Below, piece by piece: positions 1 to 64,000 of a stretch of 64,000 nucleotides of DNA (positions within the stretch are counted from its first letter, which is position 1; each line of letters starts with the position of its first letter). The notes beneath the pieces are model-generated. The model searched no databases, had not been told where the DNA came from, and was given only the letters and a program-made list of their open reading frames with translations. This DNA comes from Pseudomonadota bacterium. GTDB taxonomy: Bacteria; Pseudomonadota; Gammaproteobacteria; Burkholderiales; Burkholderiaceae_C. The stretch spans positions 1-64,000 of the forward strand of contig JAIUPH010000013.1 of assembly GCA_020161065.1 (NCBI GenBank). The letters run 5' to 3'. The translations under genes and the position numbers were made by a program.

Positions 1-9
1 ATGAACTCG

Positions 10-191
10 CTCATGTCAGCCCCTCGCCCGGCGAGTACGCCGGTCGATCCCCCAAGGGGATGCGGGCCGGCTTGGGAGCGGCCCGGCGCTCGGCCCGCGC
101 ACTCATGTCAGCCCCTCGCCCGGCGAGTACGCCGGTCGATCCCCCAAGGGGATGCGGGCCGGCTTGGGAGCGGCCCGGCGCTCGGCCCGCG
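10..191. repeat. Two tandem copies of a ~90-bp structured unit
   Basis: Copies lie at about 10-99 and 102-191 (offset 92 bp) and look identical by eye. Each carries a perfect hairpin CCGGCG-AGTA-CGCCGG (28-43 and 120-135) followed by CCCC-AA-GGGG (50-59 in copy 1). The unit sits immediately downstream of the leftward livG-like gene ending at 195, so it may act as a duplicated transcription terminator or mRNA-end element. No protein-like content is convincing here, although the DNA is open in several frames. The left edge of the window may cut off further copies. Confidence 0.8.
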
Positions 192-194
192 AAT

Positions 195-1031
195 TCATGC
201 CGCAGCCTCCGCGCCCAGATAGGCCTCCACCACCTGCGGATGGCGGCGCACCTCGTCGGGCGTGCCGCTGGCGATCACCTGGCCGAAGTTCAGCACCACC
301 ACGTGGCTGGAGATGTCCATCACCATGCCCATGTCGTGCTCCACCAGCAGCACCGAGACGCCCCATTCCTCCTGCACGTCGAGGATGAAGCGCGCCATGT
401 CCTCGGTCTCCTCGCGGTTCATGCCGGCCACCGGCTCGTCGAGCAGCAGCACGCGCGGGCGCATGGCCAGCGCGCGCGCCAGTTCCACGCGCTTTTGCAG
501 ACCGTAGGGCAGCGCGTCCACGCTCTTGTGGCGGATGTGGTCGATCTCCAGGAAGTCGATCACCCGGCGCTCGATCTCGGCGCGCAGCGCATCTTCCTCG
601 TCGCGCGCGCGTCGGCCGTGCAGCAGCGCCGAGACGAGCCCGGCGCTGAGCGTGTGGTGGCCGCCGAGCTTGATGTTCTCCAGCACGCTCAAGCCGCGGA
701 ACAGCGCGATGTTCTGGAAGGTGCGCGCCAGCCCCATCTCGGCGCGGCGGTGCACCGGCGTGCGCGTGATGTCCTGCCCGCCCAGCGTGATGCGCCCGGC
801 CGCCGGCTTGTAGAAGCCCGAGATGGTGTTGAAGACGCTGGTCTTGCCGGCGCCGTTGGGGCCGATGACGGCCGTCACCTGCCCCGGCGCCGCCGCGAAG
901 CCGACGCCGCGCAGCGCGTGGATGCCGCCGAAGCGCAGATCCACGCCGTCGACGGCCAGCGCCAGGCCGGGGGCGGTGGACGGGGGAAGGGTGGCAGACG
1001 CAGCAGGCGCCGCCGGGCTTGCAGTGAGCAT
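195..1031 (-). CDS. LIV-type ABC transporter ATP-binding protein (LivG class), copy 1
   Basis: ATPase of a branched-chain amino acid/HAAT-type importer, working on the cytoplasmic face of LivH/LivM-like permeases. The 278 residues include a ~20-residue Ala/Pro-rich N-terminal extension. Visible motifs are Walker A GPNGAGKT (57-64), Q-loop Q106, a LivG-type signature PYGLQKR (175-181) in place of LSGGQ, Walker B VLLLDEP (194-200) and H-loop H232. The ATG at 1031 lies 3 bp from an operator-like palindrome (1035-1048) and diverges from the ligase at 1145. No permease follows before the window edge, so its partners are probably to the left. The substrate is unknown; given the neighbours it could be an organic acid rather than an amino acid. 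Confidence 0.92.
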   Translation of the reverse strand: MLTASPAAPAASATLPPSTAPGLALAVDGVDLRFGGIHALRGVGFAAAPGQVTAVIGPNGAGKTSVFNTISGFYKPAAGRITLGGQDITRTPVHRRAEMGLARTFQNIALFRGLSVLENIKLGGHHTLSAGLVSALLHGRRARDEEDALRAEIERRVIDFLEIDHIRHKSVDALPYGLQKRVELARALAMRPRVLLLDEPVAGMNREETEDMARFILDVQEEWGVSVLLVEHDMGMVMDISSHVVVLNFGQVIASGTPDEVRRHPQVVEAYLGAEAAA

Positions 1032-1034
1032 ACC

Positions 1035-1048
1035 GTACGCTACCGCAC
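1035..1048. promoter_or_regulatory. Operator-like palindrome, site 1
   Basis: GTACGC-TA-CCGCAC matches 10 of 12 fixed positions of the window-wide consensus GTACRC-N2-GYGTAC. It begins 3 bp upstream of the livG-like start codon, so a bound protein would block its transcription start or ribosome loading. Site 2 (1097-1110) lies in the same divergent gap. Confidence 0.6.
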
Positions 1049-1096
1049 AATAAGGCTCCGTACCTCGGGATTTTCCCCGTCGCGGCGGCGGCGGTC

Positions 1097-1110
1097 GTAC
1101 GCTAGCGTAA
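1097..1110. promoter_or_regulatory. Operator-like palindrome, site 2
   Basis: GTACGC-TA-GCGTAA matches 11 of 12 fixed positions of GTACRC-N2-GYGTAC. It ends 34 bp upstream of the acyl-CoA ligase start at 1145. The embedded TACGCT hexamer resembles a -10 box, which would suit a repressor site overlapping the promoter (inference). Confidence 0.75.
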
Positions 1111-1144
1111 GACCAACGCCGATCCGGCGAAGGACGCGCTTCCC

Positions 1145-2704
1145 ATGCAAGGCACCCGTTTCCTGATGCAGGCCGTGGCCAACCAGCCGCAGCGCACCGC
1201 CACCATCTGCAACGGCCGCCGCCGCAGCTGGGCGCAGCTGGGCCAGCGCGTGCCGCGGCTGGCGGCGGCGTTGCGGGCCTTGGGCATCGAAGGCGGCAAC
1301 TTCGTCGCCGCGCTGGCGATGAACGCCGACCGCTACGTCGAGCTGTTCTTCGCCGTGCCCTGGGCCGGCGGCGCCTTCGCGCCGCTGAACATCCGCTGGT
1401 CGGTCGAGGAAAACGTCTATGCCCTCACCGATTCAAAGGCCTCGGTGCTGTTCGTCGACGACAGCTTCCTGGACCAGGCGCTGGAACTCAAGCGCCGGCT
1501 GGCCTGGGTGCAGCACCTGGTGTGGATGGGCGAAGGCCCCTGCCCCGAAGGCCTGCTGGACTACGAAACGCTGGTCGAAGGCCACCCGCCGATGCCCGAC
1601 GCCGGCCGCCGGGACGAGGACCTGTGGGTCATCTTCTACACCGGCGGCACCACCGCGCACCCCAAGGGCGTGATGATGAGCCACCGCGGCCTCTTCGTCG
1701 CCACGCTGGGCTACCTGGCCTGGCTGCCCGACATCGAGGACTTGAGCTTCGTCTACGTGGCCGGCTACTTCCACTTCGCCGGCGCCAGCGCGCTGCTGTA
1801 CATCACGCTGGCCGGCGGCACCCACATTCCGCTGCCCAAGTTCGACCCCGTGCTGGTGATGCAGGCGATCAGCGAGCACAAGGCCACCAACGCGGTGCTG
1901 GTGCCGACCATGATCAACCTGCTGATCCACCACCCCGACTTCCACCGCTACGACCTGAGCAGCCTGCGCACCTGCGTCTACGGCGGCAGCCCGATGCCCG
2001 AGGCGCTGATCACCGCGGCGATGAGCAAGCTGCCCACCTGGCGCTTCTACCAGGTGTTCGGCATGACCGAGACCGGCGGCTTCGCCAGCGTGCTGCGCTG
2101 GCGCGACCACGTCACCGGCGGCGCCAAGGCGCGCCGGCTGCGCTCCGCCGGGCAGGCGGCGCCGGGCAACGAGATCCGCATCCTGTTGCCCGACGGCCGC
2201 GAGGCGCCGCCCGACACGCTGGGCGAAATCGTCGTGCGCAGCGACATGCTGATGAACGGCTACTTCAACAACCCGCAAGCCACCGCCGGGGTGCTGAAGG
2301 ACGGCTGGATGCACACCGGCGACGCCGGCACGATGGACGAGGACGGCTTCCTCTACGTGGCCGACCGCATCAAGGACATGATCGTCACCGGCGGCGAGAA
2401 CGTCTACTCGATCGAGGTCGAGCGCGTGCTGTTCCAGCACCCCGCGGTGCGCGAGGCCGCGGTCATCGGCATCCCCAGCGCGCAATGGGGCGAGAGCGTG
2501 CACGCGGTGGTCGTGCCCAAGGACGGCATGACCGTCACCGAGGCCGAGCTGGACGCCCACTGCCGCGCCCACATCGGCGGCTACAAGGTGCCGCGCAGCT
2601 ACGAGTTCCGCGCCGAGCCGCTGCCCGTCACGCCCGTCGGCAAGGTGCGCAAGAACGTGCTGCGCGACCCGCACTGGGCGGGGCGCGACCGCAAGATCGC
2701 TTGA
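1145..2704 (+). CDS. Acyl-CoA synthetase (AMP-binding, FadD-like)
   Basis: Activates a carboxylic acid to its CoA thioester through an acyl-adenylate, in the cytoplasm. The 519 residues show every hallmark of the adenylating superfamily: P-loop YTGGTTAHPKG (165-175; GGT where SGT is usual), GMTET (306-310), the GDAGTMDEDGF and DRIKDMIVTGGENV blocks, and the C-terminal catalytic lysine K500 in VGKVRK. AAGGA at 1131-1135 supports the ATG start. It lies 25 bp upstream of a periplasmic binding protein, so the pair may import and activate the same acid. Chain-length or ring specificity cannot be read from the sequence. Confidence 0.93.
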   Translation: MQGTRFLMQAVANQPQRTATICNGRRRSWAQLGQRVPRLAAALRALGIEGGNFVAALAMNADRYVELFFAVPWAGGAFAPLNIRWSVEENVYALTDSKASVLFVDDSFLDQALELKRRLAWVQHLVWMGEGPCPEGLLDYETLVEGHPPMPDAGRRDEDLWVIFYTGGTTAHPKGVMMSHRGLFVATLGYLAWLPDIEDLSFVYVAGYFHFAGASALLYITLAGGTHIPLPKFDPVLVMQAISEHKATNAVLVPTMINLLIHHPDFHRYDLSSLRTCVYGGSPMPEALITAAMSKLPTWRFYQVFGMTETGGFASVLRWRDHVTGGAKARRLRSAGQAAPGNEIRILLPDGREAPPDTLGEIVVRSDMLMNGYFNNPQATAGVLKDGWMHTGDAGTMDEDGFLYVADRIKDMIVTGGENVYSIEVERVLFQHPAVREAAVIGIPSAQWGESVHAVVVPKDGMTVTEAELDAHCRAHIGGYKVPRSYEFRAEPLPVTPVGKVRKNVLRDPHWAGRDRKIA

Positions 2705-2729
2705 AGCCAGAGCAACCAGGAGACGAGGC

Positions 2730-3908
2730 ATGAACAAGCTGTGGATCGCGGCCGCGCTGGCCGCCGTGGTCGGCGCCGCGCCGGCGCAGACCATCAAGCT
2801 GGGCGTGGTCAACATCGACGCCGGGCCGCTGGCCGTCAGCGCCCAGGCCATCAACGAAGGCGCCACGCTGGCGGTGGAGACGCTCAACGCGCGCGGCGGC
2901 GCCCTGGGCCGCAAGTACGAGCTGGTGGTGCAAGGCCACGACGGCCCGCCGGCCGGCGCCATTGCCGCGGCGACCAAGCTGGTGCAGCAGCAAGGCGTGT
3001 CGTTCTTCACCGCGCTCAGCCCCTCGGGCAACTCGCTGGCGCTGATCCCCAAGCTGGAAGGCCTGAACGCGCTGTACATCGACGCCAGCGCCGCGTCCGA
3101 CGAGCTGACCGGCAAGGCCTGCGGGCGCAACTACTTCCGCGTCGGCATCACCGATTCGGCGCAGGTCGGCATGTGGCTGGAGCTGGCGCGGCGCCAGGGC
3201 GTAAAGACCTTCGACATCATGAACGCCGACATGGCCGCGGCGCACAACGCCACCAAGTACTTCAAGGCCGGGCTGCCGGCCATCGGCGGCAGCGTCAACA
3301 AGGAGATCTTCACGCCGCTGACGACCACCGACCACGGCAGCAACATCGCCCAACTGTTGACGAAACCGGCCGACGCGCTGGTGATGTACATGCCCAGCTC
3401 GGCCGGCATCGGCCTGGCCAAGCAGCAGGCGCCGTTCGGGCTGTTCGACAAGTACAAGCTGGCGCTGAGCGCGTCGATGGTCAACGAGATCCTGATCGCC
3501 GGCCAGGGCGACACGACGGTCGGCGTGTGGTCGTCGCAGAGCTACCACGCCAGCCTGCCCGGCAACGGCAACCCCGAGTTCGTCAAGGCCTTCGAGACCC
3601 GCTTCAACCACAAGCCCGCCTACCTGGCGGCCGACGCCTACCTGGCCTTCATGCTGGTGCACGAGGCCATCGCCAAGGCGAAGTCGACCGACGTGGCCGC
3701 CGTGCGCAAGGCGATGGAAGGCCTGAAGTTCAACAGCTTCGTCGGCGAAGTCGAGATGCGCGCCGCCGACCACCAGATGGTGCGCCCGATGGTCGTCGTG
3801 CAGGCCGTGAAGGCCGGCCCCGGCAAGGGCGAGGTGGTGGTGAAGTCGGTGGAGCCGGCGGCCAAGGCGACGCCGGCGCCGAGTGGCGAGTGCAAGATGG
3901 CGGGCTGA
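2730..3908 (+). CDS. Periplasmic substrate-binding protein of a LIV/HAAT transporter, copy 1
   Basis: Captures a ligand in the periplasm and delivers it to a LivHMGF-type permease. The 392 residues start with a Sec signal peptide (cleavage expected near APA|Q, residue 19), then the type I periplasmic-binding fold beginning IKLGVVN. AGGAGACG lies just upstream of the ATG. The C-terminal segment with VEMRAADHQ and a late Cys (GECK) closely resembles the binding protein at 22488-23690, so these two form a subgroup distinct from the one at 11355-12560. Its permeases are not adjacent; the livG-like gene at 195-1031 across the divergent promoter is a plausible partner. Confidence 0.9.
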   Translation: MNKLWIAAALAAVVGAAPAQTIKLGVVNIDAGPLAVSAQAINEGATLAVETLNARGGALGRKYELVVQGHDGPPAGAIAAATKLVQQQGVSFFTALSPSGNSLALIPKLEGLNALYIDASAASDELTGKACGRNYFRVGITDSAQVGMWLELARRQGVKTFDIMNADMAAAHNATKYFKAGLPAIGGSVNKEIFTPLTTTDHGSNIAQLLTKPADALVMYMPSSAGIGLAKQQAPFGLFDKYKLALSASMVNEILIAGQGDTTVGVWSSQSYHASLPGNGNPEFVKAFETRFNHKPAYLAADAYLAFMLVHEAIAKAKSTDVAAVRKAMEGLKFNSFVGEVEMRAADHQMVRPMVVVQAVKAGPGKGEVVVKSVEPAAKATPAPSGECKMAG

Positions 3909-3927
3909 GCGCAGCCGCCCGCGCGCG

Positions 3928-4536
3928 CTACAGCGCCCAGTTCGCCCGCAGCGACGGCCGCTGGCCGAAGGCTTGCGCCCAGGCGGCGACAGCGGGGTAG
4001 CGCTGGCGCCAGCCGAAGTCGGCGAAGCGCAGGTCCAGGTACCACAGCATGCAGGCCAGCGACAGGGTGCCGATGTCGACCCTGCCCTGCAGCGCGGCGG
4101 TGTCGCGCTCCAGCGCCTGCAGCGTGGTGTGCGCCTTGTCCAGCTGGGCGCTTCGCCACTCGGGCCAGCGCAGGCTTTCCGGGCGGGCCACTTCTTCATA
4201 ACGCGCCAGCAAGGCGGCTTCCAGCACGCCGTCGGCCAGCGCCTGCAGGCGCAGCGCGGCCCAGCGCGCCGGGCCGCTGGGCGGGAACAGCCGGCCGCCG
4301 CCGGCCAGGTCGTCGAGGTACTCGCAGATCACGCGGCTGTCGTAGAGCACGCTGCCGTCGTCGGCAAAGAAGGTCGGCACCTTGCCCAGCGGGTTGACGG
4401 CGATGATGGCGGCGTCGCGGTTGACCGGATGGGCGTTCGACGGCAGCAGCTCGATGCGCGCCGACAAGCCCAGTTCGTGCGCACTGACCAGGCACTTGCG
4501 CACGAAGGGCGAGTTGGGGGAGAACAGCAGCTTCAT
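3928..4536 (-). CDS. Glutathione S-transferase family protein
   Basis: A 202-residue two-domain GST-like protein. The N-terminal thioredoxin-like domain opens MKLLFSPNSPFVRK, with the SPxSPxxRK pattern at the glutathione site, followed by NPLGKVPTF (cis-Pro loop) and an ESRVI-like strand (DSRVICEYLDD). The C-terminal half is helical. It is the last gene of the leftward run that begins at 13406, 34 bp after the flavoprotein gene, and converges on the binding-protein gene ending at 3908. In this setting it may detoxify or isomerise a reactive intermediate; the substrate cannot be told. Confidence 0.85.
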   Translation of the reverse strand: MKLLFSPNSPFVRKCLVSAHELGLSARIELLPSNAHPVNRDAAIIAVNPLGKVPTFFADDGSVLYDSRVICEYLDDLAGGGRLFPPSGPARWAALRLQALADGVLEAALLARYEEVARPESLRWPEWRSAQLDKAHTTLQALERDTAALQGRVDIGTLSLACMLWYLDLRFADFGWRQRYPAVAAWAQAFGQRPSLRANWAL

Positions 4537-4570
4537 CGCGGGGTCCTTCCGGGGTCAGTCGATCGGACGA

Positions 4571-6322
4571 TCATGCGGCCAGGCGCGGCAACGGTACCGT
4601 GTCGTCGGCGCCGGCGGCGGCGGCCGCCGCCCGCGTGCCGGCGATCCAGCCGAAGCTCAGCGCCGGGCCCAGCGTGATGCCCGGCGCCGGGTACTCGCCG
4701 CCCATCACCGAGTGCATGTCGTTGCCGGCGGCGTACAAGCCCGCGATCGGCCGGCCCTGCGCGTCCAGCGCCTGCGCGCCGGCGTTGCAGCGGATGCCCA
4801 CCGCGGTGCCGATGTCGCCGGCATACACCTTCACCGCGTAGAACGGCGCGCGCCGCAGCGGGCCCAGGCAGGCGTTGGGCTGGTGGTCGGCGTCGCCGAG
4901 GTAGCGGTTGTAGGCGGTGCTGCCCTTGCCGAATTCATCGTCGACGCCGCTGGCGGCATAACCGTCGAAGCGGGCGGCCGAGGCCGCCAGGGCATCGCCC
5001 GGAATGCCCAGCTGCGCCGCCAGCGCCGGCAGCGTGTCGGCCTTGAACAGGTAGCCGTCGCGCAGCAGGTGCTCGCGCGGGCGGCCGCCGGGCAGCGCCA
5101 GGCCCAGGCCCCAGCGCTCGATGAAGTCGTGATCGCACACCAGGTAGGCCGGGAACGTGGGCGCGCCGTTGCGCTGGCTGCGGTACATCGCCAGCACGAA
5201 CTCGTGGTACGAGGTCGATTCGTTGACGAAGCGCCGTCCGGCGCCGTTCACCGCCATCAGCCCCGGCTTGGCGCGGTCCCACACCAGGTGCGGATAGCGC
5301 TGCACGGAGCCGTCGGCGCGCCGGCGCAGCGACACCGGCGCCCAAAACGCCGGGCTCTGGTGGCCGCTGCCCAGCACGGCGCCGGCGGCTCGCGCCAGCG
5401 CGATGCCTTCGCCGCGGTTGTCGGCCGGCGCCATCGACCACGGGCCGGTGGGCTGCGGGTACAGCTCGGCGCGCAGCGCGTCGCTCCACGGAAAGCCGCC
5501 GGTCGCGACGACGACGCCGCCGCGCGCACGCACGCGCAGGCTGCGGCCGTCGTGCAGCACCTCGGCGCCGACGACGCGGCCGCCGTCGAGCAGCAGGCGC
5601 TGCAGCGGCGCGCGCAGCCAGTAGTCGATGCGGCGGTCGAGCACGGTCTTGAACAACGCCGCGGCCAGCGCGTTGCCCAGCAGCAGCCGCGTGCCGCGGT
5701 GGTGGCCGCGCAGGCGGTCGGCGGCGTAGCGCAGCACCAGCTTCATGCCTTCGCGCCACGAGGTGAACGACTTCGTCACCGCCAACAGGTGGCGCACGTC
5801 GGTCATGTTGACCATCATGCCGCCGAGCACGGTGAACTCGGGCAAGGGATCGCGCAGCTCGCGGAAGTGCGCGCCCAGCAGCCGGCCGTTGAAGGCCAGC
5901 GGGTCGAGCGAGCGGCCGCCCAGCGCGGCGCCTTCGCGGTCGGGGTAGTAGTCGGGCGAATGGCTGCGCGCCAGCAGCCGCAAGGCGCTGTGCGACTGGA
6001 AGAAGTCCACCATCGCCGGCGCGGCGTCGAGGAAGGCCTGCTGCAGTTCGGCCGGCGCCGCGTCGCCGACCACGGCGCGCATGTAGGCGCGCACGCGCTC
6101 GGGCGTGTCGGGGTGGCCGACGGCGGCGCTCTGCGCGTTCAGCGGCGCCCAGATCGCGCCGCCGGAAACGGCCGTCGAGCCGCCGATGCGGTCGGTCTTC
6201 TCGACCATCAGCACGCGCGCCCCGGCCACCTGCGCGGCAATGGCCGCGCCCATGCCGGCGGCGCCGCTGCCGGCCACCAGCACGTCGACCTCGTGGTCCC
6301 ACGCCGTCGCTGAATCGCTCAT
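4571..6322 (-). CDS. FAD-dependent 3-ketosteroid-dehydrogenase-like flavoprotein
   Basis: A 583-residue member of the FAD_binding_2 family (fumarate reductase/3-ketosteroid delta1-dehydrogenase group), which introduces or removes C=C bonds next to a ring ketone. The dinucleotide-binding GSGAAG is at 18-23, followed by VEKTDRIGGSTAVSGGAIW. The C-terminal block GNDMHSVMGGEYPAPG (ending near 547) with GITLGPALSFG matches the KstD signature, including the tyrosine before PxPG. The start is set by an ATGA overlap with the upstream SDR. The neighbours are SDRs and an importer. No steroid-ring-cleavage genes are present, so a ring desaturase acting on an oxo-cycloalkane carboxylate is equally plausible (inference). 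Confidence 0.85.
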   Translation of the reverse strand: MSDSATAWDHEVDVLVAGSGAAGMGAAIAAQVAGARVLMVEKTDRIGGSTAVSGGAIWAPLNAQSAAVGHPDTPERVRAYMRAVVGDAAPAELQQAFLDAAPAMVDFFQSHSALRLLARSHSPDYYPDREGAALGGRSLDPLAFNGRLLGAHFRELRDPLPEFTVLGGMMVNMTDVRHLLAVTKSFTSWREGMKLVLRYAADRLRGHHRGTRLLLGNALAAALFKTVLDRRIDYWLRAPLQRLLLDGGRVVGAEVLHDGRSLRVRARGGVVVATGGFPWSDALRAELYPQPTGPWSMAPADNRGEGIALARAAGAVLGSGHQSPAFWAPVSLRRRADGSVQRYPHLVWDRAKPGLMAVNGAGRRFVNESTSYHEFVLAMYRSQRNGAPTFPAYLVCDHDFIERWGLGLALPGGRPREHLLRDGYLFKADTLPALAAQLGIPGDALAASAARFDGYAASGVDDEFGKGSTAYNRYLGDADHQPNACLGPLRRAPFYAVKVYAGDIGTAVGIRCNAGAQALDAQGRPIAGLYAAGNDMHSVMGGEYPAPGITLGPALSFGWIAGTRAAAAAAGADDTVPLPRLAA

Positions 6323-7059
6323 GCGCCCGATCCCCCCAGCGACTTGCCGCCGTCGACGAACAGCACCTGCCCGGTGATGAAGTCGGTCTGCGGCGAGGCC
6401 AGGAAAGCCACCGCCTGCGCCACGTCCTGCGGCCGGCCGGCCTTGCCGGTGGGCTGCAGCGCCAGCTGCGCGGCCAGCCGCTCGGGCGTCAGCGCGCGCA
6501 GGATGGGCGTGTCGATCAGCCCCGGCGCGATGGCGTTGACGAGGATGCCGCGCGGCGCCAGCTCCATCGCGCTGGCGCGCGTGTAGCCGACCAGCGCCGC
6601 CTTCGAGGCCACGTAGTGCGGGTGGTTCTTGGCGCCGAGGTAGGCGCGCGAGGCGATGTTGACGATGCGCCCGCCCGCCGGCATGGTGCGCGCCACCTCC
6701 TGCGTGAGCGTGGCCACCGCGACCAGGTTGACCTCGTAGGCGCGGCGGAAGTCGGCCGTCTGCACGTCGAAGAAGCGGCGCTCGTCGAAGATGCCGGCGT
6801 TGTTGACCAGCGCGTGCAGCGGCGGCAGCGAGCGCACCAGCGCGCGCACCGCGGCCTCGTCGGTGAGGTCCAGCACGTGCACGCCGACGGCCAGCCCAGC
6901 GGCGCGCAGCGCTGCGCCTTCGCGCTCGGCCAGCGGGCCGTCGCGGTCGACCAGCGCGACCTGGAAGCCTTCGCGCGCCAGCCGCTCGACGATGGCCAGC
7001 CCCATGCCGCTGGCGCCGCCGGTCACCAGCGCGTGGCGGCTGCCTTGCTGCTCGTTCAT
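6319..7059 (-). CDS. Short-chain dehydrogenase/reductase (FabG-like)
   Basis: NAD(P)-dependent oxidoreductase of 246 residues with classical SDR landmarks: TGGASGMG near residue 14, NNAG, catalytic YVASK preceded by a serine in NIASRA, and a PGLIDTP loop. It probably interconverts a hydroxyl and a ketone on a CoA ester or ring. Its stop overlaps the start of the KstD-like flavoprotein (ATGA), so the two are translationally coupled. An alcohol-to-ketone step feeding a ketone-adjacent desaturation would make sense (inference). 48 bp containing small repeats separate it from the upstream SDR. Confidence 0.9.
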   Translation of the reverse strand: MNEQQGSRHALVTGGASGMGLAIVERLAREGFQVALVDRDGPLAEREGAALRAAGLAVGVHVLDLTDEAAVRALVRSLPPLHALVNNAGIFDERRFFDVQTADFRRAYEVNLVAVATLTQEVARTMPAGGRIVNIASRAYLGAKNHPHYVASKAALVGYTRASAMELAPRGILVNAIAPGLIDTPILRALTPERLAAQLALQPTGKAGRPQDVAQAVAFLASPQTDFITGQVLFVDGGKSLGGSGA

Positions 7060-7077
7060 CGTTGGTTCCTCGTTCTT

Positions 7078-7105
7078 TCGCCGTTCGTTCGCCGTTCGTT
7101 CGCCG
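7078..7105. repeat. Short tandem repeat (TCGCCGTTCGT-like, ~2.5 copies)
   Basis: Between two SDR genes the sequence repeats an 11-bp unit about two and a half times. It covers the region where the ribosome-binding site of the downstream SDR (start 7059) would lie, and that gene has no clear Shine-Dalgarno sequence apart from GGAACCA-like bases. It may be replication slippage. Confidence 0.6.
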
Positions 7106-7107
7106 GT

Positions 7108-7860
7108 TCAAGCGGCCAGGAAGCCGCCGTCCACCGGCAGCACCACGCCGTTCACATAACTGGCCATCGACGAGGCCAGGAAGACCACCGGCCCGACGAT
7201 CTCGTGCACCTCGCCGCCGCGCTTCATCGGCACGCGGTTCATGTACCAGTCGGTGCCGCCGGGCACCGCCAGCTGCGGCGCCACCATCTCGGTGAGCATC
7301 AACCCCGGCGCCACCGCGTTGGCGCGCACGCCGTGCGGCGCCAGGTCGCGCGCCAGCACCTGGGTCAGCGAGCGCACGGCGCCTTTCGACGCCACGTAGC
7401 CCGCGGTGGAGATGCCGCTGACGAAAGCGACGATCGACGACAGGTTGACGATGCAGCCGCGGCTGGCCTTCAGCGCCGGCACGAAGGCCTGGGTGACGTT
7501 GAACAGGCCTTCGAGGTTGACGCCGATCACCCGGTCCCAGACCTCGGCGGCCTGCGGATCGTCGATAGCCGCGCGGCCCGAAATGCCGGCGTTGTTGACC
7601 AGCACGTCGATCGGCCCGTGCTGCTGCTGCACCTGCTGGGCGAAGGCCTGCACGCCGGCACGGTCGGTGACGTCCAGCGCCGCCGCCCAGGCCTGGGCGC
7701 CTTGGCTCCGCAGCCGCGCGGCCAGGCTTTGCGCCTTGGCGCCGTCGAGGTCGGCGACGATCACGCGCGCGCCTTCGGCACAGCAGCCGGCGGCGATCGC
7801 CGAGCCCAGGCCGCCGGCGGCGCCGGTCACCAGCGCCAGCTTGTTCGTCAGCAGGTCCAT
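7108..7860 (-). CDS. Short-chain dehydrogenase/reductase (FabG-like)
   Basis: 250-residue SDR: TGAAGGLG at about 12-19, a DLDG acidic turn after strand 2 suggesting NAD preference, NNAGISG, catalytic serine in LSSIVAF, and YVASK. The C-terminus ends in PVDGGFLAA, the usual SDR tail. It follows the livF-like gene by only 4 bp and is the next member of the leftward GntR-flanked operon. It probably oxidises a hydroxyacyl-CoA or alicyclic alcohol arising from the imported substrate; nothing in the sequence fixes the substrate. Confidence 0.9.
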   Translation of the reverse strand: MDLLTNKLALVTGAAGGLGSAIAAGCCAEGARVIVADLDGAKAQSLAARLRSQGAQAWAAALDVTDRAGVQAFAQQVQQQHGPIDVLVNNAGISGRAAIDDPQAAEVWDRVIGVNLEGLFNVTQAFVPALKASRGCIVNLSSIVAFVSGISTAGYVASKGAVRSLTQVLARDLAPHGVRANAVAPGLMLTEMVAPQLAVPGGTDWYMNRVPMKRGGEVHEIVGPVVFLASSMASYVNGVVLPVDGGFLAA

Positions 7861-7864
7861 CGCA

Positions 7865-8609
<745 letters not shown>

Positions 8610-8623
<14 letters not shown>

Positions 8624-9377
8624 GCGCCGCTCCCTTGCCGAGATAGGCCTCGATGACGCGCGGGTCCGCCGCCACCTCGCGCGGCGCGCCCTCGGCGATC
8701 TTCTCGCCGAAGGACATCACGGTGATGCGGTCGGAGATCGACATCACGAGCTGCATCACGTGCTCGACCAGCAGCACGGTGATGCCCTCTTTCGAGGCCA
8801 GCTCGGTCAGCAGCCGGTCCAGGCTTTCGATGTCGCGGTTGCGCAGGCCGGCGGCGGGCTCGTCGAGCAGCAGCAGCCGCGGCTTCAGCGCCAGCGCGCG
8901 GGCGATCTCCAGCAGCTTCTGGTGGCCGAAGGGCAGTTGCCGCGCCGGCGTCTCGCGCTCGTGCACCAGGCCCACGCGCTCGATCAGGTGGTCCACCAGC
9001 TCCTGCGTCTCGCGGCCGGCGCGGCGCAGCAGCTTGCCCACCGTGTCGGCGCTGTGCGCGTGGCAGCCCAGCAGCACGTTCTCGCGCACGCTCAGCTCGC
9101 CGAACAGCTCCAGGTTCTGGAAGGTCCGCGCGACGCCGAGGGCGGCCATCTGCTCGGGCTTGCGGCGCGTGACGTCGACGCCGTCGACGTGGATGCGGCC
9201 GGCCGACGGCTGGTAGTAGCGCGAGATGCAGTTGAAGGTGGTCGACTTGCCGGCGCCGTTGGGGCCGATCAGCGCGTGGATGGTGCCGCGGCGCACCTGG
9301 AACGACAAGCCGTTGACGGCCAGCAGGCCGCCGAACTTGACGGTAATGCCTTGCACGTCGACGAACGGCGTGGTCAT
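8610..9377 (-). CDS. LIV-type ABC transporter ATP-binding protein (LivG class), GntR operon
   Basis: 255-residue ATPase partner of the adjacent LivF, LivM and LivH. Motifs: Walker A GPNGAGKS, ARTFQNLELF Q-loop region, a degenerate signature LPFGHQK, Walker B LLLLDEP and LVEHVM. The start is placed at the ATG at 9377 (MTTPFVDV), which has a G-rich SD-like AGGGGG; an in-frame TTG at 9434 would add 19 low-complexity residues and is less likely. The 70-bp gap to livM carries two hairpins. Confidence 0.92.
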
Positions 9378-9379
9378 CC

Positions 9380-9416
9380 GGCCCCCTGGGGCCTGCGGCC
9401 CGTCGCCCCCAGGGGG
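9380..9416. other. Two small GC hairpins between livM and livG
   Basis: GGCCCC-CT-GGGGCC (9380-9393) and CCCCC-A-GGGGG (9406-9416) lie within the operon between livM (stop 9448) and the livG start (9377). They lack a T-run. They may be an mRNA-stability or attenuation element setting the permease:ATPase ratio, or simply one of the GC-rich intergenic repeats common in Burkholderiales. Confidence 0.5.
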
Positions 9417-9447
9417 AGCGAGCGCGAGCGGCAAACCCCGATCGCGC

Positions 9448-10389
9448 TCATGCGATGGGCCTCTGCGCGCGCTTGAAGGTCGACGCGAACAGCCCCTTGG
9501 GCTTGAACATCATGAAGCCCATCAGGATGGCGCCGTAGATCACCTCCTGGATCGACAGCGCCTGGCGCAGCAGCTCGGAGATCAGCCCGAAGGCGATGGC
9601 GCCGGCCACCGCGCCGCGCACCGAGCCGATGCCGCCCACCACCACCATGGTCAGCACCAGGATGGTGGTCTGGAAGCCCAGGCTCTCCGGGTGGATGAAC
9701 GAGGTGAACAGCGTGTACATGCCGCCGGCCACGCCGGCGAAGGCGGCCGAGATGGCGAACGCGGTCTGCTTCATCGCCTTGACGTTGATGCCCATCGCCA
9801 GCGCCGCGACGTCGCTCTCGCGCACCGCGCGCAGGCACGAGCCGAACTGCGAGCGCGACAACAGCACCGTCAGCCACAGCATCAGCGCCGCCAGCAGCAC
9901 CACGAAGGGGTAGGCCTGCAGGTCGTTGCTGAGCTTCAGGCCGAACAGCTCGGCCGGCTGCATGCGCATGCCGTTGGAGCCACCGGTGACCGATTCCCAG
10001 TTGAGGAACACCCATTGCATCGCCTCGCCGAAGGCGAAGGTGGCCAGCGCCAGGTAGATGTCGCGCATGCGCAGCGCCAGCAGGCCGATCACGTAGCCCA
10101 GCAGCGCCGACAGCAGGCCGCCGGCGACGATGGACACGACGAAGGGCGGATGCCAGGCGGCGTTGACCAGCCCCGCGGTGTAGATGCCGATGCCGTAGAA
10201 CGCGGTGTGCGACAGCGCGAACTGCCCCGCCTCGCCGATGACCACGTGCATGCCCAGCGCCAGCACGACGAAGACCATCAGCAGGTTCACCACGTACAGC
10301 ACGTAGCCGCTGGCGGTGAAGGGCAGCACCAGCAGCAGCACGGCGGCGGCGGCCAGCGCCCAGCGGTCGACGGCGGCGATGTCCTTCAT
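9448..10389 (-). CDS. LIV-type ABC transporter permease (LivM class), GntR operon
   Basis: 313-residue inner-membrane permease with about eight to ten hydrophobic segments and the LivM family signatures GEAGQFALSHTAFYGIGIYT near the N-terminus and VVVGGIGSVRGAVAGA near the C-terminus. It forms the translocation pore with the LivH protein. The ATG at 10389 (MKDIAAVDRW) overlaps the livH stop (ATGA), which fixes the start; the reading frame is open further upstream only as a shadow of livH. Confidence 0.92.
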   Translation of the reverse strand: MKDIAAVDRWALAAAAVLLLVLPFTASGYVLYVVNLLMVFVVLALGMHVVIGEAGQFALSHTAFYGIGIYTAGLVNAAWHPPFVVSIVAGGLLSALLGYVIGLLALRMRDIYLALATFAFGEAMQWVFLNWESVTGGSNGMRMQPAELFGLKLSNDLQAYPFVVLLAALMLWLTVLLSRSQFGSCLRAVRESDVAALAMGINVKAMKQTAFAISAAFAGVAGGMYTLFTSFIHPESLGFQTTILVLTMVVVGGIGSVRGAVAGAIAFGLISELLRQALSIQEVIYGAILMGFMMFKPKGLFASTFKRAQRPIA

Positions 10390-11288
10390 ACCTTCTTCAC
10401 CTGCAGCTTGCCGCCCAGCAGGCCCTGCGGCCGCAGCACCAGCGTGACCAGGATGGCCACGAAGGGCGCCACGACGATGGCGTTGGTGGAGATGAACAGG
10501 CCCACCAGGTTCTCCACCACGCCGATGATGAAGCCGCCCAGCACCGCGCCCGGCAGGCTGGTGAAGCCGCCGACGATGGCCGCCGCGTAGGCCAGGATGG
10601 CGATGTGCGCGATGTCGGGCGTGATCAGGATCTTGGGCGTGATCAGCAGCGCGGCCAGCGCCGAGATCAGGCCGGCCAGCGCCCACACCATCATGCGGAT
10701 GTGCGACAGCCGGATGCCGACGATCTGCGCCGCCTTGGGGTTCATGCCCACCGCGCGCATCGCCTTGCCGATGCGCGTGCGGTTGAACATCAGGTACAGG
10801 AGCCCCATCACGACCACCGCGACGACGAAGATCGCCACGTCCAGCCGCGTCAGCGCGGCGTCGCCGATCAGCACCGGGTCGGCGCTGACCAGCGGCGGCA
10901 GCGAGCGCGGCGTGTCGCCCAGCCCGGTCTGCCGCACCAGCCCCTTGAGCACGTAGGCCAGGCCCAGCGTGGCGATGACGAGTTGCACGCCGACGCCGCG
11001 CGCGCCGCTGACGCGCTCCATCACCACGCGCTGGAACAGCGCGCCGATGCCGGCCACCGCCAGCAGCGTAAGCGGGATCACGGCCGCATACGGCAGCTTC
11101 AGCACCAGCAGCCCCATCAGCGCGATGTAGCCGCCGACCATGAAGATCTCGCCCTGCGCGAAGTTGGGCACGTCGGTGGTCTTGAAGACCGTGACGATGG
11201 CGATCGCCAGCAGCGCGTAGACGCTGCCGGTGACCAGCCCCGACAGCACGCCCTGCTGCAGGAACAGCCAGATGTCGGATGCGCTCAC
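10386..11288 (-). CDS. LIV-type ABC transporter permease (LivH class), GntR operon
   Basis: 300-residue polytopic permease with about eight membrane segments. Family landmarks are GLVTGSVYALLAIAIVTVF at the N-terminus, the NFAQGEIFMVGGY motif, and AAIVGGFTSLPGAVLGG near the C-terminus. The start is a GTG at 11288, with a GAGG-type ribosome site inside the preceding repeat unit. The gap to the binding-protein gene consists entirely of a 14-bp tandem repeat, one GTG of which is this start codon. Confidence 0.92.
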   Translation of the reverse strand: MSASDIWLFLQQGVLSGLVTGSVYALLAIAIVTVFKTTDVPNFAQGEIFMVGGYIALMGLLVLKLPYAAVIPLTLLAVAGIGALFQRVVMERVSGARGVGVQLVIATLGLAYVLKGLVRQTGLGDTPRSLPPLVSADPVLIGDAALTRLDVAIFVVAVVVMGLLYLMFNRTRIGKAMRAVGMNPKAAQIVGIRLSHIRMMVWALAGLISALAALLITPKILITPDIAHIAILAYAAAIVGGFTSLPGAVLGGFIIGVVENLVGLFISTNAIVVAPFVAILVTLVLRPQGLLGGKLQVKKV

Positions 11289-11368
11289 TGGGGCCGCCTC
11301 ACTGGGGCAGGGTCACTGGGGCTGGATCACTCGGGCTGGATCACTTCGGCGGGTTCACTTGGGCTGGT
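11285..11368. repeat. Six tandem copies of a degenerate 14-bp repeat
   Basis: Units begin TCAC at 11285, 11299, 11313, 11327, 11341 and 11355 with exact 14-bp spacing (typical unit TCACTGGGGCTGGA). Read on the minus strand, each unit ends in GTGA. The first unit reached from the binding-protein gene supplies its TGA stop (11357-11355), and the last supplies the livH GTG start (11288-11286). In-frame upstream GTGs run into stops after five codons. The array fills the whole spacer and could change the length between the genes by slippage. Confidence 0.85.
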
Positions 11369-12560
11369 AGACCCACAGGCTGCGGTAGGTGCCCGGCACC
11401 AGCGTCTTGTTCTCGCCGTCGAACTTCAGGTAGATGGCCGACTTCTGGCCCGCGTGGTCGGTGGCCGTCAGCTCGATGGGGCCGGCCATCACGCCGGAAT
11501 CGAACTTGGTCTGCGCCAGCGCGGCCAGGAACTTCTCGCGCGTCAGCTGCGGGCCGGCGGCCTTCAGCGCGTTGACCACCGTCATCGCCGACGGAATGCC
11601 GTAGGGCATGTAGGTCTGCGGGTAGCCGGGCTTGGCCGCCAGGTCGGGGTAGCTGGCCTTGTACAGGTCGTACACCCACTTCAGCTTGGGGCCGCCGGGC
11701 ACGTCGGCCAGCACTTCCTGGATGTAGACGTTCTTGAACGCCTCCTTGTTGCCGACGTTCTCGACCAGCTGCTTGAGGTCGGCCGTGCCGTTGACGCCCA
11801 CCACGATGGGCTTGTTGAAGCCCAGCTCGTGCGCCTTCTTGATCAGCAGGCCCACCGGGCGCGCGTAGGTGGTGATCACCAGCACGTCGGGGTTGTTGGC
11901 GCGCACCTTCAGCATGGGCGCGGTGACGTCGGTGATGTTGGGGTTGACCGACTCCACCTTCAACTCGTCGCCCAGCTTCTTGGCCTGGAACTCGGCGGCT
12001 TCGAGGTTCCAGCTGCCGTAGGCGTCGTCGTGGTTGATGTAGCCGATCTTCTTGGCCTTGAGGTGCTCGGAGGCGAACTGCACCATCGAGCCGCCGACCG
12101 CGCGCTGCGAGATCGAGAAGGCGCCGAAGATGTACTTCGACGGCGGGTACAGCGCGCCGTCGCCCGAGGCGTTGAGCATCACGAAGGGGATCTGCGAGCG
12201 CTCGATGTACTCGCGCGCGCCGACCACTGCGCCCGAGCAAGAGCCGCCGTTCAGCGCGAACACCTTGTCCTGCTCGGTCAGCTTCTTCACCGCGGCCAGC
12301 AGGTCGTTGGCGCTGCAGCGGTCGTCCTCGATCACCAGCTCGATCTTGCGGCCGTGCACGCCACCTTCCTTGTTGACCTTGTCGTAGTACATCTTGGCGG
12401 CGTTCAGCACGTCGAAGCCGTAGGCCATCGAGTTGCCCGACAGCGGCGCGAAGACGCCCAGCTTCACCGTCTTGTCGGTGACGCCGGGGTCCTGCTGGGC
12501 CGCGGCGCCGGCAGCGAAGGCCGCCAGCGCAAGCGCGGCGACGAGGGGGCGGTGTTTCAT
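11355..12560 (-). CDS. Periplasmic substrate-binding protein, LIV/HAAT type, GntR operon
   Basis: 401-residue receptor for the LivHMGF importer encoded just downstream. The Sec signal peptide is cleaved near AAA|Q (residue 21), then VTDKTVKLGVFAPLSG starts the type I binding fold typical of the Leu/Ile/Val-binding family. The ATG at 12560 is chosen because AGGAGCTTCG precedes it perfectly; longer frames add only shadow sequence. It is clearly different from the other two binding proteins (no VEMRAADHQ segment), so it probably takes a different ligand. Confidence 0.93.
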   Translation of the reverse strand: MKHRPLVAALALAAFAAGAAAQQDPGVTDKTVKLGVFAPLSGNSMAYGFDVLNAAKMYYDKVNKEGGVHGRKIELVIEDDRCSANDLLAAVKKLTEQDKVFALNGGSCSGAVVGAREYIERSQIPFVMLNASGDGALYPPSKYIFGAFSISQRAVGGSMVQFASEHLKAKKIGYINHDDAYGSWNLEAAEFQAKKLGDELKVESVNPNITDVTAPMLKVRANNPDVLVITTYARPVGLLIKKAHELGFNKPIVVGVNGTADLKQLVENVGNKEAFKNVYIQEVLADVPGGPKLKWVYDLYKASYPDLAAKPGYPQTYMPYGIPSAMTVVNALKAAGPQLTREKFLAALAQTKFDSGVMAGPIELTATDHAGQKSAIYLKFDGENKTLVPGTYRSLWVYQPK

Positions 12561-12617
12561 CGAAGCTCCTCTGTGCGGAAGGACGGGGACGGGCGGCATG
12601 CCTTGCGGCATGCCCAG

Positions 12618-13406
12618 CTACTGCATGCGATAGCCGCCATTGACGTCGATGACGACGCCGGTCAGGTACGCGGCCTGCGGCGAGACGAGGTAGGCCACCG
12701 CGGCGGCCACGTCGTCGACGCTGCCGATGCGGCCCAGCGGAATGTTCTTGGCGGCGGCTTCCAGCGCGCCGCTGCCGCTGACGGTGCTGCGCAGCATGTC
12801 GGTGTCGATCAGCCCCGGCGCGACGGCGTTGACCGTGACGCCCAGGTGCGCCGACTCGCGCGCCAGCGCCTTGGTGAAGCCCAGCACCGCGGCCTTGGCG
12901 GCGATGTAGGCGGCGCTCGACCGATAACCGCCGAGTTGAGCGGCCACCGAACCGAAGAAGACGACGCGGCCGCCTTGGCCCGCCGGCAGCGGCGCGGCCT
13001 CGCGCCGCGCCAGGTATTCGCGGCCGACCAGGAAGCTGCCGCGCGCGTTGACGGCGAAGCTGCGCTCCCACAGGTCGAGCGTCATGTCCTTGATCAGCGG
13101 GCGCTCGCCGCCCGGCAGCAGCAGCAGGCCGGCGACGTTGACCAGCACGGCCACCGGACCGACCTCGCGCTCCAGTTCGTCGAACAGGCGGCGCACGGCG
13201 GCTTCGTCGCTGACGTCGGCCGTCAGCGCGCGGTGCGGCGCGCCCAGCGAGGCGGCGACGCGCGCCGCGTTGGCGCCGTCGATGTCGGCCACGGCGACCT
13301 TCAGCCCCTGCGCCGCCAGCAGACGGCACACCGCTTCGCCGATGCCCTTGCCGCCCCCGGTGACGAGGGCCCAGCGAGTGTCTGGGGCGGCGGTGGCAGC
13401 AGGCAT
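12618..13406 (-). CDS. Short-chain dehydrogenase/reductase
   Basis: 262-residue SDR: TGGGKGIG, DIDG acidic turn, VNVAG in place of NNAG, serine in FFGSVAAQ, catalytic YIAAK, PGLIDTDM, and a tail ending VNGGYRMQ. First gene of the leftward operon, facing the GntR gene across two TGTATAC boxes. The ATG at 13406 (MPAATAA) is used; a GTG at 13439 would add 11 residues, and neither has a strong ribosome site. Being first in the operon, it may act on the compound that induces it (inference). Confidence 0.85.
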   Translation of the reverse strand: MPAATAAPDTRWALVTGGGKGIGEAVCRLLAAQGLKVAVADIDGANAARVAASLGAPHRALTADVSDEAAVRRLFDELEREVGPVAVLVNVAGLLLLPGGERPLIKDMTLDLWERSFAVNARGSFLVGREYLARREAAPLPAGQGGRVVFFGSVAAQLGGYRSSAAYIAAKAAVLGFTKALARESAHLGVTVNAVAPGLIDTDMLRSTVSGSGALEAAAKNIPLGRIGSVDDVAAAVAYLVSPQAAYLTGVVIDVNGGYRMQ

Positions 13407-13464
13407 GGCGGCAGCTTCGAGTGGACGGTGCGGCGGCACCCTTGGCCACCGCAGGCCGCGATTG

Positions 13465-13538
13465 TGTATACATGAACACCGTCATCCATGCGTATTTACC
13501 CCATATCAAGGCCTTACGCGCCGTCTATGTATACTTGA
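13465..13538. promoter_or_regulatory. Two TGTATAC boxes, probable GntR operators
   Basis: TGTATACATGA (13465-13475) and TGTATACTTGA (13528-13538) are direct repeats 63 bp apart in the divergent gap between the SDR operon and the GntR gene. Their cores, TGTATACA and TGTATACT, are palindromic or nearly so. Such T-GTATAC-A boxes are typical of FCD-subfamily GntR regulators. One box lies near the likely promoter of each divergent unit, suggesting autoregulation plus control of the 3928-13406 operon. Confidence 0.65.
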
Positions 13539-13578
13539 CTTGATCGATCGACCCGAAGGACGGCCGCCGCGCGACGCC

Positions 13579-14274
13579 ATGGAAACCTTGTCCGAACGTG
13601 TGACCACGACCGTGCGCGACTGGATCCTGCATGGCCGCCTGCAGCCCGGCGCGCGCATCGAAGAGGTGCCGCTGGCGCAGCAGATCGGCGTGTCGCGCAC
13701 GCCGGTGCGCACGGCGCTGGCCGCGCTGGTCAGCGAGGGTCTCATCGACTACCAGCCTAAACGCGGGTACTCGGTGCGCGTGTTCGACCTCGACGCCATC
13801 ATGGCCGCCTACGAGGTGCGCGCCTGCCTGGAAGGCCTGGCCTGCCGCAACGCCGCGCGCCGCGGGCTGACCGACGCGCAGGCCGCCACGCTGCAGCGCT
13901 GCCTGGACGAGGGCGACCGCATCCTCGACGGCGGCGAGCTGCGCGCCGAGGACCACGCGCCGTACCAGCAGATCAACGTCGACCTGCACACCACGCTGCT
14001 GCAGGCCTCGGGCAACCCCTGGGTCGAACGCTTCGCCGACCAGGCGCACCGCATCCCGTATGCGTCGGACCGCATCGTGCTGTGGGAAGACCATCCGGTG
14101 ATCCACCGCTCGCACGGCGACCACCACCGCATCGTCGAGGCCATCCTCGACCGCGACCCGCTACGCGCCGAGCAGCTGATGCGCGAGCACGTGTACTACG
14201 CCGGCATGATCCTGAAGAACAACTTCCGGCGGCTGCAGGCGCGCGGGGGGTCGCCGATGCCGGCCCCGGGGTGA
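13579..14274 (+). CDS. GntR-family transcriptional regulator, FCD domain
   Basis: 231-residue DNA-binding protein. The N-terminal winged helix (about residues 5-70) includes VPLAQQIGVSRTPVRTALAAL, the GntR recognition-helix signature. The C-terminal FCD ligand domain keeps the metal-site pattern: D and H in NVDLHTTLL, H in SHGDHHRI and H in REHVYYA. Ligands of this class are usually small organic acids. It diverges from the SDR/transporter/flavoprotein operon with two TGTATAC boxes between, so it most likely controls that operon and itself. The ATG at 13579 fits the family N-terminus; upstream sequence is not protein-like. Confidence 0.93.
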   Translation: METLSERVTTTVRDWILHGRLQPGARIEEVPLAQQIGVSRTPVRTALAALVSEGLIDYQPKRGYSVRVFDLDAIMAAYEVRACLEGLACRNAARRGLTDAQAATLQRCLDEGDRILDGGELRAEDHAPYQQINVDLHTTLLQASGNPWVERFADQAHRIPYASDRIVLWEDHPVIHRSHGDHHRIVEAILDRDPLRAEQLMREHVYYAGMILKNNFRRLQARGGSPMPAPG

Positions 14275-14281
14275 GGGCACG

Positions 14282-15208
14282 TCACCCCTCGCGCGGCACC
14301 ATCAGGCATTCCTGCGTCGCGCTGGCCACCAGTTGCCCCTGGCGGTCGTGCACCCGCGCCACCGAGAGCCCGCGGCCCGCGGCGGCCGCAGGGCTGATGC
14401 TGTCGAAGTGCAGCCACTCGTCGGCGCGCACCGGGCGGTGCAGCCACATCGCGTGGTTCAGGCTGGCCACGTAGAGGCCATCCTTGGCCTGCGCTTCGGC
14501 CTGGTGGCCGCCGGTGGCGGGGTAGTTGACCCACCAGTCCGACAGGTAGGCAAACACCGCGGCGTGCAGCGCGGCGTCGTCGCCCAAGGGCCGGCGCGCG
14601 CGGATCCAGAAGCGGATGCGCGGCTCGGGCAACTCCAGCGCCAGGTTCGGCGGCGGCGCGGCCAGGCGGAAATCGAGTGCCGGCTTCAGCTCGAAGTGGT
14701 AGCCCACGGCGCGCTTGACGGCGTCTTGCCACTCGGCGGGCAAGTCGGCGGGCGACGGCAGCTGTTCAGGGTCTTCCAGCGCCACCGGCGGCGCGGCGCC
14801 GTGCGCCGGCGCGGCGGTCGGCAGCGCGAAGCTGACCTGGGCATCGAGCACCAGCCGCTGGCCGCGCTGCACGCCGCGCACGTGGCGCGACGCGAAGCGC
14901 TTGCCGTCCTGCAGCGGCGTGACCACGAGGTCGAGCGCCTCGTCCCACAAGGTGCCTTGCAGGAACATGAACTGCATCGCCGTGCAGGCGCGCTCGGCCG
15001 GCACGGTGCGCGCCGCAGCGGCCAGCGCCTGCGCCAGGATCTGGCCGCCATAGGCGCGGCCGTGGTTGTTGGCGTCGCCGCAGCGGGTGCGAAACGTCGT
15101 GCTGCCGGCCGGGCCGCTCGAATCGGCCAGCGCGTCCAGCGCCAGCAGTTCGTCGAAGTCGTGGCCGTCCCAGGCCGGAATCGGGTGTGTGCTCATCGTC
15201 GTCGTCAT
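14282..15208 (-). CDS. tesB: Acyl-CoA thioesterase II (TesB family)
   Basis: Hydrolyses acyl-CoA to free acid and CoA. The 308 residues form the double-hotdog TesB fold, with the N-terminal GRAYGGQILAQAL helix. The three conserved active-site residues are visible in context: Asp in AYLSDWW, a polar residue in the SLNHAMWLHRP segment, and Gln in SATQECLM. The start overlaps the upstream crotonase stop as ATGA, confirming the ATG at 15208. It is the third gene of a crotonase-crotonase-thioesterase operon and may relieve CoA sequestration when a dead-end thioester builds up (inference). Confidence 0.92.
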   Translation of the reverse strand: MTTTMSTHPIPAWDGHDFDELLALDALADSSGPAGSTTFRTRCGDANNHGRAYGGQILAQALAAAARTVPAERACTAMQFMFLQGTLWDEALDLVVTPLQDGKRFASRHVRGVQRGQRLVLDAQVSFALPTAAPAHGAAPPVALEDPEQLPSPADLPAEWQDAVKRAVGYHFELKPALDFRLAAPPPNLALELPEPRIRFWIRARRPLGDDAALHAAVFAYLSDWWVNYPATGGHQAEAQAKDGLYVASLNHAMWLHRPVRADEWLHFDSISPAAAAGRGLSVARVHDRQGQLVASATQECLMVPREG

Positions 15209-15978
15209 CGTGGCGTGGATTGTCGTCGCAGCCCGGCCAGGCGCCGGTCGATCTCGTCGCGGCTAACACCCAGGTTCAACGCCTTCGCGGTGCGCGCCTC
15301 GAAGGCCAGCGCCTCGGCCAAGGGCAGCCGCGCTTCGTCGTCCAGCAGCTTCTTGTAGGCGCGCAGCCCGGCGGGCGGGTTGGCCAGCATCTGGCGCGCC
15401 AGCGCCTGCGCCTCGGCCTGCAGCTGGTCGGCCGGCACGACGTGGTTGACCAGGCCCCAGGCCAGCGCTTCTGGTGCGCTGAAGAAGCGGCCGGTCAGTG
15501 CCAGTTCCTTGGCGCGGTGCGCGCCCACGCGCTGCTGCAGCCGCACCGATCCGCCCCAGCCCGGCAGCAGGCCCACCTTGGCGTGGGTGTCGGCAAAGCG
15601 CGCGTCGACGGCGGCGACCAGCACGTCGCAGGCGAGCGCGATCTCCAGCCCGCCGGTGATGCACAAGCCGTTGACGGCGCCGATCACCGGGCCGCTGAAG
15701 CGCTCGATCGCAGCCACCGCGCTATGCTCCCAGGCGCCGGCGGCCGGCGCGGCGCTCCACTCGTCGAGGTCCAGCCCGGCGGTGAAGGCGCGGCCTTCGC
15801 CGGTGAGGATCAGCACGTGGATCGCAGGGTCGGCCTCCAGCGCGTCGACCGCGGCGGCCAGCGCTTGGCGCAGCGCGATCGACAAGGTGTTCAGCTTGTC
15901 GGGCCGGTTGAAGGCGATGGTGGCAAAGCCTTCGTCGCTGCGCTCGACGCGCAGCGGGTCGTCAGGCCGCGGCGCCAT
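15205..15978 (-). CDS. Enoyl-CoA hydratase/isomerase family protein
   Basis: 257-residue crotonase-fold enzyme. The oxyanion-hole loops are GRAFTAGLDL and NGLCITGGLEIAL. The first catalytic Glu of hydratases is kept (TGGLEIA), but the second is replaced in FADTHAKVGLLPGWGGS, where His stands in for Glu. That pattern occurs in a large group of crotonases of uncertain specificity. The start overlaps the previous crotonase stop by one base (TGATG). It likely hydrates or isomerises an unsaturated acyl-CoA made by the dehydrogenases in this window. Confidence 0.88.
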   Translation of the reverse strand: MAPRPDDPLRVERSDEGFATIAFNRPDKLNTLSIALRQALAAAVDALEADPAIHVLILTGEGRAFTAGLDLDEWSAAPAAGAWEHSAVAAIERFSGPVIGAVNGLCITGGLEIALACDVLVAAVDARFADTHAKVGLLPGWGGSVRLQQRVGAHRAKELALTGRFFSAPEALAWGLVNHVVPADQLQAEAQALARQMLANPPAGLRAYKKLLDDEARLPLAEALAFEARTAKALNLGVSRDEIDRRLAGLRRQSTPR

Positions 15979-16778
15979 CAAGCGCCCTTGAACTGCGGCT
16001 TGCGCTTGGCCAGCATTGCGCGGATGCCTTCCTGCGCATCTTCGCTGGCGGCCACGCGCGCCAGCGTCAGCGCCTCGTCCTCCAGTTGCGCCTGCAGCGG
16101 CGCGCCGCCGGCCTTGAGGAACAAGCGCTTGATCTCGCCATAGGCCAGCGTGGGGCCGGCGGCGAGCTGGCGCGCGAGTTTCAGCGCCTCGTCCTGCAAC
16201 TGCGCGTCGGGCAGCACGCGGTCGGCCAGGCCGGCGGACTGGGCCTCGGCGGCGCCCAGCATCTCGCCCAGCATCACGAAGCGGCGCGCGCGCGCCGCGC
16301 CCATGCGCGCGGTGAGCGTGACGCTGGAGCCCGAATCGCAACTGAAGCCCAGGTGCGCGAAGGCCGAGCCGAACTTCGCGCCCTCGCCCGCCAGCACCAC
16401 GTCGCAGCCGGCCAGCACGGCCACGCCGCCGCCCATCACGAAGCCCTGCGCCGCGCCGACCACCGGCACCGGCAGCGCCCACAGGCGCTGCAGGCCCATG
16501 TGTAGATCGGCCGTCCACTCGCGCACCAGCGGCCCCAGGCGGTCGACCACCGGGCCGAAGGCCTTGAGGTCGCCGCCGACGCTGAAGTTGGCGCCGTCGG
16601 CGCGCAGCAGCACGCCGCGCAAGCCCGGCGCGTCCCACAGCGCCGAGGCCACCTGGCGCAGGTCGCGCGTGAAGACGCCGTCGATCGGGTTGCCGCGCGC
16701 CGGCTGCGCCAGGTTGACGACGGCCAGCGCGCCGTCGCGCTCGACGCGGATCGAATCGGTGGTCAGTTCAAGGCTCAT
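15978..16778 (-). CDS. Crotonase-fold enoyl-CoA isomerase-like protein
   Basis: 266-residue crotonase family member. Both hydratase glutamates are absent (MGGGVAVLAGCD and FGSAFAHLG), while an Asp remains at the PaaG/enoyl-CoA isomerase position (FSCDSGSS). A double-bond isomerase role is therefore more likely than hydration. First gene of the leftward crotonase-crotonase-TesB operon. An operator-like palindrome lies 38 bp upstream, shared with the divergent CrtC/AttH-like gene. A GGAGA ribosome site supports the ATG at 16778. Confidence 0.85.
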   Translation of the reverse strand: MSLELTTDSIRVERDGALAVVNLAQPARGNPIDGVFTRDLRQVASALWDAPGLRGVLLRADGANFSVGGDLKAFGPVVDRLGPLVREWTADLHMGLQRLWALPVPVVGAAQGFVMGGGVAVLAGCDVVLAGEGAKFGSAFAHLGFSCDSGSSVTLTARMGAARARRFVMLGEMLGAAEAQSAGLADRVLPDAQLQDEALKLARQLAAGPTLAYGEIKRLFLKAGGAPLQAQLEDEALTLARVAASEDAQEGIRAMLAKRKPQFKGA

Positions 16779-16816
16779 CGCGGGTTGTCTCCGGTGGCAG
16801 GATGATCATTGAGACT

Positions 16817-16830
16817 GTACAGTAACGTAC
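16817..16830. promoter_or_regulatory. Operator-like palindrome, site 3
   Basis: GTACAG-TA-ACGTAC, 10 of 12 matches to GTACRC-N2-GYGTAC, placed almost exactly midway (38 and 37 bp) between the divergent starts at 16778 and 16868. One protein bound here could control both directions. Confidence 0.7.
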
Positions 16831-16867
16831 GATCTCTGAACCACCTGCGTTGCCCGCAGCAACCCCC

Positions 16868-17980
16868 ATGCTCAGCCCCCAGGACGACCTCATCGGCCAC
16901 CAGTTGCCGACGACCTTCGACCAGCTCGACAACAGCGACCCCGCTTGGATGGAGCGCCTGTGGTACACCGGCCACCCGGCGCCCGGCGGCGAGCTGATCT
17001 TCGACCTCGGCCTCGGCTACCACCCCAACCGCAACGTGATGGACGCCTTCGCCGGCGTGGCGGTGCCGGGCCGGCAGTGGAACTTCCGCGCCAGCCGCCG
17101 GCTGCGGCCGGATCCGCTGAACACCACCGTCGGCCCGCTGTCGTTTCGCGTCATCGAAGGCCTCAAGCGCCACGCGCTGGCGCTGGCCGAGAACGACTCG
17201 GGCCTGCGCTTCGAGCTGGAGTTCAACGCGACGCTCAACCCGCACGAGGAAGCCGGCCACCTGCGCCGGCGCGAAGGCCGCATCACCGAGCACATGTACC
17301 GTGCCCAGCAGATGGGACGTTATGCCGGTTGGATCGAGTTCGATGGACGCCGCGTCGACGTCGACGGCTGGCCCGGCCAGCGCGACCACAGCTGGGGCGT
17401 GCGCGCCGAGATGCGCAGCGACGAAAGCCACCCGCCGCTGACCTTCTACCCGCCCTTCTTCTTCTGCTGGACGACCGCGCAGTTCAAGGACCATGGCCTG
17501 GTGATCTTCTTCAAGGAGCGCGCGCCCGGCGACCTGATCTACTTGAGCGGCGAGATCGTGCGCCCGCTCGGCGGCAAGGCTTCCGGCCGCGACCAGCTGG
17601 TGGCCGTGCAGCACGATCTGCAATGGCACGACGACCCCTTGGGCCAGAGCCTGGCCGGCGGCCGCTTCGACTTGAGCTTCGCCGGCGGCGAGCGGCGCAC
17701 CGTGCAGGTCCGCACGCTGCCCACGCGCTACTGGCTCAAGGGCGGCCTCTACGGCGGGCTGGACGGCTGGTTCCAGGGCGACGACAAGGGCCGTGCGCTG
17801 TTCACCGCGCACGAGCGCTGGGACACCACCGACGCCGCCACCCGCCGCAAGCTGCGCACCCTGGCCGACCAGGTGATCGAGGTGCGCGACGGCGACGAGG
17901 TCGGCTACGGCATCATCGAATACGGCGTCGGCAAGGGCTACGAGAAGTACGCGTCGGTGCAGGCGCATCCGCCGATCTGA
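16868..17980 (+). CDS. CrtC/AttH-like lipocalin-fold protein, function unknown
   Basis: 370-residue protein whose GQRDHSWGVR segment (about residue 175) is the hallmark of the hydroxyneurosporene synthase/AttH superfamily, related to DUF7064/7065 proteins. Members with known activity hydrate or bind isoprenoid C=C bonds, but most have no assigned function. No signal peptide or membrane span is seen. The ATG at 16868 is taken; an in-frame TTG at 16850 adds six residues. It shares an operator with the divergent crotonase operon, so it probably acts on a hydrophobic unsaturated intermediate (inference). Confidence 0.7.
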   Translation: MLSPQDDLIGHQLPTTFDQLDNSDPAWMERLWYTGHPAPGGELIFDLGLGYHPNRNVMDAFAGVAVPGRQWNFRASRRLRPDPLNTTVGPLSFRVIEGLKRHALALAENDSGLRFELEFNATLNPHEEAGHLRRREGRITEHMYRAQQMGRYAGWIEFDGRRVDVDGWPGQRDHSWGVRAEMRSDESHPPLTFYPPFFFCWTTAQFKDHGLVIFFKERAPGDLIYLSGEIVRPLGGKASGRDQLVAVQHDLQWHDDPLGQSLAGGRFDLSFAGGERRTVQVRTLPTRYWLKGGLYGGLDGWFQGDDKGRALFTAHERWDTTDAATRRKLRTLADQVIEVRDGDEVGYGIIEYGVGKGYEKYASVQAHPPI

Positions 17981-18093
17981 GCGGGCGCGCAGACCGCGGC
18001 GCACCGCACCGCCATCCGGCGGGGCTTTCACCGATGGGGCGGCCGCCGGCGGCGCTGCACACTGGCGCGCCACCCACGGAGGAGACCGCCGAG

Positions 18094-19155
18094 ATGCCCA
18101 CCCTGTCGCCCGTTCGCGCCGCATGCTCGGCCTTCGCCACGCTGCTGGCGCTGCTGGCGTCGTCGGCCCCCGGCCCGGCGCGGGCGCTGAACATCCTGAT
18201 GTGCAACGACGATGGCCTGAGCGCCGCCAACGCGCGCGCCCTCAAGCAGCGCCTGGTGGCCGCGGGCCACAGCGTGGTGCTGTCGGCGCCGGCCGACAAC
18301 CAGTCGGGCACCGGCGGCGCCATCAGCTTTCTGCGCGCGGTGCCGCCGCTCACTGGCAAGGAACGCGGCGCGGTCGACCTCGGGCTGGCGGCCGGCGCGC
18401 CGGGCGTCGGCCAGGCCGGCGACGATGCCGACGTGCACTACGTCAACGGCTCGCCGGTGATGGCCTGCCTGTACGGGCTGGACATCGTCGCCCAGCGCAA
18501 GTGGAAGGCGGCGCCCGACCTGGTGATCTCGGGCCCCAACGAGGGCAACAACACCGGCATGGTCAACGTCAGCAGCGGCACCTTCTCGAACATGATGTAC
18601 GCGGTGAACCGCGGCCTGCCCGCGCTGGCCGTCAGCCATGCCAGCGGCCGCCAGGTGAAGTGGCAGGCCGACCTGCCGGCCACGCACCCGGCCTTCGAGG
18701 TGGCCGACATCGCCGTGCGGCTGGTGGCCGCGCTCGACGCCGGCCGCCGGCCCGGCAGCCCGCTGCTGCCGCGCGGCGTGGGCCTCAACGTCAACGTGCC
18801 CGCCTTCGCCGAGGGCACGGCCAAGGCCTTGCCTTTCAGGATGACGCAGATCGGCACCGCCACCGAATACATCCCCGCCTTCGTCGAGCGCCTGGCCGAC
18901 GTGCCGGCCGCGGCCGCCCGCGGCGCCAAGCCCGGCGACCAGGGCATCACCATCGTCAAGGGCGGCAGCGTGCTGCCCAGCGGCAGCCGCATTCCGGCCG
19001 ACCCGTCGCCGGACTCGGAGCAGAACGTGATCGACCAGCGCAACGCCGTCACCATCACGCCGGTGGAAGGCGCGCCCGACGCGCGGCCGGCCAACCGCGA
19101 CGCGGTACGCACGCTACTGAACGCGCTGTTCGAGCCCGCCGCGACGCCGAAGTGA
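18094..19155 (+). CDS. Exported SurE-like 5'/3'-nucleotidase or phosphatase
   Basis: 353 residues with an N-terminal signal peptide (cleavage near ARA|LN, residue 31) followed by the SurE fold. Metal-site landmarks are CNDDG (37-41), NQSGTGGAIS and the SGPNEGNNTG loop. Cytoplasmic SurE is about 250 residues; the extra C-terminal region and the leader place this one in the periplasm or outside. GGAGGAGA precedes the ATG. It follows the CrtC-like gene by 113 bp with a weak GC hairpin (CCGCC-ATCC-GGCGG, 18009-18022) between. It could dephosphorylate a substrate before uptake; that is speculation. Confidence 0.88.
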   Translation: MPTLSPVRAACSAFATLLALLASSAPGPARALNILMCNDDGLSAANARALKQRLVAAGHSVVLSAPADNQSGTGGAISFLRAVPPLTGKERGAVDLGLAAGAPGVGQAGDDADVHYVNGSPVMACLYGLDIVAQRKWKAAPDLVISGPNEGNNTGMVNVSSGTFSNMMYAVNRGLPALAVSHASGRQVKWQADLPATHPAFEVADIAVRLVAALDAGRRPGSPLLPRGVGLNVNVPAFAEGTAKALPFRMTQIGTATEYIPAFVERLADVPAAAARGAKPGDQGITIVKGGSVLPSGSRIPADPSPDSEQNVIDQRNAVTITPVEGAPDARPANRDAVRTLLNALFEPAATPK

Positions 19156-19191
19156 ACGGCGCGCCCTGAGTCGGTGGCGGCGGCGGTGGCC

Positions 19192-19883
19192 TCAGAACGC
19201 CAGCGCCGCGCGGTGCCGCTCGCTGTCGATGTCTTCGGTGCGGCCGCGGTCGATGATCTCGCCCTTGGACATCACGACGAAGCGCTGCGTCGTGCGGCGC
19301 ACCAGGTTCAGGTGCTGCTCGACCACCAGCACGCCGGTGCCGGCGTCGCGGATCTTGTTGAAGGTGCTGACCAGCTCGTCCACCAGCACCGGCGACAGGC
19401 CTTCGGTCGGCTCGTCGAGCAGGATCACCTTGGGGTTGCCCAGCAGCGCGCGGCCCACGGCCAGCATCTGCTGCTGCCCGCCGGACAAGGCGGTGCCGAG
19501 CTTGTGGCGCCGCTCCAGCAGGATGGGGAAGAGTTCGAATACGCGCTGCAGGTTCCAGTGCCCCTTGCGGCCGGCGGCGGCGCCGAGCAGCAGGTTCTCC
19601 TGCACCGTGAGGTGCGGCAGGATCAGCCGGCCCTGCGGGCTGATGCTGACGCCATGCTTGGGCGCGGCGTAGGCCGGCAGCTTCTCGATCGGCGTGCCGC
19701 CGACGACCAGGCTGCCGCCCTTGATGGTGGTGCCGCCGAAGAAACTGTTTAGCAGCGTGGATTTTCCCGCGCCGTTCTTGCCGACCACGGCGACCGACTC
19801 GCCGGCGTCGACGTCGAGGTCGACGCCGCGCAGGACCACGCTCTTGCCGTAGCCGGCGGTCAAGCCGCGAATCGAGAGAAAGC

Positions 19884-19887
<4 letters not shown>
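19192..19887 (-). CDS. LIV-type ABC transporter ATP-binding protein (LivF class), second importer
   Basis: 231-residue ATPase: Walker A GKNGAGKS (Lys replaces the usual Ser/Pro at position 2), signature LSGGQQQ, Walker B VILLDEPTEGLSP, LVVEQH. Last gene of the complete importer operon 23690-19192. The ATGA overlap with livG fixes the ATG at 19887. It converges on the SurE-like gene with a 36-bp gap showing no clear terminator. Confidence 0.93.
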
Positions 19888-20582
<695 letters not shown>

Positions 20583-21593
20583 TCACTGCCTCCGGCGGAA
20601 CAGCTTGAGCAGGAAGCCCATCGCCCCCTGCGGGAAGGCGGCGATCATCACCACCACCGCGATGCCGGTCAGCAACTCCAGGTAGCCGGTGGCGCCGAAG
20701 GCGTCCTGGCCCCAGGTGTAGAGCAGCGCGCCCAGCAGCGGGCCGCCGACCGTGGCGCCGCCGCCCACCAGCATGGCCACCAGCGCGTGGCCGCCGGTGG
20801 CGAAGTCCAGCAGCTCGGGCGAGGCGAAGGCCGAGTGCAAGGCCATCAACAGCCCGGCGATGCTGACGATGAAGGCCGACAGCACGAAGGCCAGCAGCCG
20901 CGGCCAGACGGTGTCGAAGCCCGAGAAGCGCATGCGCTCCTCGTTGGCCTGCGTGGCGCGCAGCACCTGGCCGAAGCGCGAGTGCGCGGCGCGCCAGGCG
21001 ATGAACATCACCGCGCACAAGGCCACCCAGGCCAGCGGCCAGAAGCTGGCGGCCTTGGACAGTGCCGCCGCGTTCAGGCCGAACAGGCTGCCGCTCAACG
21101 TCATCGTCAGCCCGTCGTCGCCGCCGGTGAGCGGGCGCAGCGCCTGCAGCGTGGCGGCCGACTTGAGCATCTGCGCCAGCGCCAGCGTCAGCATCGCGAA
21201 CGGCAGCGGCCGCGCGCGCACCACCAGCGCGCCGGTCAGCGCCGCGAAGGCCGTGCTGCCCAGCAGCGCCAGCGCGGCGGCGGCCGGCAGCGCCAGGTTC
21301 AGGTGGTTGCTGAAGATGCCCAGCAGATAGGCGGGCAGCCCGATGAACGCCGCCACGCCGAACATCACCAGCCCGCACTGGTGCATCAGAAAGCCGATGC
21401 CCACCGCGGCGATGCCCAGCACGATGCCGTTGATCAGCAGCCCGAGGTGGAAGCCGCTGGTCAGCACCATCGGCACGAAGAGGCCCAGCACAGTCACCCC
21501 GACGAACACGCCCCAGGCGCGCCAGCGGCGGCCCGCCGGCGCGGCGGCGGCCGGCAGCGGCGCGGTCTTGGTCATCGTCGCCACCGCGTCCAT
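20583..21593 (-). CDS. LIV-type ABC transporter permease (LivM class), second importer
   Basis: 336-residue polytopic membrane protein with family motifs MHQCGLVMFGVAAFIGLPAY (N-terminal third) and MLVGGGATVGGPLLGA (C-terminal third). About ten hydrophobic segments are visible. The ATG at 21593 (MDAVATMTK) overlaps the livH stop by one base, which decides the start; another Met six codons later is possible. Compared with the LivM at 9448-10389 the sequence is quite divergent, so the two importers are not a recent duplication. Confidence 0.92.
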   Translation of the reverse strand: MDAVATMTKTAPLPAAAAPAGRRWRAWGVFVGVTVLGLFVPMVLTSGFHLGLLINGIVLGIAAVGIGFLMHQCGLVMFGVAAFIGLPAYLLGIFSNHLNLALPAAAALALLGSTAFAALTGALVVRARPLPFAMLTLALAQMLKSAATLQALRPLTGGDDGLTMTLSGSLFGLNAAALSKAASFWPLAWVALCAVMFIAWRAAHSRFGQVLRATQANEERMRFSGFDTVWPRLLAFVLSAFIVSIAGLLMALHSAFASPELLDFATGGHALVAMLVGGGATVGGPLLGALLYTWGQDAFGATGYLELLTGIAVVVMIAAFPQGAMGFLLKLFRRRQ

Positions 21594-22465
21594 CACGCCA
21601 CCCGCCCGCGGCCGAAGCCCTGCGGCCGCCACAGCAGCACGCCGAACAGCAGCAGGTACGGCGCCAGCACCGCCAGCGACGGGAACAGCACCGTGCCGAT
21701 GACCTGGATGAAGCCGTAGACCAGCGCCGCGGCAATGGCGCCGCCGATGCTGCCCAGCCCGCCGACGACGACGACGATCAAGCAACTGATCAGGATGCTG
21801 GCGCCCATGCCGGGGTCGACCGAGAGGTAAGGCCCGGCCAGCACGCCGGCCAGCCCGGCGAAGGCGATGCCCAGGCACACCACCAGCAGGCTCAAGCGGT
21901 CGGTGTTGACGCCCATCATCCGCGCCACGTGCGGCTGCTGGCTGACGGCGCGCGTGTACATGCCGCTCCTGGTGAACTTCAGCCAGCCGGCCAGCGCCAG
22001 GCAGGTGCCGAAGCCCACCGCGATGAGGAACAGCCGGTACGCCGGGTACATGGTGCCGAACAACTGCACCGAGCCGGCCAGCACCGGCGGCGGCTCCACC
22101 GACAACGGCACCGTGCCCCAGACCTTGTGCACCGCCGGGCCGATGATCAGCGCCAGCCCGAAGGTGACCAGCGCCACGTCCATGTGCGAGCGCTTCTGCA
22201 GCGGGCGCAGCACCGCCAGCTCGAACACCGCGCCCACCACGGCCAGCAGCAGCGGCACGACGATCAATGCGGCCCAGAAGCCCAGCAGCTTGCCGACCGA
22301 ATAGCCGGCGTAGGCGCCCAGCATGTAGAAGGCGCCGTGGCCGAAGTTCATCACGTCGCGCAGGCCGAAGATCAAGGCCAGGCCGCTGGCCAGGATGGTC
22401 AGCAGCGAGGCCAGCGCCAGCGCGTTGGCGAGCTGCGCGACGCTGAAGAGTTGCGACCAGTCCAC
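21593..22465 (-). CDS. LIV-type ABC transporter permease (LivH class), second importer
   Basis: 290-residue permease: LASGLALIFGLRDVMNFGHGAFY is the LivH signature, and VVVVGGLGSIGGAIAAA the C-terminal one. About eight membrane spans. The GTG start at 22465 has a CGGAAG-like ribosome site. It lies 22 bp after the binding-protein gene, forming the permease with LivM. Confidence 0.92.
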   Translation of the reverse strand: MDWSQLFSVAQLANALALASLLTILASGLALIFGLRDVMNFGHGAFYMLGAYAGYSVGKLLGFWAALIVVPLLLAVVGAVFELAVLRPLQKRSHMDVALVTFGLALIIGPAVHKVWGTVPLSVEPPPVLAGSVQLFGTMYPAYRLFLIAVGFGTCLALAGWLKFTRSGMYTRAVSQQPHVARMMGVNTDRLSLLVVCLGIAFAGLAGVLAGPYLSVDPGMGASILISCLIVVVVGGLGSIGGAIAAALVYGFIQVIGTVLFPSLAVLAPYLLLFGVLLWRPQGFGRGRVA

Positions 22466-22487
22466 GTCGGGGCGCTTCCGGTCGGCC

Positions 22488-23690
22488 TCAGCTCGATGCC
22501 TTGCACTCGGGGCTGGCCGGCGGATAGATCTCCGGCCCCGACTTCAGCACCTTCATCTGGAAGATGTTCTTGCCGCCCGGCCCCTTCACCACCTGCGCCA
22601 TGCCGTGCTGGCGGATCAGCTGGTGGTCGGCGGCGCGCATCTCCACGTTGCCGAAGATGGTGTCGATCTTCAGCCCCTCCAGCGCCTTGCGCACCTTGGC
22701 CGGGTCGGCCGAGCCGGCCTTGACGACACCGGCGCGGAAGGCCTCCAGCGCCACCATCAGGTCAGCGTCGGTGTAGAACGGGCGCCGCTTGGCAATGCGC
22801 TCGAAGTCCTGCACGTACTTCTGGTTGCGCGCGCCGGGCAGTTCGGGCGTCCAGCTCAGCGTGTTGTAGACGCCCAGCACGTTGTCGCCGTGCGATTCAA
22901 GCTGGAAGTCGGTGGCGAAGCCGTTGCCCAGCACCAGCTTGTACTTGTCGAACAGGCCGAACTGGCGCGACTGCTTGGCGAAGCTCTGGCCATCGCTCAT
23001 GTACAGCGTGACCACCAGCGCGTCGGCCGGCTTGGACAGCTGGGAGATGTAGCTGCCGAAATCGGTGGTGCCCTGCGGCGAGAACAGGTTCTGCTGCACG
23101 CTGCCGCCCAGGCCGCCGACCAGCTCGCCGAAGGCCTTGGAAAAGCTCTGGCCGGCGGCGTAGTCCACCGAGATCAGGTTCCAGGTCTTGGCGCCGCTGC
23201 CCTTGACGAACTCCTGCATCATCCGCGTGCTCAAGGCATCGGGCGTGTTGACGCGGAAGTAGTTCGGCGCGCAAGACTTGGTCATCAAGTCGTTACTCTG
23301 CGCGTAGTGGTCGATCTGCAGCACGTTCAGCGAATCGAGCTTGGGCACCAGCGCCAGCGAATGCGAGCTTTGCGTCTGCCCCAGGATCACCGAGACGCCG
23401 CCCTGCTGCGCCAGCTTGGTGGCTGCGGCCACGGCCGCCGCCGGCGTGCCGCTGTGCGCCTGGATCACCAGCTCCAGCTTGCGCCCGCCAGCGCCGCCCT
23501 CGGCGTTGAGCATTTCGACCGCCGCCTTGGCGCCCGACTCCATCAGCCCGGCGTAGGTGGCGAAAGGGCCGCTGTCGATCAGCAGCAGCCCCACCTTGAT
23601 GGGGCCGCCGGCCGGCTGCGCGAAGGCCAGCGGGGCGGCCAGGGCCAGGGTGGCGGCGGCGCCGAAGGCGCGGCGGGTGAAGCCAGGCAT
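22488..23690 (-). CDS. Periplasmic substrate-binding protein of the second LIV/HAAT importer
   Basis: 400-residue receptor. The N-terminus FTRRAFG followed by a hydrophobic stretch resembles a Tat leader (RR at 6-7, cleavage near AFA|Q, 24), though the motif is incomplete, so Sec export is possible. The fold begins IKVGLLLIDSG. The C-terminal VEMRAADHQ..R segment matches the binding protein at 2730-3908, implying related ligands, while the 11355 protein differs. GGAGACGACCCC precedes the ATG. Two operator-like palindromes lie 35-72 bp upstream, placing uptake under the same control as the catabolic genes. Confidence 0.92.
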   Translation of the reverse strand: MPGFTRRAFGAAATLALAAPLAFAQPAGGPIKVGLLLIDSGPFATYAGLMESGAKAAVEMLNAEGGAGGRKLELVIQAHSGTPAAAVAAATKLAQQGGVSVILGQTQSSHSLALVPKLDSLNVLQIDHYAQSNDLMTKSCAPNYFRVNTPDALSTRMMQEFVKGSGAKTWNLISVDYAAGQSFSKAFGELVGGLGGSVQQNLFSPQGTTDFGSYISQLSKPADALVVTLYMSDGQSFAKQSRQFGLFDKYKLVLGNGFATDFQLESHGDNVLGVYNTLSWTPELPGARNQKYVQDFERIAKRRPFYTDADLMVALEAFRAGVVKAGSADPAKVRKALEGLKIDTIFGNVEMRAADHQLIRQHGMAQVVKGPGGKNIFQMKVLKSGPEIYPPASPECKASS

Positions 23691-23724
23691 GGGGTCGTCT
23701 CCTTCAAAGGTGCGTCGGCTATTA

Positions 23725-23738
23725 ATGCACTAGCGTAC
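23725..23738. promoter_or_regulatory. Operator-like palindrome, site 4a
   Basis: ATGCAC-TA-GCGTAC, 10 of 12 matches to GTACRC-N2-GYGTAC, 35 bp upstream of the importer operon start at 23690. It is paired with site 4b, whose 14-mer starts 24 bp further on. This is the only tandem pair upstream of a single start. Confidence 0.7.
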
Positions 23739-23748
23739 GGTATGGGTC

Positions 23749-23762
23749 GTAGACTAGCGCAA
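23749..23762. promoter_or_regulatory. Operator-like palindrome, site 4b
   Basis: GTAGAC-TA-GCGCAA, 9 of 12 matches, the weakest of the set but in phase with site 4a (24-bp centre-to-centre, a little over two helical turns). Two dimers on the same face could bind cooperatively. Confidence 0.5.
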
Positions 23763-23835
23763 TGGCCGCCGCTGTCAACGGGGGCCGACCCTGGCGCGGC
23801 CCCCCGCGGCGGGTCACGCCAGCTGTGAACGGCGA

Positions 23836-24309
23836 TCAGCCCTCCCGGCCGCTGGACATTTCGGCGAACAGCGGCCGCGGCGAATGCTTGAGTTCGAGGT
23901 CCACCTCGGCGCGCATCGCCTGCAGCAGCAGCGCCTCGATGCGCGCGCGGCGCTCGGCGTCCAGCGCCGCGCCGGCCTCGCCATCCAGCCACTGCATCAC
24001 CGATTGCAGCGCGCGGTTGCCTTCGTCGCGCCGCGCCAGCAGCTCGGCCGCCGGCGCAGCGGCGGGCAGTGGCGCTGTGGGCAGCGGCACGCCGACCAGC
24101 GGGCGCAAGGCGTCCAGCGCCCGCTGCTGGGCGGCGATCTGCTGCAGCAGAAAGCCGGCCGACCAGTCGGCGCGCACCTTGAAGGTGTTGAGCACGTTGA
24201 TCACGCCGAACACCTGGCCGCGCGCGAACTCGTCGTCCAGCCGGCTCAGCACCTCGGTGCGCAGCGTCGCGCACAGGCCGTCGATCAGGCGGGGAAAGCT
24301 GTTGTTCAT
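23836..24309 (-). CDS. Small helical protein of unknown function, coupled to an APH-type kinase
   Basis: 157 residues, not recognised. It is predicted mainly alpha-helical, soluble, without signal or membrane segments. A Pro/Ala-rich linker (about 75-88) separates two helical halves. The start overlaps the kinase stop as ATGA, so production is tied to the kinase. In the levulinate (lva) pathway a small unrecognised protein, LvaB, is needed by the kinase LvaA; the present protein occupies the same position but is longer, so a similar accessory role is only an analogy. Last gene of the ACAD-kinase-small protein operon. Confidence 0.75.
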   Translation of the reverse strand: MNNSFPRLIDGLCATLRTEVLSRLDDEFARGQVFGVINVLNTFKVRADWSAGFLLQQIAAQQRALDALRPLVGVPLPTAPLPAAAPAAELLARRDEGNRALQSVMQWLDGEAGAALDAERRARIEALLLQAMRAEVDLELKHSPRPLFAEMSSGREG

Positions 24310-25328
24310 GCCTTGACCTCCCCGGCTTCGATCGTCTTCACCATCTGCCGCAAACAGGTGGCGATCTGGCTGCCCATCGCCGGCATGCGCAGGTCGTTGA
24401 AGCGCCCTTCCTCGAAGCAGCGCGCCGCCGCCATGTGCGTGGCCGCCAGCTTCAGCAGCGAGAAGGCCTGGTAGTAGCGCACCGAGGCCATGTCCACCGT
24501 GATGCCGGCCTGCTGCGCATAGCGGCCGTAGAAGCGCTCGGGCTCGGCCAGCCGGCCGATGTAGGGCGTGCCGCCCTTGTACATGGGCATGCTGGCCCAG
24601 GCCAGGTCTTCGTGCGGGTCGCCCAGGTGCACGAGTTCCCAGTCGAGGATCGCGGTGATCGCGCCATCCTGCTGCAGGAAGTTGCCGGTGCGGTAGTCGC
24701 CGTGGACGATGGTGACGCGCGGGGCGCGCGGGCAATGGCTTTTCAGCCAGCGCAGGCCCCAGTCGGCCAGCGGATAGGGGCGCATCTGCCAGCGGCGGAT
24801 CAGCGCTTCCCAGGTCTGCACGCTGCGCAAGGCGGCGTTGTCTTCGTCCACGTCACCGGCCATGGCGGCGATCGGCTGGCCGCGCCAGTCGGCGCGGTGC
24901 AGCGCGGCCAGGCAGTCGATGAACTGGTTGGCCAGGCGGATGCGCAAGCCCTCTTCCAGCGGCGGTTCGGTCGGCGCCACCCAGGGCACCACCGCCTCGC
25001 CCTCGGCCTTGTCGCTGAACAGGAAGGGCGCGCCCAGGATCGCGGGGTCGTCGCTGTGCCAGAAGGCGCGCGGCAGCGGCACGCCACTGCCTTGCAGCGA
25101 CTGCATGGCCATCACCTGCGGGCCGGCGCTGTAGGGCGCGAACAGACCATCGTCCGGACCCAAACGCAGGATCAGTTCCCGGTCGTCCACCGGCACCAGG
25201 AAGGTCAGCCACGAGAAGCCGACCGGAAAGCGCTTGATGCGGCCGATGCGCGGCGCGCGGCCCATCTGCGCGGCGAGATAGCGGCCGATGCGCTCGGTCA
25301 GGGCTTCGTCGCTGCCGATCGTGCTCAT
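24306..25328 (-). CDS. APH-family phosphotransferase (ACAD10/LvaA-like)
   Basis: 340-residue kinase-fold protein. The catalytic loop IVHGDYRTGNF (Brenner-type HGD..N) and the metal-binding DWELVHLGDPHEDLAW are intact. Family members beside acyl-CoA dehydrogenases, such as LvaA and the kinase domain of ACAD10/11, phosphorylate 4-hydroxyacyl-CoA so that the ACAD-like partner can eliminate phosphate. Here the ACAD gene is 25 bp upstream, favouring that role over antibiotic resistance. The ATG at 25328 is used; a GTG at 25340 adds MADE and is possible. Confidence 0.87.
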   Translation of the reverse strand: MSTIGSDEALTERIGRYLAAQMGRAPRIGRIKRFPVGFSWLTFLVPVDDRELILRLGPDDGLFAPYSAGPQVMAMQSLQGSGVPLPRAFWHSDDPAILGAPFLFSDKAEGEAVVPWVAPTEPPLEEGLRIRLANQFIDCLAALHRADWRGQPIAAMAGDVDEDNAALRSVQTWEALIRRWQMRPYPLADWGLRWLKSHCPRAPRVTIVHGDYRTGNFLQQDGAITAILDWELVHLGDPHEDLAWASMPMYKGGTPYIGRLAEPERFYGRYAQQAGITVDMASVRYYQAFSLLKLAATHMAAARCFEEGRFNDLRMPAMGSQIATCLRQMVKTIEAGEVKA

Positions 25329-25353
25329 CTCGTCAGCCACGCCGGCCTTCGCT

Positions 25354-26502
25354 TCAATACTGCACGGCGGTGCGGCCGATGCGCTCGCGCGCGATGATCA
25401 GCTTCATCACCGCGGCGGTGCCGTCGCCGATCTCCAGCCCCATCACGTCGCGCAGGCGCTGCTGGTGCGGCAGGTCCTTGCTCCAGCCGTAGTGGCCGAA
25501 GGTCAGCAGGCATTGGTGGATCACGTCGACCGCGAACTTCGGCCCCATCCACTTGCACATCGCCGCTTCCTTGGTGTGCGGCAGCGCGGCATCGCGCAAG
25601 GCCAGCGTGTGGTAGCAGAGCTGGCGGATCGCCTCGATCTGCGATTCGCCTTCCGAGAGCGGAAAGGTCACGCCCTGGAACTGCCCGATCGGCCGCCCGA
25701 AAGCCTCGCGCTCCTTCGTGTAGGCCCAGGCTTCGTCGAGGCTGGCCTGCGCGGCGCCGCAGGCCTGCAGGCCGATCAGCGCGCGGCTGTAGTCGAAGCC
25801 CTGCATCACCTGCGTGAAGCCCTTGCCCTCGTCGCCGAGGCGGTGGTCCAGCGGAATGCGCACGTCGTCGAAGAAGACCTGGCCGCGGCCGATGACGGCG
25901 CTGCCCAGGTCGTCGAACTTCAGCGTCTGGATGCCCGGCGTCGAGGCCGGCACGAAGAAGGCGCTGACGCCCTTGGCGCCTTCGTCCGGCTTGCCGGTGC
26001 GCGCGAAGATCAGGTAGGCGTCGGCGCGGTCGGCGAAGGTGATGCTGGTCTTCTCGCCGTTGAGCACGTAATGGTCGCCATCCCTGCGCGCCTTCAACTG
26101 CAGGTTGGACGCATCCGAACCGCCGCGCGGCTCGGTCAGGCAGATGGCGACCACGGCTTCGCCGCGCACCATCTTCGGCACCCAGAGGTCGCGCACCGCC
26201 GGCTGCGCATGGCGGATGAGGATGGCGCCGTTGAGCGAGATGCCCACCGGCACCGCGCTGACGTTGAAGTCGCCCCAGGCCAGCGCCTCGACGACCAGCC
26301 CGGTGGTCACGCCGTCCAGCCCCATGCCGCCCTGGGCCTCGGGCAGGTCCATGCCCAGCAGGCCCAGTTCGCCCATCTGGCGCACCAGGCCGCGGTCGAG
26401 GATGCCGTCGCGGTCGCGCTGCTGGTAGCCGGGCAGCAGCACCTCGCGCGCGAAGCGCCGGGCCGATTCGATCAGGGCTTGCTGGTCGTCGTTCAGGATC
26501 AT
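25354..26502 (-). CDS. Acyl-CoA dehydrogenase family protein
   Basis: 382-residue FAD enzyme: LTEPRGGSD (FAD/substrate loop) and the C-terminal GDGTAAVMKLIIARE block. At the canonical catalytic Glu position (YEGT in MCAD) it has Asp, D360, and at the alternative IVD/LCAD Glu position it has FDYSR, so the usual glutamate base is absent from both sites. It may use Asp or act on unusual substrates such as alicyclic or phosphorylated acyl-CoAs. First gene of the ACAD-kinase-small protein operon. An operator palindrome starts 9 bp upstream of the ATG, very close. Confidence 0.9.
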   Translation of the reverse strand: MILNDDQQALIESARRFAREVLLPGYQQRDRDGILDRGLVRQMGELGLLGMDLPEAQGGMGLDGVTTGLVVEALAWGDFNVSAVPVGISLNGAILIRHAQPAVRDLWVPKMVRGEAVVAICLTEPRGGSDASNLQLKARRDGDHYVLNGEKTSITFADRADAYLIFARTGKPDEGAKGVSAFFVPASTPGIQTLKFDDLGSAVIGRGQVFFDDVRIPLDHRLGDEGKGFTQVMQGFDYSRALIGLQACGAAQASLDEAWAYTKEREAFGRPIGQFQGVTFPLSEGESQIEAIRQLCYHTLALRDAALPHTKEAAMCKWMGPKFAVDVIHQCLLTFGHYGWSKDLPHQQRLRDVMGLEIGDGTAAVMKLIIARERIGRTAVQY

Positions 26503-26511
26503 GGCCAGATC

Positions 26512-26525
26512 ATACGCTAGTGCAC
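26512..26525. promoter_or_regulatory. Operator-like palindrome, site 5
   Basis: ATACGC-TA-GTGCAC, 10 of 12 matches to GTACRC-N2-GYGTAC. It is only 9 bp from the ACAD start codon at 26502, so the transcription start is probably within or just after it. The upstream gene ends at 26543. Confidence 0.65.
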
Positions 26526-26542
26526 GATATGCGTCCTCAGGG

Positions 26543-27424
26543 TCAGTCCGGAGTGGCGGCCTTGCGCAGCAGCTGGGGCACTTCCGCGCGGTGGAAGCCC
26601 TCGAACGGCGCGTTGTTGCGCGCGGCGGCCAGCTTCCAGTAGCTGCCGCGGTTGTTGGGCGTGCCGCCGTCCACGCGCAGGCACGTGCCGGTGACGTAGG
26701 CGGCGGCCGGCGACAGCAGGTAGACGATGGCGCCCGAGATCTCGGCCTCGGTGCCGAAGCGCTGCAGCGGCACCGTGGGCGGAAACGCCAGGATCTTGGC
26801 CTGCGCCTCGGGCGTATAACGGTCGAAGCCACTGGACGCGATGCCGCCCGGCGCCACCGCGTTGACGCGCACGCCGCTGGCCGCCCATTCGCAGGCCGCC
26901 GTTTCGGTCAGCGTCAGCATGCCGCCGCGCGAGGCGCCGGAGTGCGCGAAGTCGGGCCAGCCGTGCCAGATGTCGGCAATGATGTTGACCACCGCGCCGC
27001 CATGCTCGCCGAACCACTGGTTGTAGGCCTCGCGCATGAAGATGAAGCCGCCGGTCAGGTTGTTGCGCACCACGGCCTCGAAGCCCTTGGTCGAGATGTC
27101 CTTCATCGGCGATCGGTACTGGCCGCCGGCGTTGTTGACCAGCGCGTCGATGCGGCCGTGCTGCTGCAGCACCGCGGCCACGGTCGCGCGCACCTGCGCT
27201 TCCTCGCGGATGTCGCAGGCGTGGGTGCTGGCGCGGCCGCCGTCTTGCGCGATCTCGGCGGCCACCGCGTCCAGCTTTTCCGGCGTGCGGCCGACCAGCG
27301 CGACGGTCGCGCCCAGCGACGCCAGTTCGTGCGCCGTGCAGCGGCCGATGCCGCTGCCGCCGCCGGTGACGATGACGACCTGGCCCTGGAACAGGCCGGG
27401 GCGGTAGATGCTCTGGTAAGGCAT
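26543..27424 (-). CDS. PECR/DECR-like SDR lacking the usual YxxxK
   Basis: 293-residue SDR resembling peroxisomal trans-2-enoyl-CoA reductase and 2,4-dienoyl-CoA reductase: TGGGSGIG, NNAGGQYRSP, and ACEWAASGVRVNAVAPGGI. The canonical YxxxK is replaced by HSGASR, which is normal for PECR-like proteins. It probably reduces an enoyl- or dienoyl-CoA with NADPH. The ATG at 27424 has a GGAGAA ribosome site; the frame continues upstream only to a TTG. It follows the racemase gene by 19 bp, which fits degradation of methyl-branched or polyunsaturated acyl-CoAs. Confidence 0.88.
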   Translation of the reverse strand: MPYQSIYRPGLFQGQVVIVTGGGSGIGRCTAHELASLGATVALVGRTPEKLDAVAAEIAQDGGRASTHACDIREEAQVRATVAAVLQQHGRIDALVNNAGGQYRSPMKDISTKGFEAVVRNNLTGGFIFMREAYNQWFGEHGGAVVNIIADIWHGWPDFAHSGASRGGMLTLTETAACEWAASGVRVNAVAPGGIASSGFDRYTPEAQAKILAFPPTVPLQRFGTEAEISGAIVYLLSPAAAYVTGTCLRVDGGTPNNRGSYWKLAAARNNAPFEGFHRAEVPQLLRKAATPD

Positions 27425-27443
27425 GACGTTCTTCTCCAATGGA

Positions 27444-28592
27444 TCAGGGGTTGGCGCCGCGCACCACGCCGGCGGCCAGCAGCGCGCGCAGCGCCTCGTC
27501 GGCGAAGCCCGCTTCGCGCAGCAGTTCCTCGCTGTGCTGGCCGGGCGCCGGCGCGCCGCGGCGCAGCGCGGCCGGCGTGCGCGACAGCCGCGGCGCCGGC
27601 GCCGGGTGGCGCACGCCGTCGAAGTCGGCGTAGGCCGCTCGCGCGCGCATCTGCGGGTGCCGCGGCGCCTCGTCGATGCTCAGCACCGGCGCCAGGCAGG
27701 CGTCGCGGCCGGCCGCGGCCTGCACCCATTCGTCGCGCGTGCGGGTGCGAAAGACGGCAGCGAAGCGCTCGCGCATCGCCGGCCATTGCGCGCGCTCGTT
27801 CTGCGGCGGCAGCGTGGCGGGGTCGATCTGCAGCACGGCCAGCAGCGCGGCGTAGAAGTGCGGCTCGATCGCGCCGACCGCGACGTGGCGGCCGTCCTTC
27901 GCGACATAACAGCCGTAGTAAGGGGCGCCGCCGTCGACCAGGTTGCTGGCGCGGCGGTCTTCCCACGCGCCTTCCTGCCGCATCGCCTGGAAGGCCGACA
28001 TCAGGTGGGTGACGCCGTCGACCATCGCCGCGTCGACCACCTGGCCCTGGCCCGAGCGGCGCGCTTCCAGCACGGCAGCGAGCACGCCCACCGCCAGGTA
28101 CATCGCGCCGCCGCCGAGGTCGGCCACCAGGTTGAGCGGAGGCGCCGGCGCCTCCGCGCTGCCGATGGCGTGCAGCGCGCCGGTCAGCGCCAGGTAGTTG
28201 ATGTCGTGCCCGGCCTCGGCGGCCAGCGGGCCGGCCTGGCCCCAGCCGGTCATGCGGCCGATCACCAGCTTCGGGTTGGCCGCCAGCAGCACGGCCGGCG
28301 CCAGGCCCAGGCGTTCCAGCACGCCGGGGCGGTAGCCCTCGGTCAGCACGTCGGCCCGGCGAACGAGCTGCAGCAGCGTCTGCACGCCTTCCGGCCGCTT
28401 CAGGTCGAGCGCCAGCGAACGCTTGTTGCGGTTGTAGAAGTCGAAACGCGGCGGCCGGTCGGGCGGCGGGCCGCCGATGCGGTCGATGCGCACCACGTCG
28501 GCGCCCAGGTCGGCCAGCAGCGCGCCGGCAAAAGGCGCGGGGCCGATGGCCCCCAGTTCCAGCACGCGCACGTCGGCCAGCGCTCCGCTCAT
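27444..28592 (-). CDS. Alpha-methylacyl-CoA racemase (CaiB/BaiF, type III CoA-transferase fold)
   Basis: Epimerises 2-methylacyl-CoA (R to S) so that acyl-CoA dehydrogenases can act. The 382 residues carry the AMACR signature GHDINYLALTGALHAIG with catalytic H129, then LVADLGGGAMY with D158, matching the His/Asp pair of the mycobacterial racemase; true CoA-transferases have a different active site. The ATG at 28592 overlaps the stop of the short upstream reading frame (ATGA). Its presence implies substrates with a methyl branch or ring carbon alpha to the carboxyl, such as isoprenoid or alicyclic acids. Confidence 0.93.
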   Translation of the reverse strand: MSGALADVRVLELGAIGPAPFAGALLADLGADVVRIDRIGGPPPDRPPRFDFYNRNKRSLALDLKRPEGVQTLLQLVRRADVLTEGYRPGVLERLGLAPAVLLAANPKLVIGRMTGWGQAGPLAAEAGHDINYLALTGALHAIGSAEAPAPPLNLVADLGGGAMYLAVGVLAAVLEARRSGQGQVVDAAMVDGVTHLMSAFQAMRQEGAWEDRRASNLVDGGAPYYGCYVAKDGRHVAVGAIEPHFYAALLAVLQIDPATLPPQNERAQWPAMRERFAAVFRTRTRDEWVQAAAGRDACLAPVLSIDEAPRHPQMRARAAYADFDGVRHPAPAPRLSRTPAALRRGAPAPGQHSEELLREAGFADEALRALLAAGVVRGANP

Positions 28593-28828
28593 CGCAAGGT
28601 CCTTCCGTTGTCGGCCCGCTCGACGAGCCAGGCCGGGGGTGAAAAACGATCGCCGTGGCGCGCCGCGAGCTGGCGTGCGACGCGCACGACTTCATCGAGA
28701 CCGAGGCCTTCCGCCCACCGCAGCACGCCGCCGCCGGGGAAGCCCAGGCCCAGGCGCGACGCGGCGTCGCCGTCGTCGGCATGGGCGATGCCCAGGCCCA
28801 TCAGCCCCGGGCCGGCAATGGCGATCAC
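28589..28828 (-). pseudogene. N-terminally truncated 3-hydroxyacyl-CoA dehydrogenase remnant
   Basis: 79 codons from a GTG. Residues ~25-79 (LGLGFPGGGVLRWAEGLGLDEVV...RFSPPAWLVERADNGRTL) match the end of the C-terminal domain of FadB/PaaC-type 3-hydroxyacyl-CoA dehydrogenases. The NAD-binding domain and catalytic His-Glu are absent, and a large GC hairpin lies just upstream, so the gene is broken. Its stop still overlaps the racemase start as ATGA, suggesting the racemase was once translationally coupled to a full dehydrogenase. It may survive because its translation feeds the racemase start. The first 24 residues are not recognised. Confidence 0.6.
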
Positions 28829-28840
28829 GTCAGCACCGTC

Positions 28841-28868
28841 CTCCCTCTCCCGCTGGCGGGAGAGGGAG
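28841..28868. terminator. Perfect 13-bp stem hairpin (REP-like or terminator)
   Basis: CTCCCTCTCCCGC - TG - GCGGGAGAGGGAG folds into a 13-bp stem. It lies just after the nitroreductase stop (28889, leftward) and before the truncated dehydrogenase remnant. There is no T-run, so termination would be non-canonical. Hairpins with the CTCTCCCGC/GCGGGAGAG arms are common intergenic elements in this bacterial group; a relative is at 35536-35568. Confidence 0.65.
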
Positions 28869-28888
28869 CCTGCCGTTGAACGGGCTGC

Positions 28889-29554
28889 TCAGTCACGGTG
28901 GAATCGAACCGCTTCGTCCAGCGCCACCCGCCCGGTGCGCGCCGCATTGGCCGCCACGGCCGCATCTTCGTAGCCGAAGGCGATGCCGAACATCAGCCGG
29001 TGCCGCTCGTCCAGCCCGAGGTGCCGGCGCACGATCGGCGCGTACAGCGCCAGCGCGCCTTGCGCGCAGCTGGCGATGCCGCGCGAGGTCAGCGCCAGCA
29101 TCAGCGTCTGCGCCCACATGCCGATGTCGGTGGCCTCGCGGGCGTCGAAGGGCTCCAGCATGAAGACGAAGACCGCGTGCGGCGCGTCGAAGGCGGCGTG
29201 GTTGCGCCAGTACGCGGCCTCGCGGCCGGCGCGGTCTTCGCGCGCGACGCCCATCGCGCCGTAGAGCCGGCGCGCGGCATCGACCTGGCGATCGCGGTAG
29301 ACGCCGGGGTAGCTGCCGTCGGCCGGCCAGTCGGGCGCGAACGGCTCGCTCGCCTGCGCCGCGCCGACCAGCGCCCGGCGCAAAGCCTGCAGCCGCGCGC
29401 CGCTGACCACGTGCGGCAGCCAGGGCTGGATGTTGCAGTTGGACGGCGCCCACTGCGCCAGCGCGAACACCTCGCGCAGCGTGGCTTCGGGCACCTCCGC
29501 CGGCAGGAAGCCGCGCACCGAGCGGCGGCGGCGGATCGCGTCGTCCAGCGTCAT
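28889..29554 (-). CDS. Nitroreductase family FMN protein
   Basis: 221-residue FMN-dependent oxidoreductase: RRSVRGFLPAEVP (FMN phosphate contacts) at the N-terminus, QWAPSNCNIQPW, and the C-terminal segment LTSRGIASCAQGALALYAPIVR with GIAFGYED. Family members reduce nitro groups, quinones or enones, and some (BluB/BadA-related groups) carry out other redox chemistry. The start overlaps the kinase stop (ATGA). Third gene of the ACAD-kinase-nitroreductase operon, so an enoyl reduction within the catabolic pathway is more likely than xenobiotic nitroreduction (inference). Confidence 0.88.
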   Translation of the reverse strand: MTLDDAIRRRRSVRGFLPAEVPEATLREVFALAQWAPSNCNIQPWLPHVVSGARLQALRRALVGAAQASEPFAPDWPADGSYPGVYRDRQVDAARRLYGAMGVAREDRAGREAAYWRNHAAFDAPHAVFVFMLEPFDAREATDIGMWAQTLMLALTSRGIASCAQGALALYAPIVRRHLGLDERHRLMFGIAFGYEDAAVAANAARTGRVALDEAVRFHRD

Positions 29555-30591
29555 GCCCTGCCCTCGGCCAAGGCCAGCCCGCGCCGCGCATAGGCCAGCG
29601 CCAGATGGCGGCCGACGCGCGCCGCGTCGGGCAGAAAGCCGTTGCCGCCCTCGCCGCGCACCGCGACGCCGGCCGAGCCCACGGCGCCGCGGAACATGGC
29701 GAACACCTGGTGGAAGGTCGTCATGCGCTCGGTCGACCCGGCCATCGCGTAATAACGCTCCAGGTAAGCGTCTTCTTCCGGGATGCCCAGCTCGGCCAGC
29801 GGCAGGCCCAGCAGGCCGCCGTTCTCGTCGGGCGCCATGCGCCAGGCCTGGCTGTTGAAGGCCACGTCGACGAGCGGATGGCCCAGCGTCGACAGCTCCC
29901 AATCCAGCACGCCGACGACGCGCGGCTCGCTGGCGTGGAACATGATGTTGCCGATGCGGAAGTCGCCATGGCACAGGGTCTGCAACGTGCTGTCGGGCAC
30001 GCGCTCGGCGAGCCAGGCGACCAGCCGGTCGAGCGCCGGGTTGTCGTCGTCGCCGCGGCGAAACCGCGCCCACTGCTCGCTCCAGCGCTTGAGCTGGCGC
30101 GCGAAGTAGTTGCCCGGCCGGCCATGGTCGGCCAGGCCGACGGCGGCCACGTCGACGCGGTGGATCGCCGCCATCGTGCGCAGCATGGCGTCGTACAGCG
30201 CCGCGCGCTCGGAGCTTGCCAGGCCGGGCGTCGCGAAGGCGTGGAAGACGCGGCCCTCCAGCTTCTCCATCAGGTAGAACGGCGTGCCCAGCACCGAGCG
30301 GTCGGCGCAGTAGTGCAGCGGCCGCGGCACCGGCACCGCGCCGCCGTGCAAGGCCTGCAGCACCTTGAACTCGCGGTCGATCGCGTGCGCCGAGGGCGCC
30401 AGCTCGCCGGCGGGCTGCTTGCGCAGCACGGCCTGCCAGTCACCACATCGCAGGAAAAAGGTGGGATTCGACATGCCGCCTTCGGTGCGGCGCAGTTGCA
30501 GGGCGCCGCGGCCCGCGCAACCGGCCTCGGCCAGGCCGTCCAGATAACCCGCCAGCCGAGCTGCATCGAAATCCAGGCCGCCCTCGTTCAT
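29551..30591 (-). CDS. APH-family phosphotransferase, second ACAD-linked kinase
   Basis: 346-residue kinase: nucleotide loop with SNPTFFLR and LRKQPAG, catalytic LCHGDFRIGNIMF, and metal-binding LDWELSTLGHPLVDVAF, the form typical of the ACAD10/11 kinase domain. It overlaps the upstream ACAD stop by one base (TGATG), fixing the ATG at 30591. Together with the pair at 24306-26502 this makes two independent ACAD-kinase modules. It probably phosphorylates a hydroxyacyl-CoA for dehydration; substrate unknown. Confidence 0.9.
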   Translation of the reverse strand: MNEGGLDFDAARLAGYLDGLAEAGCAGRGALQLRRTEGGMSNPTFFLRCGDWQAVLRKQPAGELAPSAHAIDREFKVLQALHGGAVPVPRPLHYCADRSVLGTPFYLMEKLEGRVFHAFATPGLASSERAALYDAMLRTMAAIHRVDVAAVGLADHGRPGNYFARQLKRWSEQWARFRRGDDDNPALDRLVAWLAERVPDSTLQTLCHGDFRIGNIMFHASEPRVVGVLDWELSTLGHPLVDVAFNSQAWRMAPDENGGLLGLPLAELGIPEEDAYLERYYAMAGSTERMTTFHQVFAMFRGAVGSAGVAVRGEGGNGFLPDAARVGRHLALAYARRGLALAEGRA

Positions 30592-31850
30592 CACGCCGTG
30601 GTCGTGTTGGCCTTCTTGCCGCTGAAGCCGAACAGGTATTGCGCGACGCGGCGCATCTGCACTTCCTCGGACCCCTCGGTGATGCGGTAGCGCCGATGGT
30701 GGCGGTAGATGTGCTCGAAGGGCATGTGGCGGCTGTAGCCGACGCCGCCGTGCACCTGCATCGCGCGGTCGGCCGCTTCGCAGACCAGGCGGTTCGCGCG
30801 GAAGTTGCAGATCGAGACCATGTCGCTGATCTCCAGCGGATCGCGCCGGTCCATTTCCCACGCGGTGCGGAAGAGGTAGTTGCGCACCATCTCGCATTCG
30901 GCGTACAGATCGACCAGCGGGAACTGGATCGCCTGCTTCTTCGACAGCGGCTCGCCGAAGGCCTTGCGTTCACGCGCGTAGGCCGCCGCGCGCTCGATGC
31001 AGTAGCGCGCCGCGCCGGCGCTGGCCGCGGCCTGGCGGATGCGGTTCTCGTGCACGAAGCGCTGCGCCACCATCAGGCCCTCGCCTTCGCGGTGCAGGAT
31101 CGCGCTGTCGGGCACGCGCACATCTTTAAGCGCCACTTCCGCGTGGTCGCTGGGCATGTTGAAGGTCCAGTGGTTGTAGAGCACCTCGTGCCCCGGCGCG
31201 TCGGTCGGCACGATGAAGGCGGTGATGCCCTTGGCATCGCCCGGCCGGCCCGAACTGCGCGCGAACACCAGGTTGCCGTGCGCTCGCGCCACCTGGCTGT
31301 TCCAGCGCTTCATGCCGTTGATGACCCAGTGCTCGCCGTCCTTCACCGCGGTGGTCTCCAGCCAGGTGGCGTCGCTGCCGTGGCCGGGCTCGGTGAGCGC
31401 AAAGCTCAGGTGCTGCTCGCCGCTGATGATGCCTTCGATGTAGGTCTTCTGCGCCGGCGTGCCGTAGGCGTCGAGCACCGGCACGATGGGGAAGTTGCCG
31501 ACGATCGACGACTCGTCCTGCAGGTCGTTGTGCAGCCCCAGGCCCTTGGCGGCGAGGTGCTCGCGGATCGCCGCGATCATCAGGTTGCTGGCGCCGCCGC
31601 CGCCGCGGATGGTCTTGGGCAGGCCCAGCCGCAGGTGGCCGGCCCGGTCGGCACGGCGCTCCATCTCGGCGATCAGCGCACGCCACTCGGCGCGCGGGCG
31701 GCCGTCGTTGGCCCAGTCGGTGCGCGCGTTCTCGCGCCGGTGGTCGAAGTACTGCGGATGCTCGCGCTCCAGCGGCTTGATCTCGCGGTCGATGAAGGCG
31801 TCGAGTTCGGCCAGCTTGGCGGTGATGTCGGCCGGCAGCGTGAAGTCCAT
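30591..31850 (-). CDS. Acyl-CoA dehydrogenase (ACAD10/11-like)
   Basis: 419-residue ACAD: LTEPGHGSDATWLETTA loop, KRWNSQVARAHG, RKAFGEPLSKKQAIQFPL, and the C-terminal ITEGSEEVQMRR block retaining the canonical catalytic Glu. It resembles the dehydrogenase domain of ACAD10/11 and is coupled to an APH kinase, as in those fusions. The ATG at 31850 (MDFTLPAD) is chosen for its AAAGGA ribosome site with 7-nt spacing; ATGs at 31859 and 31877 are alternatives, the last only 3 bp from the operator at 31881-31894. Confidence 0.92.
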   Translation of the reverse strand: MDFTLPADITAKLAELDAFIDREIKPLEREHPQYFDHRRENARTDWANDGRPRAEWRALIAEMERRADRAGHLRLGLPKTIRGGGGASNLMIAAIREHLAAKGLGLHNDLQDESSIVGNFPIVPVLDAYGTPAQKTYIEGIISGEQHLSFALTEPGHGSDATWLETTAVKDGEHWVINGMKRWNSQVARAHGNLVFARSSGRPGDAKGITAFIVPTDAPGHEVLYNHWTFNMPSDHAEVALKDVRVPDSAILHREGEGLMVAQRFVHENRIRQAAASAGAARYCIERAAAYARERKAFGEPLSKKQAIQFPLVDLYAECEMVRNYLFRTAWEMDRRDPLEISDMVSICNFRANRLVCEAADRAMQVHGGVGYSRHMPFEHIYRHHRRYRITEGSEEVQMRRVAQYLFGFSGKKANTTTA

Positions 31851-31880
31851 CGGGTCCATCCTTTCGTGATGACGCATACC

Positions 31881-31894
31881 GTACACGTGCGTAC
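31881..31894. promoter_or_regulatory. Operator-like palindrome, site 6
   Basis: GTACAC-GT-GCGTAC matches all 12 fixed positions of GTACRC-N2-GYGTAC. It lies 30 bp upstream of the ACAD start at 31850 and drives the leftward ACAD-kinase-nitroreductase unit. Confidence 0.8.
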
Positions 31895-31961
31895 GATGCG
31901 CGTCAATCGGCGCCTGCCCTGGCGGGGCACCGCAGCGCCGCGGCGCGGCGCGGCGACACGC

Positions 31962-32750
31962 TTACACCGGGATGCGCCCGTGCGGATGCGTGCTGCTGAC
32001 GCCGCCGTCCACTGCGTAGAGCTGGCCGGTGACGAAGGAGCTGTCGTCGCTGGCCAGGAAGGCGGCCATGCCGGCGATCTCGTGTGGCTGGCCGGCGCGC
32101 TGCAGCGGCGTCATGTGGCCGATGCGGCCTTCCTTGCCGCGCTCGCGCGCGTAGTCGAAGACCTTGCGCGTCATCTGCGTCTCCACCAGCCCCGGCAGGA
32201 TGCAGTTGACGCGCACGCCGCTGCCGCTGAAGGCGTTGGCCGCCGTTTGCGTCAGGCTGTTGACCGCGGCCTTGGCCGCGCTGTACGAGATGGCGCCGGC
32301 GTTGGCGCGCAGCGACGCGGCCGACGAGACGAGGATGATCGAGCCGCGCTGCTGCTCCACCATCACGCGGCCGGCGTGCTTGACGGCCAGCATGCTGCTG
32401 ATCGCGTTGTCGCGCCAGACGGTCAGCCACTCGTCGACCGTCTGCTCCAGGATGCCGGCGTTGGTGCCCGGCGAGCCGGCGCTGGCCAGGAAGACGTCGA
32501 CGCCGCCCAGCTCGGCGACGGCGCGCGCGACCACGGCCTCGATTTCGGCCTCCTGCGTGACGTCGGCCGTCATCGCCAGCGCGCGGCCGCCGGCGGCGCG
32601 GATGCGCTCGGCCGTCTCTTCGGTGTTGGCGGCGCGGCGGCCCACCACCAGCACCGCGGCGCCTTCCTGCGCGAAGCGCTCGGCGCTGGCGCGGCCGATG
32701 CCGCTGCCGCCGCCGGTGACGATGCAGCGCCGGCCTTCCAGTCGATTCAT
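31962..32750 (-). CDS. Short-chain dehydrogenase/reductase
   Basis: 262-residue SDR: TGGGSGIG, a VVGRRA turn (Arg after strand 2, suggesting NADP), LASAG instead of NNAG, serines in LVSSAASL, catalytic YSAAK, and an extended substrate loop after PGLVETQM. GAGGAACAT precedes the ATG at 32750. It follows another SDR gene by 13 bp; the two probably perform successive or stereochemically different hydroxyacyl oxidations. The last residues (STHPHGRIPV) extend past the standard tail. Confidence 0.88.
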   Translation of the reverse strand: MNRLEGRRCIVTGGGSGIGRASAERFAQEGAAVLVVGRRAANTEETAERIRAAGGRALAMTADVTQEAEIEAVVARAVAELGGVDVFLASAGSPGTNAGILEQTVDEWLTVWRDNAISSMLAVKHAGRVMVEQQRGSIILVSSAASLRANAGAISYSAAKAAVNSLTQTAANAFSGSGVRVNCILPGLVETQMTRKVFDYARERGKEGRIGHMTPLQRAGQPHEIAGMAAFLASDDSSFVTGQLYAVDGGVSSTHPHGRIPV

Positions 32751-32763
32751 ACGATGTTCCTCG

Positions 32764-33522
32764 TCATAGAGAGGATGTCGTCCAGCCGCCGTCCACCACC
32801 AGCTCCGCGCCGCTGACGTAAGCGCCGTCGCCACTGGCCAGAAAAGCCACTGCGCCGGCGATGTCGGCCGGCGCGCCGAAGCGGCCCAGCGGCATCGCCG
32901 CCTCGCGCGTGGCCAGCGTCGGCGCGTCGAACTGCGCTTTCGAGGCCTCGGTGCCCACCATGCCCGGCGACACCGCGTTGACGCGGATGCGGTCGGCCGC
33001 CAGCTCCACCGCGGCGGCGCGCGTCAGCCCCAGCACGCCGGCCTTCAACGCGGCGTAGGCGATGGCCTGCGTCACCGGCCGCGCGGCCGAGGTCGACGAC
33101 AGGTTGACCACCGCGCCGCCGCCCAGGCGCCGCATCTGCGGCGCCGCGGCCTGCAGCGTCCACATCATGCCCTTAAGGCCGACGGCCAGCGTGCGGTCGA
33201 CCATCGCCTCGTCGGTGTCGGCCAGCGGCGCGAAGCGCGCCCACACCGCGTTGTTGACGAGCACGGCCACCGGCGCGCCGAAGTGCGCCTCGACCGTCGC
33301 CATCGCCGCCGCCACCGCGGCGCGGTCGGCCACGTCGCAGACGAAGGGCTGCACGTCCAGCCCCTGCGCCTGCAGCGCGGCCACGGCCGGCAGCAGCCGG
33401 CGTTCGCTGACGTCCCAGGCGGCGACGCGGCCGCCCTCGGCCGCCAGCCGCGCGGCGATGGCCTCGCCGATGCCGCGCGCGGCGCCGGTGACGACGCAGA
33501 CCCGGCCTTCGAAGCGGCGCAT
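32764..33522 (-). CDS. Short-chain dehydrogenase/reductase
   Basis: 252-residue SDR: TGAARGIG, WDVSERR, NNAVWARF at the NNAG position, LSSTSAARP, catalytic YAALK, PGMVGTEA, and the tail VVDGGWTTSSL. The ATG at 33522 has a GAAGGGGG ribosome site. First gene of a two-SDR leftward operon; an operator-like palindrome begins 15 bp upstream, and the divergent MDR/hydratase operon has its own operator. Confidence 0.9.
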   Translation of the reverse strand: MRRFEGRVCVVTGAARGIGEAIAARLAAEGGRVAAWDVSERRLLPAVAALQAQGLDVQPFVCDVADRAAVAAAMATVEAHFGAPVAVLVNNAVWARFAPLADTDEAMVDRTLAVGLKGMMWTLQAAAPQMRRLGGGAVVNLSSTSAARPVTQAIAYAALKAGVLGLTRAAAVELAADRIRVNAVSPGMVGTEASKAQFDAPTLATREAAMPLGRFGAPADIAGAVAFLASGDGAYVSGAELVVDGGWTTSSL

Positions 33523-33537
33523 GCGCGCACCCCCTTC

Positions 33538-33551
33538 GTTCACTACCGTAC
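33538..33551. promoter_or_regulatory. Operator-like palindrome, site 7
   Basis: GTTCAC-TA-CCGTAC, 10 of 12 matches to GTACRC-N2-GYGTAC, 15 bp upstream of the SDR start at 33522. It shares the divergent gap with site 8, whose first base is 69 bp to the right. Confidence 0.65.
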
Positions 33552-33606
33552 GACCTTCGATCATAGGCAGCCGCGGCGCCGCGCCGTTGAGGGTTTTCCT
33601 CAAGTC

Positions 33607-33620
33607 GTACACTGGTGTAC
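33607..33620. promoter_or_regulatory. Operator-like palindrome, site 8 (best palindrome)
   Basis: GTACAC-TG-GTGTAC matches all 12 fixed positions. The symmetry extends to 8-bp arms, TCGTACAC..GTGTACGA (33605-33622). It ends 20 bp upstream of the MDR start at 33641. A TTGAGG about 15 bp upstream of the internal TACACT could form a promoter overlapping the site (inference). Confidence 0.85.
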
Positions 33621-33640
33621 GACAGCTTAAGCTGTTCGCC

Positions 33641-34666
33641 ATGCAAGCAGCCGTACTCGAACGAAGAGGCCCCGCCGGCCTGGTGTTGCGCGATTTCCCG
33701 GTGCCGCAGCCGGCCGAAGGCGAAGCGCTGATCCGCGTGCACGCGGTCGGCCTCAACCGCGTGGACCTGTACATGCGCGACGTGGGCGTCGGCATCACCC
33801 ATGCCTTGCCGCAGGTGCAAGGCGTCGAAGGCGCCGGCATCGTGGCCCACGCGCCGCCGGGCAGCGGCCTGCGCGTGGGCCAGAAGGCGGTGCTGTACAG
33901 CGTGGCCTTTTGCGGCCGCTGCCGCTACTGCCTGGCCGGCGACCAGCCGCTGTGCCTGCACGCCAGCATCATCGGCGAGCATCGCCACGGCACCCTGGCC
34001 GAGTACGTGGCATTGCCGGCGCGCTGCGTGCTGCCGCTGCCCGACGACGCCGACCTGCAAGCCGCCGGCGCGCTGATGACCGGCCACCTGACGGCCTGGC
34101 GCATGCTGTTCGGCAAGCGGCCGCTGCGCATGGGCGAAACGCTGCTCGTCGTCGGCATCGGCGGCGGCGTGGCGGTGGCCACGCTGCAACTGGCGCTGCG
34201 CGCCGGGGCGCGCGTCATCGTCACCAGCAGCAGCGACGAGAAGATCGCCCGCGCCGTCGCGATGGGTGCCAATGCCGGCATCAACTACGGCCGCGAGAAG
34301 GTGGCCGAGCGCGTGCTGCAGCTCACCGGCGGCGAAGGCGTGGACATGGTGGTCGACAGCGTCGGCGAGAAAAGCTGGGCCGACTCGCTGCGCAGCCTGC
34401 GCCGCGGCGGGCGCATCGTCACCTGCGGCGCCACCACCGGCAGCAACCCACCGGTGGAACTGCAGCGGATGTTCATCCGCCAGCTGGAGGTCTACGGCTC
34501 CACCGGCGGCAGCATGGAAGAGTTTCGCCAGCTCGTCGCCTTGTTCGCGCAAGGCGCGTTGTCGCCGGTGATCGACAGCCGCTTTCCGCTCGCCCGCGTC
34601 AACGAAGCCTTCGGCCGCCTGCAGCGCGGCGAGCAGTTCGGCAAGGTGCTGGTGACGATTCCATGA
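33641..34666 (+). CDS. Zinc-type medium-chain dehydrogenase/reductase without catalytic-zinc ligands
   Basis: 341-residue MDR. The structural zinc knot is complete (C91, C94, C97, C105 in CGRCRYCLAGDQPLC). The catalytic-zinc Cys is replaced (AVGLNRVDLYMR) and the GHE motif reads GVEGAG, as in quinone-oxidoreductase/enoyl-reductase-type MDRs. The Rossmann GIGGGVA motif and TSSSDEK point to NADP. It therefore more likely reduces an enone or enoyl-CoA than oxidises an alcohol. ATG at 33641 with no strong ribosome site. Its stop overlaps the hydratase start (ATGA). Confidence 0.88.
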   Translation: MQAAVLERRGPAGLVLRDFPVPQPAEGEALIRVHAVGLNRVDLYMRDVGVGITHALPQVQGVEGAGIVAHAPPGSGLRVGQKAVLYSVAFCGRCRYCLAGDQPLCLHASIIGEHRHGTLAEYVALPARCVLPLPDDADLQAAGALMTGHLTAWRMLFGKRPLRMGETLLVVGIGGGVAVATLQLALRAGARVIVTSSSDEKIARAVAMGANAGINYGREKVAERVLQLTGGEGVDMVVDSVGEKSWADSLRSLRRGGRIVTCGATTGSNPPVELQRMFIRQLEVYGSTGGSMEEFRQLVALFAQGALSPVIDSRFPLARVNEAFGRLQRGEQFGKVLVTIP

Positions 34667-35517
34667 ACCTCGCCCACGTCAGCGCCCGCCCCTTCCCGCC
34701 GACCGAACAGGCCTGGGACGCGCGCGACAGCGTGCTCTACGCGCTGGCGCTGGGCTTCGGGCAGGACCCGCTCGACGAAGCCGAGCTGCCCTACGTCTAC
34801 GAAGGCCGCGGCGGCGTGCGCGCGGTACCGACGTTAGCCGCCACGCTGGCGTGGACGCCGTTCTGGCAGCACGACCCGGCCACCGGCATCGCCTGGGTGC
34901 GCATCGTGCACGGCGAGCAGCACATGCGCTGGCAGCGCCCGCTGCCGGCGCAGGGCCGCGTGGTCGGCCGCCACCGCCTGCTGGCGGTGGAGGACAAGGG
35001 CGCGGGCCGCGGCGCGCTGGTCCACTTCGAGACCATGCTCGAAGACGCCGCCGACGGCACGCCGCTGGCCAGCGTGCGCCAGGTGCAGTTCCTGCGCGGC
35101 GACGGCGGCTGCGGCGCCTGGGGCGAGGCGCCGCCGCCCGCCGCGGCGCTGGCGGACGGCCTGCGCCCGATCGAGAGCGTCGACTTCGCCACGCTGCCGC
35201 AGGCCGCGCTGCTGTACCGCCAGGCCAGCCGCGACCTGATGCCCATCCACGCCGACCCCGAGCTGGCGCGCCGCGCCGGCTTCGAACGGCCGATCTCGCA
35301 CGGCCTCAACACCCTGGGCCTGGCGATGCGCGCCATCCTGCGACGCCACGCGCCGGACGCGGTGCGCGCGCTGTCGGTGCGCTTCGCGGCGCCCGCGCTG
35401 CCGGGCGACACGGTGCGCGTGGAACTGTTCGAGGCGAGCGACGGCGTGTGCTTCAAAGCACACGCGCTGGAACGCAATGTGCCGCTGCTCGACCGCGGGC
35501 ATTGCGAGCTGGCTTGA
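34663..35517 (+). CDS. MaoC-like 2-enoyl-CoA hydratase 2 (double hotdog)
   Basis: 284-residue hydratase-2 homologue like the MFE-2 hydratase domain. The active-site motif reads YRQASRDLMPIHADPELA: catalytic Asp and His are in place, but the Asn of the usual D-x-N-P-x-H is Met. It continues GFERPISHGLNTLGLA as in the family. It would add water to trans-2-enoyl-CoA giving the R-hydroxyacyl-CoA, opposite to crotonases. Coupled to the MDR by ATGA. Followed by a GC hairpin, then a convergent crotonase gene. Confidence 0.88.
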   Translation: MNLAHVSARPFPPTEQAWDARDSVLYALALGFGQDPLDEAELPYVYEGRGGVRAVPTLAATLAWTPFWQHDPATGIAWVRIVHGEQHMRWQRPLPAQGRVVGRHRLLAVEDKGAGRGALVHFETMLEDAADGTPLASVRQVQFLRGDGGCGAWGEAPPPAAALADGLRPIESVDFATLPQAALLYRQASRDLMPIHADPELARRAGFERPISHGLNTLGLAMRAILRRHAPDAVRALSVRFAAPALPGDTVRVELFEASDGVCFKAHALERNVPLLDRGHCELA

Positions 35518-35535
35518 AGCCGGCATCTCTCCGGC

Positions 35536-35568
35536 GGGCCCCCTCTCCAGCACGCGGGAGAGGGGCCC
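35536..35568. terminator. GC hairpin between convergent genes
   Basis: GGGCCC(C)CTCTCC and GGAGAGGGGCCC pair over about 12 bp with one bulged base and an 8-nt loop (35549-35556). It sits between the rightward hydratase (stop 35517) and the leftward crotonase (stop 35605), where a bidirectional terminator is expected. No T-run. The CTCTCC arm is shared with the hairpin at 28841. Confidence 0.65.
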
Positions 35569-35604
35569 ACCGTTTCGCCTCGCGACGCCGGCGATCGACC
35601 GGCT

Positions 35605-36414
35605 CTACGCCTTGCTGCGCTTGCGCGTAAGCAGCGCCTCGGCCGCGCGCTGAAGGCCGCCGGTCGATTGCGCCAGGATCTGCGAGCGGTTCTCCAGTTC
35701 GATCGCCTGCGCGAGGCCGCTCGCCTCCGCATTGGCCCAGCCGCCGCGCTTGGTCATCCACACCGCGAAGGCGTCGTTGGCGGCGATGGCGCGCGCGGTG
35801 GCCAGCGCGCGCGGCAGCAACTCGTCGTCGGGCACGGTGGCCGTCACCAGGCCGATGCGCTCGGCCTCGGCGGCGTCGACCATGCGGCCGGTCAGCAGCA
35901 TCTCGAAGCTGCGCGACAAGCCCACGCAGCGCGGCAGCAGCCAACTCACGCCCATGTCGCAGCCGGTCATCCCCACCTTGACGAAGGCGGCGTTGAAGCG
36001 CGCCGACGCCGCGGCGTAGCGCACCTCGGCCGCCAGCGCCAGCGCCAGCCCACCGCCGTTGGCCAGGCCGTTGACGGCGGCGATCACCGGCGCGCGCAGT
36101 GCGCGTAGTTTCGTCACCAGGCCGGCGAAGGCTTCCTGCCGCGCCGTCCACGCCGCGGCGCGGCCGAGTGTGTCTTCACCCGGCGCCGCCGCGGCTTCCG
36201 ACAGGTCGAAGCCGGCACAGAAGGCGCGGCCGCGGCCGGTGATCACCAGCACGCGCAAGGGGGTGTCGTGCGCCAGCGCGTCCAAGGTTCGGTGCAACTC
36301 GGCCACCGTCGCGTCGGACAGCGGGTTCAACTGGTCCGGCCGCTCGAAGCGCAGCACCGTGGTGCCGGCGTCGTCGCCCGCCAGCCGTTCCAGCACGAAG
36401 CCCGGGAGCGACAT
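35605..36414 (-). CDS. Enoyl-CoA hydratase/isomerase family protein
   Basis: 269-residue crotonase. The hydratase glutamates are missing (NGGGLALALAAE; FNAAFVKVG), but Asp is present in TGCDMGVSWLLPR at the PaaG-type isomerase position, a combination seen in a large family of crotonases. It starts 5 bp after the AliA-like ligase stop, so the two are one operon. Possible roles are C=C isomerisation or addition at a ring; it could serve the cyclohexene-carboxyl-CoA hydratase step, though the active site argues for an isomerase. Confidence 0.87.
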   Translation of the reverse strand: MSLPGFVLERLAGDDAGTTVLRFERPDQLNPLSDATVAELHRTLDALAHDTPLRVLVITGRGRAFCAGFDLSEAAAAPGEDTLGRAAAWTARQEAFAGLVTKLRALRAPVIAAVNGLANGGGLALALAAEVRYAAASARFNAAFVKVGMTGCDMGVSWLLPRCVGLSRSFEMLLTGRMVDAAEAERIGLVTATVPDDELLPRALATARAIAANDAFAVWMTKRGGWANAEASGLAQAIELENRSQILAQSTGGLQRAAEALLTRKRSKA

Positions 36415-36419
36415 CGCCG

Positions 36420-38054
36420 TCAACCGCCGCTGCCGGCGCCGATGGCTTCGCGCAGCTTGAACTTCTGGATCTTGCCGCTGGGCGTGCGCGGCAGGTCTTG
36501 CACGATCTCCACGCGCTCGGGCCAGTATTGCTTGGCCACCTTGCATTCGGCCATCCAGGCCTGCAGTTGCGCCAGCGAGAACTCGGCGCCGGGCCGCAGC
36601 ACGACGAAGGCGCAGCCGCGCTCGCCCAGCCGCGCGTCGGGGTAGCCCACCAGCGCCGCGGCGGCCACCGCCGGGTGCTGGTAGAGCAGCGACTCGATCT
36701 CGACCACCGGCACGTTCTCGCCACCGCGGATCAGCACGTCCTTGGTGCGGCCGTTGATGCGGATATAACCCTCGTCATCGGCGTACGCCAGGTCGCCGGT
36801 GTCGAACCAGCCGTCGGCGTCGAAGGTCTTGACGTCGGGCCGCTTGTAGTAGCCCAGGAACATCTGCGCGCCGCGCACCAGCAGCCGGCCGGTCTGCCCC
36901 GCGGGCAAGGGTGCGCCGTCGAAGTCGACCACCTGGACGTCCACGCCTTCCAGCGCGCGGCCGTCGGTCTTGGCCGACTTGTCGGCGGCGCGCGCGGGCT
37001 CGGTCAGCGTCGACGACAGCGACTCGGTCATGCCCCACAGCGAGCAGACCTTGAGCTTGAGTTCGCGCGCCGCGCGCTCGATCAGCACCGGCGGAATCGG
37101 CGCGCCGCCGCACAAGAAGCTGCGCAGCGCCACCGGCCGCGGCGCGCCGCCGGCCACCGCTTCGCAGATGTCGTTGAGGAACGGCGTCGACGCGGCGGTG
37201 TAGGTCAAGCCCTCGTCGGCCATGATGGTGACGCCGCGCTTGGCGTCCCACACGTCCTGCAGCACGACGGTGGCGCCCAGGTTCAGGCCGAGCAGCATCA
37301 CCGCGGCGTAGCCCGTCATGTGGCCCAGCGGCGAGCAGGCCAGCAGCACGTCGTCGGTGGTCAGCCCGAAGCGCGCGGCCAGCGAACGGTTGCAGGCCAT
37401 CAGCGTGTTGGTGCTGTGCATCACGCCCTTGGGCGAGCCGGTGGTGCCGGAGGTGAACATCACCACCGCCGCCGCGTCGGGCGCCAGCACGGGGCTCGCC
37501 GGCGCCGGCTCGATGCGCTCGGTGCCCGACAGCAGCACACGGTCGAAGCCGTCGTCGCCGTCGCCGTCCACCACGATCACGTGCTGCAGCGCCGGCAGTT
37601 CGCGCTGCAGCGCGCGCGTCATCGCCGCGTGGTCGAAGCCGCGGAACAGCTTGGGCACGATCAACACCTTGGCCTCGGCGAAGCCCAGCATGTACGCCAT
37701 CTCGCGCTCGCGGAAGATCGGCATCAGCGGGTTGACGACGGCGCCGATGCGATTGGCCGCCAGCGAGACGACGACGAACTCCCACCAGTTGGGCAACTGC
37801 ACCGCGACGATGTCGCCGGCGCCGATGCCAAGCCCGCGCAGCGCGGCCGCGGCGCGCGCCACGGCGTCGCCGAACTCGCGGTAGCTGAAGCGGCGCGAGC
37901 GCTCGCGGTCGGCGCGGTAGGCCACCAGCGCCGGCTTGTCCGGCGTCTCGGCGATCGCTTGCGCCAGCGGCGCGTCGTAGGGAATGTCGGGCCAGAAGCC
38001 CTGGGCGCGCATGCTCTGCGCGTGGGCGGCGGCGTCGAAGCGGCCAGCGGTCAT
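36420..38054 (-). CDS. Acyl-CoA ligase, AliA-like (cyclohexanecarboxylate-CoA ligase group)
   Basis: 544-residue adenylating enzyme converting a carboxylate, ATP and CoA to acyl-CoA. P-loop TSGTTGSPKG (201-210), SLWGMTES, GWFDTGDLAYADDEGYIRINGRTKDVLIRGGENVP, and catalytic K528 in PSGKIQKFKLRE. The last phrase and overall length resemble AliA and related cyclohexanecarboxylate/medium-chain ligases (recognition from memory, not a search). AGGAGA precedes the ATG. The operator lies 43 bp upstream, and MarR, BadH-like and BadI-like genes are nearby, supporting alicyclic substrates. Confidence 0.88.
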   Translation of the reverse strand: MTAGRFDAAAHAQSMRAQGFWPDIPYDAPLAQAIAETPDKPALVAYRADRERSRRFSYREFGDAVARAAAALRGLGIGAGDIVAVQLPNWWEFVVVSLAANRIGAVVNPLMPIFREREMAYMLGFAEAKVLIVPKLFRGFDHAAMTRALQRELPALQHVIVVDGDGDDGFDRVLLSGTERIEPAPASPVLAPDAAAVVMFTSGTTGSPKGVMHSTNTLMACNRSLAARFGLTTDDVLLACSPLGHMTGYAAVMLLGLNLGATVVLQDVWDAKRGVTIMADEGLTYTAASTPFLNDICEAVAGGAPRPVALRSFLCGGAPIPPVLIERAARELKLKVCSLWGMTESLSSTLTEPARAADKSAKTDGRALEGVDVQVVDFDGAPLPAGQTGRLLVRGAQMFLGYYKRPDVKTFDADGWFDTGDLAYADDEGYIRINGRTKDVLIRGGENVPVVEIESLLYQHPAVAAAALVGYPDARLGERGCAFVVLRPGAEFSLAQLQAWMAECKVAKQYWPERVEIVQDLPRTPSGKIQKFKLREAIGAGSGG

Positions 38055-38097
38055 GGCGGATCTCCTGCCGCCGGTGCAAGCCAGCGGATCGCATTTA

Positions 38098-38111
38098 GTA
38101 CACTAATGTAC
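38098..38111. promoter_or_regulatory. Operator-like palindrome, site 9
   Basis: GTACAC-TA-ATGTAC, 11 of 12 matches to GTACRC-N2-GYGTAC, 43 bp upstream of the AliA-like ligase. Flanking bases extend the symmetry (TTAGTAC..GTACTATAA). A TTGACT (-35-like) on the minus strand lies just upstream, so the site would fall between -35 and -10 (inference). Confidence 0.8.
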
Positions 38112-38150
38112 TATAAGCGTCAGTCAACGTCTGCCGACTCAGGGGAACCC

Positions 38151-38168
38151 CGAAGCCGCCAGGCTTCG
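38151..38168. terminator. Hairpin downstream of the MarR gene
   Basis: CGAAGCC-GCCA-GGCTTCG is a perfect 7-bp stem with a 4-nt loop, 51 bp past the marR stop (38219, leftward). A further small hairpin GGAGG-AAAG-CCTCC lies nearer the stop. Together they probably end the marR transcript before the ligase promoter. Confidence 0.55.
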
Positions 38169-38218
38169 ATCGCCACCTTCGCCGCCCCCGCCGGCCGGCG
38201 AAGGAGGAAAGCCTCCGC

Positions 38219-38683
38219 TCAAATCTCGTCGCCCTGCAGGTACGTCAGCAGGTTGCGCTTCATCGCGTCCAGCGTGCCGGCGGCGGCTTCGAGCTGGGGG
38301 TCGGCCAGGCCGGCCAGGATGGTCTCGTTCATGCGATGGCTGACCTTGCGCATCTTGGTGACCAGCTGCTTGCTCTTGGCCTCCAGGAAGACGCGGTTGA
38401 CGCGGCGGTCGGTGGCGTCGGCCTCGCGGCGCACGAGGCCGCTCTTCTCCAGCCGGTCGATCAGGCCGCCCACCGCCACCTTGCCGAGGTCCAGTTCCTC
38501 GGCCAGCTGGCTTTGCGTCATGCCGTCCTCGCGCGACAGGTAGGCCAGCACCCACCATTGCGAGCGGGTGACGTTCAAGGGCTTGAGGCTGCGGTCGAAG
38601 GCGCTGCGGCGCAGCCGCGAGACGTCGTGGATCAGAAAGCCCAGCCTCAGCTCCCAGTCGGTGGTGTGCGTGTCGGTGGCCAT
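38219..38683 (-). CDS. MarR-family transcriptional regulator, BadR-like candidate
   Basis: 154-residue winged-helix dimer protein. Recognition region MTQSQLAEELDLGKVAVGGLIDRLEKSGLVRR (about 55-86) and wing with DATDRRVNRVFL; flanking helices form the dimer and ligand pocket. MarR proteins of this kind usually repress catabolic genes until an aromatic or acyl-CoA ligand binds; BadR of Rhodopseudomonas controls cyclohexanecarboxylate genes. It sits between the AliA-like ligase and acetoacetyl-CoA synthetase, with an operator-like palindrome 19 bp upstream of its own ATG. Best candidate for the regulator of all 13 palindromes; not proven. Confidence 0.92.
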   Translation of the reverse strand: MATDTHTTDWELRLGFLIHDVSRLRRSAFDRSLKPLNVTRSQWWVLAYLSREDGMTQSQLAEELDLGKVAVGGLIDRLEKSGLVRREADATDRRVNRVFLEAKSKQLVTKMRKVSHRMNETILAGLADPQLEAAAGTLDAMKRNLLTYLQGDEI

Positions 38684-38702
38684 GTGCTCCCGATCCTATA
38701 AA

Positions 38703-38716
38703 GTACGTATGCGTAT
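38703..38716. promoter_or_regulatory. Operator-like palindrome, site 10 (marR promoter)
   Basis: GTACGT-AT-GCGTAT, 10 of 12 matches to GTACRC-N2-GYGTAC, 19 bp upstream of the marR ATG. A site here is expected if MarR represses itself; its lower match would give weaker autoregulation. Confidence 0.65.
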
Positions 38717-38738
38717 ATCTTAGGGCCTGGCCCGCTGG

Positions 38739-40754
38739 CTACGCCGCCGATCCACCGGGCCCGAGGTGCGCGCGCGCGTAGGCCACGTACCAGTCGAAGG
38801 CGCCGGGGTTGGCGCAGGCGTCCTTGTTGACCACCTCGGCCGCGGGCCGGCCCAGCATCAGCTTCTTGACCGGCAGCTCCTGCTTCTTGCCGGTCAGCGT
38901 GCGCGGCACCTCGGCCACCTGCACCACGGCGTCGGGCACGAAGCGCGGCGACAGGCCTTCGCGGATGCGGCGCTTGAGGTCGGCCTCCAGCGCGGCGTCC
39001 AGCGTCACGCCGTCGCGCAGCACCACGAACAGCGGCATGAAGCTGGGCTTGCCGAGGAACTCGATGTCGACCACCAGGCTGTCCAGCACCTGCGGGTGGG
39101 CCTCCACCACGTTGTACAGCTCGGCCGTGCCCAGGCGGTGGCCATGGCGGTTGAGCGTGGCGTCGCTGCGGCCGTAGACGATGGCCGAGCCGCTGGGCGT
39201 GATGCGCAGCCAGTCGCCATGGCGCCAGACGCCGGGGTAGACGTCGAAGTAGCTGTCCCTGTAACGCTTGCCCTCGACGTCGTTCCAGAAGAACACCGGC
39301 ATCGACGGCATCGGCTGCACGCAGACCAGTTCGCCGACCGCGTCGTGCAGTTCGCGGCCGGCTACGTCCCAGGCCTGCACGTCGGCGCCCAGGCAGCGCG
39401 CCTGCATCTCGCCGGGCACCGTGGGCAACTCGGGCGTGCCGCCGAGGAAGGCGCTGGCGATGTCGGTCCCGCCGGAGATCACGGCCCACCAGAGGTCGGC
39501 GCGCACCTGCTCCCAGCCCCATCGGTAGGCCTCGGGCGACAACGGCGATCCGGTGGAGCCCAGCGTGCGCAGCCGGCTCAAATCCAGCGTGCGGCCCGGC
39601 GCCAGGCCGGCCTTCAGGCAGGCGGCGTAGTAGGCGGCGCCGGCGCCGAGAAAGGTCACGCCGGTGTCGCTGGCATAACGCCATAGCTCATCGGCCCGCG
39701 GGAACGAGGGATGGCCGTCGTACAGGCACACCGTGGTGCCCAGCAGCAGGGCCGAGACCTGCAGGTTCCACATCACCCAGCCGGCGCTGCTGTACCAGTG
39801 GAAGCGTTCGGTCGTCGCGCCGCCGCCGCCGCCGAAGCTGGGCGACAGGTCGAGGTGGAAGCGCTGCAGCTTCAGCATTTCCAGCACCACGCCGCCATGG
39901 CCGTGCACGATGGGCTTGGGCAGGCCGGTGGTGCCGCTGGAATAAACAATCCAAAGCGGGTGGTCGAACGGCACCGGCCCGGGCGCCACGCGCCCGGGCG
40001 TGGCCAGCGCCGCGTCCCAGGCCAGCACGCGGCCCGGCCAGCCACCGGTCTCGAACGCCGGCGATGAATCGATGCCGCATTGCTGCAGATACGGCACCCA
40101 CAGCAGCGAGCGCACGCTGGGCAGTTGCTGCAGCAGCTCGCGCACCGTCTCGCGGCGGTCGTTGGCCTTGCCGCCGTAGACCGCGCCGTCGACGGCGATC
40201 AGCACCTTGGGCTCGATCTGGCGGAAGCGGTCGCGCACGGTGGCCACGCCCATGTCGGGCGCCGTCAGGCTCCAGATGGCGCCCAGCGACGCGCAGGCCA
40301 GCAGGCCGACCAGCGCCTGCGGGATGTTGGGCAGGTGCGCGGCCACGCGGTCGCCGCGCTGCACGCCCAGATCGCGCAGCGTGGCCGCCAGCGCGGCGGC
40401 CTGGTCGACCAGTTCGGGCCAGCCGACTTCGACGCTGAGGCCTTGCGCCTGCAGGTGCTCGTTGCGGAACACCAGCGCCGGCACGCCGGCCTTGGCGGCC
40501 GCGTCGGCATGGCGCGCCAGCACGGCCGCGTAGTTGAGCTGCGCCCCGTCGAACCAGCGCGCGCCGGGCATGTGGGCGTCGGCCAGCGCCGCGCCGAAAG
40601 GCGTGGGCGATTGCAGGCCGAAGTGTTCCCACAGCGCCAGCCAGAAGCCGTTCACGTCGGCCACGGACCAGCGCCGCAGCGCCTCGTAGTCGGCCAGGTC
40701 GAGGCCACGCGTTTCGCGCAGCCAGTCGCGCAGCAAGGCGGTGTTGGCTTTCAA
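38739..40754 (-). CDS. Acetoacetyl-CoA synthetase
   Basis: Converts acetoacetate, ATP and CoA to acetoacetyl-CoA. At 671 residues it has the full length of the acetoacetate-CoA ligase family: ACS-type N-terminal domain (FWLALWEHFGL, ARWFDGAQLNYA), P-loop YSSGTTGLPKP, YGRSDATLNRHGHRLGTAELY, and C-terminal VPRTLTGKKQELPVKKL with the catalytic lysine. It starts at TTG (40754) with an AGGAG ribosome site; no upstream ATG fits. It suggests that a lyase step in this regulon releases acetoacetate. It diverges from the large 40894 operon, with one palindrome in between. Confidence 0.92.
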   Translation of the reverse strand: MKANTALLRDWLRETRGLDLADYEALRRWSVADVNGFWLALWEHFGLQSPTPFGAALADAHMPGARWFDGAQLNYAAVLARHADAAAKAGVPALVFRNEHLQAQGLSVEVGWPELVDQAAALAATLRDLGVQRGDRVAAHLPNIPQALVGLLACASLGAIWSLTAPDMGVATVRDRFRQIEPKVLIAVDGAVYGGKANDRRETVRELLQQLPSVRSLLWVPYLQQCGIDSSPAFETGGWPGRVLAWDAALATPGRVAPGPVPFDHPLWIVYSSGTTGLPKPIVHGHGGVVLEMLKLQRFHLDLSPSFGGGGGATTERFHWYSSAGWVMWNLQVSALLLGTTVCLYDGHPSFPRADELWRYASDTGVTFLGAGAAYYAACLKAGLAPGRTLDLSRLRTLGSTGSPLSPEAYRWGWEQVRADLWWAVISGGTDIASAFLGGTPELPTVPGEMQARCLGADVQAWDVAGRELHDAVGELVCVQPMPSMPVFFWNDVEGKRYRDSYFDVYPGVWRHGDWLRITPSGSAIVYGRSDATLNRHGHRLGTAELYNVVEAHPQVLDSLVVDIEFLGKPSFMPLFVVLRDGVTLDAALEADLKRRIREGLSPRFVPDAVVQVAEVPRTLTGKKQELPVKKLMLGRPAAEVVNKDACANPGAFDWYVAYARAHLGPGGSAA

Positions 40755-40831
40755 GCTCGGTCTCCTGCAGTGCTTGCCCTGTTGGGGAAACCCCCGTGCC
40801 CGCCGGGGGCGCGGAGCCTTGTTCCTTTATC

Positions 40832-40845
40832 GTTCACTAGCGTAT
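40832..40845. promoter_or_regulatory. Operator-like palindrome, site 11
   Basis: GTTCAC-TA-GCGTAT, 10 of 12 matches to GTACRC-N2-GYGTAC, in the divergent gap 77 bp from the acetoacetyl-CoA synthetase start and 48 bp from the HMGCS/DUF35 fusion start at 40894. Confidence 0.65.
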
Positions 40846-40893
40846 CATGCAGCACATCATCAAACCCGCCATCCGGACCATCCCTCCCCGCCG

Positions 40894-42351
40894 ATGACTC
40901 AAGCGCCCGCCATCTTCGGCCTGTTGGCCACCACGCGCTACCTGCCGCGGCTGCGCCTGGAACGCGCCGAGGTCTTCAACCAGCACCGCTGGATGGCGCC
41001 CGGCCTCAAGGGCCTGGCCAAGGGCCGCCGCGCGCTGGCGCATTGGGACGAGGATACGGTGACCATGGCCGTCGAGGCGGCGCGCCAGCTCGGCGCGGCC
41101 GAAACCGCCGATGCCGTCGCCGCGCTGACGCTGGTCTCCACCAGCCTGCCGTTCGCGGAGCGCTCGAACGCCGGCATCGCCGCCGCGGCGCTGGGCCTGC
41201 CCGCCGGCGCCGCGCTGCGCGATGGCGGCGCCAGCGCGCGCGCCGGCCTGTCGGAGCTGGCCGCCGCGCTGCGCCAGCAAGGCCAGGGCCTGGCCGGCGA
41301 CAGCCTCGTCGTCGCCGCCGAGCGCCGCACGCCGCGGCCGGCCAGCGCGCTGGAGCTGATCGCCGGCGACGGCGCCGCCGGCGCGCGCGTCGGCCGCGGC
41401 GCGGCCATCGCCACGTTCGTGGCCCACCGCAGCGTGCACGCCGACTTCGTCGACCACTTCCGCGAAAGCGGCCACGCGCACGACTACGGCTGGGAAGAGC
41501 GCTGGGTGCGCGACGAGGCCTACCTCAAGCTGGTGGCCGGCACGATCAAGGCCTGCCTGGCCGATGCCGGCGTGGCCGCGGCCGACGTGGCGCACTTCGC
41601 GCTGCCGGCGCCGCTGCCGCGCGTCAACGAAGCGGTGGCGCGCAAGCTGGGGCTGCCGCCCACGGCGCTGGTCTCCACCGAGCACGAAAGCGCCGGCGAC
41701 CTGGGCAGCGCGCAGCCGCTGGCGATGCTGGACATCGCCTTGCGCGCCGCCGCGCCCGGCGCGCTGGTGCTGGTGGCGGCATTCGGCAGCGGCTGCGATG
41801 CGCTGCTGCTGCGCCGCACCGAGGTGCCCTGCCCCAGCCCCGTGCCCGGCGCCGGCAAGCCGGAAACCAGTTACCTCAAACTGCTGTCGTTCACCGGCCA
41901 GATCGACCTCGAATGGGGCATGCGCGCCGAGATGGACAACAAGACCGCGCTCACCGCCGCGTGGCGCGACCATGCGCGCGCCGCACGCTTCGAGGGCGGC
42001 CGCTGCAGCGCTTGCGGCACGGTGCAGTTCCCGAAAAGCGGCGTCTGCGTCAACCCCGAATGCCGCGCCCAAGGCACGCAAGCGCCCTTGAGCCTGGCCG
42101 ACGCCCAGGCGCGCGTGATGTCGCACACCACCGACTTCCTGGCCTACACGCCGCACCCGCCGTTCCAGTTCGGCCACGTCGACTTCGACAACGGCGCGCG
42201 CGTGCTGATGGAGTTCGCCGACGCCGACGCCGGCGAGCTGGCCGTGGGCCTGCCGCTGCGCATGGTCTACCGCATCAAGGACTTCGACCGCCAGCGCGGC
42301 TTCAGGCGCTATTTCTGGAAAGCGACCCCCGTGCGCAGGGAGACCAACTGA
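40894..42351 (+). CDS. HMG-CoA-synthase-like/DUF35 (OB-fold, zinc ribbon) fusion
   Basis: 485 residues. The first ~350 have the thiolase fold of HMG-CoA synthase-like proteins, and the rest is a DUF35 domain with zinc ribbon C-x2-C...C-x4-C (about 370-389) and a C-terminal OB fold. At the position of the HMGCS nucleophile the sequence reads GGASARAG, without Cys, so the synthase-like part may be structural or bind acyl-CoA only. DUF35 proteins pair with SCP2-type thiolases in steroid aldolases and in BbsAB thiolase; the next gene is such a thiolase (TGATG overlap). Probably a two-subunit C-C bond-cleaving complex. Confidence 0.82.
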   Translation: MTQAPAIFGLLATTRYLPRLRLERAEVFNQHRWMAPGLKGLAKGRRALAHWDEDTVTMAVEAARQLGAAETADAVAALTLVSTSLPFAERSNAGIAAAALGLPAGAALRDGGASARAGLSELAAALRQQGQGLAGDSLVVAAERRTPRPASALELIAGDGAAGARVGRGAAIATFVAHRSVHADFVDHFRESGHAHDYGWEERWVRDEAYLKLVAGTIKACLADAGVAAADVAHFALPAPLPRVNEAVARKLGLPPTALVSTEHESAGDLGSAQPLAMLDIALRAAAPGALVLVAAFGSGCDALLLRRTEVPCPSPVPGAGKPETSYLKLLSFTGQIDLEWGMRAEMDNKTALTAAWRDHARAARFEGGRCSACGTVQFPKSGVCVNPECRAQGTQAPLSLADAQARVMSHTTDFLAYTPHPPFQFGHVDFDNGARVLMEFADADAGELAVGLPLRMVYRIKDFDRQRGFRRYFWKATPVRRETN

Positions 42352-43559
42352 TGGCCAGCGGCATCCGCGACAAGGTCGCCATCCTGGGCATGGGCTGCTC
42401 GCGCTTCGGCGAGCGCTGGGACGCCGGCGCCGACGAGCTGATGCTCGAAGCCTTCAACGAAGCCAAGGCCGACGCCGGCATCGACTTGAAGCAGATCGAA
42501 GCAGCTTGGCTGGGCGTGTGCCTGGAAGAGAACAACGTCGGCAAGACCGCCGGCCCGCTGGCCGCCGCACTACGGCTGCCGCGCATCGCCGCCACGCGGG
42601 TGGAAAACGCCTGCGCCACCGGCACCGAGGCCTTGCGCGGCGCGGCATACGCGGTGGCCGCCGGCGCGTACGACATCGTGCTGGCGCTGGGCGTCGAGAA
42701 GCTCAAGGACACCGGCTACGGCGGCCTGCCGGTGCGCACCCGCGGCGTGGCCAACGACCTGTGGCTGCCCAACAGCACGGCGCCCGGCGCCTTCGCGCAG
42801 CTGGCCTCGGCCTACGCCGCCAAGCACCGCGTCGACCCCAAGGACCTGAAGCGCGCGATGGCGCACGTCTCGGTCAAGAGCCACGACAACGGCGCGCTCA
42901 ACCTCAAGGCGCACTTGCGCAACCGCATCACCGAAGACGACGTGCTGAAGGCGCCGACCATCGCCGCGCCGCTGGGCCTGTACGACTGCTGCGGCGTCAG
43001 CGACGGCGCGGCCTGCGCGATCCTGACCACGCCCGAGATCGCGCGCGCGCTGCAACCGGGGCGCGAGCTGGTGACGATCAAGGCGCTGGAGCTGTCGGTC
43101 AGCAACGGCGAGGAAGCGGGCTTCCGCCAATGGGACGGCGCCGGCATCCAGACCGCGCGCGAGGCCGCGGCCCGCGCCTACGCCGGCGCCGGCATCGGCG
43201 ACCCGCGGCGGCAGATCGGCATGGCCGAGGTGCACGACTGCTTCTCGGTCACCGAGACCGTGCTGATGGAAGACCTGGGCTTCAGCGCGCCGGGCCGCGC
43301 CATCCACGATGTGCTGGACGGCTGCTTCGACCGCGACGGCGCGCTGCCGGTGCAGCCCGACGGCGGGCTCAAATGCTTCGGCCACCCGATCGGCGCCTCC
43401 GGGCTGCGCATGGTCTACGAGATCTGGCTGCAGCTTCAGGGCCGCGCCGGCGAGCGGCAGTTGAAGAAGCCCTTCGACCTGGGCCTGACGCACAACCTCG
43501 GCGGACACCCGCACCAGAACGTCTGCGCCGTGGCCATCGTCGGCCGCCAAGGTGCTTGA
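42351..43559 (+). CDS. SCP2/lipid-transfer-type thiolase
   Basis: 402-residue thiolase-fold protein. Nucleophile C88 in VENACATG, catalytic His in EVHDCFSVTE, and CFGHPIGASGLRM. The C-terminal Cys of ordinary thiolases is replaced by HNLGG, as in SCP-x, Ltp2 and BbsB proteins that need a DUF35 partner. It would cleave a 3-oxoacyl-CoA (or perform retro-aldol cleavage) jointly with the upstream fusion protein, whose stop it overlaps by one base. AGGGAGACC serves as ribosome site. Substrate not determinable; the alicyclic/branched context is consistent with BbsB-like use. Confidence 0.9.
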   Translation: MASGIRDKVAILGMGCSRFGERWDAGADELMLEAFNEAKADAGIDLKQIEAAWLGVCLEENNVGKTAGPLAAALRLPRIAATRVENACATGTEALRGAAYAVAAGAYDIVLALGVEKLKDTGYGGLPVRTRGVANDLWLPNSTAPGAFAQLASAYAAKHRVDPKDLKRAMAHVSVKSHDNGALNLKAHLRNRITEDDVLKAPTIAAPLGLYDCCGVSDGAACAILTTPEIARALQPGRELVTIKALELSVSNGEEAGFRQWDGAGIQTAREAAARAYAGAGIGDPRRQIGMAEVHDCFSVTETVLMEDLGFSAPGRAIHDVLDGCFDRDGALPVQPDGGLKCFGHPIGASGLRMVYEIWLQLQGRAGERQLKKPFDLGLTHNLGGHPHQNVCAVAIVGRQGA

Positions 43560-43592
43560 ATCGCCACCTCGCCCACCTTCCACGCCCACACC

Positions 43593-44378
43593 ATGAACGA
43601 CGAAGTCTCTCCCGTGCTGTCCAGCGTCGACGGCAACGTCGGCCTGATCACGCTGAACCGGCCGCACAAGTTCAACTGCCTGTCGCCGCAGGTCTTCGAC
43701 GAGATGCAGCAGGCCTTGCGCCGCCACGAGGCCGATGCCGCCGTCCGCTGCATCCTGATCGAAGGCGTCGGCGACCATTTCTGCACCGGCGCCGACCTCG
43801 ACGCCGTGCAGCACCGCCGCAGCGAGCCCGCGGTGCTGCGCGAGTACATGCGCACCGGCCACCGCGCCATGCTGGCGCTGGAAGCCAGCCCGCTGCCGGT
43901 GGTGGTGGCCGTGCAAGGCCTTTGCCTGGCCGGCGGGCTGGAGCTGATGCTGTCCTGCGACGTGGCCGTGGCCGCCGGCAATGCGCGCTTCGGCGACCAG
44001 CACGCGCAGTTCGGCCTGGTGCCGGGCTGGGGCGGCAGCCAGCGGCTGCCGCGCATCGTCGGCATGCGCCGGGCGATGCATTTGTTCTTCACGGCGCAGC
44101 GCATCGATGCGGCCACCGCCTTGTCGTGGGGCCTGGTCAACCAGGTCTGCGAGCGCGACGAGCTGCACGCCGCCGCGCTGGCCTATGCGCAAGGCATGGC
44201 CAAGCGCAGCCGCCAGGGCCTGGCCGCGATGAAGCGGCTGGCGCGCGAAGGCGCCGACATCACGCTGGCCAAGTCGCTGGTGATGGAAGAAGACATCGGG
44301 CTGCACGCGCTGCTGCACCCCGACGTCACCGAAGGCCTGGCCGCGTTCCAGCAACGCCGCGAGCCCGATTTCAAGTAG
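43593..44378 (+). CDS. Enoyl-CoA hydratase family protein, BadK candidate
   Basis: 261-residue crotonase with HFCTGADLD and LAGGLELMLSCD (first catalytic Glu present). FGDQHAQFGLVPGWGGS has His in place of the second Glu. It is followed within 23 bp by the BadH-like SDR and then the BadI-like hydrolase, the gene order expected for hydration of cyclohex-1-enecarboxyl-CoA, oxidation and ring opening. That context makes it the best local candidate for the BadK role; sequence alone would give only enoyl-CoA hydratase/isomerase. ATG at 43593, 33 bp after the thiolase. Confidence 0.88.
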   Translation: MNDEVSPVLSSVDGNVGLITLNRPHKFNCLSPQVFDEMQQALRRHEADAAVRCILIEGVGDHFCTGADLDAVQHRRSEPAVLREYMRTGHRAMLALEASPLPVVVAVQGLCLAGGLELMLSCDVAVAAGNARFGDQHAQFGLVPGWGGSQRLPRIVGMRRAMHLFFTAQRIDAATALSWGLVNQVCERDELHAAALAYAQGMAKRSRQGLAAMKRLAREGADITLAKSLVMEEDIGLHALLHPDVTEGLAAFQQRREPDFK

Positions 44379-44401
44379 CAGCCACAAGGAGTGCAATTCC
44401 C

Positions 44402-45172
44402 ATGCGAGGACTGAGCGGCAAGACCGCCATCGTCACCGGCGCCGGCAGCGGCATCGGCCGCGCCATCGCCACGCGGCTGGCGGCCGAGGGCTGCGTGGTC
44501 GGCGTGTTCGACATCAACGAGGCCGGCGCCGCTGCCACCGTGGCCGCGATCGAGGCCGCCGGCGGCAAGGCGCTGGCGGTGCCGGCCGACATCACCGACT
44601 ACGCCGCCGTCGCCGCCGCAGTGGCGCGCTTCGAGCAGCAGGCCGGCCGCGGCACCGACGTGCTGGTCAACAACGCCGGCTGGGACACGCCGATGCCCTT
44701 CCTGAAGACCACGCCCGAGTTCTGGGCCAAGGTCACGGCGATCAACTGGTTCGGCCCGCTGCACATGACGCACGCGGTGGCGCAGGGCATGAGCGCGCGC
44801 AAGAGCGGGCGCATCGTCAACATCGCCTCCGACGCCGGCCGCGTGGGCAGCAGCGGCGAGGTGGTGTACTCGGGCTGCAAGGGCGCGACCATCGCCTTCG
44901 CCAAGGCGCTGGCGCGCGAGCTGGCGCGCCACCAGGTGACGATCAACACCATCTGCCCCGGCCCCACCGACACGCCGGCGATGGACGCCTTCGTCGGCAG
45001 CGGCGAGCAGGGCCAGAAGATCCGCGACGCCATGGTCAAGGGCGTGCCGCTGGGCCGCATCGGCGTGCCCGACGACTACCCCGGCCTGGTGGCCTTCCTG
45101 GCCAGCGACGACGCGGCCTTCATGACCGGACAGACGATCTCCGTCTCCGGCGGACTCACGATGCATGGGTGA
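44402..45172 (+). CDS. BadH-like SDR (2-hydroxycyclohexanecarboxyl-CoA dehydrogenase candidate)
   Basis: 256-residue SDR: TGAGSGIG, FDINE (NAD-type turn), NNAGWDTPMPF, serine in IASDAG, catalytic YSGCK, CPGPTDTPAMD, and C-terminal ISVSGGLTMHG. The NNAGWD..PF and YSGCKGATIAF segments resemble BadH and related 2-hydroxycyclohexanecarboxyl-CoA dehydrogenases (from memory). AAGGAG at 44386-44391 supports the ATG. It lies 6 bp upstream of the BadI-like gene, matching the badHI pair of Rhodopseudomonas. It would make 2-ketocyclohexanecarboxyl-CoA, the substrate of the next enzyme. Confidence 0.85.
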   Translation: MRGLSGKTAIVTGAGSGIGRAIATRLAAEGCVVGVFDINEAGAAATVAAIEAAGGKALAVPADITDYAAVAAAVARFEQQAGRGTDVLVNNAGWDTPMPFLKTTPEFWAKVTAINWFGPLHMTHAVAQGMSARKSGRIVNIASDAGRVGSSGEVVYSGCKGATIAFAKALARELARHQVTINTICPGPTDTPAMDAFVGSGEQGQKIRDAMVKGVPLGRIGVPDDYPGLVAFLASDDAAFMTGQTISVSGGLTMHG

Positions 45173-45178
45173 AGAAAC

Positions 45179-45976
45179 ATGAGCAAGGACTACAAGGACA
45201 TCCTGTACGACGTGGCCAACGGCGTCGTGCGCATCACGATCAACCGGCCGGAGGTCTACAACGCCTTCCGCAACCAGACGCTGGAAGAGCTGATCGACGC
45301 GCTGCGCCGTGCCGACGAAGAGCGCAGCGCCAACGTGATGGTGCTGGCCGGCGCCGGCGACAAGGCCTTCTGCACCGGCGGCGACCAGAAGGTGCACTAC
45401 AACGAGAGCGGCCTCTACGGCCCGCGCGGCACCGTGGGCATGCCCATCGAAGAGATGCACGCCGCGCTGCGCGACCTGCGCAAGGTGTCGATTGCCAAGG
45501 TGCAGGGCTTCGCGATCGGCGGCGGCAACGTCTTCGCCACCGTGTGCGACCTCACCATCGCCAGCGAGAAGGCGCAGTTCGGCCAGGTCGGGCCCAAGGT
45601 CGGCTCGGTCGACCCCGGCTGGGGCACGGCGTACCTGTCGCGCGTGCTCGGCGAGAAGAAGGCGCGCGAGATCTGGTTCCTGTGCCGCCGCTACAGCGCG
45701 GCCGAGGCCGAGAAGATGGGCCTGGTCAACAAGGTGGTGCCGCACGATCAGCTCGACGCCGAGGTCGACAAGTGGTGCGACGAGATCAACCAGCTGAGCC
45801 CCACCGCGCTGACCATCGCCAAGCGCAGCTTCAACGCCGACACCGAGCACATCCGTGGCATCGGCTTCCTGGGCATCCAGACCGTCAAGCACTACTACCA
45901 GAGCGACGAGTCCAAGGAAGGCGTGGCCGCTTTCAACGAGCGGCGCAAGCCCGACTTCAAGAAGTTCGTGACTTGA
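45179..45976 (+). CDS. BadI-like 2-ketocyclohexanecarboxyl-CoA hydrolase (ring-cleaving crotonase)
   Basis: 265-residue crotonase of the MenB/BadI subgroup. Diagnostic stretches are FCTGGDQKVH, GGGNVFATVCDL, FGQVGPKVGSVDPGWGTAYL, GEKKAREIWFLCRRY and the tail RRKPDFKKF. BadI hydrolyses the 2-ketocyclohexane ring to pimeloyl-CoA; the MenB-type GPKVGS loop rather than a hydratase PE loop supports that assignment over simple hydration. Placed directly after the BadH-like gene. Its stop overlaps the next start (TTGA). One of the strongest clues to the pathway. Confidence 0.88.
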   Translation: MSKDYKDILYDVANGVVRITINRPEVYNAFRNQTLEELIDALRRADEERSANVMVLAGAGDKAFCTGGDQKVHYNESGLYGPRGTVGMPIEEMHAALRDLRKVSIAKVQGFAIGGGNVFATVCDLTIASEKAQFGQVGPKVGSVDPGWGTAYLSRVLGEKKAREIWFLCRRYSAAEAEKMGLVNKVVPHDQLDAEVDKWCDEINQLSPTALTIAKRSFNADTEHIRGIGFLGIQTVKHYYQSDESKEGVAAFNERRKPDFKKFVT

Positions 45977-47232
45977 CGACGGCCAGCTTGAGCCGCCTGC
46001 TGGCCCCCGGCCAGCGGGTCTGGCTGCCGACGATGGCCAACCAGTCGGCGCTGCTGGTCGACCAGTTGCAGGCCGACCCCGAGCGCGCCGCCGGCGTCAC
46101 CTTCTGCGGCGTGCAGTTCCCCGGCATCGACAGCTTCGACCCGCTGGCGCTGCACCCGCAGGCACGGCAGATCGGCGGCTTCATGACGGCGGGGCTGCGC
46201 CGCGGCATCGCGCAAGGCCGCGCCGAGCTGCTGGCGCTGGACTACCTGGCGTTGGCGCGCCACCTGCAGCACGAGGCGCCGCCGTTCGACATCGCCTTCG
46301 CGCAGCTGACGCCGCCCGACGCCGACGGCTGGTGCGCGCCGGGGCTGTCGGCCGACTTCACGCCGCTGGTGTGGCCGCGCGCGAAGCGCCGCGCGGCGCA
46401 CCTCAATCCGCGGCTGCCGCGGCTGGCCAGCAGCTTCCGCGTGCACGTCTCCGAGTTGGACCTGGCGGTCGAGGCCGATGCGCCGCTGCTCGACTTCCAC
46501 GACCCCGCGGTCGGCGCGACCGAAGCGCGCATCGGCGCCCACGTGGCCACGCTGGTGCGCGACGGCGACACGCTGCAGTTCGGCATCGGCGCGGTGCCGC
46601 TGTCGCTGGCCGCCGCCCTGAGCGGCCACCGGCGGCTGCGCTTCCACGGCGGCATGCTGCCGTCGGCCGTGATGACGCTCGACGCGGCCGGCGCGCTGGA
46701 CCGCGACGCCGTGATGACCGCCGGCTTGGTGCTCGGCGACGCGGCGCTGCGCGACTGGGTGCGCGGCGGCAAGCCGTCGCTGCGGCTCACCGACGTGACG
46801 CAGACGCACGGCCCGGCCGCGCTGGCGGCGTTGGGGTCCACCACCCGCTTCGTCGCGATCAACAGCGCGGTCGAGGTCGACCTCTTCGGCCAGGTCAATG
46901 CCGAGCGCGCCAACGGCATGCTGCAGGCCGGCGCCGGCGGGCTGCCGGCCTTTGCGCAAGGCGCGCTGGCGGCGCCCGGCGGCCGGCTGGTGATCGCGCT
47001 GCCGAGCACGGCGCGCGGCGGCACGGTCTCGCGCATCGTGCCGGCGCTGGGCGATGGCGGCCTGGTCACGCTGCCGCGCCACCTGGCCGACGCGGTGGTC
47101 ACCGAGCATGGCGTGGCCGAACTGCGCGCGCTGCCGCTGGATGCGCGGGCCAATGCGTTGATCGCCATCGCCGACCCGGCGCAACGCGGCGCGCTGTCGG
47201 CCGCCTGGGACGATTGGCGCCGCAAGCTGTGA
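45973..47232 (+). CDS. Acetyl-CoA hydrolase/4-hydroxybutyrate CoA-transferase family protein
   Basis: 419-residue type I CoA-transferase fold. Conserved landmarks are LQFGIGAVPLSLAAAL, INSAVEVDLFGQVNAE with the putative catalytic Glu, and VVTEHGVAELRALPLDARA. It would exchange CoA between the pathway acid and acetyl- or succinyl-CoA, or recover CoA. The start is the TTG at 45973 overlapping the BadI-like stop by 4 nt; the first in-frame ATG would cut 20 residues of conserved fold. It ends in a GTGA overlap with the thioesterase. Confidence 0.85.
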   Translation: MTTASLSRLLAPGQRVWLPTMANQSALLVDQLQADPERAAGVTFCGVQFPGIDSFDPLALHPQARQIGGFMTAGLRRGIAQGRAELLALDYLALARHLQHEAPPFDIAFAQLTPPDADGWCAPGLSADFTPLVWPRAKRRAAHLNPRLPRLASSFRVHVSELDLAVEADAPLLDFHDPAVGATEARIGAHVATLVRDGDTLQFGIGAVPLSLAAALSGHRRLRFHGGMLPSAVMTLDAAGALDRDAVMTAGLVLGDAALRDWVRGGKPSLRLTDVTQTHGPAALAALGSTTRFVAINSAVEVDLFGQVNAERANGMLQAGAGGLPAFAQGALAAPGGRLVIALPSTARGGTVSRIVPALGDGGLVTLPRHLADAVVTEHGVAELRALPLDARANALIAIADPAQRGALSAAWDDWRRKL

Positions 47233-47729
47233 CGACGAAGCCCACCGCCATCGACACGCCGCCCGCGGGCTTCGTCCCGGTGAAGATCGGCAGCGCCTTC
47301 GCCAGCCATTGCGCCGCCTTCCAGGCGCGCTGGCACGAAGGCCAACTGCAGCTCGGCTTCATCGTCGAGCCGCACCAGGTCAACCCTGGTGGCCATTGCC
47401 ACGGCGGCATGTTGAGCCTGCTGGCCGACGTGCTGCTGTCCAGCGCCGCGCAGTACCAGACCGACATTCCGCGCCAGTTTTTGCCGACCATCGGGCTGCA
47501 GCTCGACTTCATGAACGGCGCGCCGCTCGGCAGCTGGGTGCAGGCCGAGGCCACGATCCTGCAGGTGACGAAGAACCTGGTCTTCTCCACCGGGCTGCTC
47601 AGCGCCCGCGGCAAGCCGGTGGCGCGCGCCAGCGGCGTGTTCCGCCGCGGCCCGCTGCTGCCCGACAGCGACAGCGACCACGGCCTGCAATTGCCCGGCA
47701 TGCCGCCGCGGCCGCCGGGTTGCCCCTGA
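47229..47729 (+). CDS. PaaI-type hotdog thioesterase
   Basis: 166-residue single-hotdog protein with the PaaI signature NPGGHCHGGMLSLLADVLLSS. Such enzymes hydrolyse aryl- or acyl-CoA to prevent dead-end thioesters trapping CoA. The GTG at 47229 overlaps the CoA-transferase stop, giving tight coupling. Last gene of the 40894-47729 operon. The C-terminal 20 residues are Pro/Gly-rich and probably disordered. Confidence 0.88.
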   Translation: MTTKPTAIDTPPAGFVPVKIGSAFASHCAAFQARWHEGQLQLGFIVEPHQVNPGGHCHGGMLSLLADVLLSSAAQYQTDIPRQFLPTIGLQLDFMNGAPLGSWVQAEATILQVTKNLVFSTGLLSARGKPVARASGVFRRGPLLPDSDSDHGLQLPGMPPRPPGCP

Positions 47730-47755
47730 GTTGCAGCCGCCCGCGATCCGATATA

Positions 47756-47769
47756 GTACACATGCGTAC
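47756..47769. promoter_or_regulatory. Operator-like palindrome, site 12
   Basis: GTACAC-AT-GCGTAC matches all 12 fixed positions of GTACRC-N2-GYGTAC. It lies 40 bp upstream of the MaoC gene and 26 bp after the preceding stop, so it marks a separate promoter for the 47810-54948 operon. Confidence 0.8.
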
Positions 47770-47809
47770 CGTGTGGATGCACATGGCGCCACGACAGGAG
47801 GCTGCGGCC

Positions 47810-48262
47810 ATGGCAGGACGATGGTTTGAACAATTCGAGGTGGGCCAGGTGCTGGACCACGAGATCCGGCGCACGGTGACCGAGGCCGACAACATCTGGT
47901 TCTGCAGCGCCACCTACAACCCGGCGCAGATCCACATCGACTTCGAATACTGCCGCCAGACCGAGTTCAAGCAGCCGCTGGTCAACAGCATCTTCACGCT
48001 CGGCCTGGTCATCGGCCTGACGGTGCAGGACACCACGCTGGGCACCACGGTGGCCAACCTGGGGATGACCGACACGCGCTTTCCCAAGCCCGTGTTCCAC
48101 GGCGACACCATCCGCTCGCGCACCACGGTGCTGGAAAAGCGCGAGAGCAAGTCGCGCCCCAACGCCGGCATCGTGACCTTTCTGCACCAGGGCTTCAACC
48201 AGCGCGGCGAAGAAGTCTGCACCTGCACGCGGCAGGCCTTGATGCTGAAGGCACCGACATGA
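47810..48262 (+). CDS. MaoC-family enoyl-CoA hydratase
   Basis: 150-residue single-hotdog hydratase. Active-site segment TEADNIWFCSATYNPAQIHIDFEYC holds the family Asp/Asn-Pro-x-x-His pattern (N-P-A-Q-I-H, a Thr/Tyr-N-P-x2-H variant). CAGGAG at 47795-47800 sets the ATG at 47810; longer frames run across the operator. Coupled by ATGA to a CitE-like lyase. MaoC-CitE pairs act in mesaconyl-CoA/beta-methylmalyl-CoA and itaconate pathways: hydration of an unsaturated dicarboxyl-CoA followed by aldol cleavage. A similar step on a branched intermediate is likely. Confidence 0.88.
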   Translation: MAGRWFEQFEVGQVLDHEIRRTVTEADNIWFCSATYNPAQIHIDFEYCRQTEFKQPLVNSIFTLGLVIGLTVQDTTLGTTVANLGMTDTRFPKPVFHGDTIRSRTTVLEKRESKSRPNAGIVTFLHQGFNQRGEEVCTCTRQALMLKAPT

Positions 48263-49131
48263 AACTACGCTCGATGCTCTTCGTGCCGGCGGACAGCGAG
48301 CGCAAGCTCGCCAAGTCGCTGGCCAGCGATGCCGACGTGCTGATCCTCGACCTCGAAGACGCGGTGGCCGAGGCGCGCAAGCCCGTCGCGCGGGCGATGG
48401 CGGCCGAGTACATCGGCGCCCATGCGGCGACGATCAAGCCGCGCCTGTTCGTTCGCATCAACCCGCTGGACACCGCGCTGGCGATGCCCGACCTCGCCGC
48501 CGTCACGGTGGCCGGGCTGGCCGGCATCCTGCTGCCCAAGACGCGCGGCGCGGCCGACCTCGTGCAGCTCGGCCATGGGCTGGACGCTCTGGAAGCGCGC
48601 GCCGGCCTGGCCGCCGGCAGCGTGAAGATCGTGCCGGTGGCCACCGAAACGCCGCACGCCATGCTCAACATGCAAGGCTTCGGCAACACGCCGCTGCCGC
48701 GGCTGGCCGCCGTGACCTGGGGCGCCGAAGACCTGTCGGCCGCCATCGGCGCCGTCTCCAACAAGGACGAAGACGGCGCCTACTCGCCGCTGTACGACTG
48801 GGCCGCGTCGCTGTGCCTGACGGCGGCGGCGGCCGCCGGCGTGCCGCCGCTGGACACCGTGCACACCGACTTCAAGGACGCCGCCGGGCTGGAGCGCGCC
48901 TGCCGCGCCTCGCGCCGGCGCGGCTTCCGCGGCCGCGTGGCGATCCACCCCGACCAGGTGGCCACCATCAATGCCTGTTATTCGGCGAGCGCGGCCGAGC
49001 TGGCGCATGCGCAGCGCATCGTCGACGCCTTCGCCGCCAACCCCGACGCCGGCGCCTTGTCGATCGACGGCCAGATGATCGACAAGCCGCACCTGACGCA
49101 AGCGCTGCGCACGCTGGCGGCGGCGAGCTAA
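48259..49131 (+). CDS. CitE-like CoA-ester lyase (HpcH/HpaI aldolase family)
   Basis: 290-residue TIM-barrel lyase. Hallmarks are SMLFVPADSERKL (CoA/phosphate-binding start), LDLEDAV, VRINPLDT (substrate Arg), ATETPHAMLN (metal Glu) and TWGAEDLSAAIG (metal Asp). It cleaves beta-hydroxyacyl-CoA such as citramalyl-, malyl- or methylmalyl-CoA into acetyl/propionyl-CoA plus an oxoacid. The start overlaps the MaoC stop (ATGA). It may supply the pyruvate- or acetoacetate-type product implied by the synthetase gene at 38739. Confidence 0.9.
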   Translation: MKLRSMLFVPADSERKLAKSLASDADVLILDLEDAVAEARKPVARAMAAEYIGAHAATIKPRLFVRINPLDTALAMPDLAAVTVAGLAGILLPKTRGAADLVQLGHGLDALEARAGLAAGSVKIVPVATETPHAMLNMQGFGNTPLPRLAAVTWGAEDLSAAIGAVSNKDEDGAYSPLYDWAASLCLTAAAAAGVPPLDTVHTDFKDAAGLERACRASRRRGFRGRVAIHPDQVATINACYSASAAELAHAQRIVDAFAANPDAGALSIDGQMIDKPHLTQALRTLAAAS

Positions 49132-49148
49132 CGTTCAAAAGAGACACC

Positions 49149-50315
49149 ATGGATTTCTCGATCAGCGAAGACCAGCGCGCCATCCGCGACGGCGTGGCCG
49201 CCGTCGTCCGCCGCTTCGACGACGACTACTGGCTGGCGCGCGACGACGACGGCGAGTTCCCGCGCGAGTTCCACCGCGCGATGGCCGATGCCGGCTGGCT
49301 GGGCATCACCATGCCGCCCGAATACGGCGGCTCGGGCCTGGGCGTGGCCGAGGCGGCGATCATGATGCACGAGGTGGCCAGCCACGGCGGCGGCATGGCG
49401 GCGGCCAGCACGGTGCACATCAACCTGTTCGGGCCGCACCCCATCGTGGTGTTCGGCACGCCGGAGCAGAAGGCGCGCTGGATCCCGCGGCTGGTGGAAG
49501 GCGCCGACCAATGCGCCTTCGGCTTCACCGAGCCCGACGCGGGGCTCAACACCACCGCGATCAAGACCTTCGCGCAGAAGGTGCCGGGCGGCTACGTCGT
49601 GCACGGCCAGAAGGTGTGGACCAGCACCGCGCAGGTGGCCAACAAGATCATGCTGCTGACGCGCACGACCAAGCTCGAAGACTGCAAGCGCCCGACCGAC
49701 GGCATCACCATCTTCTACACCGAGCTCGACCGCAGCAAGATCGAGGTGCGCCGCATCCCCAAGATGGGCCGCAAGGCGGTGGACAGCAACGCCATCTTCA
49801 TCGACGGCCTGTTCATCCCCGAGGCCGACCGCATCGGCGAGGAAGGCAAGGGCTTCAGCTACATCCTGCACAGCCTGAACCCCGAGCGGCTGCTGGTGGC
49901 CAGCGAGGCCATCGCGATCGGCCAGGACGCGCTGCGCCGCGCCACGCAGTACGCGCGCGAGCGCATCGTGTTCGACCGCGCCATCGGCCAGAACCAGGGC
50001 ATCCAGCACCCGCTGGCCGAACGCTGGATGCACCTGGAAGCCGCCTGGGCGATGGTGATGAAGGGCGCGTGGCTGTACGACCAGCACCAGCCCTGCGGCG
50101 CCGAGGCCAACACCGCCAAGTTCCTGGGCGCGCGCGCCGGCTACGAGGCCTGCCTGCAGGCGGTGCTGACGCACGGCGGCTTCGGCTACGCCAAGGAGTA
50201 CCACGTGGAGCGGCTGCTGCGCGAGGTGACGATCACCCGCATCGCGCCGGTGACCGAGCAGCTCATCCTGTCCTTCGTCGCCGAGAAGGTGCTGGACCTT
50301 CCCAAGTCATACTGA
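49149..50315 (+). CDS. Acyl-CoA dehydrogenase
   Basis: 388-residue ACAD: GFTEPDAGLNTTAIKT, KVWTSTAQVANK, and a C-terminal RIAPVTEQLILSF in which the MCAD-type Glu is replaced. A Glu is available in NPERLLVA, the position used as base in isovaleryl- and long-chain acyl-CoA dehydrogenases, consistent with branched or bulky substrates. AAAAGAGAC precedes the ATG at 49149. It is followed 13 bp later by another ACAD; the two may form a heteromer, as in the alpha2beta2 ACADs of steroid catabolism, or act in sequence. Confidence 0.92.
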   Translation: MDFSISEDQRAIRDGVAAVVRRFDDDYWLARDDDGEFPREFHRAMADAGWLGITMPPEYGGSGLGVAEAAIMMHEVASHGGGMAAASTVHINLFGPHPIVVFGTPEQKARWIPRLVEGADQCAFGFTEPDAGLNTTAIKTFAQKVPGGYVVHGQKVWTSTAQVANKIMLLTRTTKLEDCKRPTDGITIFYTELDRSKIEVRRIPKMGRKAVDSNAIFIDGLFIPEADRIGEEGKGFSYILHSLNPERLLVASEAIAIGQDALRRATQYARERIVFDRAIGQNQGIQHPLAERWMHLEAAWAMVMKGAWLYDQHQPCGAEANTAKFLGARAGYEACLQAVLTHGGFGYAKEYHVERLLREVTITRIAPVTEQLILSFVAEKVLDLPKSY

Positions 50316-50328
50316 AAGGCGCCGCGGC

Positions 50329-51537
50329 ATGTTCAAGCGAGAGCTGTTCAACGAGGACCACGAAGCCTTCCGCAGCACGGTGCGGCGCTTCATCGACCAC
50401 GAGATCGCGCCCTTCCACGCGCAGTGGGAAGACTCCGGCGTCGTGCCGCGCGAGCTGTGGCGCAAGGCCGGCGCCGCCGGGCTGCTGTGCTGCACCGTGC
50501 CCGAGGCCTACGGCGGCGCCGGCGCCGACTACCTGTTCGACGTGGTGGTGTTCGAGGAGATGGCGCGCTCGGGCTTCACCGGCCCCGGCTTCATGATCCA
50601 CTGCGACCTGGTGGCCACCTACATCGCCGGCTTCGGCAGCGAGGCGCAGAAGCGCCAATGGCTGCCGAAGATGGTGCGCGGCGAGGCCATCGGCTCGCTG
50701 GGCATGACCGAGCCGCACGCCGGCTCGGACCTGAAGGCGATCCGCACGAAGGCCACGCGGGTGAAGGACGGCGACGGCGACCACTTCGTGATCAGCGGCC
50801 AGAAGGTCTTCATCAGCAACGGCCAGCTGTGCGACGTGATCGTGCTGGCCACCAAGACCGACAGCGCCGCCGGCGCCAAGGGCGTGACGCTGTTTCTCGT
50901 CGACACCACGCTGCCGGGATTCCGCCGCGGCCAGAACCTGCACAAGCTGGGCATGAAGGCGCAGGACACCTCCGAGCTGTTCTTCGACGAGCTGCGCGTC
51001 CCAGCTTCGGCGATGCTGGGCGAAGAGGGCAAGGGCTTCGAGCTGATGATGACCAAGCTGGCGCAGGAGCGGCTGGCGCAGGCCATCCGCTCGGCCGTGG
51101 TGGCCGAGACGGTGATCGGCTGGACGGTGGAGTACACCGCCGGCCGCAAGGCCTTCGGCAAGACCATCGGCGACTTCCAGAACACGCAGTTCAAGCTGGC
51201 CGAGCTGCAGACCGAGGCCACCATCGGCCGCGTCTTCACCGACCAGTGCATCGCCAAGTTCATGCGCGGCGAGCTCGACGCGGTGGACGCCGCGATGGCC
51301 AAGATGTGGCTGTCCAACCTGCACTGCAAGGTGGTCGACGAATGCCTGCAGCTGTTCGGCGGCTGGGGCTACATGTGGGAGTACCCGATCGCCCGCGCCT
51401 ATGCCGACGCGCGCGTCGTCAAGATCGCCGGCGGCTCGATCGAGGTGATGAAGCACATCATCGGCCGCCGGCTGTTCGCCGAATTCCAACCCTCGCGCTC
51501 CGACGCCAAGGGCGTCGCCGGCGTCAACCCGGTCTGA
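50329..51537 (+). CDS. Acyl-CoA dehydrogenase
   Basis: 402-residue ACAD: MTEPHAGSDLKAIRT, QKVFISNGQLCDVI, GRKAFGKTIGDFQNTQF, and C-terminal FGGWGYMWEYPIARAYADARVVKIAGGS. The MCAD-type Glu position is Gly, but LAQERLAQA supplies the LCAD/IVD-type Glu base. It lies 13 bp after the preceding ACAD and 7 bp before a DECR-like SDR, so the gene set can desaturate and handle dienoyl-CoA intermediates. Best match by eye is the long-chain/citronellyl-type ACAD group. Confidence 0.92.
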   Translation: MFKRELFNEDHEAFRSTVRRFIDHEIAPFHAQWEDSGVVPRELWRKAGAAGLLCCTVPEAYGGAGADYLFDVVVFEEMARSGFTGPGFMIHCDLVATYIAGFGSEAQKRQWLPKMVRGEAIGSLGMTEPHAGSDLKAIRTKATRVKDGDGDHFVISGQKVFISNGQLCDVIVLATKTDSAAGAKGVTLFLVDTTLPGFRRGQNLHKLGMKAQDTSELFFDELRVPASAMLGEEGKGFELMMTKLAQERLAQAIRSAVVAETVIGWTVEYTAGRKAFGKTIGDFQNTQFKLAELQTEATIGRVFTDQCIAKFMRGELDAVDAAMAKMWLSNLHCKVVDECLQLFGGWGYMWEYPIARAYADARVVKIAGGSIEVMKHIIGRRLFAEFQPSRSDAKGVAGVNPV

Positions 51538-51544
51538 GGTCCCG

Positions 51545-52450
51545 ATGGCTGCAGCATCCACCTTCCGCGCCGACGTGCTGGCCGGCAAGCGCATCCTCAT
51601 CACCGGCGGCGGCACCGGCCTGGGCAAGGAGCTGGCGCGCCACTTCGTCGCCCATGGCGCCGCGGTCTTCATCTGCGGCCGCCGCGAAGCCGTGCTGCAG
51701 GCCGCGGTGGACGAGTTGCGCGCCGCCGCCCAGCACGGCGGCAGTGCCGAATACCACCTGTGCGACGTGCGCGAGGCCGAGCAGATCGAGGCCATGGTCG
51801 ACCAGATCTGGGCCGGCGGCGCGCTCACCGGCCTCGTCAACAACGCGGCGGCCAATTTCATCTCGCCTTCCACCGAGATCAGCCCGCGCGGCTTCGCCGC
51901 GGTGCGCAGCACGGTGATGGACGGCGCGCTGTTCGCCACGCTGGCCTGCGGCAAGCGCTGGATCCGCGACGGCCTGCCGGGCAGCGTGGTCAGCATGCTC
52001 GTCACCTGGGTGTGGACCGGCTCGGCCTACGTGCTGCCCAGCACGATGGCCAAGACGGCGGTGCATGCGATGACGATGTCGCTGGCCGTCGAATGGGGCA
52101 AGCACAACATCCGCGTCAACGCCGTCGCGCCGGGGCCCTTCCCGACCGAGAGCGCGTGGGAGAAGCTGGCGCCGATCCCGAAGGCCAACGTCGGCGCGGC
52201 CTCGGCCGACGAGGTGCCGATGGGCCGCTTCGGCCGCATGCCCGAGCTGTGCAACCTGCTGACCTTCCTGCAGGCCGACGGCTGCGAGTACCTCACCGGC
52301 CAGAACATCGCCATCGACGGCGGCCACCACCTCGCGGCGCCGTCCACCTTCGCAGCGCTCGGCAAGCTGACGCCCGAAGACTGGGCCGAAGCCAAGGCCC
52401 TGGTGCGCGGCCGCGCCGAGCAGGAGAAGGCGCAGCGCTCGACCGGCTGA
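51545..52450 (+). CDS. 2,4-dienoyl-CoA-reductase-like SDR
   Basis: 301-residue SDR of the DECR subfamily: TGGGTGLGKELA, CGRRE (NADP-type Arg), NNAAANFISP, and TWVWTGSAYVLPSTMAKTAV, which aligns by eye with the DECR TIYAETGSGFVVPSASAKAGV region. Ser and Lys of the DECR active site are kept; the Tyr aligns with Trp. It may reduce dienoyl-CoA or catalyse a different hydride transfer. A C-terminal extension beyond the IDGGHHL tail is typical of DECR. In operon with two ACADs. Confidence 0.87.
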   Translation: MAAASTFRADVLAGKRILITGGGTGLGKELARHFVAHGAAVFICGRREAVLQAAVDELRAAAQHGGSAEYHLCDVREAEQIEAMVDQIWAGGALTGLVNNAAANFISPSTEISPRGFAAVRSTVMDGALFATLACGKRWIRDGLPGSVVSMLVTWVWTGSAYVLPSTMAKTAVHAMTMSLAVEWGKHNIRVNAVAPGPFPTESAWEKLAPIPKANVGAASADEVPMGRFGRMPELCNLLTFLQADGCEYLTGQNIAIDGGHHLAAPSTFAALGKLTPEDWAEAKALVRGRAEQEKAQRSTG

Positions 52451-52451
52451 G

Positions 52452-52483
52452 CGCTCCGCAGGCTGACCGCTCCGCAGGCTGAA
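52452..52483. repeat. Two tandem copies of a 16-bp unit
   Basis: CGCTCCGCAGGCTGAC occurs at 52452-52467, followed directly by CGCTCCGCAGGCTGAA at 52468-52483. It occupies most of the 45-bp gap between the SDR stop and the GTG start of the next ligase, and leaves that ligase without an obvious Shine-Dalgarno site. Probably slippage; it could alter translation of the ligase. Confidence 0.75.
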
Positions 52484-52495
52484 CCGACCCGCGCC

Positions 52496-54046
<1,551 letters not shown>

Positions 54047-54075
54047 AGTCGGCCTCCTGCAAGACAGGAGCAACG

Positions 54076-54948
54076 ATGAAGATCGGCATGGTGGGCGTGG
54101 GCATGATGGGGCACGGCATCGCCGGCAACCTGGTGAAGCACGGCCATGAACTGACGCTGCTGGAGCACCCCGGCAACCAGCCGCTGGCGGCGCTGAAGGC
54201 CGCCGGCGCGGCCAGCGTGGCCAGCGCGCGCGAGCTGGCGGCGCGGGTCGACGTGCTGATCCTGGTGGTGACCGGCTCGCCGCAGGTGGAGGCCGTGCTC
54301 ACCGGCCGCGGCGGCGTGCTCGAAGGCCTGCGCCCGGGCAGCATCGTGATCGACTGTTCGACCGCCATCCCCTCGTCGACCGTGCGCATGGCGCAGGCGG
54401 TGCAGGCGGTCGGCTCGCGCTTTCTCGATGCGCCGATGACGCGCACGCCCAAGGAAGCCGCCGAAGGCCGGCTGAACCTGCTGGTGGGCGGCGACGCAGC
54501 GCTGCTGGACGAATGCCGGCCGCTGCTGCAGTGCTTTGCCGAGAACATCACCCACGTCGGCCCGGTGGGTGCCGGCCACGGCATGAAGCTGCTGCACAAC
54601 TACGTGTCGCTGGGCATGGTCACGCTGCTGGCCGAGGCCGCGGCCTGCGCCGATCGCAGCGGCGTGGCCAGCGCCGCCTTCGTCGAGGTGCTGGCCAAGG
54701 GCGGCGGCGGCGGCGTGGCGCTGGAACGCATCAAGCCCTACCTGCTGAGCCGTGACCCCAGCAGCCTGCGCTTCACGGTGGCCAATGCGCGCAAGGACCT
54801 GGACTACTACCACCAGATGGCCGGCGATGCGCAGGCCCGTCGCGAGGTGGCGGCCGCGGTGCTGAGCACGCTGGACGCGGTGCTCGCGCAGCCGGGCGGC
54901 GGCGAGGCGCTGGTGCCCGAACTGGCGACGCGGCTGGCGGCCGGCTGA
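54076..54948 (+). CDS. Beta-hydroxyacid dehydrogenase (3-hydroxyisobutyrate dehydrogenase family)
   Basis: 290-residue NAD(P)-dependent enzyme: GVGMMGHGIAGNL Rossmann motif at 6-18, substrate loop DAPMTRTPKEAAEGRL, and catalytic Lys in GHGMKLLHNY. The substrate loop departs from the usual DAPVSGG..GA..GTL, so the acid it handles is probably not 3-hydroxyisobutyrate itself. GACAGGAGCA precedes the ATG at 54076. Last gene of the 47810-54948 operon; it converges on the chemoreceptor gene. Confidence 0.9.
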   Translation: MKIGMVGVGMMGHGIAGNLVKHGHELTLLEHPGNQPLAALKAAGAASVASARELAARVDVLILVVTGSPQVEAVLTGRGGVLEGLRPGSIVIDCSTAIPSSTVRMAQAVQAVGSRFLDAPMTRTPKEAAEGRLNLLVGGDAALLDECRPLLQCFAENITHVGPVGAGHGMKLLHNYVSLGMVTLLAEAAACADRSGVASAAFVEVLAKGGGGGVALERIKPYLLSRDPSSLRFTVANARKDLDYYHQMAGDAQARREVAAAVLSTLDAVLAQPGGGEALVPELATRLAAG

Positions 54949-54997
54949 ACCCAAAGGCCGCCCGGCGTGTCGCCCGGCCGCTGGCCGCCGACCGAAG

Positions 54998-56683
54998 TTA
55001 CGCGGTGGCCGCGTCGGCGCCGGCCGACAGCTTGAACACCGACACCGTCTGCACCAGCTGGTGAGCCTGGTTCTTCAGGCTCTCGGCGGCCGCGGCGCTT
55101 TCCTCGACCAGCGCGGCGTTCTGCTGCGTGGCCTGGTCCATCTGGCCGACGGCATCGCCGACCTGCTGGATGCCGGTGCCTTGCTCGGCCGTCGCCGAGC
55201 TGATCTCGCCGACGATGTCGCTGACGCGGCGGATCGAGCCGACGATCTCGTCCATCGTCTTGCCGGCGCGGTCGACCAGCGTCGTGCCTTGTTCCACCTG
55301 CTCGACGTTGCGGTTGATCAGCGACTTGATCTCCTTGGCCGCTTCCGCGCTGCGCTGCGCCAGGCTGCGCACCTCGCCGGCCACCACCGCGAAGCCGCGG
55401 CCTTGTTCGCCGGCACGCGCCGCCTCCACCGCGGCGTTGAGCGCCAGGATGTTGGTCTGGAAGGCGATGCCGTCGATCACGCCGATGATGTCGCCGATCT
55501 TGCGGCTGGACTCGCTGATGCCCTGCATCGTGCTGACCACTTCGCCGACCACCGAGCCGCCCTGCGTCGCCACCCCGGCGGCGGCCTGCGCCAGCTGGTT
55601 GGCCTGGCGCGCGTTGTCGGCGTTGTTGCGCACGGTGCTGCCCAGCTCTTCCATGGTGGCCGCGGTCTGCTGCAAGGCGCTGGCCTGCTGCTCGGTGCGG
55701 CCGGAGAGGTCCTGGTTGCCGCTGGCGATCTGCGCCGAGGCAATGGCCACGCCGTCGGCGCCGCTGCGGATGCTGCCGACCACGGTCGCCAGGTGGTCCT
55801 GCATCTGGCCCATGCTGCGCAGCAGCTCGCCTTCCTGGCCGGGCAGCTCGCGGTCGATGGCCTGGTAGAGCTGGCCGTGCGCGATGCCGGCCGCCGCGCG
55901 GCTGGCGTCGCCCAGCACCTGGGTCGTGCGGCGGCGCAGGAACATCAGGCTGCTCAGCACCGTGGCCACCAGCGCGCCCACCGCGCCGATCGCCACCTTC
56001 GACCAGCGCTCGCTGGCCGTGGTGGCCGACGCCACTTCATGCTGCGTGCGCTCGTCGAGCAGGCCGAGGAACTCGTTCACCGGCTGCATGATCTTGGCCT
56101 TGTTCTGGTGGTAGGCCAGGTCGTGCATCATCTCGCGCGCCTTGGCGCGGTCGGGCTCGGCCTGCTTGGTGAAGCCGCCCTTGCCGTCGTCGAACAGGCC
56201 CTTGACCATGTTCATCGCGATGGTCTCGGTGCGCACCAGGTCGTCCGAATTGGCCTTGGCCTGCGCCAGCTTGGCCAGCTCGGCGTCGGTGAAGCCGGTG
56301 CGCTTCATCAGGTCGAGCAGCGGGACCGACTGGTCCGAGCTCGGCGCCGCGCCGTTGCCGCCGGCGGCGCGGAAGTCCCAGTAGATGCGCTCGTAGTGCT
56401 GGGGCCGCGCCTTCTTGCCGTCGCGGATGTCGAGGATCTCGAAATACTGCTGTTCCCACTTGGGGTCGCCGGTCACCACGTAGGTGCGGGCCAGACGGGT
56501 GAGGTCGTCCGAGCTTTGCCGCAACTCGTCGGCCAGCAGGTACGACTGGTAGCGGCGTGCTGCCGCCTCGTCGGCGACATCGCTGCTGAGGTTGCTCTTC
56601 ACCGCGGCCGTGACCGCGACAACGCCCAACACCAGCAGGATGGCGGCGTTTCCATTGAATACTTGCCTGATCTGAATGCGCAT
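54998..56683 (-). CDS. Methyl-accepting chemotaxis protein
   Basis: 561-residue membrane chemoreceptor. TM1 at about 12-29, a periplasmic ligand domain to ~228, TM2 at ~229-250, HAMP-type linker, then a long coiled coil with the hairpin tip containing [33 protein letters not shown]. No C-terminal NWETF-type pentapeptide, so it would depend on other receptors for CheR/CheB binding. AAGGAG precedes the ATG at 56683 (MRIQIRQV). Its position next to the catabolic operons suggests it senses the acid or a metabolite (inference). No regulon palindrome lies upstream. Confidence 0.93.
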
Positions 56684-56779
56684 CACACGACTCCTTCGAT
56701 ATGCAGCGGCTTCCCGCGGGATATCGGCGGACCCCACAGCCACTTGAGCGCACCAGCTGTAGGGAATTCGTGTCAGATG

Positions 56780-58183
56780 TTAGACATGAAGCGCGTGGCC
56801 GAGGGCTCGCAAGGCCGCTTCCTGCACCGCCTCGCCGAGCGTCGGGTGGGCGTGGATGATGGCGGCCACGTCTTCCAGCCGCGCGCCCATCTCGATCGAA
56901 TGGCAGAACGCCGCGCTCAATTCGGCAACGCCGCGACCCACCGCCTGCCAGCCCAGGATCTGGTGCGTGTCCTTGGCGGCCACCACGCGCACGAAGCCAT
57001 CGCCGGCCTCCATGCTCAAGGCGCGGCCGTTGGCGGCGAACGGGAAGCTGGCGACCATCACCTCGCGGCCCTGGTCGGCGGCTTCGTCGGGCGACAGGCC
57101 GGCGGTCACCACCTCGGGGTCGGTGAAGCAGACCGCCGGGATCGCCGCCGGCGCGAAGCGGCGGCGCCGTCCGGCGACGATCTCGGCCACCATCTCGCCT
57201 TGCGCCATCGCGCGGTGCGCCAGCATGGGCTCGCCCGTCAGGTCGCCGATGGCCCAGACGTTGCGCATCGAGGTGCGGCACTGGTCGTCGATCTTCACGG
57301 CGCGGCCGCGCAGGTCCAGGCCCAGCGATTCGAGGTTGAAGCCTTCCGTGCGCGGCCGCCGGCCGGCGGCGACCAGCACGCGGTCGGCCGGCAGCACGTA
57401 GTCGTCGGCATGGGCGCTGCGCACGCGCAGGCCGCCGCCGTCGGCCGTCAGGCCCTGCGCGCTGCACGACAGGTGCAGCGTGATGCCCAGCCGCCGCAGC
57501 CCGGCCAGCACCGGGCGCGTCAGCTCCTCGTCGTAGGCCGGCAGGATGCGGCCCTGCGCCTCCACCACCGCCACCTCGGCGCCCAGCTTGCGCCACGCGG
57601 TGCCCAGCTCCAGCCCGATGTAGCCGGCGCCGATGACCACCAGATGCCTGGGTACTTCAGCGAGCGCCAGCGCCTCGGTCGAGCTGAGCACCGGGCCGCC
57701 GAACGGCAGCCCCGGCAGCGCCAGCGGCTGCGAGCCGGTGGCCAGCAGCAGGTGTTCGCAGCGGATGCGCAAGCCCTCGCCGTCGCTGCCGGCGGCGGCC
57801 AGCTCCACCGTCTTGCCGTCGACGATGCGCGCCCAGCCCGGCACGACGCGCACGCCGGCCTTCTTCAGCAGCGCGCCGACGCCGCCGGTCAGCCGCTGCA
57901 CGATGCCGTCTTTCCAGCGCTGGGTCTGCGGCAGCTCAAGCTGCGGCGCGCCGGCGCGGATGCCCAGCGCCGAGCCGGCCGCGAAGCCGCGCGCGCGCTC
58001 GAACTCGTCGGCGGCGTGGATCAGCGCCTTCGACGGGATGCAGCCCACGTTGAGGCAGGTGCCGCCGAGCCGTTCGCTCTCCACCAGCACGGTGGCGATG
58101 CCGAGCTGGCCGGCGCGGATGGCGGCCACGTAGCCGCCGGGGCCGCCGCCGATGACCAGCAGCGTCGTCTCGATCGTCTTCAT
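56780..58183 (-). CDS. lpdA: Dihydrolipoamide dehydrogenase (E3) of the 2-oxoacid dehydrogenase operon
   Basis: 467-residue FAD disulfide reductase regenerating lipoamide with NAD+. [11 protein letters not shown]-terminal FAD motif, redox disulfide C43/C48 in [16 protein letters not shown] motif [10 protein letters not shown], and C-terminal [13 protein letters not shown] carrying the active-site His-Glu of the dimer interface. Starts 5 bp after the E2 stop, last in the E1alpha-E1beta-E2-E3 operon, as in bkd operons of pseudomonads and Burkholderiales. Confidence 0.94.
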
Positions 58184-58188
58184 GCGCG

Positions 58189-59508
58189 TCACTCCACGAA
58201 CAGCAGCGCCGGGTGTTCCAGCAGCGCGCGGATGGCCTGGATGAAGCGCGCCGCGTCCATGCCGTCGACGACGCGGTGGTCGAACGACGACGACAGGTTC
58301 ATCAGCAGCCGCGGCACCACCGCGCCGCCGCGCAGCATCGGCCGCTCGACGATGCGGTTGACGCCGATGATGGCCACCTCCGGGTGGTTGATCACCGGCG
58401 TGGTGACCAGCCCGCCCAGCGGGCCCAGGCTGGTGATGGTGATGGTCGAGCCGGCGAGTTCGTCGCGCGCCGCCTTGCCGCTGCGCGCCGCCTCGGCCAG
58501 GCGCGCCACCTCGCGCGCAAAGGCCCACAGGTCCTGCGCCTCGGCGTGGCGCAGCACCGGCACCATCAGGCCGCCATCGGTCTGCGTCGCGATGCCCAGG
58601 TGCACCGGGCGGTGGCGCGTGACGACGCCGGCCTCGTCGTCGAAGCGGGCGTTCATCTGCGGGAACTCGTCCACCGCCAGCACCACGGCGCGGGCCACCA
58701 GCGGCAGCAGCGTGAGCTTGCCGCGCGTGGCGGCGTACTTGTCGTTCAGCTCGCCGCGCAGGGCTTCCAGCTCGGTGACGTCGATCTCCTCGACGTAGCT
58801 GAAGTGCGGGATGCGGCGCTTGGCCTCCTGCATCTTCTGCGCGATCTTGCGGCGCAGGCCGATCACCGGCACCGCCTCTTCGCCATGGCGCTGGCGCCGG
58901 CCCGGCGCGCCGGCCTCGGCCGCCGCCTGGCCGCGCGTGCTGCGGTAGCGCTCCAGGTCGTCGTGCGTGATGCGGCCGGCCGGCCCGCTGCCGGGCACGA
59001 ACTGCAGCTCGATGCCCAGCTCCCAGGCGCGGCGGCGCACCGAAGGCGCGGCGATCGGCCGCTCGCCCGGCGCGCGACTGCGCACGGGGGCGGCCGGCGG
59101 TGAAGGCGACGGTGATGGTGGTGGCGGCACGGAAGGCTGACGCTCGACTTGAGCGGCTTGCGCCGCCGGCGCGGGTGGCGCGGCGGCGGGGACGGGGGCC
59201 GCAGCAGCAGCGGCCGCGGCGCGCGGCGCGGCGCTGGCCGCGGCGCCGGCCTTCACGTTGCCCTCGCCCGCCACTTCCAGCCGGATCAGCTCGGAGCCGA
59301 CGGCCATCGCCTGCCCCGGCACGCCGCCCAGCGACAGCACGGTGCCGGCCACCGGCGACGGGATCTCCACCGTCGCCTTGTCGGTCATCACGTCGGCCAG
59401 CACCTGGTCTTCGGCCACCGCGTCGCCCGGCTGCACGCGCCAGGCCACCAGTTCGACCTCGGCAATGCCTTCGCCGATGTCGGGCATCTTGATCGCATAG
59501 AGGCCCAT
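58189..59508 (-). CDS. bkdB: Branched-chain 2-oxoacid dehydrogenase E2 (lipoamide acyltransferase)
   Basis: 439 residues: lipoyl domain with lipoyl-lysine K44 in MTDKATVE, a long Ala/Pro-rich flexible linker (about 85-150), peripheral-subunit-binding domain near 152-190 ([12 protein letters not shown]), and a catalytic domain ending [17 protein letters not shown] with the His-Asp pair. Transfers the acyl group from E1 to CoA. The ATG at 59508 is the [14 protein letters not shown] start standard for the family and lies 2 bp past the E1beta stop. Confidence 0.94.
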
Positions 59509-59510
59509 GA

Positions 59511-60575
59511 TCAGCCCCCTTCCACCGCGCGCTTGAGCGCCGCGGCCACGCGCGCCGGGCCGGGGAAGTAGGCCCATTCCTGCGCGTGCGGGTAAGGCGT
59601 GTCCCAGCCGGTGACGCGCTCGATCGGCGCTTCCAGCTGGTAGAAGCAATGCTCCTGCACCAGCGCCGACAGCTCGGCGCCGAAGCCGCTGGTGCGCGTG
59701 GCCTCGTGCACGATCACGCAGCGCCCGGTCTTCTTCACCGAGGCGACCACGGTGTCGAGGTCCATCGGCCACAGCGAGCGCAGGTCGACGATCTCGGCGT
59801 CGATGCCGCTTTCCTCGGCCGCCGCCTGCGCCACCCAGACCATGGTGCCGTAGGCCAGCACCGTGACCTGGCTGCCGGGCCTGAACACGGCGGCCGATTC
59901 CAGCGGCACGCGGTAGTAGCCTTCGGGCACCTTGCCCAGCGCGTGCGCCGACCAGGGCACCACCGGTCGGTCGTGGTGGCCGTCGAAGGGGCCGTTGTAC
60001 AGGCGCTTGGGCTCCAGGAAGATCACCGGGTCGTCGCACTCGATGGCGGCGATCAGCAGGCCCTTGGCGTCGTACGGGTTGCTCGGCATCACGGTGCGCA
60101 CGCCGCAGACGTGGGTGAACAGCGCCTCGGGGCTTTGGCTGTGCGTCTGGCCGCCGTAGATGCCGCCGCCGCAAGGCATGCGGATCACCATCGGGCAGGT
60201 GAAGTCGGCCGCCGAGCGCGAGCGCAGCCGCGCCGCTTCCGACACGATCTGGTCCGACGCCGGATAGAAGTAGTCGGCGAACTGGATCTCGGCCACCGGC
60301 CGCAGGCCATAAGCCGCCATGCCGACCGCTACGCCGACGATGCCGCCTTCGCTGATGGGCGTGTCGAAGCAGCGCGGCTTGCCGTACTTGGCCTGCAGGC
60401 CTTCGGTGACGCGGAACACGCCGCCGAAGTAGCCCACGTCCTGGCCGAAGACGACGACGTTGTCGTCGCGCGCCATCATCACGTCCAGGCCCGAGCGCAG
60501 CGCCTGGATCATCGTCATGTTGCGCGCCGCGCCGGCGGCTGGCGTGACGCCTTGTTCGAGGGTTAGCGCCGTCAT
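59511..60575 (-). CDS. bkdA2: Branched-chain 2-oxoacid dehydrogenase E1 beta subunit
   Basis: 354 residues: transketolase-like pyrimidine domain with [38 protein letters not shown] and [22 protein letters not shown]-terminal transketolase domain with [15 protein letters not shown]. Joins the alpha subunit to decarboxylate branched 2-oxoacids from Val, Leu and Ile. Begins 1 bp after the E1alpha stop (60577). Slightly long N-terminus (about 18 extra residues before MTMIQALR, which could be the true start). Confidence 0.94.
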
Positions 60576-60576
60576 C

Positions 60577-61965
<1,389 letters not shown>

Positions 61966-62018
61966 TCAGTTTGACAAGGCGGCGGTCATCGCGCAGGCGA
62001 AGGCGTTCAAGGCGTAGC

Positions 62019-62573
62019 TCAGGCAGCCAGCCACTCGCGCCCGGCCTTGCCCAGCATCAGCTCGACATAGCCGGCGAAGCTGCGGCGCACCAGCAGCTCG
62101 AAGCTCGGCGCCGCGTCGGTCTGCCACAGCCATACCGCCGCCTTGAAGAAGTGCGAACCCTTGCAGTCGCCGGTCCGAAAGGCGCGCGGATGCAGGTCGA
62201 GCGGGCAGCCCTGCGCCAGCAGCTCGCGCGCCGGCGCGCCGCCCAGTTGCAGCACGTGGTAGCCGCTGCTCACGTCGGTCACCGCGTGGTGCGTGCCGGC
62301 CAAGGCGGCACGCAGCGCCGCGGCGAAGGCTGCCTGGCGGCCGCGCGGCGCGATCACGAACCAGTCGTCGGGCCCGGCCCACAGGACGCGCAGCACCTCG
62401 TCGGCGACGCTGGTGCAGGCCTGCAGCGGCAGCGCCAGGCCAAGCGCGCGCGCCGCCCCTTGCGTGAACGCCGCGTCCGACGGGTCGCCGCGCAGGTTGA
62501 CGATGCCCGGGCCTTCGCGCCAGCCGACCTTGAGGTTGCGGTCGCCGCGCGCGGCGGCTCGGCGGTCAGACAT
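62019..62573 (-). CDS. soxG: Sarcosine oxidase gamma subunit
   Basis: 184-residue small subunit of heterotetrameric sarcosine oxidase, which demethylates sarcosine to glycine with formaldehyde passed to tetrahydrofolate. Family features: NLRGDPSDAAF, LWAGPDDWFVIAP, AVTDVSSGYHVLQLGG, LDLHPRAF and VRRSFAGYVELML. Overlaps the end of soxA by 8 nt, the usual BDAG order. Part of the glycine betaine/choline catabolic route; no functional link to the acyl-CoA regulon is apparent. Confidence 0.92.
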   Translation of the reverse strand: MSDRRAAARGDRNLKVGWREGPGIVNLRGDPSDAAFTQGAARALGLALPLQACTSVADEVLRVLWAGPDDWFVIAPRGRQAAFAAALRAALAGTHHAVTDVSSGYHVLQLGGAPARELLAQGCPLDLHPRAFRTGDCKGSHFFKAAVWLWQTDAAPSFELLVRRSFAGYVELMLGKAGREWLAA

Positions 62574-64000
62574 GCTGGCGCTCTCCCTTGGGATCGAAGA
62601 ACATGGGGCTGGCGATCACCGCGGTGACGCTGCGGCCGTCGCGCAGCGCGACGTGCACGCGCTCGCCGTGGCGCGAGAGGCCGCCACGCACCAGCGCCAT
62701 CGCGATCGAGCGGCCCAGCGTCGGGCTGGCGTAGCTGCTGGTGACGTGGCCGGCCATCGGCGTCGGCGGCGGCGCCGGCCCCGGCGCGCCGGCCAGCACC
62801 TGCGCGCCTTCGGGCAGCACGAAGGCCGGGTCGTCGGTGAGCAGCCCGACGAGTTGCCTGCGGTCGCTGCGCGAGGTGTCGCTGCGCGCCAGCGAGCGCT
62901 TGCCGAGGAAGTCCTTGGTCCTGGCCACCATGGCGCCCATGCCCAGGTCGAGCGGCGTCACCGAGCCGTCGGTGTCCTGGCCGACGATGACGAAGCCCTT
63001 CTCTGCGCGCAGCACGTGCATGGCCTCGGTGCCGTAGGGCGTGACGCCCCACTCGGCGCCGGCGGCGTGGATCGCCTGCCAGACTTGCAGCCCCTGCTCG
63101 GCCGGCACGTTGACCTCGTAGCTGCGCTCGCCCGAGAAGCTGATGCGGAACAGGCGCGCCGGCACGCCGGCCAGCGTGCCTTCGCGCACCGCCATGAACG
63201 GGAACGCCTCGTCGCTGAAGTCGATGTCGCTGCCCAGCTTGCGCAGCAGCTCGCGGCTCTTCGGGCCGACCACCGCCGTCGTCGCCCAATGGTCGGTCAC
63301 GGTGGTGAGGTAGACCTTCAGCTGCGGCCACTCGGTCTGCAGCCAGCGCTCCAGCCAGGCCAGCACGCGCGCCGCGCCGCCGGTGGTGGTGTGCATCAGG
63401 TAGTGCCGCTCGCCCAGGCGCGCGGTGACGCCGTCGTCGAACACCATGCCGTTCTCGTCGAGCATCAAGCCGTAGCGGCACTTGCCGACGTCGAGCTTGC
63501 TCCAGGCGTTGCAGTAGACCCAGTTCAGCAGCGTCGCCGCATCGGGGCCCTGGATGTCGATCTTGCCCAGCGTCGAGGCGTCGAGCATCGCCACGCCGTT
63601 GCGCGCCGCGCGCACCTCGCGCGCCACCGCCGCGTGCACGTCCTCGCCCGGCCGCGGGTAGTACCACGGGCGCTTCCACTGGCCGACGTCTTCGAAGGCG
63701 GCGCCCTGCTGCAGGTGCCAGGCGTGCATGGCGGTCGTTCGCACCGGCTCGAAGGCCTCGCCCAGTTCGAGGCCGGCCACCGCGCCGAAGGTCACCGGCG
63801 TGTAGTTCGGCCGAAAGGTGGTGGTGCCCACCTGCGCGATCGGCTTGCCGAGCGCCAGCGCGGCGATGCCCACGCCGTTGATGTTGCCGGTCTTGCCCTG
63901 GTCGGTGCCGAAGCCCAGTGCCGTATAGCGCTTGACGTGCTCGATGCTCTCGAAGCCTTCGCGCACGGCCAGCAGGATGTCCGACGCCGCGACGTCGTTC
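62566..64000 (-). CDS. soxA: Sarcosine oxidase alpha subunit, 3' part (runs off window)
   Basis: 477 residues visible, continuing beyond the right edge; the N-terminal NAD/FAD domains are outside. The visible part begins in the FAD-domain C-terminus (EHVKRYTALGFGTDQGKTGNINGVGI) and holds the aminomethyltransferase (GcvT-like) folate-binding domain: MLDASTLGKIDIQGPDAA, GDDG-type FDDGV, FRISFSGERSYEVNVPA, GTEAMHVLRAEKGF, and DLGMGAMV. It transfers the released C1 unit to tetrahydrofolate. Coupled to soxG. Confidence 0.94.
   Translation of the reverse strand, partial: NDVAASDILLAVREGFESIEHVKRYTALGFGTDQGKTGNINGVGIAALALGKPIAQVGTTTFRPNYTPVTFGAVAGLELGEAFEPVRTTAMHAWHLQQGAAFEDVGQWKRPWYYPRPGEDVHAAVAREVRAARNGVAMLDASTLGKIDIQGPDAATLLNWVYCNAWSKLDVGKCRYGLMLDENGMVFDDGVTARLGERHYLMHTTTGGAARVLAWLERWLQTEWPQLKVYLTTVTDHWATTAVVGPKSRELLRKLGSDIDFSDEAFPFMAVREGTLAGVPARLFRISFSGERSYEVNVPAEQGLQVWQAIHAAGAEWGVTPYGTEAMHVLRAEKGFVIVGQDTDGSVTPLDLGMGAMVARTKDFLGKRSLARSDTSRSDRRQLVGLLTDDPAFVLPEGAQVLAGAPGPAPPPTPMAGHVTSSYASPTLGRSIAMALVRGGLSRHGERVHVALRDGRSVTAVIASPMFFDPKGERQHV

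Follow-up and report, generated by a model that had tools for sequence, protein, structure and literature searches.

What reads a short palindrome, GTACRC-N2-GYGTAC, that recurs before catabolic genes in a 64,000-nucleotide stretch of bacterial DNA (hereafter the window)? Comparison of sequences leads us to propose that, very probably, a little-known MarR-type regulator uses this palindrome as a DNA switch over genes for the breakdown of ring-shaped acids. The initial annotation had listed 13 such 14-bp sites, and all were recovered where it had placed them, three matching at 12 of 12 fixed bases, two at 11, seven at 10 and one at 9; independent calls of 62 genes set all 13 in intergenic DNA, which makes up 4.4% of the window, spread over 10 intergenic regions. 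The repeat is real but the true site is larger: each of the 13 sites is the inner part of a palindrome 22 bp long, which has TA at its centre and TAT..ATA arms (consensus TATCGTACRCTAGYGTACGATA). A blind scan of the window allowing up to two mismatches returned 16 places against 7.7 expected, a number reached in 0 of 100 shuffles, and 12 of the 16 are intergenic (binomial p = 8e-14), those inside genes lying at 750, 16513, 30968 and 49949. Scored by matrix, twelve sites reach 18.0-33.5 bits and site 23749 reaches 14.1 bits, with the best window place outside the 13 at 10.8 bits. A spacing of 3 to 77 bp to the start codon, as first described, holds if gene g1 starts at 1031, but not with its called start at 944, from which site 1035 is 90 bp away. 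The suggestion that TACRCT hexamers act as -10 boxes gains no support: the aligned sites show no visible -35 box or peak, and letters resembling a -10 box lie in the outer arms.

Several predicted operators precede candidate genes for the entry steps, in which Liv-type ABC uptake would be followed by CoA activation through AliA-like and other ligases and by AliB-like dehydrogenation. Site 1035 (1031..1052; 25.5 bits) stands before the LivG-like ABC ATPase g1 (195-1031, minus strand; alternative start 944), whose orthologues have a site of at least 18 bits in 13 of 14 cases, and site 1097 (1093..1114; 25.3 bits) before the acyl-CoA ligase g2 (1145-2704, plus strand). Site 23725 (23721..23742; 25.0 bits) precedes the Liv-type substrate-binding protein g24 (minus strand), with the doubtful weak site 23749 (23745..23766; 9 of 12 bases) 24 bp from it; for the g2 and g24 sites the comparison loci held no orthologue at least 60% identical. 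The AliA-like cyclohexanecarboxylate-CoA-ligase relative g39 (36420..38054, minus strand) follows site 38098 (38094..38115; 33.5 bits), found in 11 of 17 orthologues, and the AliB-like cyclohexanecarboxyl-CoA-dehydrogenase relative g27 (25354..26502, minus strand) follows site 26512 (26508..26529; 30.1 bits; 3 of 7 orthologues). Site 31881 (31877..31898; 12/12; 24.2 bits) lies before the acyl-CoA dehydrogenase g33 (minus strand; 0 of 2 orthologues), and sites 33538 (33534..33555; 21.8 bits) and 33607 (33603..33624; 12/12; 26.0 bits), a pair also present in two other loci (L024 and L030), lie before the SDR g35 (minus strand) and the zinc-type MDR g36 (plus strand; 3 of 5 orthologues), respectively.

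Later steps would comprise BadH/BadI-like ring hydration and cleavage, with thiolase, HMGCS-like, CitE-like and acetoacetyl-CoA synthetase breakdown. Site 40832 (40828..40849; 26.9 bits) is shared by the divergent acetoacetyl-CoA synthetase g41 (minus strand) and HMGCS/ChsH2-like g42 (plus strand) and recurs before 5 of 5 and 20 of 20 orthologues, respectively, the latter HMG-CoA-synthase-like. The core operon g42-g47 (40894..47232, plus strand) encodes the HMGCS/ChsH2-like protein, a thiolase, an ECH, a MrcD/BadH-like SDR, a MrcE/BadI-like ring hydrolase and a CoA transferase. Site 47756 (47752..47773; 12/12; 24.5 bits) precedes the MaoC hydratase g49 (plus strand) with CitE-like and ACAD genes, and is matched in its one orthologue (L041), while site 16817 (16813..16834; 25.2 bits), kept in L018 and L041, separates the divergent ECH g17 (minus strand) and Rv3169-family g18 (plus strand). 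A local regulon thus stands, but "one ~47-kb regulon" is too broad, because genes at 3.9-14.3 kb carry no site; by matrix there is likewise no site in the window near the GntR gene (g14, 13600-14274), as had been noted.

The proposed owner of the sites is g40 (38219-38683, minus strand), a MarR-family regulator that scores above both curated Pfam cut-offs (MarR_2, 63.5 bits against 27; MarR, 52.3 against 24.6), with a predicted recognition helix at residues 68-80. Its AlphaFold model (pLDDT 88) has its best fold match in the SlyA-DNA complex 3q5f, with which it has the MarR fold and the recognition-helix alignment in common at 28% identity. The physiological role of SlyA differs from that proposed for g40. 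A palindromic operator at a regulator's own and neighbouring promoters is a trait of the MarR family, and the conserved candidate sites 38703, 38098 and 40832 display it at the sequence level. Site 38703 (38699..38720; 18.0 bits) lies before marR, which suggests autoregulation, and serves marR only, because the acetoacetyl-CoA synthetase gene ends there; this autoregulatory site is weak, being found at the promoters of 7 of 29 marR orthologues at a threshold of at least 18 bits and of 15 of 29 at 13 bits or more.

Comparative tests give strong support to a local regulon under the control of the MarR protein. In 33 loci (L016-L048) chosen for a close homologue of g40, 94 of 96 out-of-sample matrix matches of at least 13 bits are intergenic, against 11.4% intergenic bases, and they precede the same genes as in the window. 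Among orthologues in loci so chosen, sites of at least 18 bits accompany 69 of 108 copies of sited genes versus 7 of 127 of unsited genes, a control made up in part of operon-internal genes. Matrix sites persist with GKV-type MarRs 46-53% identical to g40, next to the gene in Methylobacterium (24.5 bits) and Sphingobium (20.5 bits) and 9 kb from it in Tistrella (31.6 bits). Twelve loci of MarRs at most 41% identical hold no match of 14 bits or more, and TKV-type homologues (L117, L119) have no site by a neutral matrix. In a further locus, L005, the pattern match scores at most 3.3 bits. Homologues of g42 in seven genomes lacking a close MarR homologue (L107-L113) make an uninformative control, these loci being almost devoid of intergenic DNA.

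Of 399 same-family genomes, 5 contain a strict form of the pattern: 4 of the 4 with a GKV-type MarR and 1 of the 395 without. It is important to note that the pattern was tuned on loci including stretches of all four positive genomes, so that the 4/4 is partly built in and the Fisher value of 5e-9 is too small; only two matches, of the three in one of these genomes (G104), come from beyond the tuning set (C562, C742). An order-wide sample of 389 genomes, overlapping the first, gave 1 of 1 with a GKV-type MarR and 2 of 388 without. The matches lacking such a MarR (G066, 17.8 bits; G477, 19.2; G507, 15.9) are all called intergenic. The strict pattern is in none of 35 other genomes of the order sample with g40 homologues (38-60% identical), and none of the 29 of these that were read has a GKV-type MarR. 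Together, these comparisons demonstrate the predicted site, its link to g40-type MarRs and its conservation before the same genes.

In the 6.29-Mb host genome, surveyed by pattern counts with matrix scores on individual stretches, the exact 14-mer occurs three times, always inside the window. Up to one mismatch there are 15 places, 5 of them in the window. Each of the two g40 paralogues in this genome (70% and 53% identical) has at least one site next to it: C32:26884 (2 mismatches, 19.7 bits) and the weaker C7:109141 and 109894 (3 mismatches). C26 has a further off-window site (18.6 bits), flanked by a Rieske oxygenase gene on one side and an SDR-TetR operon on the other. Tight matches are not equally common in coding DNA or before unrelated genes.

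We consider it highly likely that TATCGTACRCTAGYGTACGATA serves g40 and its close subfamily as operator, governing a local catabolic regulon, most likely through repression relieved by a ring-acid acyl-CoA. Here, a MarR dimer would sit on the palindrome in about ten promoter regions, its own included, and g40 would most likely repress until the acyl-CoA of a ring acid binds and releases it; physical binding, repression and the CoA-thioester effector are what we infer. Among other readings, it is unlikely that the MarR activates, or both activates and represses, at these sites. Some MarR proteins do activate, and the middle half of the sites, at 47-106 bp before start codons with no visible -35 box to fix their placement relative to the promoter, would allow it. 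Repression is nevertheless favoured by the placement of sites between divergently transcribed genes and before marR itself, and by the precedent of BadR, a repressor according to PMC9795900. It is improbable that the operator belongs to another regulator (the local GntR protein g14, a TetR or an unlinked protein) with the MarR as bystander: a GntR gene is present in the window, and the C26 site adjoins an SDR-TetR operon, but the GntR gene has no nearby site, the motif accompanies the MarR in Burkholderiales, Rhodocyclales and Alphaproteobacteria as well as beside both paralogues, and the half-site changes along with one residue of the MarR recognition helix. Palindromes this long are also suitable for TetR proteins. 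A compositional accident or general genome element has a negligible chance. Loose matches are indeed no commoner than a reversed-pattern control (genome-wide, 15 versus 29 at up to one mismatch, and 169 versus 268 for an 18-mer at up to three), which makes such counts uninformative; yet all three exact matches fall in the window, 394 of 399 and 386 of 389 related genomes in the overlapping samples lack the strict pattern, and the MarR-homologue loci and both samples refute this reading.

It is also very improbable that g40 is BadR and the palindrome a variant of its operator. PMC9795900 describes a BadR regulon of bad-ali clusters in Aromatoleum sp. CIB and Rhodopseudomonas palustris, with a MarR-type regulator beside AliA/AliB/BadH/BadI-type genes as here, and a related 16.9-bit palindrome lies between badR and badH in a Variovorax bad-ali cluster whose MarR is BadR-like. 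However, orthology is ruled out: g40 shares 27-31% identity with the MarRs of four bad-type clusters (a separate one in its own genome, at 27%, and three in others), and three BadR rows form a branch of their own with 100/100 support in a tree drawn without the BadR-like gene of L137, which fell below the search cut-off. The reported BadR operator CAAN4TTG (PMC9795900) differs from GTACRCTAGYGTAC; the former occurs seven times in the window, never in intergenic DNA, and is likewise missing from intergenic DNA of the own-genome and Variovorax bad-type clusters, while in two Aromatoleum ones CAATACATTG is present and a matrix match absent. The window's gene set is also wider than the bad-ali cluster, and an acyl-CoA effector and repression were demonstrated for BadR in that paper, both of which we infer for g40. 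The system would thus be set apart from BadR, the known regulator of a sister pathway.

Among the enzymes, best matches to the AliA, AliB, BadH and BadI equivalogs fall below the NCBIfam cut-offs (710/792 bits for g39 and TIGR03208, 544/575 for g27 and TIGR03207, 329/431 and 420/468), and a host BadI above cut-off (511 bits) is located on C35. By identity, the predicted ring-cleavage enzymes have their nearest relatives in a plasmid cluster of Azoarcus with links to monoterpene ring cleavage: g45 and g46 are 71% and 75% identical to the KH32C proteins versus 56-58% and 64-66% to BadH and BadI of bad-type clusters. The accessible part of PMC4109377 describes a Castellaniella defragrans monoterpene island with mrcA-H and three MarR genes, listed there without study; it names Azoarcus KH32C the closest organism for MrcD/MrcE, terms the KH32C proteins BadH/BadI and leaves Azoarcus strains untried on monoterpenes. 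Judging from product and order, the KH32C cluster genes are probably those cited. That island and the window both have BadH/BadI-like ring cleavage, acetoacetyl-CoA synthetase, MaoC, citrate-lyase-like, thiolase and CoA transferase genes, and the AliA/AliB-like genes of the window are a difference; the possible mrc likeness is read from identities to the KH32C cluster. As substrates, cyclohexane carboxylates bearing alkyl or isopropenyl groups would fit, such as those derived from cyclic terpenes or naphthenic acids. Within the open-licence literature, the earlier statement that no published regulon has this exact site survives: five exact 12- or 14-letter forms appear in no paper, and what was accessible on monoterpene MarR operators and comparative MarR regulons holds no match, the part of the regulator table seen in PMC5343134 giving as MarR only HmgS, for tyrosine degradation. 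For a ring-acid catabolic module of sporadic distribution, the window would supply predictions of the operator, the regulator and the regulon, together with potential sensor parts for cyclic acids.

Finally, the half-site letter varies with a MarR recognition-helix residue, a comparison repeated without L123 (the same stretch as L097) and again without L048, L115 and L123, left out for poor gene calls or as a duplicate. In more distant MarRs without the site, Ala for Val at 69 goes with GTAT half-sites and a Glu-67 group with GTAAGC-like ones; the KH32C MarR, 49% identical to g40, is GKA-type with GTAT-like sites, and the paralogue on C7 is likewise of GKA type. A compact operator code across the wider MarR group, its middle letters tracking the start of the recognition helix, has about an even chance of being correct, up from somewhat doubtful because two new Ala69 loci show GTATGC palindromes. 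Under such a code the outer arms (TATNRT..AYNATA) and a centre, for example CTAG, would stay constant, Gly67-Val69 pairing with GTACRC, Gly67-Ala69 with GTATGC (leaving space for the thymine methyl) and the Glu67 group with GTAAGC/GTTGCC. Paralogues within one genome could then run separate catabolic regulons, and these proteins offer a natural MarR series whose helix residues appear to track the bases of the operator. Some promoters carry two palindromes with one arm in common, overlapping at exactly 15 bp, an arrangement that would place two dimers on opposite DNA faces.

The 13 copies of the palindrome GTACRC-N2-GYGTAC listed in the initial annotation are all exactly where it had placed them, and its claim that they lie between genes held throughout, with 13 of 13 in intergenic DNA that itself makes up 4.4% of the window (62 genes, called by a codon-usage script). 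A blind window scan for the 14-mer with up to two mismatches returned 16 places, 12 of them intergenic, against a shuffle mean of 7.7 and a shuffle maximum of 15; the exact 14-mer occurs three times in the whole 6.29-Mb genome, every time inside the window. Extended to 18 positions, the pattern has six places in this genome at 0-1 mismatch (five in the window) and 15 at 0-2 mismatches (eight in the window), and looser matching is uninformative, as the reversed control outnumbers the pattern. In a symmetric matrix built from the 13 sites, conservation extends past the 14-mer on both sides and the centre is TA. The matrix finds no match of at least 10 bits in the 20 kb to the right of the window; among the pattern places scored elsewhere in the genome, those of at least 17 bits, all intergenic, are on contigs C26 (18.6), C25 (17.8) and C32 (19.7), the others reaching at most 13.8 bits and lying mostly inside genes.

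We propose that the palindrome is very probably a conserved operator, as predicted from sequence comparison, linked to the MarR subfamily typified by the product of the window gene g40 (38219-38683, reverse strand), with GKV at residues 67-69. One scan with the g40 protein yielded 45 loci: the 33 close ones (L016-L048, 56-90% identity) hold 96 matrix matches of at least 13 bits in 551,650 bp, 94 of them intergenic, and the 12 distant ones hold two, with none at 14 bits or more. At 30 GKV loci, taking sites of at least 18 bits and orthologues of at least 60% identity, sites precede the same genes as in the window: 20/20 orthologues of the HMGCS/ChsH2-like g42, 13/14 of the transporter gene LivG, 5/5 of the acetoacetyl-CoA synthetase, 11/17 of the AliA-like ligase g39, 3/7 of the AliB-like g27, 3/5 of the zinc-type MDR g36, 2/3 each of the SDR g35 and the Rv3169-family g18, 2/2 of the ECH g17, 1/1 of the MaoC g49, 7/29 of marR (15/29 at 13 bits) and 0/2 of the acyl-CoA dehydrogenase g33; the ligase g2 and the Liv-type substrate-binding g24 have no orthologue of at least 60% there. 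Overall, 69/108 orthologues of sited window genes carry a site vs. 7/127 of unsited ones, which we read as support and not as an independent p-value, because many unsited genes are operon-internal and divergent sites are counted twice.

The 98 strong sites (at least 18 bits) of the window and 37 GKV-type loci give the consensus TATCGTACRCTAGYGTACGATA, in which the second letter T of the 14-mer and its mirror A are invariant. A single one lies inside a called gene; 49 have one target gene, 47 two divergent genes and two none, and the middle half stand 47-106 bp from the start codon. No -35 element stands out near the aligned sites, and TATAAT-like letters are located in their outer arms. A second palindrome of at least 10 bits at a 15-bp offset was counted at 13 anchors (12 distinct pairs, that of L035 being counted twice), whereas 200 flank shuffles averaged 1.0 and never exceeded 6; the window itself contains no such overlapping pair.

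Across 399 genomes of the same family, g40 homologues (E <= 1e-25) occur in five, and in none of the five other genomes of the window's genus. The strict pattern TNRTACRSTAGYGNACNA likewise occurs in five of the 399, namely all four with a GKV-type MarR (G000, G104, G115, G382) plus G066, positives that are partly built in, since the pattern was chosen on 37 stretches including pieces of those same four genomes. Its rarity among genomes lacking a GKV-type MarR (1/395) is independent of that choice, and in G104 two of three matches fall outside the tuning pieces, before an MDR gene (C562) and a g42 homologue (C742). The fifth MarR genome, G018, has GKA-type homologues only and lacks the strict pattern. 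In an order-wide sample of 389 genomes, for which the pattern was fixed beforehand, 36 carry a g40 homologue and among these only the window's genome has the pattern, which also occurs in two genomes without a homologue (G477, G507). None of the homologues read in that sample, at 29 of 38 places (one per genome), is of GKV type, and their identity to g40 is 42-60%; the site thus goes with the GKV subfamily and not with every g40 homologue. Our confidence in the operator reading is unchanged, because the tuning of the strict pattern and the GTATGC loci of the order sample, described below, offset each other.

The g40 system would be another local MarR regulon, a new one, distinct from BadR. PMC9795900 gives CAAN4TTG as the BadR operator of bad-ali clusters, and those of two Aromatoleum genomes contain CAATACATTG as published there and no matrix match. 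On contig C35 of the window's own genome, a BadI gene over its curated cut-off has BadH- and AliB-like genes for neighbours, together with a BadR-like gene whose identity to g40 is 27%; this cluster has neither a matrix match of at least 11 bits nor an intergenic CAAN4TTG. Separation is not clean in a Variovorax bad-ali cluster, whose badR-badH gap (L138:12229) holds the palindrome AATACGTTGACGTATT, its one matrix match at 16.9 bits, and which lacks CAAN4TTG. As the C35 cluster (L137) also has no intergenic copy of CAAN4TTG, BadR proteins of Burkholderiales may use an operator other than that published. In the window, the AliA-, AliB-, BadH- and BadI-like genes score under curated cut-offs, and g45 and g46 share 71% and 75% identity with genes of an Azoarcus KH32C plasmid cluster, vs. 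56-58% and 64-66% to BadH and BadI of bad-type clusters. For the MrcD/MrcE proteins encoded in the monoterpene island of C. defragrans, PMC4109377 names KH32C as the closest organism, although it labels the KH32C proteins BadH/BadI. We infer that the window would encode breakdown of a substituted cyclohexane carboxylate. HMGCS/ChsH2-like and thiolase genes also lie near this MarR group at L117, L118, L122, L123 and window 40894-43559, and such modules in distant genomes often have MaoC and CoA-ester-lyase genes alongside.

A structure model of g40 (pLDDT 88) places the recognition helix at residues 68-80, and its best fold matches are SlyA-DNA chains. Residues 67-69 of the fetched loci read GKV in 37, GKA in nine and TKV in two. 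Under a matrix that favours neither C nor T at the fourth position of the half-site, C:T is 168:31 at GKV loci and 18:47 at GKA loci; TKV loci yielded no sites. Per locus, C exceeds T in 32/37 GKV loci (T in two, three ties), and T exceeds C in 7/8 GKA loci, leaving out the duplicate L123; sites per 10 kb of intergenic DNA number 27.0 for GKV (23/37 loci) and 14.4 for GKA (6/9 loci) against a background of 1.0. Both GRA loci of the order sample, which belong to one genus, carry GTATGC palindromes that are near-perfect; the single GKA locus there has weak palindromes only. The tree requires at least two changes of the GKV label, so the pairing of helix and half-site is more than one clade's history, although many forks of the tree are weak. 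Valine would exclude the thymine methyl and alanine admit it; because EKA proteins also have Ala69, position 69 alone is insufficient to set the operator. This testable helix-to-operator code would be the most novel part of the system. Directly before the MarR gene, 7/16 EKA/EKP loci of the order sample have CTAG-centred GTAAGC- or GTTGCC/GTTGTC-type sites, a biased look since the GTAC matrix was used; such palindromes (GTAAGCTAGGCAAC and similar) stand at L160:1463, L171:1457, L181:1937 and L183:1942, Glu67-type homologues from other families, and are perhaps a sister-subfamily operator.

Within the window, a separate regulon probably occupies the site-free stretch 3928-14274, where the genes are for a 3-ketosteroid-dehydrogenase-like FAD enzyme, SDRs, a Liv-type transporter and a GntR protein. 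Since the contig starts at window base 1 (region 1-195), the LivG-headed transporter operon (site 1035) may extend past its end, and the cluster may be truncated. On C25, weaker sites at L095:8340 (12.5 bits) and 10044 (17.8 bits) precede an acyl-CoA ligase and an SDR and adjoin a Liv-type transporter, possibly as unlinked regulon members. On C26 the 18.6-bit palindrome (L094:9560) separates a Rieske oxygenase gene from an SDR-TetR operon, and it may be an operator of that TetR itself.

Two more close g40 paralogues occur in this genome, on C32 (70-71%) and C7 (53%). The former (L092, MarR 9963-10451) has a 19.7-bit site before it at 9886 and is solitary, with no catabolic operon directly adjoining; its neighbours are a MoeA-like gene, a TctC-type receptor, a 1234-aa ALTTAQ-repeat protein and a glycosyltransferase 41. 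The C7 paralogue is flanked on either side by GTAT-type places with three mismatches (two in all), and its locus L093 suggests a parallel regulon: in this second cluster the MarR is GKA-type, HMGCS-like and thiolase genes are present, and palindromes of GTAT type stand at 9143, 9896 and 16848. Sites also accompany plasmid-borne GKV homologues that are 46-53% identical to g40; in Methylobacterium and Sphingobium they adjoin the gene, and in Tistrella the site lies elsewhere in the 20 kb.
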